DNA of 32,428 nucleotides from Pseudoflavonifractor sp. 524-17 (GTDB taxonomy: Bacteria; Bacillota; Clostridia; Oscillospirales; Oscillospiraceae), in the NCBI RefSeq assembly GCF_009935845.1, contig NZ_QWEK01000041.1, positions 1-32,428 on the forward strand, read 5' to 3'. The notes beneath the pieces were generated by a model. The model saw only the letters and a list, made by a program, of their open reading frames with translations. It did not search any database and was not told the DNA's origin. Below, piece by piece: positions 1 to 32,428 of this stretch. The first letter of the stretch is position 1. The number at the start of each line of letters is the position of its first letter. Both the position numbers and the translations under genes were made by a program.

Positions 1-204
1 AACTGCTCTCCCTCAAGGCGCTTCGCTAGTATAACAGCTCTCCTCCTCTTTGTCAACTACTTTCTTCGACTTTTTCCGTTTTTTTCTCCTCCTCCATCTG
101 TCCCGCCTGTTTTTCGCTGTTCACCAGCCGAGAAGTTGAGGAATTGATAAAATCTGTAGAGAACGGTGAGGTTGCTTACACGTTACTAACAAATAAAAAT
201 AGAT

Positions 205-247
205 CATAAGAAATAAACTCCTAGAACCGTTGTGGCTCTAGGAGTTT
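205..247 (-). terminator. Terminator of the tRNA operon
   Basis: An 11-bp perfect stem (215-225 with 237-247, loop 226-236) lies 2 bases beyond the CCA end of the tRNA-Lys gene. On the minus strand it is followed by a T-rich run (TTTATTTCTTAT). Position and structure fit a rho-independent terminator for the five-tRNA transcript. Confidence 0.75.
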
Positions 248-249
248 AC

Positions 250-325
250 TGGTGACCCGTCGGAGATTCGAACTCCGGACCCATTGCTTAAAAGGCAATT
301 GCTCTGCCAGCTGAGCTAACGGGTC
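250..325 (-). tRNA. tRNA-Lys (TTT)
   Basis: Read on the minus strand it forms a complete cloverleaf: 7-bp acceptor stem GACCCGT/ACGGGTC, D arm starting TAGCTC, anticodon loop CTTTTAA (anticodon TTT), T arm with TTCGAAT, discriminator A and encoded CCA (250-252). It is the last gene of the five-tRNA operon and lies directly before the terminator hairpin. Confidence 0.97.
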
Positions 326-367
326 ACATCTATTTTTCCAACGGAGCTGCTGCACCGTTTCAAATTT

Positions 368-442
368 TGGCTGGGATGGCTGGGTTCGAACCAGCGAATG
401 CGGGAGTCAAAGTCCCGTGCCTTACCACTTGGCTACACCCCA
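368..442 (-). tRNA. tRNA-Gln (TTG)
   Basis: Minus-strand cloverleaf with acceptor TGGGGTG/CATCCCA (one G-U pair), anticodon loop CTTTGAC giving TTG, T loop TTCGAAC, discriminator G and encoded CCA (368-370). The U1-A72 acceptor pair is typical of bacterial tRNA-Gln. Confidence 0.97.
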
Positions 443-507
443 ATAGGAGCGCGGGCAAAGTGAGAAGGGCTGGAGCGGACGCCCCGGCCCTTCCACCTTG
501 AGTTGTA

Positions 508-584
508 TGGGGTGGGTAATGGGACTCGAACCCACGACCCTCGGAACCACAATCCGATGCTCTAACCAACTGAGCTACACCCAC
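508..584 (-). tRNA. tRNA-His (GTG)
   Basis: Minus-strand cloverleaf with acceptor GTGGGTG/TACCCAC, anticodon loop TTGTGGT giving GTG, T loop TTCGAGT, discriminator C and encoded CCA (508-510). The base before position 1 (585) supplies the His-specific extra G(-1), which pairs with discriminator C73, so the mature RNA probably starts at 585. Confidence 0.97.
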
Positions 585-625
585 CATATCGACAATATAA
601 CCCGGCTTCCCGCACACTGGGAAAA

Positions 626-702
<77 letters not shown>

Positions 703-705
703 ATA

Positions 706-779
706 TGGAGCGGGTGATGGGAATCGAACCCACGCGACCAGCTTGGAAGGCTGGGATTCTACCATTGAACTACACCCGC
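706..779 (-). tRNA. tRNA-Gly (TCC)
   Basis: Minus-strand cloverleaf with acceptor GCGGGTG/CACCCGC, anticodon loop CTTCCAA giving TCC, T loop TTCGATT, discriminator T and encoded CCA (706-708). It is the promoter-proximal gene of the tRNA operon, 36 bases downstream of the -10 box. Confidence 0.97.
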
Positions 780-815
780 ATGGGCCGCTGGCTTGTCAAC
801 AATGCCAGCTCGGAT

Positions 816-844
816 ATCATAGCATATCATGGGAATAATGTCAA
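816..844 (-). promoter_or_regulatory. Sigma-A promoter of the tRNA operon
   Basis: On the minus strand there is a perfect -35 TTGACA (839-844) and a -10 TATGAT (816-821) with a 17-base spacer. It lies just upstream of tRNA-Gly and is strong, as expected for stable RNA genes. Confidence 0.85.
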
Positions 845-852
845 CTGGATTT

Positions 853-914
853 TGCAAAAAATTTGACAGGATAGGGGAAGACCAGATCCGACATGGCGCC
901 GGCCCTCCCCTGTC
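853..914 (-). terminator. Probable terminator after the AI-2E-family gene
   Basis: On the minus strand GACAGG (909-914) can pair with CCTGTC (865-870). Partial G-rich/C-rich pairing lies inside and a T6 run (854-859) follows. It is an imperfect but GC-rich hairpin just after the stop codon of the transporter-like gene. Confidence 0.5.
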
Positions 915-920
915 TCAGTC

Positions 921-2051
921 TCAGCGTTCCTCTTCCGGCTCTGCCAGACGGCGGCGCACGTCCTGCTTCAGCAGGGTGTACACCACGGACGCCACCGGCA
1001 CGCTCAGCAGAATGCCTGGCAGGTCAAACAGGCCGCCGCCCACCGTCACTGCCGCCAGCACCCAGATTCCCGGCAGGCCGATGGAGGTCCCCACCACCCG
1101 CGGATAGATGGCGTTGCCCTCAATCTGCTGCAAAATACCCAGGAAGACCAGAAAGATCAGGGCTTTTACCGGGGAGACCATTACCAGCACAAAAGCGCCC
1201 AGAATCGCGCCCATATAGGCCCCCGCCACCGGGATCAGGGCCGATACCCCCACAATTACGCCCACCAGCGGGGCGTAATCCGCCTGGATAAACAGCATTC
1301 CAAGGGCGCACAGACCGCCCAGGATGCACGCCTCAGTCAGCTGGCCTGTGACAAAATTGGTAAATGTCTTCGCGGTGAGCTCCACCACCTCCAGGATCAC
1401 GGTGGAGATCCGCTTGGGCGCATAGGCCACCAGAACCCGGCGGCTCTGGCCCAGCAGCGTCTCCCGCCCCGCCAGCATATAGATGGAAAAGACTACCGCC
1501 AGCACCAAGGTCACCACCACCGAGATTACCGCGCTGGTGATCTCCATTACATGGGTCAGCGTGTTGCCCAAGGTCTGAAGGGTTTTGTTGAGCAGCTCCT
1601 GCAAATAAGAGGACAGCCCGGACAGGTCAATGGTATCCCACATTTCCAGGTTCAGGTATCCCAGCAGCTCATTGCCCCATCTCTGAAGGTTGTAGATATA
1701 TCCGCCCAGGCTGTTGGCAAACAGCTGGATACTCTCCACCAACTTGGGCAGCACAAAGGAAAAAATGGCCGCAATGACCAGCAACAGCAGCATATAAGCG
1801 CTCACCACCGCCAGGGGACGGCTCAGTTTGGCGGCTTTGCTCCGGCCCAATCCCCGGTCATACAGCCGGTAGAAGAACTCACAGGGGCGGTTGAGCACAA
1901 AGGCCAGGGCAAAGCCGATATACACCGGCTGCAGCAGCCCCAGCAGCTTCCCCAACAGCCCCAGCAGCGCATCAATTTTAACCAGGCACAGCACCAGCAC
2001 CACCGTATAGGTAATAATGAGCAAAATGCTCTTGAGCAGTTTTTTCTCCAT
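921..2051 (-). CDS. AI-2E family transporter-like membrane protein
   Basis: 376 aa, within the usual length of the AI-2E/PerM/YdbI family. Family members are polytopic inner-membrane proteins with about 7-8 helices; some are linked to autoinducer export or Na+/H+ exchange, and most have no proven substrate. Two closely spaced hydrophobic segments occupy residues 1-52, more follow near residues 80-105 and 180-200, and a very hydrophobic C-terminal half contains the family-like motifs ALIPVAGAYMGAILGAF and QQIEGNAIYPRVVG. The short charged tail ends EPEEER. The ATG at 2051 is preceded by GGAGG at 6 bases. It is monocistronic, with its own promoter at 2116-2144, and divergent from the Fe-S scaffold gene. 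The family call is firm; the substrate is unknown. Confidence 0.9.
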   Translation of the reverse strand: MEKKLLKSILLIITYTVVLVLCLVKIDALLGLLGKLLGLLQPVYIGFALAFVLNRPCEFFYRLYDRGLGRSKAAKLSRPLAVVSAYMLLLLVIAAIFSFVLPKLVESIQLFANSLGGYIYNLQRWGNELLGYLNLEMWDTIDLSGLSSYLQELLNKTLQTLGNTLTHVMEITSAVISVVVTLVLAVVFSIYMLAGRETLLGQSRRVLVAYAPKRISTVILEVVELTAKTFTNFVTGQLTEACILGGLCALGMLFIQADYAPLVGVIVGVSALIPVAGAYMGAILGAFVLVMVSPVKALIFLVFLGILQQIEGNAIYPRVVGTSIGLPGIWVLAAVTVGGGLFDLPGILLSVPVASVVYTLLKQDVRRRLAEPEEER

Positions 2052-2115
2052 GGAATTCCTCCCACTTTATCATAGGCTCTGCTTTTCCTCATCCCCTGCC
2101 TCTTCTCTGCCACTC

Positions 2116-2144
2116 ACTATACCATTCCCTCCCAGTTCCGTCAA
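2116..2144 (-). promoter_or_regulatory. Sigma-A promoter for the AI-2E-family gene
   Basis: On the minus strand -35 TTGACG (2139-2144) and -10 TATAGT (2116-2121) are separated by 17 bases. They lie about 65 bases upstream of the ATG at 2051 and back to back with the plus-strand promoter at 2180-2208. Confidence 0.7.
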
Positions 2145-2179
2145 TGTATTTGGGGAATTTTCCACTGGTGGCGGAGCGC

Positions 2180-2208
2180 TTGACATTCTCTCCCGTCTTT
2201 TTTATAAT
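2180..2208 (+). promoter_or_regulatory. Perfect-consensus sigma-A promoter for the Fe-S scaffold gene
   Basis: TTGACA (2180-2185), a 17-base spacer, then TATAAT (2203-2208): an exact match to the sigma-A/sigma-70 consensus in both boxes and in spacing. The start codon follows 40 bases later. Confidence 0.9.
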
Positions 2209-2248
2209 GGTCAGTATACAAATTGATTTTTGCGGGAAGGTATCAGAT

Positions 2249-2677
2249 ATGTACACCGACAAGGTAATGGACTATTTTCAGCACCCCAGAAATGTGGGCG
2301 CCCTGGAAAATCCAGACGCGGTTGGGGTGGCCGGTAACCCTAAATGCGGCGATATCATGCAGATCACCCTGCGGGTAGAGGGCAATATCATCACCGATGT
2401 GGGCTTTAAAACTTTCGGCTGCGGCGCCGCCATTGCCACCAGTTCCATGGCTACCGAGATGATCAAGGGCCGCACGGTGGAGGAGGCCTTCACCCTCACT
2501 AACGAGCAGGTGGCCCACGCACTAGGCGGACTGCCTGTCCACAAGATGCACTGCTCTGTCCTGGCAGAGCAGGCCATCAAGGCCGCCATTGGAGACTACT
2601 ACGTCCGCCAGGGAATTCTGGATCTGTCGGAGGTGAAGGTCTACGACGCTCCGGAAGAGGCCGTCCCAGAGGAATAG
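2249..2677 (+). CDS. IscU/NifU-type iron-sulfur cluster scaffold protein
   Basis: 142 aa, the normal size for an IscU/NifU N-terminal-domain protein that assembles Fe-S clusters from cysteine-desulfurase sulfur and hands them to apo-proteins in the cytoplasm. The three ligand cysteines are present in GNPKCGD, FGCGAA and HCSVLAEQA, and the N-terminus MYTDKVMDYFQHPRNVG is typical. The ATG at 2249 is preferred because GGGAAGG lies 8 bases upstream and the promoter -10 ends at 2208; an in-frame ATG at 2144 lies upstream of the promoter and would not be transcribed. No iscS/nifS or iscR is adjacent, so its sulfur donor lies elsewhere. A strong terminator follows, making it monocistronic. Confidence 0.93.
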   Translation: MYTDKVMDYFQHPRNVGALENPDAVGVAGNPKCGDIMQITLRVEGNIITDVGFKTFGCGAAIATSSMATEMIKGRTVEEAFTLTNEQVAHALGGLPVHKMHCSVLAEQAIKAAIGDYYVRQGILDLSEVKVYDAPEEAVPEE

Positions 2678-2702
2678 CCGCCCCTTTCACAGACAGTAAA
2701 GC

Positions 2703-2740
2703 CCGCCCGCCTGTCGGCCAAGACAGGCGGGCGGTTTTTT
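2703..2740 (+). terminator. Intrinsic terminator after the Fe-S scaffold gene
   Basis: A 13-bp perfect GC-rich stem (2703-2715 with 2722-2734), a 6-base loop and a T6 tract (2735-2740). It lies between two convergent genes. On the minus strand the hairpin could also slow transcription leaving rsfS, but the T run there is poor. Confidence 0.92.
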
Positions 2741-2741
2741 G

Positions 2742-3101
2742 TCAGTTGGCGGCCAGTACGCCACTGATATCCACTTCCTTGGCGTCAGACCACAGCCGCT
2801 CCAGGTCGTAGAACTTTCTTGCCTCGTCCATAAACACGTGGACCACCACGCTGGAGAAGTCCAGCAGGATCCAGCCGCCCTCCCGGTGGCCCTCCACATG
2901 GTGGGGGGGCTCGCCCTGGTCCTTGAGCATTTTTTCGCAGGTATCCGCCAGTGCCTTCACCTGGGTGGTAGAGGCGGCGGTACACAGCACGAAGTAGTCG
3001 GCCAGCGTTGTCAGGTGACCTGTCTCCAAAACCTTGATATCCTGACCCTTCTTGCTGTCCAAGGCTTTGGCGGCGGCCAACGCCAGTTCATAGGGCATCA
3101 T
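2742..3101 (-). CDS. rsfS: Ribosomal silencing factor RsfS
   Basis: 119 aa, the usual RsfS/Iojap length. RsfS binds ribosomal protein uL14 and blocks joining of the subunits when nutrients run low. Family signatures visible are DIKVLETGHLTTLADYFVLC, EGHREGGWILLDF, VVHVF and FYDLERLW. The ATG at 3101 is chosen because AAAGGAG lies 8 bases upstream; an in-frame TTG at 3107 is only 2 bases from the ribosome-binding site. It is the last gene of the minus-strand housekeeping operon, 21 bases after the LCP gene, matching the nadD-yqeK-(LCP)-rsfS order known from Firmicutes. Confidence 0.95.
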   Translation of the reverse strand: MMPYELALAAAKALDSKKGQDIKVLETGHLTTLADYFVLCTAASTTQVKALADTCEKMLKDQGEPPHHVEGHREGGWILLDFSSVVVHVFMDEARKFYDLERLWSDAKEVDISGVLAAN

Positions 3102-3122
3102 AGACAACTCTCCTTTTTCTTA

Positions 3123-4721
3123 TCAATTCAAAGACTCCGGCGGGGGCGCCACTTCCCCTTCCGAGGGATCCGGCGCCGCCGGGGGCAGGGTCTCTGCCGG
3201 GGGCGCGGAGGTGGGGTCCGGAGCCGGTTCCGGCGTGGGCACAGGCTCGGAGGTAACCTCCGGCGCCGGGGTGGGCGCCGGGTCCGGAGTCGGACTGGGA
3301 TCCGGCTCAGGCGCTACGCTGGGCAGAACGGCGGGATCCGGCAGCTGTGTCGGGACGGGAGGCTCCGGCGTCTGGGGCCTCTGAGTGGCGGGCGGGCGGG
3401 TCACGTCCGGCTCATCCGGAGCGTCCGGCTCCTGGCTGGCCGGCGGGGTGGGATCTGGCCGGTAGGTCGTCTGCGCCCCCCCGGGCCGGCTGCTACCGCC
3501 TGTTCCGCCGCCGGCCTTTGTGTCCTCCACATAGCCGGTGGACGAGTAGATTCGCCCGCTGCTGTCCACCCCCATGATATCCAGCTCACCGAACTCCAGA
3601 TCGCTTGTATAGGGGTTAAAGCACTCATTCACCAGCCCCATCAGCTCATCCGCCACCGGGGTGACGTAGGACTGGTAGTTGCCATAGGTCCTGCTGTATA
3701 CTGACTGCCCCTCGTTGGGCATGGTCATAAAGCTGACATTTTCCATCTTCAGCCCGCCGAAGATGGCCTTTTCCGCAAACCAGGCCAGGTTGTTGATGCT
3801 CAGATCCGTGGATACGTTGTCTGTAAAAACCTTGGCCAGCTGGTTTACTTTGGTCATGTTTTCAATCTTCAGACACTGGGCCACCACTTCCTTCAAAAAG
3901 GCCTGCTGGGTCTTAATGCGGCCCAGGTCGCCGTCGGGATAGCCATAGCGCCGGTCGTTGTCGTGGCGGTAGCGGATAACCCCCATGGCCTGACTGCCGC
4001 TGAGCTTCTGGTACCCCTTGTTGATGTGGATATGCAGGTTTTGGGTGGGGTCGTCATAATTCATATTGCGGGGCACGTCAAAATACACGCCGCCGATGGC
4101 GTCCACCAGCTCGCCTACCGCGTCCCACTCCACCACCACCTGGAAATCGGGCACAAAGCCCACCAGCTGGCTGATCTCTTTCTTAAGGGCGTCAATGCCC
4201 TCCTCGCCGCCGTTATAGTAATTATAGACGGAGTTGATGCGTTTAATATCCCAGGGCACGTTGACCATGGTGTCCCGGGGGATGCTCATTACATTGAGCT
4301 TCTGGTTGGGCACGTCGTAGGCCGCCAGCAGAATGGTGTCGGTGTTGCCCCCGCCGCCGGTGTCCCGGCCGATGACTAAGAAGGTAAAAAAGTCCGTCTT
4401 CCGGTCCGATTTGGTCCGGTCCGGGCGCTGGAAATTGATATCCTCCCCGCTGACCTGGGGCAGCTCTGGGACGTCGGGGATAGCGGGCAGCTCCGGCTTG
4501 CGGGCGAACAGCCGCCAAGCCACTACAAGGCTGATCAGAATGACCGCCAGCACCCCGGCAATGATAATCAGCGCCCACAGCACCGTTTCCTGCGGGGTCA
4601 ATTTTTTCTTTGACCTAGTCTCCTTTGCTCCCTCAGAGGCGCGCCGCCTCTTCTCGCGCTGGGACGGCTTCCTTTGCAGCCGCGCGCCCCCCCGCCGGTT
4701 GTCTTTCTTGTCCGATTCCAT
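3123..4721 (-). CDS. LytR-CpsA-Psr (LCP) family cell-wall glycopolymer transferase
   Basis: 532 aa. LCP enzymes move undecaprenyl-phosphate-linked glycopolymers such as teichoic acid or capsule onto peptidoglycan outside the membrane. A basic cytoplasmic N-terminus (residues 1-45) is followed by one transmembrane helix (about 47-69) and an extracellular LCP domain (about 110-300). Conserved motifs include LVIGRDTGGGGNTD, MSIPRDTMV and the Arg/Asp-rich segment YRHDNDRRYGYPDGDLGRIK. The last ~130 residues are an extreme Pro/Thr/Glu-rich tail, probably a wall-spanning unstructured spacer. The ATG at 4721 lies 8 bases after the stop of nadD-yqeK with only a weak ribosome-binding site, so coupling to the upstream gene is likely. 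Confidence 0.92.
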   Translation of the reverse strand: MESDKKDNRRGGARLQRKPSQREKRRRASEGAKETRSKKKLTPQETVLWALIIIAGVLAVILISLVVAWRLFARKPELPAIPDVPELPQVSGEDINFQRPDRTKSDRKTDFFTFLVIGRDTGGGGNTDTILLAAYDVPNQKLNVMSIPRDTMVNVPWDIKRINSVYNYYNGGEEGIDALKKEISQLVGFVPDFQVVVEWDAVGELVDAIGGVYFDVPRNMNYDDPTQNLHIHINKGYQKLSGSQAMGVIRYRHDNDRRYGYPDGDLGRIKTQQAFLKEVVAQCLKIENMTKVNQLAKVFTDNVSTDLSINNLAWFAEKAIFGGLKMENVSFMTMPNEGQSVYSRTYGNYQSYVTPVADELMGLVNECFNPYTSDLEFGELDIMGVDSSGRIYSSTGYVEDTKAGGGTGGSSRPGGAQTTYRPDPTPPASQEPDAPDEPDVTRPPATQRPQTPEPPVPTQLPDPAVLPSVAPEPDPSPTPDPAPTPAPEVTSEPVPTPEPAPDPTSAPPAETLPPAAPDPSEGEVAPPPESLN

Positions 4722-4729
4722 ACTGTCTC

Positions 4730-5929
4730 TTAGTCTCGCTTTCTGTCACGCAGCCAATCCCGTGCCTCCAGGGTATTGCGGTGGACCGGCTGGCGCCGCT
4801 CCTGCATATCCTGAATGCTCATCTCGCACCCCAGCAGCACCGCCGCCTCAAGGTCCGTATAAGCCAGCGCCCGCATCCGGTCCACTCCCTCAAAGGACCG
4901 GCAGGGCTCGATATAGTCCGCCGTGTAGAGGATCTGCTCCAGCAGGGTCATGTCCGCCTTTCCGGTGGTATGCCAGTAGATGGCCTCATAGATATCCTCC
5001 GGCATACCGAACTCATACTTGGCGATGGCCGCCCCTGTTTTGGCGTGGAGCAGCTTGACGGCCTGCTGCTCCAATTCATCCAGTACGATACCATACTTTC
5101 GGCATAATTGCAACTGCTCCTCCCCCTCCAGATACTTGGTGCAGTCGTGGAGGATCCCTGCCCGGCGGGCCTTCTCCGGGTCCGCGCCCCAGTGCTCCGC
5201 CAGACGCACCGCCTCCTCCTCCGTGCCCCGGATGTGGGGGACCCGCTTGGCCCGCACCATAGAGTAGGAGCAGGCCCGCAGCTGCGCGTCGTCCAGATTT
5301 TTCAGATCCGCGCAGGTCCCATAGAGCCTGCGGCGCAAAATATAGCCATATACCGCCGGACACAGGTACTTCCCGCCCTCTCCCGCAGCCAGCCTCTCCC
5401 GCAGCTGGGTGGAGGACACCTCAATAATCTGGGGCAGCTGAATGGTCTGCACCTGGGCGCCGTAGGTATTATGTAAATACTTCGCCTGCACCGCCAGCAA
5501 TTCCCCACAGTCGGACTGCGTTCTGGCAAAGGCGGCAATATGGGCGATGGACAGCACCGTCTCAGCCTCGTGCCAGTGCTGGAGCGTAAGGAACATATCC
5601 ATCCCCACCAGAAACCACAGCTCTGCCTGGGGATATTCCTCCTTCAGCTGCCGCAGGGTGTCGGAGGTATAGCTCCTGCCTCCCCGGCGGATCTCCATAT
5701 CCCGGACCTCCACCCTGCCGGGGCACATCAGATGGTCCGCCATCAGCGCCGTCATGGCCAGCCGGTCCTCCGGGGCGGGGGTCCCTGCCGGCATATCCTT
5801 GTGGGGCGGGGCCGCCGCCGGAATGAGCAGCAGCTTATCCAGCCCCAGCGCCTCCAGGGCGAAGCGGGCCGCTGCCATGTGTCCCAGGTGGGGCGGATTA
5901 AAGGTTCCGCCATAAATCCCGATTTTCAT
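4730..5929 (-). CDS. nadD: NadD-YqeK fusion: nicotinate-nucleotide adenylyltransferase plus HD-domain hydrolase
   Basis: 399 aa, the sum of two proteins that are separate in Bacillus. Residues 1 to about 203 are NadD, which joins ATP and nicotinate mononucleotide to make deamido-NAD. It shows the nucleotidyltransferase motif GGTFNPPHLGH and the later VSSTQLRERL. From about residue 205 on is a YqeK-type HD domain with the metal-binding GILHDCTKY and the downstream IYWHTTGK and YTADYIEP; characterised YqeK proteins are symmetrical Ap4A hydrolases. No stop or frameshift separates them. A purine-rich AAAGGGTG lies before the ATG. The gene keeps the yhbY-nadD-yqeK-rsfS order and sits 8 bases before the LCP gene. 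Confidence 0.93.
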   Translation of the reverse strand: MKIGIYGGTFNPPHLGHMAAARFALEALGLDKLLLIPAAAPPHKDMPAGTPAPEDRLAMTALMADHLMCPGRVEVRDMEIRRGGRSYTSDTLRQLKEEYPQAELWFLVGMDMFLTLQHWHEAETVLSIAHIAAFARTQSDCGELLAVQAKYLHNTYGAQVQTIQLPQIIEVSSTQLRERLAAGEGGKYLCPAVYGYILRRRLYGTCADLKNLDDAQLRACSYSMVRAKRVPHIRGTEEEAVRLAEHWGADPEKARRAGILHDCTKYLEGEEQLQLCRKYGIVLDELEQQAVKLLHAKTGAAIAKYEFGMPEDIYEAIYWHTTGKADMTLLEQILYTADYIEPCRSFEGVDRMRALAYTDLEAAVLLGCEMSIQDMQERRQPVHRNTLEARDWLRDRKRD

Positions 5930-5994
5930 CGCAAAGCACCCTTTCCCGGCCGGGTCCGCCCGGCCGTTGGTCTTGTTTTCATGCCGGTTTCCCG

Positions 5995-6309
5995 CTACTT
6001 TTTCCCCTTGACCAATACGATGGGATTTTTCAGGTCCTTCTTATGGCTTTGACGGTAGAGGACAAACTTTGTTCCAATCACCTGCACCACCTCCGCCCGG
6101 GCCGCTTTGGCCAAGGCCTCCGCCGCCTCCCGCGCAGAGAGCATGGTGTTGTCCAGCACCCGGCCCTTGATGAGCTCCCGGGCCTCCAGGGCCTGGTTCA
6201 CCTGCGCAATCAGATTCTCGCCGATGCCCTCCTTGCCCACCTGCACGATGGTATCAATTCCGTTGGCCAGGCCCCGCAGCTGGGCCCGCTGTTTGCTTGT
6301 CAAATCCAA
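5995..6309 (-). CDS. yhbY: YhbY family RNA-binding (CRM domain) protein
   Basis: 104 aa. A single CRM-domain protein that binds pre-50S ribosomal particles and helps ribosome assembly. The motifs LTSKQRAQLRGLA, VQVGKEGI and VIGTKFVLYRQSHK fit the family. The start is not ATG: two in-frame TTG codons exist at 6315 and 6309. TTG-6309 has GGAG 8 bases upstream, whereas TTG-6315 is only 2 bases from it, so 6309 is preferred. It lies 30 bases after rdgB and 65 before nadD in the same operon. Confidence 0.9.
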   Translation of the reverse strand: MDLTSKQRAQLRGLANGIDTIVQVGKEGIGENLIAQVNQALEARELIKGRVLDNTMLSAREAAEALAKAARAEVVQVIGTKFVLYRQSHKKDLKNPIVLVKGKK

Positions 6310-6339
6310 ACTCAATTCTCCTTTTGCGGCCTGCCGCCT

Positions 6340-6933
6340 CTATTTGTTCTCCTGATATTCTTTCAGCCTCTGGCAAAACGCCGCCAGCGCCCGGCCCCGG
6401 TGGGAAATGGCGTTTTTCTCCTCCGCGGTCAGCTGGGCGAAGGTCTTCTTCTCCTCCGGCAGGAAAAAGACGGGGTCGTAGCCGAAGCCCTCCGTCCCCC
6501 GGGGGGCATAGGCCAAAGTGCCGGCGCACTCCCCCCGCGCCTCAATCTTGTCCCCATTGGGGAAGCAGCAGCAGATGGCGGAGACAAACCGGCACCGCCG
6601 GTCCAGCTGCCCGCGCATATTCTCCAGTAGCAGGCGGTACCGCCCGGCGTCGTCCAGGTCCGGCCCGCCGTACCGGGCGGAGTACACCCCCGGCGCGCCT
6701 CCCAAGGCGTCCACGCACAGGCCGGAGTCGTCCGCCACCGAAGGCAGCCCGCTGGCCTGCATCACCGCCCTCGCCTTCAGCAGGGCATTTTCCTCAAAGG
6801 TGGATCCGGTCTCCTCCACCTCCACGTCCACGCCGGCCTCGGTCTCGGAGAGGACCTCCACCCCCAGCCCGGACAAGATCTCCTGTAATTCTCCCAGCTT
6901 TTTTGGATTTTTGCTGGCTAATACCAATTTCAT
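6340..6933 (-). CDS. rdgB: RdgB/HAM1 family non-canonical purine NTP pyrophosphatase
   Basis: 197 aa, normal for the ITPase family. It hydrolyses XTP, ITP and dITP to the monophosphate, keeping deaminated purines out of DNA and RNA. Family motifs visible: LVLASKNPKKLGELQ near the N-terminus, TFEENALLKA, VADDSGLCVDAL, PGVYSARYGG, EGFGYDPVFFLPE and the C-terminal SHRGRAL. The start at 6933 forms an ATGA overlap with the rph stop codon, pointing to translational coupling. The rph-rdgB pairing is common in Firmicutes. Confidence 0.95.
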   Translation of the reverse strand: MKLVLASKNPKKLGELQEILSGLGVEVLSETEAGVDVEVEETGSTFEENALLKARAVMQASGLPSVADDSGLCVDALGGAPGVYSARYGGPDLDDAGRYRLLLENMRGQLDRRCRFVSAICCCFPNGDKIEARGECAGTLAYAPRGTEGFGYDPVFFLPEEKKTFAQLTAEEKNAISHRGRALAAFCQRLKEYQENK

Positions 6934-7655
6934 TTTTCTTCTCCTCCCAATACCTGTCTCTGAATGGCCTGAAGCGCCCCAATGCCTTTGGCGCACAAAT
7001 CCACCAGGGAGCGCTGCTCCGCAACGGTGAAGGGCCGGCCCTCCCCGGTGCCCTGGAGCTCCACCAGCTCCCCCTCCCCGGTCATCACGCAGTTCAGGTC
7101 CACCTGGGCACCGGAGTCCTCCTCATAGCACAGGTCCAGCAGGGCCTCGTCCCCCACAATGCCGGCGGACACCGCCGCCACGCAGGTTTTTAAGGGCATT
7201 TGGGCCAGCACTCCGTCCTGCACCAGCTTCCACAGGGCCAGGCTCAGGGCTACAAAGCCGCCGGTCACGGAGGCGGTGCGGGTCCCCCCGTCTCCCTGGA
7301 GCACATCACAGTCCACGGTAATGGTCCGCTCCCCCAGCCCCCGCATGTCTACACAGGCCCGCAGGGAGCGGCCGATAAGCCGCTGAATCTCCGCCGACCG
7401 GGGGGAGAGCTTCAGCTTCGAAACGTCCCGGCGGCTGCGCGTCCGGTTGGCCCGGGGAAGCATGGAGTACTCCGCCGTCACCCAGCCACAGCCCTCCGCC
7501 ACATGGGGCGGCGCGCCCTCCGCCACACTGGCGGTACACAGCACCTGGGTATTCCCGCAGCGGATCAGGCAGGACCCCTCGGCAAACTTATTTACGTTGG
7601 GAATGATCTCCACAGGCCGCAGCTCATCCGGCCGGCGGCCGTCCACTCTTACCAT
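6930..7655 (-). CDS. rph: Ribonuclease PH
   Basis: 241 aa, normal length. A phosphorolytic 3'-5' exoribonuclease that trims tRNA 3' ends and other RNAs. Conserved stretches: the N-terminal [63 protein letters not shown] and the C-terminal [12 protein letters not shown]. The ATG at 7655 is chosen over 7676 because AGGAGGG lies 7 bases upstream of it and it keeps the family N-terminus. It lies 13 bases after ftsY and overlaps rdgB by 4 bases. Confidence 0.95.
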
Positions 7656-7668
7656 ATCCGCACCCTCC

Positions 7669-8577
7669 TCAGACAAAGGCCTTCGCGAATTCCGCGGGGT
7701 CGAAGGGCATCAGGTCGTCTATCCCCTCGCCCACGCCGATGAACTTTACCGGCACCCCCAGCTCCTGGGCGATGGCGATCACGATCCCCCCCTTGGCGCT
7801 GCCGTCCAGCTTGGTGAGGACAATCCCCGTCACCCCGGCGGCCTGCTGGAACTGCTTGGCCTGAATCAGGCCGTTCTGGCCGGTGGTGGCGTCCAGCACC
7901 AGCAGCGTCTCCCGGTCCGCCCCCGGCAGCTCCCGGTCCAGAATGCGGCTGATTTTATTCAGCTCGCTCATCAGATTCTGCTTGTTGTGCAGCCGCCCGG
8001 CGGTATCCACCAGTACCACGTCGGTCCCCCGGGCCCTGGCGGCGGACAGGGCGTCAAAGACCACCGCCGCCGGGTCCGCCCCCTCGTGCTGGCGGACAAT
8101 GTCCACCCCGCACCGCTCCGACCAGATCTCCAGCTGGTCGGCGGCGGCGGCCCGGAAGGTGTCGGCGGCGGCCATGAGCACCCGCTTGCCCTCCCCCTTC
8201 AGATAGGCGGACAGCTTGCCGATGGTGGTGGTCTTGCCCACGCCGTTCACCCCGATGAACAGGGCCACCGACGGCTTGCTGTCCAGCTTCAGGGCGCCGT
8301 CCCCCACGGTAAGAAACTCCGTCAAAATCTCCCGCAGGCACGCCCGGCCCTCCTCGGCGCTTTTGAGGCGCTGGCTCTTCACCCGGCGGCGCAGCTCCTC
8401 TGCCGCCTTCATGGCGGTCTGTGCCCCCATGTCCGACAGGATCAGCGTCTCCTCCAGCTCGTCGTAGAAATCGTCGTCCAGCTCGCCCGCGAAGAGCTGG
8501 TCAAAGGAGTGGCCGATGCTGGAGATGTTCTCCTTTGTGCGGGTCAGTCCCGCCTTGATCTTATCCAGAAAGCCCAT
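7669..8577 (-). CDS. ftsY: Signal recognition particle receptor FtsY
   Basis: 302 aa, the NG-domain-only form of FtsY without the long acidic N-terminal A domain. FtsY is the SRP receptor GTPase that brings nascent membrane proteins to the translocon at the inner membrane. GTPase motifs: [15 protein letters not shown] (G1), [22 protein letters not shown] (G3), [11 protein letters not shown] (G4) and the C-terminal [18 protein letters not shown]. The ATG at 8577 ([11 protein letters not shown]) is preferred over an in-frame TTG at 8586 that abuts the Shine-Dalgarno sequence. It sits 38 bases after smc, as in many Firmicutes. Confidence 0.96.
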
Positions 8578-8615
8578 GTATTCCAATTCCTTTCCTGCTA
8601 TTTGAAACGCGGCCG

Positions 8616-11600
8616 TCAGGTGATCTCCAGATCCAGCTGACGCTCCACGTCGTTGAGATTGATGGTGAGCATCCGGCTCACCCCCTGCTCCTGCATGGTG
8701 ACGCCGTAGAGGACATCCGCCTCCTCCATGGTGCCCCGGCGGTGGGTGATGACGATAAACTGGGTTTTTTTCGCCATGCCCCGCAGGTAACTGGCGAAGC
8801 GGACCACATTGGCGTCGTCCAGGGCAGCCTCAATCTCGTCCATCACGCAAAAGGGGGTGGGGCGCACCTTTAAGATAGCGAAGTACAGCGCAATGGCCAC
8901 AAAGGCCTTCTCCCCGCCGGAGAGCAAAGAGAGCACCTTCAGGGCCTTCCCCGGGGGCTGGACCCGGATCTCAATGCCGCAGCTGAGAATATCGCCGGCG
9001 TCCTCCAGCTCCAGAGCCGCCCGGCCGCCGCCGAACAGCTCCTGAAAGGTCTCTCCAAAAGCCTGGTTGAGCCGCTCAAACTCCCCGGCGAAGATCCGCC
9101 GCATCTCAGCGGTGATCTCACCGATAATCCGGTTCAGCTCCCCCTTGGCCTGCTCCACATCGTCCCGCTGTCCGGTGAGGTAGGTGTACCGCTCGTTTAC
9201 CCGCTGAAACTCCTCCACCGCGTCCAGATTCACGTTGCCCAGCTGGGAGATGGCCTTTTTCAGCTCCCCTGCCCGGCGCTGGGCCTGGGCGGTGCTCTCC
9301 AGGGCCACCCGCTGGGCCAGCGCCCCCTGGTGGGTAAGCTCGTAGCTCTCCCACAGCCTGTTGAGCAGGGCCTCCTCCTCCAGCGCGGCGGCATTTTTCT
9401 TCTGTTCCAGGGCGGACAGCTCCCGCTCCAGCCGGAGCAGGATGTCGTTCTGCTCCCGGCTCTCCCGGCCGGCCTGATTCCGCTGGGCCTCCAAGGACAG
9501 CTTTTCCTGGTTCAGCCGGACAATGGCCTCCTGGCAGCCCTCGTTCTCCCTCTGGACTGTCTGGAGCCTGCGGGTCTGTTCCTCAATCTGCCCCTCCAGG
9601 GCCTGGTTCTTTTGGGAAAACTCCTCCAGCAGCGCGGCCTGCTGGGCCCGGTCCCCGGCCAGATCCTGGCGCAGTGTCTCCAGCTCGCCCAAGCTCCGCT
9701 GGGCGCTCTGGCACTCGGCCTCCAGCCCGGCCAGCCGCACCCGGTCCGCCGCGATGGCGTCCTGAAGGGCCAGCACCCGCTCGCCAAGGGCGTCCCGGTC
9801 CTCCTCCTTGCCCTGGGCCTGGGCACGCAGCAGGGCGGCAGCGGCCTCCCGCTCCCGGATCCGGTTCTGGACCTGGACGGTGTCCGCCTCGCTCTGGGCG
9901 GAGCGCTGGTTCAGCTGTTCCAGCTCCTCCTGCCGCCGGGCGTGCTCTGCCTCCAGCCCGGCCAGCCGGGTCTGGCGGTTGACGCACCGCTCCTCCAGCT
10001 TGACGATGGCGTCCTCCTGGAGACGCAGCTCCCCCCGGGCATGCTCCAGCTCACAGCGGGCGGCGGCAGTCTGGCGGCGCCGTTCCTCCCGCTCCTTCTC
10101 CGCCTGCGCCCGCCGGCGGTCCAGGGCCTGCGCCTCTCCTCTCAGCCGTACCAGCTCATTGGCCCGGCTGAGGATGCCCGCAGACCGGGTGGCGGATCCG
10201 CCGGTCATGGAGCCCCCGGCGTTCATCACCTGTCCGTCCAGGGTAACAATTTTAAACCGGTGGCGGTATTTTTTCGCCATGGCCACCGCCTGGTCCAAGT
10301 CCTCCACCAGGACAGTGCGCCCCAGCAGATAGGAAAAGATATCAGTGTACTCCGGCGGGAAGGAGATCACGCTGTCCCCCACGCCTACAAACCCCGGCTC
10401 GCCGCTGAGCCCCTCCTCCCGCAGGGGGGCGGGACGGATGGCGGTCAGGGGCAGGAACGTAGCCCGGCCGCCTTCCCGGCGCTTCAGCCACTCCATGGCC
10501 GCCTTTGCGTCCTCCTCCCGCTCTGTGACCAGATGCTGCATCGCCCCGCCCAGGGCGGTCTCGACGGCTACGGCACAGTGGTCCGGCACCTGAATCAGTC
10601 CGGCCACCGGGCCGTGTATCCCGTACAGCCGCTCCCGCCGGACCTCTCCCATCACCAGCTTTACCGCCTTGGAATAGCCCTCATAATCCTTCTCCATCTC
10701 CTCCAGCATGTGGATCCGGGCCCGCAGCGTATCCTCTTCCACCTGGAGGTTTTGGCACTGGGTCTGGAGCTGTTCCAGCTTTTTTTCCTTCGACTCCACC
10801 CGCAGGCGGCAGCCCTGGACCGCGTTGGTCAGGGCATCCCGCGCTTCTTTTGCCTGGTCCCGCTCCGCGAGGGTACGCTTCCGCTCCTGCTCCGCCTCTT
10901 TCAAGGCCGCTTCCCCCTCGGCCAGCGCCCGGCGGAGGGCGGCGTCCCGGTCCAGCTGCTCCTGCACCGCAGCGGACAGGGCGGACAGCGCGGCCTTGGC
11001 CTCCCCAGCGGAGGCGTTCTCTGCCTCCGCCCGGCGGCGCAGCTCCTCCAGCTCTTCCGCCAGACGGCCCGCCTGGCCGGTGAGGGTCTTGGCCTCCCCC
11101 TGCCGCTTCTCCAGCTCCTGTTTCACGGTCTGCATCTCCGCCTGCACCGCGGCCAGCCGCTGCCGCCGCTCACCGATCTGGCTGTCCAGAGCCCCCGCCC
11201 GGCCGGCCTGCTGGTCCAGCTCCTGCCGGATGCGGTTGGCACTGTCAATGTTGTGGGCGATCCCGCTCTTCAGCACCGCGATGCTGCGCTCCAGGGTGCT
11301 GGCCTCGGTCTGCCCCGCGCTCATCAGCGTCCGCTGGCGCTCCGCCTCCGTGTCCCGCCGGCGCATCTGCTCCGACAGCGCCTCCGTCCTGGCGTAGAGG
11401 GCCTCCACCGTCTGCTGGGCCTCCGTACACTGGCGCTGGGTCTGCTCCCAGTCCGCCCCGGTCTTTACCGCTGCCGCCCGCAGCCGGTCCAGCTGCTCCA
11501 GCCACAGGGAGATCTCCAGCCCCCGCAACTCGTCCCGCAGGAGGAGGAACCGCCGGGCCTTGTCCGCCTGCTGGCGCAGGGGCTCTACCTGCAATTCCAA

Positions 11601-12191
11601 TTCCTCAATCTTGTCCCGGACGCGGACCAGGTTTTCCTCCGTCCGCTCCAGGCGGCGCTCCGCCTCCTCCTTCCGGTGGCGGAAGCGGGAGATGCCGGCG
11701 GCCTCCTCAAAGACCTCCCGGCGGTCGGCGCTCTTTAGGGACAGGATCTCGTCAATCCTTCCCTGGCCGATAATGGAGTAGCCCTCCCGGCCCAGGCCGG
11801 TGTCCATAAAAAGCTCGTTTACGTCCTTCAGCCGGACGGAACGGCGGTTGATATAGTATTCGCTCTCCCCAGAGCGGTAGTACCGCCGGGTGACCTTCAC
11901 CTCGTCCTCCGGCACGTCCAGGCTGTGGTCCCCGTTGTCCAGTACCAGAGATACTTCCGCAAAGCCCACCTGGCGGCGGCGCTCCGTCCCGCCGAAGATC
12001 ACGTCCTCCATCCGCCCGCCCCGGAGCGTGCGGGTGGACTGCTCCCCCATCACCCACCGCACCGCGTCGGACAGATTGGACTTTCCCGACCCGTTGGGCC
12101 CCACGATGGCGGTGATGTCCGCCCCAAAGGTCAGCACCGTCTTGTCCGGAAAGGACTTGAATCCCTGTATCTCCAGCGCTCTTAGGTACAT
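8616..12191 (-). CDS. smc: Chromosome partition protein SMC
   Basis: 1191 aa, full length for bacterial SMC, the ATPase of the Smc-ScpAB condensin that loads at parS and compacts and separates chromosomes. Walker A GPNGSGKSN sits at residues 31-39, and the Q-loop region reads VRWVMGEQST. Long Glu/Gln/Arg-rich coiled coils run from about 165-500 and 680-1000 and flank a hinge (about 515-660, with YGIHGPVAGLIQVPDHCAVA and TLDGQVMNAGGSMTGGS). The C-terminal head has the ABC signature LSLLSGGEKAFVAIAL and Walker B FCVMDEIEAALDD. The ATG at 12191 begins MYLRALEIQGFKSF, the universal SMC N-terminus. It is the first gene of the operon. The usual upstream neighbour rnc is absent, and a scar-like region lies there instead. 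Confidence 0.97.
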   Translation of the reverse strand: MYLRALEIQGFKSFPDKTVLTFGADITAIVGPNGSGKSNLSDAVRWVMGEQSTRTLRGGRMEDVIFGGTERRRQVGFAEVSLVLDNGDHSLDVPEDEVKVTRRYYRSGESEYYINRRSVRLKDVNELFMDTGLGREGYSIIGQGRIDEILSLKSADRREVFEEAAGISRFRHRKEEAERRLERTEENLVRVRDKIEELELQVEPLRQQADKARRFLLLRDELRGLEISLWLEQLDRLRAAAVKTGADWEQTQRQCTEAQQTVEALYARTEALSEQMRRRDTEAERQRTLMSAGQTEASTLERSIAVLKSGIAHNIDSANRIRQELDQQAGRAGALDSQIGERRQRLAAVQAEMQTVKQELEKRQGEAKTLTGQAGRLAEELEELRRRAEAENASAGEAKAALSALSAAVQEQLDRDAALRRALAEGEAALKEAEQERKRTLAERDQAKEARDALTNAVQGCRLRVESKEKKLEQLQTQCQNLQVEEDTLRARIHMLEEMEKDYEGYSKAVKLVMGEVRRERLYGIHGPVAGLIQVPDHCAVAVETALGGAMQHLVTEREEDAKAAMEWLKRREGGRATFLPLTAIRPAPLREEGLSGEPGFVGVGDSVISFPPEYTDIFSYLLGRTVLVEDLDQAVAMAKKYRHRFKIVTLDGQVMNAGGSMTGGSATRSAGILSRANELVRLRGEAQALDRRRAQAEKEREERRRQTAAARCELEHARGELRLQEDAIVKLEERCVNRQTRLAGLEAEHARRQEELEQLNQRSAQSEADTVQVQNRIREREAAAALLRAQAQGKEEDRDALGERVLALQDAIAADRVRLAGLEAECQSAQRSLGELETLRQDLAGDRAQQAALLEEFSQKNQALEGQIEEQTRRLQTVQRENEGCQEAIVRLNQEKLSLEAQRNQAGRESREQNDILLRLERELSALEQKKNAAALEEEALLNRLWESYELTHQGALAQRVALESTAQAQRRAGELKKAISQLGNVNLDAVEEFQRVNERYTYLTGQRDDVEQAKGELNRIIGEITAEMRRIFAGEFERLNQAFGETFQELFGGGRAALELEDAGDILSCGIEIRVQPPGKALKVLSLLSGGEKAFVAIALYFAILKVRPTPFCVMDEIEAALDDANVVRFASYLRGMAKKTQFIVITHRRGTMEEADVLYGVTMQEQGVSRMLTINLNDVERQLDLEIT

Positions 12192-12299
12192 ACTCTCACC
12201 CGCCTCTCTACATAAGCCGTTAAATCCTTACGGCTCAAGGGAATTCGGAATTTGCCCCCACACGAATTTCTGCGAAAACTCTTGTAAATTAACGGTCAA

Positions 12300-12348
12300 G
12301 TGGTATAAATTCTGGTATAAGACAAGTGCCGCATCATTTTATACCACA
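12300..12348. repeat. TGGTATAA direct and inverted repeats
   Basis: TGGTATAA occurs twice directly (12301-12308 and 12313-12320), and its reverse complement TTATACCAC follows at 12339-12347. The first copy, read as GTGGTATAA, is a full 9-base match to that inverse. Clusters of short direct and inverted repeats like this are typical of tyrosine-recombinase core or arm sites at integrated-element ends, but no integrase gene is seen here. Confidence 0.4.
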
Positions 12349-12546
12349 AAAAGCCGTCCTTACGTTTGGTTGGCATATATGCCCCTTTCTGTTATGGCAG
12401 GCGCATGATATAGTGGATTATTATAGCATAAGTTGGAATGAATTTCAATATGACGCCGACGCCTTAAATGGGGCGTGTGTAAATCTCCACAACCTGCTGG
12501 ACACAGCACCAGACCTTGGGGCTCTCTCCACCCGGCTGCTCCCATC

Positions 12547-12759
12547 TTAACAAGACGCAGGTCCAGCGCCGCCTTTCTGCCGTCGGTACTCACTTAGAAT
12601 GTGGACCACATCAGATACGATGATGAGGTTTTGATAACTGTCATCACCACCCAAGACTAAGGGCTTCTTATGGTGACAGTCCACCTGATTTGCTTCCAGT
12701 TCCACACCGGAGACGGCGCATTTTCCATGCTGCCTGTATACCCGTATCTTTTCTTCGTG
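12547..12759 (-). pseudogene. Relic of group II intron reverse transcriptase/maturase (C-terminal HNH part)
   Basis: A 70-codon open stretch on the minus strand, bounded upstream by three consecutive stops and ending in TAA at 12547-12549. It encodes RQHGKCAVSGVELEAN, then VDCHHKKPLVLGGDDSYQNL and IIVSDVVHIL. The pattern CxxxG...C-H-H-x-x-P...GG-D-x-Y-x-NL...H-x-L is that of the HNH endonuclease domain at the C-terminus of LtrA-type group II intron proteins. There is no start codon or reverse-transcriptase domain, so this is a 5'-truncated remnant. The downstream 12360-12546 could hold eroded intron RNA domains; I could not identify a canonical domain V. Confidence 0.65.
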
Positions 12760-12865
12760 TCACTATTATTTTAACGCTTATGAGCCGCAGGGCAGCAAAA
12801 GCCCCGGCTGGACAGTGTGCGATGGTTATGAATACAGGTTCTAAGAACCTGCGCCACAGTCTAAG

Positions 12866-12895
12866 GCGCCCCGTGCAGTCACACTGCCGGGGCGC
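12866..12895. other. GC-rich hairpin of unknown role
   Basis: GCGCCCCG (12866-12873) pairs with CGGGGCGC (12888-12895), and GCAGT/ACTGC continues the stem inside, with one bulged T at 12874 and a 3-base loop. There is no good T run on either side, so a terminator role is uncertain. It may mark the end of a lost gene. Confidence 0.4.
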
Positions 12896-12992
12896 TGTAT
12901 TCTGTAAAAACAGCGGCGCCCTCTCCATTGCTCTGGAATATCTCTCTCCCCAGGTGCATATCCTAGAGGAGCGGCGCCAGTGAAAAAATGTC

Positions 12993-13020
12993 TTGACATT
13001 TTAGAATATTCTAATATAAT
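12993..13020 (+). promoter_or_regulatory. Promoter with embedded palindromic operator for the ArsR-TrxB-TrxA operon
   Basis: -35 TTGACA (12993-12998) and -10 TATAAT (13015-13020) are both perfect, with a 16-base spacer. The spacer contains the perfect 14-base palindrome TTAGAATATTCTAA (13001-13014), directly abutting the -10. This is the position and style of an ArsR/SmtB-family operator; bound repressor would occlude RNA polymerase. The first gene encodes such a regulator, so autoregulation is the natural reading. Confidence 0.85.
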
Positions 13021-13045
13021 TATATTTAGAGAAAGGGGGGGCACT

Positions 13046-13351
13046 ATGGACGCCTCCGAGATTCCCTATGAAGCGCGGGCGGAACTGCTCAAGGCCCTGG
13101 CCCATCCCCTGCGCCTGCGCCTGGTCCACGGACTGCTTAAGTGCGGCTGCCGCAATGTGAGCTGTATGGAGAGCAGCACCGGACAGTCCCAGCCCTGTAT
13201 CTCCCAGCACTTGGCCAAGCTGAAGGCTGCCGGGGTGGTCACCGCAGACCGGGTGGGCAACGAGGTCTACTACGAGGTCGCCCATCCCGGGGCGGCGGCG
13301 GTTGTGGCCGCCCTTATGGGCGACCGGGAGGAGGATTACCACCATGTATGA
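13046..13351 (+). CDS. ArsR/SmtB-family transcriptional regulator
   Basis: 101 aa, a winged-helix dimeric repressor of the ArsR type. ALAHPLRLRLVHGLL is the typical opening, QPCISQHLAKLKAAGVV is the recognition helix, and VGNEVYYEV is the wing. Cysteines lie at residues 33, 35, 40 and 51, the first three forming a C-x-C-x4-C cluster beside the recognition helix, and the tail is acidic and His-rich (EEDYHHV). The ligand could be a metal or metalloid, but the operon encodes thioredoxin chemistry, so a redox or sulfide signal is also plausible. The ATG at 13046 follows a G-rich ribosome-binding site and the palindromic promoter, and excludes an upstream in-frame ATG at 12980 that lies before the promoter. 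It overlaps the next gene by 8 bases. Confidence 0.9.
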   Translation: MDASEIPYEARAELLKALAHPLRLRLVHGLLKCGCRNVSCMESSTGQSQPCISQHLAKLKAAGVVTADRVGNEVYYEVAHPGAAAVVAALMGDREEDYHHV

Positions 13352-14213
13352 TATCATTGTCATCGGCGGGGGACCGGCTGGCCTGTCCGCTGCCGTCCAG
13401 GCCAGAAGCCGCAACCGCTCGGTACTGATCATCAGCGGGCAGGAGCGGGACGTTCCCCTCTCCCAGGCCGGGCGGGTAAACAACTACCTGGGAATGCCCG
13501 GCCTGTCCGGCAGAGAGCTGATCGCCCGCTTTTCCACCCACGCTGCCCAGCTGGGGGCGGAGCGTATGGAGGGCCGGGCACTCAGCGCCATGGCCACGAG
13601 CGGCAGATTTCTGGTGGCGGTAGGCAGCGAGGTAGCGGAGGGCCGGGCCCTCATTCTGGCCACCGGCGTGGCACACGGGCCCAAGTACCCTGGGGAGAGC
13701 GAATTTCTGGGCCGGGGGGTCAGCTACTGCGCTACCTGCGACGGAATGCTCTACCGGGGCAAGCCGGTGGTGGTGGTTGGGGCATCCGCTCAGGCCCCGG
13801 AAGAGGCCAATTTCCTCCAGGAGCTGGGCTGCCAGGTCACTTACGTCAGCCGGACCCGGCCGGAGGCGCTCCAGCCGTCCATTGACTTTGTCTCTGCGGT
13901 GCGGCTGGAGATTGTGGGAGACCAGCAGGCCGCCGCCCTGCGGGCTGACGGACGGGAGATCCCCTGTGCCTGCGTCTTCCTGCTGCGTCCCTCCATGGCC
14001 CCTGCCGACCTGATGCCGGGACTGGCCCTGTCCGGCCCCTATCTCCAGGTAGATCGGGACATGGCCACCAACCTCCCCGGCGTCTTTGCCGCAGGGGACT
14101 GCACCGGCCTCCCCCTCCAGATCTCCAAGGCCGTGGGCGAGGGGCTGATCGCCGGCCACCGGGCCTGCGATTACCTGGGCAACCCCCCGCCTCCAGCTAG
14201 TAATATCTGCTAG
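13344..14213 (+). CDS. Thioredoxin-reductase-like flavoprotein, NADPH site degenerate (FFTR-like)
   Basis: 289 aa, slightly shorter than standard TrxB (about 310). The FAD site IGGGPAGLSAA is at residues 7-17, the redox-active disulfide CATC at 129-132 and the FAD-binding FAAGDCTG at 248-255. The second Rossmann motif, normally GxGxxA (GGGDSAVEEA), reads VGASAQAPEEA (145-155) and lacks the middle glycine. The HRRxxxR motif that grips the NADPH phosphate is replaced by SRTRPEAL. Clostridial ferredoxin-dependent flavin thioredoxin reductases (FFTR) are known to lack just these two motifs, so ferredoxin may be the electron donor; this is inferred. GGAGGA lies 8 bases before the ATG. The gene overlaps arsR and is 35 bases from trxA, its probable substrate. 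Confidence 0.85.
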   Translation: MYDIIVIGGGPAGLSAAVQARSRNRSVLIISGQERDVPLSQAGRVNNYLGMPGLSGRELIARFSTHAAQLGAERMEGRALSAMATSGRFLVAVGSEVAEGRALILATGVAHGPKYPGESEFLGRGVSYCATCDGMLYRGKPVVVVGASAQAPEEANFLQELGCQVTYVSRTRPEALQPSIDFVSAVRLEIVGDQQAAALRADGREIPCACVFLLRPSMAPADLMPGLALSGPYLQVDRDMATNLPGVFAAGDCTGLPLQISKAVGEGLIAGHRACDYLGNPPPPASNIC

Positions 14214-14248
14214 TTTAATAACATCCAGGAATGGAAAGGAAGATTTTT

Positions 14249-14566
14249 ATGGCGCTCTATCATTTCAATCAGGAAGGATTTGAAAAGGCGGTTAACTCCG
14301 GCGATCTGGTCATGGTGGACTTTTGGGCCACCTGGTGCGGCCCCTGCCGGATGATCGCCCCTGTCGTGGAGGAGCTGGCCCGGCAGTACGAGGGCAAGGC
14401 CATCGTGGGTAAGGTGGACACCGACCAGGAGCCCGCCCTGTCCATGCAGCTGGGCATCTCCAGCATCCCCACCATCCTCTTCTATAAGGACGGCAAGGAG
14501 ATCGACCGCAAGGTGGGCGTCATGCCTGCACAGGCCTACACCGCCGTGCTGGACGCCAATCTTTAA
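14249..14566 (+). CDS. trxA: Thioredoxin
   Basis: 105 aa, a canonical thioredoxin that reduces protein disulfides in the cytoplasm. FWATWCGPCRM places the active-site WCGPC at residues 29-33. The cis-proline loop is SSIPTILFY, and the KVDTDQEPALSMQLGI segment is typical. The ATG at 14249 is chosen because AAGGAAG lies 6 bases upstream; an in-frame ATG at 14231 lies before that site. It is the last gene of the arsR-trxB-like-trxA operon and is followed by a small 7-bp hairpin (14567-14585) and then a strong terminator. Confidence 0.96.
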   Translation: MALYHFNQEGFEKAVNSGDLVMVDFWATWCGPCRMIAPVVEELARQYEGKAIVGKVDTDQEPALSMQLGISSIPTILFYKDGKEIDRKVGVMPAQAYTAVLDANL

Positions 14567-14649
14567 AAACCGGCGCTTCCGGTTTGCCGTACCTTCTACC
14601 GCAGATCCATTTCCGCCGGACGCGCCGTCAAGGACTCGCGTGCAACCAA

Positions 14650-14694
14650 GCAGGCCCCGCAGGCCAAAATGGCCTGCGGGGCCTGCCGCTTTTT
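14650..14694 (+). terminator. Terminator between trxA and rpoN
   Basis: A perfect 16-bp stem (14650-14665 with 14671-14686), a 5-base loop and a T5 tract at 14690-14694, on the plus strand after trxA. The gene on the other strand (rpoN) ends at 14693, so the hairpin probably serves both converging transcripts. Confidence 0.9.
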
Positions 14695-16051
14695 ACGGCT
14701 CATACTGTTTTCTGCCGGCAGTACTGGGGAGGTTCATCTCCTCCCGATACTTGGCCACCGTCCGGCGGGAGAGCACACACCCCTCCTGGGTCATCAGCTG
14801 GCACAGCTTCTGGTCTGACAGAGGACGCCGCTTGTCCTCCTCATCGATGAGCCGGCGCAGCAGGGCCTTGGCCCGGTCGGGGGAGGCCCCCTCCCCGATC
14901 TCACCCAGCTTGCGGGAGAAAAAATAGGTCAGGGGATACACCCCTTTGCCGCACTGCAAGTACTTGTCCTTGATAGCCCGGCTCACCGTGGACTCGTGGA
15001 CCCCCACCCGCTGGGCTACGTCCGCAAGGGACATGGGCGCCAGGTGGCCGGGCCCCTTGTGGAAAAACTCCTCCTGCAGCTCCAGAATGCACCGTCCGCA
15101 CTCCAGCACGGTACTGCGCCGCTGCTCAATGCTGCGCAGCACCCACTTGGCCTGGCGCACCTTATCAGCCAGGTAATCCTGCACCTCTGCCTCCCCGCTC
15201 TCCTTGAGCATACGGGTGTAGTAGCCGCTCAGGCTAAGCTGGGGGGAGAGCTGGTCATTGAGCAGCAGCTCAAAGTGGTCGTACTGCCACACCACCAGCA
15301 GGTCCGGCGTCACATAGTCAGGCCGCTCCCGCCGGGCGTACTTGGCCCCCGGCCGGGGATCTAAGTCCCGGATGCGCTCGCAGGCCGCCCGGATGGCCCC
15401 AGGGTCCGCCCCCAGCCTCCGGGCAATGACGCCGTACTGGTTCCGGGCCAAGGGGGCCAGGCACTCCTGGGCAATGCGCAGGGCCAGCACATCCAACGGG
15501 GCGTTCCGCCGCAGCTGAAGGCACAGGCACTCAGACAGGTTCCGCGCCCCCACCCCTGCCGGCTCCAAGGTCTGGAGGAGGGCCAGCCCCTCCTCCATCA
15601 CCGCCAGGGGCAGACCCGCCGCCTGGGCCAGGGCAGGCACCGGCTCGTCCAGCCAGCCGCTGCTGTTGAGGCTTTGGGCCAGAAAAAAGACCGCCTGTCC
15701 CAAAGCGGTGCCCTCAAGCTGGTGGATCTGCTCCCGGAGGTGGTCGAATAAGCTCTCCTCCTGGGCCTCCACCGTCCCCAGATTGGCCATGTGGCCGTCC
15801 TCGCCGTCCTGGCGGTAATAGGTCCTGTTCTGCCGGTCGCTGTTCTCCAGCCACTCCAGCTTCCGCCGCAGCTCCGCCGCCGGCTCCCGCTCCCGCTCTT
15901 GGTACTCCTCCGCCTCCAGCACCGGATTCTCCTGCAAGGTCTTATCCACAAACTCCAGCAGCTCCTGGGAGCCCATCTGCAAGATCTCCATCGACTGGAT
16001 CAGCATGGGAGACAGGAGCTGTGCCTGCCTCTGCTCCATTTTCAGTTCCAT
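14693..16051 (-). CDS. rpoN: RNA polymerase sigma-54 factor
   Basis: 452 aa, full length. RpoN directs RNA polymerase to -24/-12 promoters that open only with an ATP-dependent activator. Region I is the Gln/Leu-rich QAQLLSPMLIQSMEILQMGSQ. The acidic linker is followed by the core-binding domain, a helix-turn-helix near VAQRVGVHESTVSRAIKDKYLQC, and the RpoN box RRTVAKYREEMNLP near the C-terminus. The ATG at 16051 has AGGTGA 6 bases upstream; an in-frame TTG at 16057 is less likely. It is monocistronic with its own sigma-A promoter. No enhancer-binding activator is in this window. Confidence 0.96.
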   Translation of the reverse strand: MELKMEQRQAQLLSPMLIQSMEILQMGSQELLEFVDKTLQENPVLEAEEYQEREREPAAELRRKLEWLENSDRQNRTYYRQDGEDGHMANLGTVEAQEESLFDHLREQIHQLEGTALGQAVFFLAQSLNSSGWLDEPVPALAQAAGLPLAVMEEGLALLQTLEPAGVGARNLSECLCLQLRRNAPLDVLALRIAQECLAPLARNQYGVIARRLGADPGAIRAACERIRDLDPRPGAKYARRERPDYVTPDLLVVWQYDHFELLLNDQLSPQLSLSGYYTRMLKESGEAEVQDYLADKVRQAKWVLRSIEQRRSTVLECGRCILELQEEFFHKGPGHLAPMSLADVAQRVGVHESTVSRAIKDKYLQCGKGVYPLTYFFSRKLGEIGEGASPDRAKALLRRLIDEEDKRRPLSDQKLCQLMTQEGCVLSRRTVAKYREEMNLPSTAGRKQYEP

Positions 16052-16110
16052 ACGCAATCACCTGCCTGCGGATCCCGTCCGCCCTTCACACGCCGTTTTC
16101 TTTCCCAGAT

Positions 16111-16139
16111 ATCATAGCACATCTCCCGAAAAATTACAA
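16111..16139 (-). promoter_or_regulatory. Sigma-A promoter for rpoN
   Basis: On the minus strand -35 TTGTAA (16134-16139) and -10 TATGAT (16111-16116), with a 17-base spacer, lie about 60 bases upstream of the rpoN ATG. Confidence 0.7.
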
Positions 16140-16153
16140 ATTTTCTTTTTAGT

Positions 16154-16169
16154 TGGCACAATCTTTGCA
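16154..16169 (+). promoter_or_regulatory. Sigma-54-type -24/-12 element, divergent to rpoN
   Basis: TTGGCAC, five bases, then TTGCA gives the invariant GG (16155-16156) and GC (16167-16168) with exactly 10 bases between. This matches the YTGGCAC-N5-TTGCW consensus except for the G after CAC. It points away from rpoN into the hairpin at 16172-16206, and no plus-strand gene lies directly downstream. It may be a real element or chance. Confidence 0.45.
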
Positions 16170-16171
16170 GT

Positions 16172-16206
16172 AAAAACACTGGGGACAAAATTGCCCCAGT
16201 GTTTTT
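16172..16206 (-). terminator. Terminator after the DUF4230 gene
   Basis: A 13-bp perfect stem, aaaaacactgggg (16172-16184) with its complement (16194-16206), and a 9-base loop. On the minus strand the stem ends in a U-run, as in A/U-flanked bidirectional terminators. It separates the DUF4230 gene from rpoN. Confidence 0.8.
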
Positions 16207-16247
16207 GTATTAAAAGTTCCGTTTATAACGAGATGTGTACTCCCCGC

Positions 16248-16907
16248 TCACGGGACAGACTCCACCGTCAGGGTGTAGTTTTCCATGCCGTCTATCATTG
16301 TGAGCAGACGCTTGACGGACTCCGCCGCCTGCTGGTCCGCCGCAGTGAGCAGGCCGTTTTCAATGGCCCGGGCCTCAATGGCGTCCTTCTGGTCCTTGGT
16401 AAACCCAGTGTAGTCGCCAATCTGAATGGGGTTGAAGAGATTACGGGTCTCGTCAAAGATCTCCAGGCTGTCCTCATCAATCTCGTGGGAGAAAATCCGA
16501 GCGGCAGGCAGGGTGACAGCCACATCGTTCCCCTGGACCTCCACCTGGAGCTGGGAGAGATCCACCCCCGCTTTAATGACCCCGTCGTAGGCCACAATAA
16601 AGCTCTTGGTGGTAAAGGGCACTTTCCAGCCATAAAAATCCATCTGGTTCTCAAATTTCCCCATATTGGTATAGTGGTACTCCACCGTGGCCAGCTCTTC
16701 AATCTGGGACAGCCGCTGGCCTAGCAGCTCGTTGGTGATCACCGGGGCGCGCTCCTCCCGCCGGGCGCTCAGGCCCCCCAGGAAAAAGGCCAGAACCAGC
16801 GCCGCCGCCACCGCCGCAGTCAGCCACAGTCTGGTCTTCAGGCGGAACCTGCGGGGGTGTTCCGGCGCCCGCTCCCGATCCGCTCCGCTTCTGACATCAA
16901 GGGGCAT
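16248..16907 (-). CDS. DUF4230 domain-containing membrane-anchored protein
   Basis: 219 aa. A basic cytoplasmic N-terminus, one transmembrane helix or uncleaved signal (about residues 28-47, AAVAAALVLAFFLGGLSA) and an external DUF4230-like domain from about 60 on. That domain has ELATVEYHYTNMGKFEN, a central FIVAYDGVIKAGVDLSQLQV and the later VTLPAARIFSHEIDEDSLEIFDE. The family is widespread and its function is unknown. An AGAAGGG ribosome-binding site lies roughly 11 bases before the ATG, and a promoter lies at 16943-16971. It is monocistronic and divergent from the Ter locus, so shared regulation is possible but unproven. Confidence 0.8.
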   Translation of the reverse strand: MPLDVRSGADRERAPEHPRRFRLKTRLWLTAAVAAALVLAFFLGGLSARREERAPVITNELLGQRLSQIEELATVEYHYTNMGKFENQMDFYGWKVPFTTKSFIVAYDGVIKAGVDLSQLQVEVQGNDVAVTLPAARIFSHEIDEDSLEIFDETRNLFNPIQIGDYTGFTKDQKDAIEARAIENGLLTAADQQAAESVKRLLTMIDGMENYTLTVESVP

Positions 16908-16942
16908 CCGCGCTCACATCCCTTCTTTTTTATGTATTCCTA

Positions 16943-16971
16943 AGCATAGCGAATTTCCGCAAAAAAAGCAA
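16943..16971 (-). promoter_or_regulatory. Sigma-A promoter for the DUF4230 gene
   Basis: On the minus strand -35 TTGCTT (16966-16971) and -10 TATGCT (16943-16948) have a 17-base spacer and lie about 36 bases before the ATG at 16907. Confidence 0.65.
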
Positions 16972-17019
16972 GGGCCGTTTCTTCTGACGAATTGTCAGGA
17001 AATTTTTATCTTTTTTTAA

Positions 17020-17048
17020 TTGATTTTGTATTCCAAGAACAGTATGAT
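17020..17048 (+). promoter_or_regulatory. First promoter of the Ter locus
   Basis: -35 TTGATT (17020-17025) and -10 TATGAT (17043-17048) with a 17-base spacer, in an AT-rich stretch. The untranslated leader is about 73 bases. No sigma-B or ECF-type motif was recognised, so regulation of this stress-type locus may act elsewhere. Confidence 0.7.
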
Positions 17049-17127
17049 AAGATGAGAGAAAATAGGGGATATCCATGTATCTTGTCAAACTCAGTCCAAA
17101 ATCAATTCACAAAGGAGTTTAATCGCT

Positions 17128-18276
17128 ATGGAACTGCAAAAGGGACAAAAACTCAAGCTCTCCGATCTCTCCGCCTCTTCCTCCGTCCATATCTCAGTGG
17201 CTGTGACCCTTCCTGCCGGTGAGGCCGATGTGACTTGTTTTGGCGTGGACGCCGCAGGCAAACTCTCCGACGACCGCTACTTTGTCTTTTACAACCAGAC
17301 CAAGTCCCCGGAGGGGGCCATTGAGATGACCAAGTCCGCCGGCGCCACCTCCTTTGCCGTTGACCTGGAGCGGCTCCCCTCCTCCATTCAAAAGCTGGTG
17401 GTCACTGTGGCCATGGACGGCGGCACCATGCGCGACCTGACAAAAGGCAGCCTCTGTCTGGACTGCGGCGGCAGCAAAGCGGACTATGCCTTCGACGGAT
17501 CCGGCTTCCAGCAGGAAAAGGCGCTGATCCTCTGTGAGCTCTACCGCAAGGACAATATCTGGCGCTACTGCGTGGTGGCCAGCGGCTTCAACGGCGGTCT
17601 GTCCGCCCTGCTGGCCCACTTCGGCGGGGAGGAGGTCTCTCCCGCCCCCGCACCCAATCCCGCGCCGGCTCCGGCGCCCGCGCCCCCCAAGGTTAATCTG
17701 AGCAAAATCAGCCTGAAGAAGAGCGGCGAGACCCACAAAATCGACTTGAGCAAAAACGGCGGGGAGATCCATGTCAATCTGAATTGGAACACCGGCCGCA
17801 AGCGGCTCTTCGGCGGCAGCAAGGCGGTGGATCTGGATTTGGCCTGCATGTACCGGCTCAAGGACGGACACCAGGGGGTCATCCAGGCTCTAGGCAACAG
17901 CTTCGGTTCCGCCACCAGCCTGCCCTACATCCTCCTGGACCAGGACGACCGCTCCGGCGCCAGCGCGGGGGGCGAGAATATGTTCTTCAAGCGGCCGGAA
18001 CTCATCGACTTCGCCGTGGTCTTCGCCTATATCTACGAGGGCGTACCCAACTGGCGGGGCACCGACGCCGCGGTGGTCCTCCACCAGCAGGGCTCCCCCG
18101 ACATTGAGATCCGCATCGACAACCCCAATGGCCAGGACCGGTTCTGTGTACTGGCCAGCCTGTCCGCCCGCAGCGGCTCTCTGGAGGTCAAGCGGGAGGA
18201 GCTGTACTTCCCCGGCCACCGGCAGGTAGATGAGCACTATCACTTTGGCTTCCGCTGGGTGGCAGGCCGGAAATAA
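17128..18276 (+). CDS. Two-domain TerD/TerA-family stress protein
   Basis: 382 aa. Residues 1 to about 168 form a TerD-like beta-sandwich (MELQKGQKLKLSD, CFGVDAAGKLSDDRYFVFYNQTKSPEGAI, ILCELYRKDNIWRYCVVASGFNGG). A Pro/Ala linker (about 172-187) follows. The second, TerA-like domain (about 188-382) contains VDLDLACMYRLKDG, LDQDDRSGASAGGENMFF and IEIRIDNPNG. TerD domains bind Ca2+ through acidic loops, and the Asp-rich loops in domain 2 suit this; domain 1 lacks the usual GDNxTGxGxGDDE loop. It is the first gene of the locus. AAAGGAG lies 10 bases before the ATG. Its N-terminal domain closely resembles the gene at 31809. The exact role in tellurite or stress tolerance is unknown. Confidence 0.88.
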   Translation: MELQKGQKLKLSDLSASSSVHISVAVTLPAGEADVTCFGVDAAGKLSDDRYFVFYNQTKSPEGAIEMTKSAGATSFAVDLERLPSSIQKLVVTVAMDGGTMRDLTKGSLCLDCGGSKADYAFDGSGFQQEKALILCELYRKDNIWRYCVVASGFNGGLSALLAHFGGEEVSPAPAPNPAPAPAPAPPKVNLSKISLKKSGETHKIDLSKNGGEIHVNLNWNTGRKRLFGGSKAVDLDLACMYRLKDGHQGVIQALGNSFGSATSLPYILLDQDDRSGASAGGENMFFKRPELIDFAVVFAYIYEGVPNWRGTDAAVVLHQQGSPDIEIRIDNPNGQDRFCVLASLSARSGSLEVKREELYFPGHRQVDEHYHFGFRWVAGRK

Positions 18277-18344
18277 CCGCCCTGGGGGAGAATTTCCGCC
18301 AATTTTAACACTCCGGCATCTATATATGTATGGAGGGCTGCAAT

Positions 18345-19187
18345 ATGGTCTATAACGCAATCGGCACCCGGGAAAATATCAAAATCATCGACTCTGCCCA
18401 GTACGGCGGCGTCAAAATCGACGTGATGGAGTATCAGCGGCTGCTGGGCTCCACCAATCCCTTCTCCGCCTCCGACCTCTATTTTATGGCAAAGCAGAAT
18501 ATCAAGGTGCGGCAGGTGGCCGTCTACCTCACCAAGGACAAGGTCTCCGTGGAGCCCGGCGCCATGAGCTACTTCCAGGGCCCGCTGGAGATGGTCTCCG
18601 GCGTCACCGCCGGCAACGCCCTGGGCCGGCTCTTCTCCGGCGCGGTCACCGGCGAGGGGACCGCCCAGCCTGAGTACAGCGGCAGCGGGATGCTGGTACT
18701 GGAGCCCTCGTTCCAGCACTTTTTGCTCCTCCAGCTGGACCACGAGGACATCGTGGTGGACAAGGGCATGTTCTACTGCGCCCAGGGGAGCGTCACCGTC
18801 AAGCCCATTATGCAGCGCAGCGTCTCCGCCGCCCTGGGCGGCGGTGAGGGCCTGTTCCAGATCTCCCTGTCCGGCACCGGCCTGGTGGTGCTGGAGTGTC
18901 CCGTCCCCTCCTGCGAAATCGATGTGATCGAGCTGAACAACGACACCCTGCGGGTGGACGGAAACTTTGCTGTCCTCCGCTCCGGCAATCTCCAGTTCAC
19001 GGTGGAGCGCTCCGCCAAGACCCTGCTGGGCTCCGCCGTCAGCGGGGAGGGTCTGGTCAACGTCTACCGGGGCACTGGTACCGTCTGGCTGGCCCCCACC
19101 ATCAAGGTGTACAATACCATCAACGCCGCCCGGGCCGTGGGCGGGTCCACCAAGAGTATGAACATGAATACCAGCAACAGCAAATAG
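18345..19187 (+). CDS. AIM24 family protein
   Basis: 280 aa. AIM24-type proteins are beta-rich and related to TRAP-like folds; the yeast member is needed for mitochondrial inner-membrane architecture and the bacterial role is unknown. Glycine-rich, repetitive beta segments are visible: KVSVEPGAMSYFQGPLEM, then GLFQISLSGTGLVVLECPVP and LVNVYRGTGTVWLAPT. The short C-terminal tail is Ser/Asn/Met-rich. The ATG at 18345 has GGAGGG 7 bases upstream; an in-frame ATG at 18330 overlaps that site. AIM24 genes recur in Ter-type loci. It closes the first transcription unit, and a new promoter follows at 19204. Confidence 0.88.
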   Translation: MVYNAIGTRENIKIIDSAQYGGVKIDVMEYQRLLGSTNPFSASDLYFMAKQNIKVRQVAVYLTKDKVSVEPGAMSYFQGPLEMVSGVTAGNALGRLFSGAVTGEGTAQPEYSGSGMLVLEPSFQHFLLLQLDHEDIVVDKGMFYCAQGSVTVKPIMQRSVSAALGGGEGLFQISLSGTGLVVLECPVPSCEIDVIELNNDTLRVDGNFAVLRSGNLQFTVERSAKTLLGSAVSGEGLVNVYRGTGTVWLAPTIKVYNTINAARAVGGSTKSMNMNTSNSK

Positions 19188-19203
19188 GTCAGCCATGTTT
19201 TCA

Positions 19204-19232
19204 TTGTCAAATGATACAAAAAGGGGTATGAT
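19204..19232 (+). promoter_or_regulatory. Second Ter-locus promoter (yceG-like/telA unit)
   Basis: -35 TTGTCA (19204-19209) and -10 TATGAT (19227-19232) with a 17-base spacer. The predicted leader is about 75 bases and contains a hairpin. Confidence 0.7.
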
Positions 19233-19255
19233 ATAAGCGCGGTATTTGAAAAAAC

Positions 19256-19280
19256 GCGGCGTGCGCTTTTTCACCGCCGC
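19256..19280 (+). promoter_or_regulatory. Hairpin in the leader of the yceG-like mRNA
   Basis: GCGGCGTG (19256-19263) can pair with CACCGCCGC (19272-19280), with one bulged base. There is no T run on the plus strand. On the minus strand it is followed by T6, so it could stop antisense transcription. Confidence 0.35.
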
Positions 19281-19311
19281 CAAATCATCCCTATGACAGG
19301 AGCGCACCACA

Positions 19312-21636
19312 ATGACTGGCGATACCCGCTTAGAACGCAGTTTTCTCCCCCTGGACCAGCGGCCGGACCGGCGCAGCGTCTTTTTCCGCCTCATCGGGCT
19401 GGACGGGCCGGGGGCCTCTGCGGCGCAGCTGCGGCGTTTTTATCAGCTCACCCAAGGCGGCGGGCTCTGCCTCCGCGCCGGGCTGGACAACCCCGCCGAG
19501 CCGGAGACCGCCCGCTTTTTCGACGCCGCCGGCGCCCAGTTCGCCCTCAGCCGCCCCCTTGTGGAGCGGCACCTCACCGTCTGGCTGGGCCAGCTCCGGC
19601 CCGCCCAGCGGCAGGCGCTGGCCGCTGCGGTGCTCGACGCGCTGGAGCTTCTCAAGGCCCAGGGGGCCAATGAAAATATTATCCGCAACGCCTATATCAA
19701 GTTCATGTGCTGGTTCCGCGCCCCCTTTGGCAAAGTGGTATCCGGCATCGGCAAAAACGTCCCCCCAAAGATTCTCTTTGAAGGGGAGATCTCCCGGTAC
19801 GCCCTGCTGCTGCTCCACATTCTCCACCGGGCCGGCTGTGATGTGTGGTATGTCCATTTTACCTCAGACGCGTCCTATCAGAAGGCGGCCCGGGGGGCGG
19901 ACTTCTCTCAGCTTATTCAGGGCTCCCGGCTCGCTGTGCCGGAGCGGCACTTTGCCGGCCAGGACCCGCCGGTCCCCAGACCCGCGTCCCCAACCGCCCG
20001 GCCGGCTCCCCCGCCCCACCGTTCCGGCGGGGCGAGTCCCCCATCTCCCGCCCGGCCCGCCAACTGCCCGCCCCCCTGGGCGGTGCTGGAGGATGAGGTC
20101 ATCCTCAACACCTGGGTGGGGGACCGGCCCGTGTGGGAGGCCGTTCTCCTCCCCCGGAAGCAGCGGGGAACCGGCGGCGCGGCGCCAAAGCTCTTTACCC
20201 TTTTCGCCCTGTGCTTCGGCGGGGACGAGCGGGGAGCCTACCGCAACCGCCTGTTCCACCTGAAGCGAAAGCTGGACGGCGGCGGCCGCAGGTGGCTGCT
20301 GCTGGAGCAAAAGCCCCCCGCCCCCACGGTGGAGGAGACCCAGCCCTTCCGCGCGGTGGACAAGGGGGACCCCGATCTCACCGCCGTGCTGGCCCAGCGC
20401 CTCGCCCTGGGGCGGGGCCGGGTGCCGGATCTCCTGGCCCAGCGGGCCTTTACCCTGGTGATGCAGGCCAATCCCGAGCGCGACCCCAACCGCCGGTTCA
20501 ACTACGGCGTACGCCTGGCCTGCTGGCTGCGGCGGTACGGCCAGCTGCTCTTCTCCCCCGGCCCGGGCGGGGAGGCCCCGGCGCTGGTCCGGTACGGGCC
20601 GGCGGCGGAGAGCGAGGCCGCCCTGCTGTGGGCCCTGGCCCAGATGGGGGCGGACGTCCTCCTCTTCTCTCCCGACCCCGCCTGCCGGGCGGAGTTTCAG
20701 CACCACTTCCTCCCCCACCACTGGATGGAGGTTCTGTTCGACGGCCAGCTGCCCCTGGAGCCCTTCCCCCAGCGGGAGGAAAAGCTGCGGGCCAGCACCA
20801 CCGCCTACAACGCCTCCCGGGAGCTGGATCACCTGCTCTACAGCGACACCGGCATGTTCCGGGACCGGCAGTTCACCCGCTCTCAGCCCGTCACGCTGAA
20901 GACCACTTATGACGAGGTGGGCCAGCTCTGGCGGGAGGAGGCCCAGTACCGCCCCTCCTTCCGGACCGACCAGGGCGTGGTCTATGTCCCCAACCTCTTC
21001 GCCAAGATCAGCGGCGTGGACAAGGGGGACGCCGCCGCCTATTGGGAGCACATCCGGGGCATGGTCACAGAGGACACCTATCTGGTCACCCAGGTCCCCT
21101 TTCTCCAGACCGGGACCCCTACCATGACAGCGGCCCAGGCCAGGGGCCTCATCCATAACGGCAGGCTGGATCCCAAGGCGGTCAAGGCCTCCAGCACCTA
21201 TCAATACGACCACCTTCCTGATGACACCCAGGACTACATTCTGGAAAAAATACAGGCGCTGATGGACTACGACCTGATCACAGGTCCCGCCGACGGCCTG
21301 CCCGCCGCCATGCTCTGTGTGCTGATGAACCTGGACAAGGAGCTGCTGCGGCTGCTGCAAAACTTTGATTTCACCCGCTCCATTCCAAAATTCCTCATTG
21401 TGGACGTGACGGAGCACGTCTTCACCCGGGAGGAGTGCATTCTGCTGGCTTTTCTCAATCTGGTGGGGTTTGACATCGCGGTCTTTACCCCCACGGGGTA
21501 CCGCAACCTGGAAAAATACCTGCGGCCGGACAGCTTCGACACCCTCACCCTAGGAGAATTTCTCTTTGATCTCACCGTCCCCGACCTGCGCGGCAAACGG
21601 CCCGGCGGCTGGCTGGGCAGGCTCTTCGGCGGCTGA
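19312..21636 (+). CDS. YceG-like Ter-associated protein with internal duplication
   Basis: 774 aa, longer than Bacillus YceG (about 540). The family (a predicted component of the Ter biosynthetic module) has no known activity. Two related blocks are visible: residues 126-187 (NAYIKFMCWFRAPFGKV, PKILFEGEISRYALLLLHIL, RAGCDVWYVHFTSD) and 397-455 (NYGVRLACWLRRYGQLL, ESEAALLWALAQMGADVLLF). They are joined by a Pro-rich linker (about 219-256) and a degenerate middle. The C-terminal third (about 530-774) carries VVYVPNLFAKISGVDKGDA, FTREECILLAFLNLVGFDI and FTPTGYRNLEKYL. The ATG at 19312 has AGGAG 9 bases upstream. telA follows 29 bases later, the yceG-yceH pairing seen in Bacillus. Confidence 0.8.
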   Translation: MTGDTRLERSFLPLDQRPDRRSVFFRLIGLDGPGASAAQLRRFYQLTQGGGLCLRAGLDNPAEPETARFFDAAGAQFALSRPLVERHLTVWLGQLRPAQRQALAAAVLDALELLKAQGANENIIRNAYIKFMCWFRAPFGKVVSGIGKNVPPKILFEGEISRYALLLLHILHRAGCDVWYVHFTSDASYQKAARGADFSQLIQGSRLAVPERHFAGQDPPVPRPASPTARPAPPPHRSGGASPPSPARPANCPPPWAVLEDEVILNTWVGDRPVWEAVLLPRKQRGTGGAAPKLFTLFALCFGGDERGAYRNRLFHLKRKLDGGGRRWLLLEQKPPAPTVEETQPFRAVDKGDPDLTAVLAQRLALGRGRVPDLLAQRAFTLVMQANPERDPNRRFNYGVRLACWLRRYGQLLFSPGPGGEAPALVRYGPAAESEAALLWALAQMGADVLLFSPDPACRAEFQHHFLPHHWMEVLFDGQLPLEPFPQREEKLRASTTAYNASRELDHLLYSDTGMFRDRQFTRSQPVTLKTTYDEVGQLWREEAQYRPSFRTDQGVVYVPNLFAKISGVDKGDAAAYWEHIRGMVTEDTYLVTQVPFLQTGTPTMTAAQARGLIHNGRLDPKAVKASSTYQYDHLPDDTQDYILEKIQALMDYDLITGPADGLPAAMLCVLMNLDKELLRLLQNFDFTRSIPKFLIVDVTEHVFTREECILLAFLNLVGFDIAVFTPTGYRNLEKYLRPDSFDTLTLGEFLFDLTVPDLRGKRPGGWLGRLFGG

Positions 21637-21665
21637 TTCCGCCCATTCAAACGGAGGTTAATGAT

Positions 21666-22796
21666 ATGGCTCTGAATTACACACCCCGGCAGGACGACAG
21701 CCGTCCCGCCTCCACCACCGACCTGGCCGAACCCAAGCCCTATGACGTGGCCCTCCGCCGCCAGGAGATGAGCCAGACTTTAGTGGGCTCCCAGGAGATC
21801 GACAATCTGGTCAGCCAGATCTGTGTCAACGACCCCCAGACCATCGTCTCCTTCGGCGGCGAGGTGGCGGGGGAGATCGCCAAGTGCTCCGACACCATTC
21901 TCAACAGCGTCAACATGAGCCAGATCAACGACTCCGGCACTTTGCTCAACACCCTGGCCCGCATTATGGACAAGTTCGACATCGAGGAGATTGCCGCCGA
22001 TGAGAAGAAGGGCTTTTTCGGAAAGCTCTTTGGCAATATGCAGCGGCAGCTGGACCAGATCCTGGCCAAGTACCACACCATGGGCGAGGAGGTGGACAAG
22101 GTCTATGTGGAGCTGAAGAAATACGAGGTGGAGATCGGCGAGAGTAACCGCAAGCTCCAGACCATCTTTGACGCCAACGTGGGCTTCTACCAGGACCTGG
22201 TAAAGTATATTCTGGCCGGGGAGCAGGGCCTTCAGGAGATGGACAACTATCTGGCCCAGATGCGCACGGACCTGGAGCAGCGCCCGGACGACCACATGCT
22301 CCAGCTGGACTACAACTCCATGCAGCAGGCCCGCACCATTCTGGAGCAGCGGGTGATGGATCTGCGCATCGCGGAAAACGTGGCCATGCAGTCCATCCCC
22401 ATGATCCAGTCCATGCAGTTCAGCAATCTCAACCTCATCCGCAAGATCAACTCCGCCTTTATCATCACCCTGCCGGTGTTCAAGCAGGCGCTGACTCAGG
22501 CGGTGCTCCTCAAGCGGCAGAAGATTCAGGCTCAGGCCATGGAAGCCCTGGATCAGCGCACCAATGAGATGCTGCTGAAAAACGCCAAAAACACCGCCGA
22601 TCAAGCCAAGCTCACTGCACAGCTGGCCTCCTCCAGCTCCATCAAGGTGGAGACGCTGGAGCAGACCTGGCGCACCATCGTCAACGGCATTGAGGAAACC
22701 CAGCGCATCCAGGCTGACGCCAGCGCCAAGCGCACCGCTGACGCCGCCAAGCTGGAGGCCCTGAAGCAGGACTTCCAGACCCGGGCTCATATGTAA
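21666..22796 (+). CDS. TelA family toxic-anion resistance protein (YceH-like)
   Basis: 376 aa, the usual length of the TelA/KlaA family. Members accompany tellurite and stress loci, but the biochemical role is not known. The protein is almost all helix and coiled coil with no membrane segment: FGGEVAGEIAKCSDTILNSV, KYEVEIGESNRKLQTIFD and the conserved MQSIPMIQSMQFSNLNLIRK. The C-terminus is charged and Ala/Lys-rich. GGAGG lies 8 bases before the ATG. It follows the YceG-like gene closely and precedes three terD genes, an order recalling the Bacillus yceCDEFGH cluster. Confidence 0.93.
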   Translation: MALNYTPRQDDSRPASTTDLAEPKPYDVALRRQEMSQTLVGSQEIDNLVSQICVNDPQTIVSFGGEVAGEIAKCSDTILNSVNMSQINDSGTLLNTLARIMDKFDIEEIAADEKKGFFGKLFGNMQRQLDQILAKYHTMGEEVDKVYVELKKYEVEIGESNRKLQTIFDANVGFYQDLVKYILAGEQGLQEMDNYLAQMRTDLEQRPDDHMLQLDYNSMQQARTILEQRVMDLRIAENVAMQSIPMIQSMQFSNLNLIRKINSAFIITLPVFKQALTQAVLLKRQKIQAQAMEALDQRTNEMLLKNAKNTADQAKLTAQLASSSSIKVETLEQTWRTIVNGIEETQRIQADASAKRTADAAKLEALKQDFQTRAHM

Positions 22797-22865
22797 CCTG
22801 TGTCCCCCTCTCCGCAGGGCGGAGTTCTTATAAATCATCTGGAATCAAAAAAGGAGTGCTGAATT

Positions 22866-23444
22866 ATGCCTATCAATCTCTCAAAAGGCCAGAAAGTCGA
22901 TTTGACCAAGGGCAACGCCGGTCTGGACGCCATCCTGGCGGGTCTGGGATGGGATACCAATAAGTACGACGGCGGACACGAATTCGACCTGGACGTCTCC
23001 GTCTTTATGACCGGCGAGGGCGGCAAGGTGGAGAGCGACTCCAACTTTGTCTTCTACAACAATCCCAAGGACGCCGCCGGCAGCGTGGTCTACTCCGGCG
23101 ACAACCGCACCGGCGAGGGCGAGGGCGACGACGAGTCTGTCAATATCACCCTGAGCAAGGTCCCCGCCAACGTGCAGAAAATCTCCTTTACCGTCACCAT
23201 TCATGAAGCCGAGGCCAGAGGCCAGAACTTTGGCCAGGTGTCCAACGCCTATATCCGCATTGTGGACATGGCCAAGAACGAAGAGCTGCTGCGCTACGAC
23301 CTGGGCGAGGACTACTCCATCGAGACCGCCATCGTGGTGGGCGAGCTCTACCGCCACGGCAGCGAGTGGAAGTTTGCCGCCATCGGCTCCGGCTTCCAGG
23401 GTGGCCTGGCAGCCCTGTGCAACAACTTCGGGCTGAGCGTCTAA
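22866..23444 (+). CDS. TerD family protein (canonical)
   Basis: 192 aa, standard TerD length. TerD proteins are small cytoplasmic Ca2+-binding beta-sandwich proteins of stress and tellurite systems. [15 protein letters not shown] is the universal start. EFDLDVSVF and [16 protein letters not shown] form the acidic Ca2+-binding loops, and [35 protein letters not shown] and GSGFQGGL complete the family pattern. AAGGAG lies 9 bases upstream. It is preceded by a short 6-bp hairpin (22810-22824) after telA. It is closely related to the gene at 24135, the two sharing nearly identical first codons, which suggests duplication. Confidence 0.95.
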
Positions 23445-23480
23445 CAAACAGATTAACAAAAGAAAAGGCGGTGTTTTCCT

Positions 23481-24089
23481 ATGGCCATTTCCCTGCAAAA
23501 GGGTCAGAAGATCGATCTGAGCAAAAAGGACGGCTCCCAGCTCACCAATCTGGTGGTAGGCCTGGGCTGGAAAGAGGTGCAGAAGTCCGGCGGACTGCTG
23601 GGCCTGTTCAAGCAGAAGGTAGACGTGGACATCGACGCCTCTGTGCTCATGCTGGACGGCAGCGGCCACATCCCCTCCAAGGAGGAGGTCATCTTCTTCA
23701 ACCACAAGGACCACCCCACCGGCTGCGTCCACCACTGCGGGGACAACCTGGTGGGCGGCAAGATGGGCGGCATGGACGACTCCGAGCAGATTCAGGTGGA
23801 CCTGACCCGGGTGCCCTCCCACATTGAGCGCATTGTCTTTGTGGTGAATATCTACGACTGCGTCAAGCGCAAGCAGCACTTCGGCATGGTGCAGGACGCC
23901 TATATCCGCATCATCGACAAGGGCGCCAACGAGACCATCGCCAGCTACAACCTGACGGAGGATTACTCCGGCAAAACTGCCATGATCGTGGGCGAGATCT
24001 ACCGCAATGGGAGCGCCTGGAAGTTCAACGCCATCGGCCAGCCCGGCTATGAGCCCGGCATCGCCGATCTGGTGCGCAAATATACCTAA
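23481..24089 (+). CDS. TerD family protein (divergent paralogue)
   Basis: 202 aa, TerD fold. MAISLQKGQKIDLSKKDG opens it, VDIDASVLML holds the first acidic site and NFHAIG-type strands end it (WKFNAIGQPGYEPG). It differs from its two neighbours: an insertion, SGGLLGLFKQK, after strand 2, and the canonical GDNxTGxGxGDDE loop changed to GDNLVGGKMGGMDDSEQ and preceded by VHHC. Altered or different metal binding is therefore possible. It resembles the YceC/TerZ-like branch. The gene lies 36 bases from the previous terD and 45 from the next, in one transcription unit. Confidence 0.9.
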   Translation: MAISLQKGQKIDLSKKDGSQLTNLVVGLGWKEVQKSGGLLGLFKQKVDVDIDASVLMLDGSGHIPSKEEVIFFNHKDHPTGCVHHCGDNLVGGKMGGMDDSEQIQVDLTRVPSHIERIVFVVNIYDCVKRKQHFGMVQDAYIRIIDKGANETIASYNLTEDYSGKTAMIVGEIYRNGSAWKFNAIGQPGYEPGIADLVRKYT

Positions 24090-24134
24090 TTCCAAATCCC
24101 GCTCCCTATTTTTACCTATGAGGAGGAATTTAAT

Positions 24135-24707
24135 ATGCCTATCAATCTCTCCAAAGGTCAGAAAATCAACCTGAGCAAGGAGGCCCCTAATCTGAAGGTG
24201 GCTCTGGTGGGCCTGGGCTGGGACATCAAGCAGTACGACAGCGGCGCGGACTACGACCTGGACGCCTCCATCTTCCTGCTGGACGCCAGCGGAAAATGCG
24301 CCCACGATTCTGACTTCATTTTCTACAACAACCTGTCCGCCGGCGGCGTGACCCACTCCGGCGACAACCGCACCGGCGAGGGCGACGGCGACGACGAGGC
24401 CATCACCATTGAGTTCGACAAGGTCCCCTCCTACGTGGAGAAGATTGCCGTCACCGTCACCATCTACGACGCGGTGGCCCGGGGCCAGAACTTTGGCCAG
24501 GTATCCAACGCCTTTGTCCGTCTGGTGGACACCCAGAGCGGCGCGGAGCTGCTGCGCTTCGACCTGGGGGAGGACTACTCCACCGAGACCGCCATTGTCT
24601 TCGCGGAAATCTACCGCCACAACGGCGAGTGGAAGTTCTCCGCCGTGGGCTCCGGCTTCAACGGCGGGCTGGAGGCCCTGTGCCGCGCCTACGGCCTGGA
24701 CGTATAA
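24135..24707 (+). CDS. TerD family protein (canonical)
   Basis: 190 aa. [31 protein letters not shown] and [16 protein letters not shown] give the standard Ca2+-binding TerD pattern, followed by [36 protein letters not shown] and GSGFNGGL. An excellent ribosome-binding site (GAGGAGG, 8 bases before the ATG) suggests high expression. A strong hairpin (24724-24760) follows and may lower transcription into the enzyme genes downstream. Confidence 0.95.
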   Translation: MPINLSKGQKINLSKEAPNLKVALVGLGWDIKQYDSGADYDLDASIFLLDASGKCAHDSDFIFYNNLSAGGVTHSGDNRTGEGDGDDEAITIEFDKVPSYVEKIAVTVTIYDAVARGQNFGQVSNAFVRLVDTQSGAELLRFDLGEDYSTETAIVFAEIYRHNGEWKFSAVGSGFNGGLEALCRAYGLDV

Positions 24708-24723
24708 CACGCGGATATGACTT

Positions 24724-24760
24724 GTCCCCCATGGGGCCGGAACGCCGGCCCATGGGGGAC
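24724..24760 (+). terminator. Strong hairpin between terD and the enzyme block (partial terminator or attenuator)
   Basis: GTCCCCCATGGG-CCGG (24724-24740, one bulged G) pairs with CCGGCCCATGGGGGAC (24745-24760): 16 bp with a 4-base loop. Only TCTTCC follows rather than a T run, so full termination is unlikely. RNA stabilisation or partial read-through control is more likely. Confidence 0.5.
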
Positions 24761-24789
24761 TCTTCCAAGTACAAAGGGAGCACACCGCT

Positions 24790-25926
24790 ATGAACTATTT
24801 TGACTATCTGTCCCCCGGCGACCGGAACAGCCTCTTCTTCCTGCCCCCCGCCCCCTTTGATCGGGACACCGAACGGGACATCCTGCGGGACGCGGTGGGG
24901 GGACTGCTCTACCTGCCGGGCGGCAATCCCAACATTGCCCACATCATCCGCAGCGGAAAGATCCGGGGACTCACCTCCATGGCCCTGTGTCTGGAGGACG
25001 CCGTGGGGGACGCCCAGCGGGAGCAGGCCGCAGAAAACACCTTGAACCAGCTCGCTTTGCTGGCACAGGCCGTGGCCTGGGGGGCCCTGCCCCGGGAGCG
25101 GCTCCCCCTTCTCTTTGTCCGAGTGGAGAGCAGCCGGATGCTGGAGCGTCTGGCGGAGGACTTTGCGGCCTGTGCCGGTGTCCTCACCGGCGTCATTCTT
25201 CCTAAAGTCACCGGGGAGACCCTGGAACGGGGCCTCTCCCTCACCGCCGCCATTGCCGCGGACAGCGGCGTCCCCTTCTACGCCATGCCCATTCTGGAGT
25301 CCGCCGCACTCATGGACTGCCCCGACCGGCTGGCGCTTCTCCGGAGTCTGAAGGAAATTACGGATCGCTATGCCGGCCGCGTTCTCAATATCCGCATCGG
25401 CGCCACCGACCTGTGCGGCCTCTGCGGCATCCGCCGGGGGGTGGACACCACCGCCTACCAGGTCGCCGTCCTGTCCAGCTGTATCGCCGACATTGTGCGG
25501 GTCTTTGCCTTCCAGGACGCCTACACCGTCAGCGGCCCGGTGTGGGAGTTCTACAGCGCCCTGGCCCGCTCCCGGGCCTTGCAGAGCTGGAGCGAGGTCA
25601 ACGGCCTGCTGGAGGAGGTCCGGCTGGATCTCCAAAACGGCATTCTGGGCAAGACCTGCATCCACCCCACCCAGCTCCTGCCCGTGCAGGCCAGCTATGC
25701 GGTGCCCTTCGAGGCCTACCACGACGCCCGCTCGATTCTGGAGGTGGACCGGGGACAGACCGGAGTAACGGCCAGCGCCCGCCGCAACAAGATGAATGAA
25801 TGCAAGCCCCATACCCTCTGGGCCCGGAAGATACTCCGCCGGGCCGGGATCTACGGCGTCTATCAGGAGCACACGGACACCGCCGGTCTGATTCGGGCCG
25901 TATCTCAGGGAGGATGTTATGAATAG
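24790..25926 (+). CDS. HpcH/HpaI (CitE-like) TIM-barrel C-C bond lyase of the Ter module
   Basis: 378 aa. Related to citrate-lyase beta chain and HpcH/HpaI aldolases, which cleave or form C-C bonds using a divalent metal. Visible features: YLPGGNPNIAHII, ALCLEDAVGD (acidic residues 69-70), LFVRVES, AMPILESAALMD (probable metal-ligand Glu), and IRIGATDLCGLCGIRRGVDTTAYQ (Asp of the metal site). GKTCIHPTQLLPVQ near the C-terminus is CitE-like. This is the lyase of the predicted Ter biosynthetic module; its substrate is unknown. AGGGAG lies 9 bases before the ATG. It overlaps the next gene by 8 bases and opens a four-overlap coupled block through 31792. Confidence 0.88.
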   Translation: MNYFDYLSPGDRNSLFFLPPAPFDRDTERDILRDAVGGLLYLPGGNPNIAHIIRSGKIRGLTSMALCLEDAVGDAQREQAAENTLNQLALLAQAVAWGALPRERLPLLFVRVESSRMLERLAEDFAACAGVLTGVILPKVTGETLERGLSLTAAIAADSGVPFYAMPILESAALMDCPDRLALLRSLKEITDRYAGRVLNIRIGATDLCGLCGIRRGVDTTAYQVAVLSSCIADIVRVFAFQDAYTVSGPVWEFYSALARSRALQSWSEVNGLLEEVRLDLQNGILGKTCIHPTQLLPVQASYAVPFEAYHDARSILEVDRGQTGVTASARRNKMNECKPHTLWARKILRRAGIYGVYQEHTDTAGLIRAVSQGGCYE

Positions 25927-27187
25927 ACAAGCCTATACCACCGCGCTGGGGGACAGCCTCACCGTAACGCTGGAGTTGGAGCCGCCCAAATTCGGCCTCG
26001 CCCCGGAGGACCTGTTTGCCCTGGCCATGCGGCGCAATCCCAACCGCCCCTTTCTCTTTGTCAGCAAGGTGCTGGGCAAGCACCTCCCCATCCGCCCGGC
26101 GGTGCTGCCGGCGGCAGGAAAGCTGCTCTCTCTGGCCCTGGAGGGGGCCAACGAACCCGGCCCGTGGGCTGGGATCATCAAGGGCGCCGGCGCGCGCCCC
26201 TTTCCGGCCCTCATGGACGAGCTGGAGCGGACCCAGATTGTCTTGGGACCGGAGGAGCGCACTCTCTTTGTGGGCTTCGCGGAGACCGCCACCGGACTGG
26301 GACAGGCGGTGGCCGCCTGCTACGCCGGGGAGAGCGCCTACCTCTCCACCACCCGCTTCCCCCTGGAAGGGATGTTTACCCTCACCTTTGACGAGTCCCA
26401 CTCCCACGCCAAAACCCAGCTGCTCCACTTCGCCTACGGCGGCCGTTTTCCCAGCCAGTGCAGCCGGGCCGTCATCATAGACGACGAGTTTACCACCGGC
26501 GACACCGCCCTGAAGCTGGTGGAGGTCCTCCACCGGCAATTCCAGATCAAACGCTTTGTCCTCCTGTCCATCCTGGACTGGTCCGGCGGCGCCAGCCGCC
26601 AGGCCCTGGCGGACCGGCTGGGGGTGGAGATTCAGGCGGTCTCCCTTCTCCGGGGCGCCATCCGGCAGGTGGAGCAGGGCCCCGTGCCCCAGACCGCCCT
26701 GGAGGATCTCCGGGGCGCCGGCTGTCCCAACGCCGGCTTTTACGCCATCCTGGACGGCCCGCCCCGGCCTACGTCGGGACGCACCCTGCTCTCCGCCCAG
26801 GAACAGGCGGAGCAGCGGCGCTCCTGCGCCCAGCTGGCCAAGCTCCTGGGCAGCCGGGGGGACGACGCCCTGTTTTTGGGGACAGGGGAGTTTATTTACG
26901 CCCCCGCCCTCATCGCCGGGTACTGCGGGGCCACCGCCTTCCACTCCACCACCCAGAGCCCCATCTACCCCCTGGCCGGCTCCGCTGTCACCTGCGGCGC
27001 CTGCTTTGAACCCCCGGACCGGTACAGCCCCGCAGGCTATCTCTACGAGATCCCCCGGGGCCGGTACCGCCAGGCGGTGATTCTGGTGGAGAGCGCTGCC
27101 CTTCCCCACAGCATAAAGGGCATCAGCCAGCTGGCCCACTGGCTCAGGGGCCGGGGCTGTGAGCATGTGGAGGTGACGCCCCTGTGA
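25919..27187 (+). CDS. Ter-module phosphoribosyltransferase with TRSP domain
   Basis: 422 aa. An orotate-PRTase-like domain (about 1-270) with the PRPP-binding loop VIIDDEFTTGDT at residues 185-196 and a probable pyrophosphate loop GFAETATGLG at 119-128. A C-terminal TRSP-type domain (about 300-422) carries DALFLGTGEFIYAPALIAGY, FHSTTQSPIYP and SIKGISQLAHW. The family is predicted to make an N- or C-glycosidic bond between ribose-5-phosphate and a base-like group in a nucleoside-like Ter metabolite; no product has been shown here. The ATG at 25919 has GGAGG 5 bases upstream and lies inside the end of the lyase gene. A GTGA overlap links it to the next gene. Confidence 0.88.
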   Translation: MNRQAYTTALGDSLTVTLELEPPKFGLAPEDLFALAMRRNPNRPFLFVSKVLGKHLPIRPAVLPAAGKLLSLALEGANEPGPWAGIIKGAGARPFPALMDELERTQIVLGPEERTLFVGFAETATGLGQAVAACYAGESAYLSTTRFPLEGMFTLTFDESHSHAKTQLLHFAYGGRFPSQCSRAVIIDDEFTTGDTALKLVEVLHRQFQIKRFVLLSILDWSGGASRQALADRLGVEIQAVSLLRGAIRQVEQGPVPQTALEDLRGAGCPNAGFYAILDGPPRPTSGRTLLSAQEQAEQRRSCAQLAKLLGSRGDDALFLGTGEFIYAPALIAGYCGATAFHSTTQSPIYPLAGSAVTCGACFEPPDRYSPAGYLYEIPRGRYRQAVILVESAALPHSIKGISQLAHWLRGRGCEHVEVTPL

Positions 27188-28299
27188 CCGCTCCCGCCCC
27201 TTTGACTCCGCCGGGCAGTTTTTCTCCCGATGACGTTACCTTGCTCCTCAAAGATGTCACCGGCCTGGTGCAGGAGCGCCCCACCCCCCAGCGGGAGCGG
27301 GAGATCCAGGCCGGACGGCACTACTCTGAGGATTTGCCCATTGAGCAGGTGCCCAGCAACGCCTATCTGGCCCTCTTCCGCCGGCTGATGGACACCCAGC
27401 TCCCCCTGGTGGCCCGTTACACCGGCATTCTCACCCGGCTGGTGCTGGAGCGGTATCCCAATCCGGTTCTGGTCTCTCTGGTCCGGGCCGGCACCCCCTG
27501 CGGGGTGCTCATGCGGCGGTACGCCGCCCGGGAGCTGGGGGCGGATCTGCCCCACTACGGGGTGAGCATTATCCGGGGCAAGGGCTTTGACGAAAACGCC
27601 CTGTCTTACCTTCTGGCCCGCCATCCCGGCCGCCCGGTAGTCTTTGTGGACGGCTGGACCGGAAAGGGCATGATCACCCGGGAGCTGGCCCAGTCCTGCC
27701 GGGACTACAACCAGCGGCACGGCAGCGCCCTCCAGCCGGTTCTGGCGGTGCTGGCCGACCCCGCCCACTCCACTGAGCTCTGCGCCACCCGCGCGGACTT
27801 CATCAACCCCTCCTGCTGTCTCAACAGCACCATATGCGGCCTTATCAGCCGCACGGTTCACAATGAGGGGCTGATCGGCCCCCATGACTTCCACGGGGTA
27901 CGGGTTTACCGGGAATTCGCCTCTATGGACCAGACCGCCGCCTATCTGGACGGAGTGTGCCGCTGGTTCGCCCCCCTTCGGGGGGAGATTTCCGCCGGCT
28001 TTGCGGCCGTCCGCCGCCTGGACCGCGCCCCGGACTGGAGCGGTATGGCCGCGGTGGAGCGCATTGGGGCGGAATTTGGCATCTCCGATCTCAACCGCAT
28101 CAAGCCCAGCATCGGGGAGGCCACCCGGGTGCTGCTGCGCCGGGTGCCGGACCGGATCCTGCTCCGGGAGGAGAACCACCCGGACGCGGCCCACATTCTT
28201 TTTCTGGCCCGGGAGCGGGGCGTGCCCGTGACGGTGTACCCCAGCATGCCCTATCTCTGCTGCGGCCTCATCGCGGATCGGAGGGGGGCGCAGCCGTGA
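27184..28299 (+). CDS. StiP-type phosphoribosyltransferase with PELOTA-like RNA-binding domain
   Basis: 371 aa, GTG start at 27184 overlapping the previous stop by 4 bases. A PRTase domain covers about 45-290, with the characteristic HYSEDLPIEQVPS, a pyrophosphate loop SLVRAGTPCG (98-107) and PRPP-loop-like VFVDGWTGKG (153-162). The C-terminal PELOTA-like domain (about 298-371) has RIKPSIGEATRVLLRRVPDR and PVTVYPSMPYLCCGLI. Databases often call this family 'cysteine protease StiP', although the fold is a PRTase; PCCLNS-like cysteines at NPSCCLNS may underlie that name. It is the second PRTase of the Ter module. It overlaps the HAD gene by 4 bases. Confidence 0.88.
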   Translation: MTAPAPLTPPGSFSPDDVTLLLKDVTGLVQERPTPQREREIQAGRHYSEDLPIEQVPSNAYLALFRRLMDTQLPLVARYTGILTRLVLERYPNPVLVSLVRAGTPCGVLMRRYAARELGADLPHYGVSIIRGKGFDENALSYLLARHPGRPVVFVDGWTGKGMITRELAQSCRDYNQRHGSALQPVLAVLADPAHSTELCATRADFINPSCCLNSTICGLISRTVHNEGLIGPHDFHGVRVYREFASMDQTAAYLDGVCRWFAPLRGEISAGFAAVRRLDRAPDWSGMAAVERIGAEFGISDLNRIKPSIGEATRVLLRRVPDRILLREENHPDAAHILFLARERGVPVTVYPSMPYLCCGLIADRRGAQP

Positions 28300-29087
28300 T
28301 TTTTTCTGCCGACCTGGACCGCACCCTCATCTTCTCCCCGCGCAGGCTGGACCCTCTGGGGCCCGCAACGATCCCGGTGGAGCGGCGGCAGGGAGCGCCC
28401 TGCGGCTTTATGACGCCGGAGGCCCGGCGCGCGCTTATGGCCCTGTCCGCCCGCGCCACCTTTTTCCTCAACACCCTGAGAGGGCTGGAGCAGGCCAACC
28501 GGGTGGACTTTGTGTCTGAGGGCCGGTGCAGATATCTGGCCCTGCAAAACGGGCTCTCCCTCTACCGGGACGGGGTGGAGGACAGGGACTGGGCGGCGTA
28601 TGTCAAGCGCACGGTGTCCGCCCTCCCCCTGGATCTCACCGGGGGGATTGAGCGGGTGCTCCGGCATCTGCCTGGGATTGAGTGCCTGTCCAAGCGGTAC
28701 CAGTATCTGGCCGTCTTCTTTGTGGAGGAGGCCCTCTTTGACGGCGGCGCCTGTGATATGCTGGCCGGCGAGCTGGCCGGACTGGGGTGGGCGCTGTGCC
28801 GCCAGCGAAAAAAGCTCTACCTCTCTCCACAGCCCATCCACAAGGGGGCCGTTCTGGCCCGGGTCCGGGAGCGCGAGGACGGGGCGGAGGCCGTGGGCTT
28901 TGGGGATTCCGGGTTCGACCTGCCCATGCTGCGCGCCTGCCGCACCGCCTGGTCCCTCCGGGACTGCGACCTCTGGGGGCGGGACTGGGGCTTTCCCATC
29001 CAGTACTCCTCCGCCCCCGCCCAGGCCGGGACGCAAGAGGTTCTGCAACGTATCTTATCAAATTTAGGAGATCAAAAACTATGCTGA
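28296..29087 (+). CDS. HAD-superfamily phosphatase of the Ter module
   Basis: 263 aa, GTG start at 28296 (GTGA overlap with the StiP-type gene; G-rich ribosome-binding site upstream). HAD motif I is FSADLDRTLIFS with nucleophile D6 and acid D8; the Lys motif is PIHKGAVL and motif IV is GFGDSGFDLPML. The cap region between is of the Cof/sucrose-phosphatase type. The predicted role is removal of a phosphate from the PRTase product, giving a free nucleoside-like molecule; this is inferred from neighbours. It overlaps the calcium ATPase gene by 7 bases, so synthesis of enzyme and pump is probably coupled. Confidence 0.88.
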   Translation: MIFSADLDRTLIFSPRRLDPLGPATIPVERRQGAPCGFMTPEARRALMALSARATFFLNTLRGLEQANRVDFVSEGRCRYLALQNGLSLYRDGVEDRDWAAYVKRTVSALPLDLTGGIERVLRHLPGIECLSKRYQYLAVFFVEEALFDGGACDMLAGELAGLGWALCRQRKKLYLSPQPIHKGAVLARVREREDGAEAVGFGDSGFDLPMLRACRTAWSLRDCDLWGRDWGFPIQYSSAPAQAGTQEVLQRILSNLGDQKLC

Positions 29088-31792
29088 AAAACCATGAAAT
29101 CAACGCCCTGACGGAACAGCAGGCGGAGGAGAGCCGCAAGGCCCACGGCAGCAACGCCCTCACCCCGCCGGAGCAGTCCTCCTTCTGGCAGGAGCTGTGG
29201 GAGACCTTCCGCGGGGACGCCCTCATCCGCATTCTCACCGTGGCGCTTATTATCACCGTTGTCTTCGCCATCATCGGTGTGGGCGACTGGCTGGAGGCCG
29301 TGGGCATCGCCATCGCTGTGGTGCTGGCCACCGCCGTGTCCACCTACAGCGAATACTCCAACAACCAGCTCTTTCAAAAGCTCCAGGACGAGTACTCCAA
29401 GATTCTCTGCAAGGTCTTCCGCAGCCGGGAGGGCCAGGTTCAGGTGTGCAATCTGAAGATCGACGAGATCGTCACCGGAGATTACGTCCTCCTCCAGGCC
29501 GGCGACAAGGTGTGCGCCGACGGCTTCCTCGTTGACGGCGAGATCAAGGTCAATCAGGCCAGCCTCAACGGCGAGAGCGAGGAGGCCAAAAAGTCCGCCG
29601 CCCCCGCAGACTACTGCTACACCCCCGACCAAGTGGATTTTCTCGATGTCCACAAAGTATACCGGGGCTCCGTCGTCACCACCGGCGAGGCCATTATGCA
29701 GGTCAGATGCGTGGGCGACCACTCCCAGTTCGGCCGTCTGGCCCAGGAGCTGAAAGAAGACGAGGAGCGGGAATCCCCCCTGAAGGTAAAGCTCGGCAAG
29801 GTGGCTGACGCCATCTCCCGCTTTGGCTATATCGGCGGCGCCCTGATTGCCATTGCCTTCTTCATCAACTGCGCCTTCTTTACGCCCACTTTGATCAACG
29901 GCGCCGCCTCCTATTTCTCCGGGGCCAATGTGATGCAGATCCTCCGGGATCTGGTGTCCTCGGTCACTCTGGCGGTGGTTATTATCGTGGTGGCCGTCCC
30001 CGAGGGCCTGCCCATGATGATCGCCCTGGTCTCCGGCCTGAACATGAAAAAGCTGCTCAAGGATAACATCCTTATCCGGGAGATCGACGGCGCCGAGACC
30101 GCTGGCAGCCTGAACATCCTCTTCTCGGACAAGACCGGCACCATCACCAAGGGCGCCCTCCAGGTGGTGGACTTCATCTCTCCCCAGGGGAAGGAGTTCC
30201 AGCGCTTTGACGCCATTCCCGCCCCCCTGCGGGAGATGCTGCTCATCAATATCTGCGGCAACACCAACGCCGTGGCCCTGGTGAATCACGGCAAGCTCCA
30301 GGTCACCGGCGGCAACGCCACTGAGCGGGCCCTCCACGAATTCACCGGGGCAGAGGGGACCCAGGCCTATGAGTCCCTCCAGCTGGAGTGTACCGACAGC
30401 CTGATGTTCAACAGCGCCAACAAGTACTCCGCCAGCACCATGGCCGGCAAGCTGAACAAGACTATCGTCAAAGGCGCGCCGGAGAAACTGCTGGCCAACT
30501 GCACCAGCTACTATGATGAAAACCTCCAGATCCACCCCCTCACCGACGCCGTCCGCGCCGATCTGGACGCCCACATGGCCGCCCTGTCGGAGAAGGCTAT
30601 GCGGGTACTCGCCTTCGCCACGTCGGACCAGCCCATCGGGGACAGCCTGCTTCAGAACATGACCTTTGTGGGTCTGGTGGGCATCCGGGACGAGCTGCGT
30701 CCTGAAGCTGTGGAGGCCATCCGCACCGCCAAGCGGGCGGGCATTCAGGTGGTCATGGTCACCGGCGATAAAAAGGAGACCGCCGCCGCCATCGCCCGGG
30801 ATGCCAAGCTCATTGACGCCACGGACGATCTGGCTCTCACCAGCGAGGATCTGGCAGCCCTGTCCGACGAGGAGCTGAAGAAAATTCTTCCCCGGCTGCG
30901 GGTGGTGGCCCGTGCCCTGCCCACGGACAAGAGCCGTCTGGTCCGGGTTTCTCAGGAGCTCAACCTTGTCGTCGGCATGACTGGCGACGGCGTCAACGAC
31001 GCCCCCGCGCTGAAAAAGGCCGACGTGGGCTTCGCCATGGGATCCGGCACCGAGGTCTCCAAGGAGGCCGCCGAGATCACCATTCTGGACGACAACTTTA
31101 ACTCCGTAGTGAAAACCGTCCTCTACGGCCGCACTATTTACAACAATATCCGCAAGTTCATCGTCTTCCAGCTCACCATCAACATCAGCGCCGTGCTCAT
31201 CGCCCTCATCGGCCCCTTCCTGGGCATGGGCACCCCCCTGTCTGTCACCCAGATGCTGTGGGTGAACATCGTTATGGACACTCTGGCCGCCCTGGCGCTG
31301 GGTGGTGAGCCCGCCCTGGACCGCTATATGGACGAAAAGCCCAAGCGCCGGGACGAGTCCATCATCAGCAAAAATATGTGGTCCTCTCTGCTCACTACGG
31401 GCCTCTACCTCACTGGGGCCAGCCTGGTCTTCCTGCTGCACCCCTTCTTCCAGACTCTGTTCCGCGCCGACGGCGCCGTGGTCTACGAGGGGCACGATAT
31501 CTACTTTATGACCGGCTTCTTCTGCTTCTATGTCCTCAGCGCCATGCTCAACGGCTTCAATGTCCGCACCGAGAAGCTCAACGTGCTGGACAACGTGGGC
31601 CAGAACAAAATGTTCCTGTACGTGATGGGACTGATCGCCGTGATCCAGGTGCTGATGACCTTCATCGGCGGCGCCATCCTCCGCACCGCGCCCCTTACCG
31701 TCAATGAGTGGGGAGTTGTTGTTCTCCTCTCCCTTATCATTCTGCCGGTGGGCACCCTGCGCAAGCTGATCTTCCCCGAAAAACACGCCTGA
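29081..31792 (+). CDS. PMCA-type calcium-translocating P-type ATPase
   Basis: 903 aa, a full type IIB P-ATPase that expels Ca2+ from the cytoplasm by ATP hydrolysis. An N-terminal cation-ATPase domain is followed by TM1-2 (about 48-90), the actuator motif NGESEE (normally TGES), TM3-4 with VAVPEGLPM (Ca2+ site), the phosphorylation motif SDKTGTIT with D350, the nucleotide site IVKGAPEKLL, the hinge TGDGVNDAPALKKADVG and TM5-10 with NIVMDTLAALAL in TM6. No calmodulin-like tail is present. AGGAG lies 10 bases before the ATG; it overlaps the HAD gene by 7 bases and lies 16 bases before another terD gene. The pairing with Ca2+-binding TerD proteins suggests Ca2+ control within the Ter system. Confidence 0.94.
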   Translation: MLKNHEINALTEQQAEESRKAHGSNALTPPEQSSFWQELWETFRGDALIRILTVALIITVVFAIIGVGDWLEAVGIAIAVVLATAVSTYSEYSNNQLFQKLQDEYSKILCKVFRSREGQVQVCNLKIDEIVTGDYVLLQAGDKVCADGFLVDGEIKVNQASLNGESEEAKKSAAPADYCYTPDQVDFLDVHKVYRGSVVTTGEAIMQVRCVGDHSQFGRLAQELKEDEERESPLKVKLGKVADAISRFGYIGGALIAIAFFINCAFFTPTLINGAASYFSGANVMQILRDLVSSVTLAVVIIVVAVPEGLPMMIALVSGLNMKKLLKDNILIREIDGAETAGSLNILFSDKTGTITKGALQVVDFISPQGKEFQRFDAIPAPLREMLLINICGNTNAVALVNHGKLQVTGGNATERALHEFTGAEGTQAYESLQLECTDSLMFNSANKYSASTMAGKLNKTIVKGAPEKLLANCTSYYDENLQIHPLTDAVRADLDAHMAALSEKAMRVLAFATSDQPIGDSLLQNMTFVGLVGIRDELRPEAVEAIRTAKRAGIQVVMVTGDKKETAAAIARDAKLIDATDDLALTSEDLAALSDEELKKILPRLRVVARALPTDKSRLVRVSQELNLVVGMTGDGVNDAPALKKADVGFAMGSGTEVSKEAAEITILDDNFNSVVKTVLYGRTIYNNIRKFIVFQLTINISAVLIALIGPFLGMGTPLSVTQMLWVNIVMDTLAALALGGEPALDRYMDEKPKRRDESIISKNMWSSLLTTGLYLTGASLVFLLHPFFQTLFRADGAVVYEGHDIYFMTGFFCFYVLSAMLNGFNVRTEKLNVLDNVGQNKMFLYVMGLIAVIQVLMTFIGGAILRTAPLTVNEWGVVVLLSLIILPVGTLRKLIFPEKHA

Positions 31793-31808
31793 TAAGGGGG
31801 ATTTTTCC

Positions 31809-32428
31809 ATGCTGGATTTTTTACGCGGACAGAAGGCCTCCCTCTCCGCCCTGTGCGGCGGGCTGGAGCTGGAGGCAGAACTCTTCCACTCTGCCCCGGT
31901 GGAGATTGACGTGACCTGCTTCTGTCTGGACAGCGACGGGCGACTTTCTGACGAGCGCTATTTTGTCTTCTACAATCAGACCCAGACCCCGGAGGGCGCC
32001 GTCCGCCTGGAGGCGGGCAGCGCCTCCGGCGCATACCGGTTCCACCTCCGGCTGGACCAGCTCCCCGCCCACATCCACAAGCTCTCCTTTACCGCCTCTA
32101 TCGACGGCACCCGCACCATGCAGGAGCTGAAAAAGGGGTATGTCCGCCTGCTGGCCGGCGGTGAGGAGGCAGGCCGCTTCTCCTATGACGGCAGCCAGTT
32201 CTCCGCCGAGCGGGCCCTTGTGGTGTGCGAGATCTACCGCAAGGGGACGGACTGGCGCTTCAACGCCGTGGGCCGGGGATTCAACGGCGGCCTGAAGGCC
32301 CTGGTGGAGAGCTTCGGCGGCACCGTGGCCTCTCCCGCACCCGCCAATCCCGCCGGATCCGCCGGCCGGCGTCCCCCGCCGCCCCCCGCCCCCGGCCGGC
32401 CCTGCACCGCGCCCCCCTCCGGGACCCC
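31809..32428 (+). CDS. TerD-family protein, 3' end beyond window (probably TerA-like two-domain)
   Basis: 206 codons are seen with no stop before the window ends. Residues 1 to about 173 form a TerD-like domain: MLDFLRGQKASLSAL, CFCLDSDGRLSDERYFVFYNQTQTPEGAV, LVVCEIYRKGTDWRFNAVGRGFNGG. A Pro/Gly/Ala-rich linker begins after that, as in the two-domain gene at 17128, whose first domain it resembles closely. A second TerA-like domain is therefore likely to the right. AAGGGGG lies 8 bases before the ATG. The gene lies 16 bases after the calcium pump and extends the operon. Confidence 0.85.
   Translation, partial: MLDFLRGQKASLSALCGGLELEAELFHSAPVEIDVTCFCLDSDGRLSDERYFVFYNQTQTPEGAVRLEAGSASGAYRFHLRLDQLPAHIHKLSFTASIDGTRTMQELKKGYVRLLAGGEEAGRFSYDGSQFSAERALVVCEIYRKGTDWRFNAVGRGFNGGLKALVESFGGTVASPAPANPAGSAGRRPPPPPAPGRPCTAPPSGT

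Follow-up and report, generated by a model that had tools for sequence, protein, structure and literature searches.

The locus described here looks like a TerC-less variant that may work in the manner of a Ter system, with a Ca2+ pump in the place of the transporter. The Ter system and its enzyme module were already known, and it is the pump-bearing form lacking TerC that, as read from sequence, appears to be added. The observed part of this explanation consists of the gene families, the PRTase-like folds of two modelled proteins, the joint occurrence of StiP and TerD, the association of the pump with TerD, and the failure to find TerC.

Gene content of the locus

The window, that is, the whole stretch of DNA analysed, comprises the 32,428 nucleotides of an entire contig from a host genome of 3.72 Mb that is 96% complete. 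From 17128 to 32428, 13 genes run head to tail on the forward strand; 12 are complete and the last, a TerD gene, is partial, since the contig terminus at 32428 falls inside it. An earlier note on this DNA had named the families correctly but had counted 11 complete genes and one partial. Every named family except the HAD-type phosphatase was confirmed with Pfam or NCBIfam. A promoter-like site (TTGATT-17-TATGAT, 17020–17048, forward strand) with 9 of 12 consensus matches lies 5′ of the first gene, and it is considered weak because the consensus scan counted 6 sites of this kind across the stretch and 3.2 ± 1.9 in shuffled sequence. The locus opens with a long TerD/TerA-type protein of 382 aa (17128–18276; PF02342, 105.7 bits), which is followed by an AIM24 family protein of 285 aa (18330–19187; PF01987, 134.6 bits), a YceG_bac protein of 774 aa (19312–21636; PF14266, 240.5 bits in three stretches) and TelA, of 376 aa (21666–22796; PF05816, 327.6 bits). 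Three shorter TerD proteins come next, with 192 aa (22866–23444; PF02342, 278.1 bits), 202 aa (23481–24089; PF02342, 230.5 bits) and 190 aa (24135–24707; PF02342, 264.5 bits). Downstream lie a CitE-like C-C bond lyase (C-C_Bond_Lyase) of 378 aa (24790–25926; PF15617, 320.1 bits), a protein of 422 aa with PRTase_2 and TRSP domains (25919–27187; PF15609 and PF12500) and the PRPP motif IIDDEFTTGDT, a PRTase-like PF11202 "StiP" protein of 371 aa carrying a PELOTA domain (27184–28299; PELOTA_1, PF15608), and a putative HAD-type phosphatase of 263 aa (28296–29087). The series ends with a PMCA-like (P2B) Ca2+ ATPase of 903 aa (29081–31792) and a second long TerD (31809–32428; PF02342, 125.1 bits), cut by the contig end, whose counterparts reach 458 aa in genome G030 and 465 aa in G056. 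Rfam matches in the window were tRNAs only.

The pairing of TerD with TelA, one of the marks of a Ter system, is represented by five PF02342 proteins and one PF05816 protein. The acidic loops of TerD have been linked with Ca2+ binding, and the alignment revealed them wholly kept in the proteins starting at 22866 and 24135, partly kept in that starting at 23481, and absent from both long TerD proteins (17128 and 31809). Thus, the description of these proteins in the earlier note as Ca2+-binding fits three of the five at most.

Identity and relationships of the calcium pump

The protein encoded from 29081 scored 590.9 bits against TIGR01517, the model of PMCA-type Ca2+ pumps, over its cut-off of 507.05, and remained far under the cut-off for PMR1-type Ca2+ pumps (412.9 versus 798.3), which bears out its earlier assignment to the PMCA type on sequence grounds. 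The DKTGT motif, the PEGLP motif of M4 and an alanine at the acidic place of M5 were present in all 43 Ter-linked rows, two pairs of which are identical. Such an alanine is the one-Ca2+-site pattern of PMCA, and it is likewise carried by the 12 rows of the same clade that are unlinked to Ter. Judged by family and motifs, the protein belongs to the PMCA-like Ca2+ ATPases and is predicted to have a single Ca2+ site, and specificity for Ca2+ is predicted on the same basis. The C-terminal regulatory tail of eukaryotic PMCA is missing, the membrane domain matching up to residue 898 of the 904 in the frame scanned; bacterial PMCA-like members are not known to have this tail either. Additionally, the host genome encodes a second Ca2+ ATPase on contig 106, so the Ter pump represents an extra copy.

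In a quick tree of 57 rows, which gave long-branch warnings, all 37 Ter-linked pumps were split from 20 other P-type ATPases of the family genomes with an SH-aLRT value of 96. When 29 ATPases of the class were added, the resulting 86-row tree placed the pumps in a clade of 54 rows, 42 Ter-linked and 12 unlinked. No Ter genes were found near 11 of these 12 in stretches of 7.6–19.5 kb, and the remaining row, L116, is almost identical to L115. Therefore, the notion of a single exclusive clade of Ter-linked pumps, which held in the smaller tree, fails in the larger one, where four changes are needed. In genome G476, an ATPase of a distant lineage (35% identical), whose tree position is unsure, adjoins the TerD genes, which suggests that the pump was recruited more than once. 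The ATPase of G182, a genome of the same family as the host, is identical to that of Flavonifractor sp. An82, which identifies this family as the one containing Flavonifractor.

The enzyme module

The complete set of lyase, two PRTases and HAD is present, as PF15617, PF15609/PF12500 and PF11202/PF15608, with the HAD recognized through its motif and a weak PDB match. No solved structure resembling the 25919 or the 27184 protein was retrieved by sequence at E 0.1, and both were modelled with AlphaFold2, reaching a mean pLDDT of 94.1 (56 aligned rows) and 95.6 (60 aligned rows), respectively. Foldseek searches with these models matched the 25919 protein to the adenine and xanthine PRTases APRT/XPRT (best E 2.8e-5, probability 1.00) and the 27184 protein to HGPRT/PyrR (best E 1.2e-4, probability 1.00), with target TM-scores that were modest but uniform, about 0.4–0.6 over both and about 0.4–0.56 for the 27184 protein. 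Among the 50 matches listed of 1407 for the latter, 46 were PRTase-family chains, some of them presumably so, their titles being incomplete; the remaining four were 5-aminolevulinate synthase and none was a protease. These models support a PRTase-like fold for both proteins, in agreement with the two PRTases claimed in the earlier note and with the published two-PRTase prediction, and they speak against the Pfam and NCBI label "cysteine protease StiP".

Residues D189, E190, T193 and T196 of the 25919 protein were invariant in its 56 rows. The 27184 protein presents a variant PRPP loop, VDGWTGKG, between the strand 152–158 and the helix 163–179, as opposed to the usual two-acidic motif; its Cys212 is conserved in at least 90% of the 60 rows, and His237 and Asp249 are invariant. 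A second activity is therefore possible, considering these conserved residues and the variant loop. The HAD protein, which had no Pfam or NCBIfam match, begins with the DxD motif DLDRT, keeps its place in related loci, and weakly matched trehalose and mannosyl-3-phosphoglycerate phosphatases in the PDB (E 1.4e-4 to 0.023). Relatives of the 27184 protein occurred in 2,568 of 72,556 plasmid records, and among the matches listed 18 of 20 plasmid relatives bear the name "cysteine protease StiP", which calls for caution in naming, given that the model indicates a PRTase fold.

Co-occurrence of StiP, TerD and the pump

Among 200 genomes of the family, PF11202 and TerD were detected in an identical set of 11, host included, belonging to 9 of 106 genera; the chance of identical 11-genome sets is 1/C(200,11) = 2.6e-18 when relatedness is ignored. 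Both same-genus genomes in this sample were devoid of PF11202 and of TerD. In a class sample of 291 genomes, also including the host, TerD was found in 10 and PF11202 in 8, all of which were within those 10. Both samples uphold the earlier claim that these genes belong together. A wider set of 82 StiP loci comprised the best 80 of 542 from the species collection, including L029 and L034, which were also taken from G189 and G182, plus 2 from the viral collection. In this best 80 of 542 plus 2, TerD lay within the flanks of 52 loci and was missing from 30, yet 28 of the latter had TerD elsewhere in the genome or record (for G497, only as a fragment at a contig end), so that StiP was accompanied by TerD in the genome or record of 80 of the 82 loci. 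The idea of an enzyme module existing apart from TerD was thus rejected for this set.

Of the 52 loci with TerD in this same set of the best 80 of 542 plus 2 viral, 32 had a Ca2+ ATPase, 5 had TerC and 15, several of them incomplete, had neither, while the 30 without TerD had no Ca2+ ATPase at all (Fisher p = 2.5e-9, relatedness not taken out). These pump counts include fragments in several loci, and for many of them the identification came solely from a profile made with the pumps of the window and the family, against which other Ca2+ ATPases reach 450–600 bits. A 92-bit ATPase match in L075 was rejected as a pump, being of heavy-metal type by its sequence. In the genomes of this set in which TerD stands apart from StiP, a pump adjoined TerD in 21 of 26, on the basis of 40 TerD stretches from 26 of 28 genomes (G497 and the viral record G518 were excluded). 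No pump was found in the TerD stretches of the other five (G489, G490, G492, G500 and G517), of which those of G492 and G517 are cut by contig ends and G490 has other TerD places beyond these stretches. Similarly, in the class sample a pump stood in the Ter locus of 7 of the 10 genomes with TerD, TerC in that of 1, and neither in that of 2. Additionally, G316 has the order YceG-TelA-TerD-TerD-TerD-pump, with PF11202 unmatched genome-wide. The pump therefore tracks the Ter core rather than the enzymes, since it divides the StiP loci by TerD presence, adjoins TerD apart from StiP and persists in G316.

TerC (PF03741) was found neither in the host nor in 9 locus-bearing relatives and 2 same-genus locus-free genomes, and the same model matched 9 of 14 controls. 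TerC and the pump were never together in the 82 loci (best 80 of 542 plus 2 viral). The only TerD genome of the class sample with TerC, G366, carries it inside the Ter locus, and there is no pump there. Four of the five TerC loci of that 82-locus set belong to Bacilli; the remaining one is on a contig whose StiP clusters with that of Klebsiella. Thus, the division between TerC and pump partly follows clades, and replacement of one by the other, which is confounded with ancestry, is a reading and not a proof. The apparent substitution of a Ca2+ pump for TerC beside TerD suggests, at the level of sequence, that such systems may handle calcium.

Overlaps and hairpins

The four start/stop overlaps reported in the window are real (25919–25926, 27184–27187, 28296–28299 and 29081–29087), and an AGGAG resembling a ribosome-binding site precedes the pump start at 29081. 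However, the proposal in the earlier note that they bind enzymes and pump into one translational unit did not hold as a general one. The HAD/pump overlap is local, being kept in four of five readable loci of the window type (G000, which is the host, G056, G363 and G480, but not G030), and among the 32 loci with a pump in the species scan (best 80 of 542) the pump never came directly after HAD, for which reason general coupling of enzymes and pump by overlaps was rejected.

A long GC-rich hairpin without a T run (24724–24760, forward strand; −44.0 kcal/mol for the junction) splits the Ter genes from the enzyme genes. Hairpins of differing sequence occupy the same TerD-lyase junction in G030, G056 and G050, with weaker ones in G363 and G480. 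In the loci listed, strong hairpins (z ≥ 4) were seen at 39 of 85 junctions between core, pump or TerC, and enzymes, versus 12 of 120 junctions within a part, and with gaps restricted to 60–130 bases the figures were 29 of 53 versus 9 of 30 (p = 0.04), in a statistic devised after the hairpin of the window was known and applied to related loci, with the near-duplicates L030, L047 and L194 dropped and L029 and L034 left out. Only 3 of the 39 between-part hairpins had a T run. This pattern is compatible with processing of the RNA or with the three parts being expressed separately, either of which would be read here from sequence features.

Distribution and origin

The search for the same gene set in other genomes, which had been proposed as a check, found the arrangement of the window in six genomes, which represent five genera and two families: the host, G030, G056, G050, G363 and G480. 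In G056 and G050 it is divided over contigs, and G363 and G480 have the long first TerD at another place, with the examined stretch ending at YceG. The pumps are 84–87% identical between genera (that of G050 being a fragment) and 79% identical to the other family. By comparison, the second Ca2+ ATPase of the host is 71–73% identical to its best within-genus matches, and SMC identity is 61% for G030, 65–66% within the genus and 43% for G363. The patchy distribution, together with the high pump identity relative to the second ATPase and SMC, fits horizontal transfer and suggests that the locus may have spread in this way; the high identity of the pump could also partly reflect tighter constraint on it. 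The divergence within the locus is uneven, with 43–63% identity for the lyase, first PRTase and YceG versus 77–96% for the three short TerD proteins. In the PF11202 tree, whose deep branches are poorly resolved, the window type (5 rows) falls outside a clade of 50 rows that holds most loci of gut Clostridia.

Two GenBank records labelled "Bacteriophage sp.", MT836648 and MT840059, contain Ter genes and the pump. Considering that MT836648 also has chromosomal-looking genes, according to a reading of its open frames, these records are weak evidence for phage carriage. The viral collection itself yielded two loci, with the pump in neither.

Comparison with known systems

Ter systems were reportedly defined by Anantharaman, Iyer and Aravind in 2012, and both the PRTase/HAD module and the idea that these systems sense metals are said to go back to that study. 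The Ter locus of the Klebsiella pneumoniae plasmid NZ_CP106891 shares with the window the TerD proteins, a long TerA-type protein, a PRTase, HAD, PF11202 and an HpcH/CitE-like lyase. However, it has TerB, TerC, TerW and ATP-grasp and is organized in two opposed operons, and the pump, TelA and YceG were not found in its 25 kb stretch. The ATP-grasp enzyme (PF15632) is absent from the 13 genes of the window, but the contig ends inside the locus, and an ATP-grasp cluster was present in 15 of the 82 related loci (best 80 of 542 plus 2 viral). The Tsukamurella tyrosinosolvens plasmid NZ_LR134456 is closer in order, with AIM24, a long TerD and further TerD proteins, then CitE-PRTase-StiP-HAD-long TerD, and its StiP is 51% identical to that of the window. 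It differs in having DUF475, a TerC relative (56 bits versus the TerC cut-off of 27.8) that sits among the Ter genes, and in that the pump, TelA and YceG were not found in its 21 kb stretch. The loci of Flavonifractor and others of the same family (L019–L025) share TerD proteins, pump, PRTase, StiP and HAD, with YceG and TelA in six of the seven. In contrast to the window, the pump stands between the TerD genes and the PRTase in six of the seven, and comes first in L022; their enzymes are 25–47% identical to those of the window, and CitE is on the opposite strand (L019) or not in the stretch.

The gut Jug phages carry terD and, in the majority of their genomes, a gene for a Ca2+ P-type ATPase as well, presented as separate features, but the gene directly 5′ of the ATPase encodes a small protein without homologues and not TerD (PMC12363816). 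In the presence of metronidazole, C. difficile synthesizes its TerD paralogues at a higher rate (PMC6262375). Both facts fit a link but do not prove it. The cooperation of the Ter membrane complex with the predicted metabolite is described as unclear (PMC8115787). A Ca2+ ATPase was nowhere presented as a component of bacterial Ter loci in the literature searched, which extended neither to the 2012 study nor to most subscription papers.

Proposed mechanism and alternatives

The explanation that we prefer, to which we give an even chance, is that of a horizontally spread Ter stress locus of three parts, namely a membrane core, enzymes making a nucleotide- or nucleoside-like compound, and a PMCA-like pump in the place of TerC, operating by a Ca2+-reset mechanism. 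The TerD proteins, TelA, YceG and AIM24 would form the core at the membrane, the lyase, both PRTases and HAD would synthesize the compound, and the pump would occupy the position that TerC holds in enterobacteria and Bacilli. Envelope damage, whether caused by phage entry, pore-forming or membrane-active agents, or redox or metal stress, would raise Ca2+ in the cell; the TerD proteins with acidic loops would bind it, and the pump would lower it again, ending the response. The enzyme product might be read as a second input by TerD-type proteins or by the TelA/YceG core. Against this explanation stand the clade split between TerC and pump, the 15 of 52 TerD-bearing loci (best 80 of 542 plus 2 viral) with neither, the 5 of 26 genomes with no pump in the stretches examined, the 12 unlinked clade rows, the pump calls that depend on a single profile and the small protein, not TerD, that precedes the ATPase in Jug phages.

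A competing explanation is that the pump exports toxic or surplus Mn2+, Zn2+ or Cd2+, the locus then being a metal-stress system in which the pump does the metal job of TerC. The pump does stand where TerC does elsewhere, TerC proteins have been connected with Mn2+ (PMC10550928), and the TerC of K. pneumoniae has been connected with Zn2+, Mn2+ and resistance to phages (PMC12054061); however, the scores over the PMCA-type model and far under the PMR1-type one speak for Ca2+, and we regard metal export as unlikely, although a serious contender. It is less probable still that the locus serves chiefly as an anti-phage or anti-plasmid island, with the PRTase product as an alarm signal and the pump merely limiting ion leakage. 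Published proposals assign such a role to the Ter system (PMC7824862, PMC5512222), and the patchy distribution and signs of transfer would suit it, but Pfam revealed neither an effector nuclease nor any other killing domain in the 13 genes. Finally, the PF11202 protein could be the cysteine protease that its Pfam and NCBI name implies, leaving one PRTase and no two-PRTase pathway. The conserved Cys212, His237 and Asp249 and the modest Foldseek scores of its PRTase matches would allow this, whereas the dominance of PRTase-family chains and the lack of any protease among the listed matches make it very improbable.

If the Ca2+-reset explanation were extended to gut Clostridia, Negativicutes and their relatives, their Ter loci would be Ca2+-signalling modules in which TerD proteins are the sensors, a dedicated, repeatedly recruited PMCA-like pump sets and resets the signal in the stead of TerC, and the PRTase product is a second, nucleotide-like messenger, a generalization that we advance tentatively and think rather doubtful. 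A pump that accompanies TerD across many genomes, at the position that TerC has in other systems, offers one particular ion open to testing, Ca2+, and a definite partner. If the extended proposal is true, Ca2+ and nucleotide signals would be united in a single locus serving bacterial stress responses or defence against phages.

Gene content of the Ter locus and its flanks

The Ter genes occupy the plus strand of the contig from 17128 to its end, and directly upstream of them, on the opposite strand, lies the stretch carrying the sigma-54 (RpoN) and DUF4230 genes (14693-16907). The opposite end of the contig carries five minus-strand genes for tRNAs (Lys, Gln, His, Arg and Gly; 250-779). Within the locus, the junction hairpin at 24724-24760 has counterparts at the equivalent junctions of related loci, which are unrelated in sequence, and most of these hairpins, including those of the related loci, are devoid of a T run.

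Alignment of the Ca2+ ATPase (29081-31792) with related pumps placed the A-domain TGES motif at its residues 163-166. At this position, NGE followed by A, S, T or N was observed in 41 of the 43 aligned Ter-linked pumps, two pairs of which are identical, NGEA being the form present in 25 of them, while TGES itself was retained in only two. NGES was found in 10 of the 12 ATPases that belong to the same tree clade without Ter linkage.

Among genomes with the same arrangement, the TelA of G030 (locus L026, 7928-8935) shares 49% identity with that of the window (21666-22796), versus 82% for G050 and 73% for G363, and this sequence divergence suggests that the G030 gene has been replaced or is damaged.

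The enzyme module is divided in four genomes (L237, L241, L246 and L251, with L080, L083, L091 and L096), where the lyase and the first PRTase accompany TerD and the pump, and the PF11202 (StiP) and HAD genes are located elsewhere. Additionally, four loci of Selenomonadales have a PF04445 SAM-dependent methyltransferase immediately 5′ of the lyase, and in two loci from Bacilli this methyltransferase lies upstream of the Ter genes (L039, L041, L042, L061, L104 and L108 altogether). In other Ter loci, common neighbours were rhomboid proteins and trypsin-like peptidases showing a weak YceG-like match at the N terminus, and the clusters comprised 11 and 9 loci (L069, L073, L081, L084, L086, L090, L094 and others).

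Occurrence in plasmid and phage-labelled records

PF11202 relatives were found in 2,568 of 72,556 plasmid records, mostly from Klebsiella, Escherichia, Enterobacter and Salmonella, and 1,684 of these PF11202-bearing records were predicted to be conjugative; 18 of the 20 plasmid matches listed bear the name 'cysteine protease StiP'. Ter genes and a Ca2+ ATPase are also present in two unverified GenBank 'Bacteriophage sp.' records, MT836648.1 and MT840059.1 (L212 and L213), the former of which looks like bacterial chromosomal DNA.
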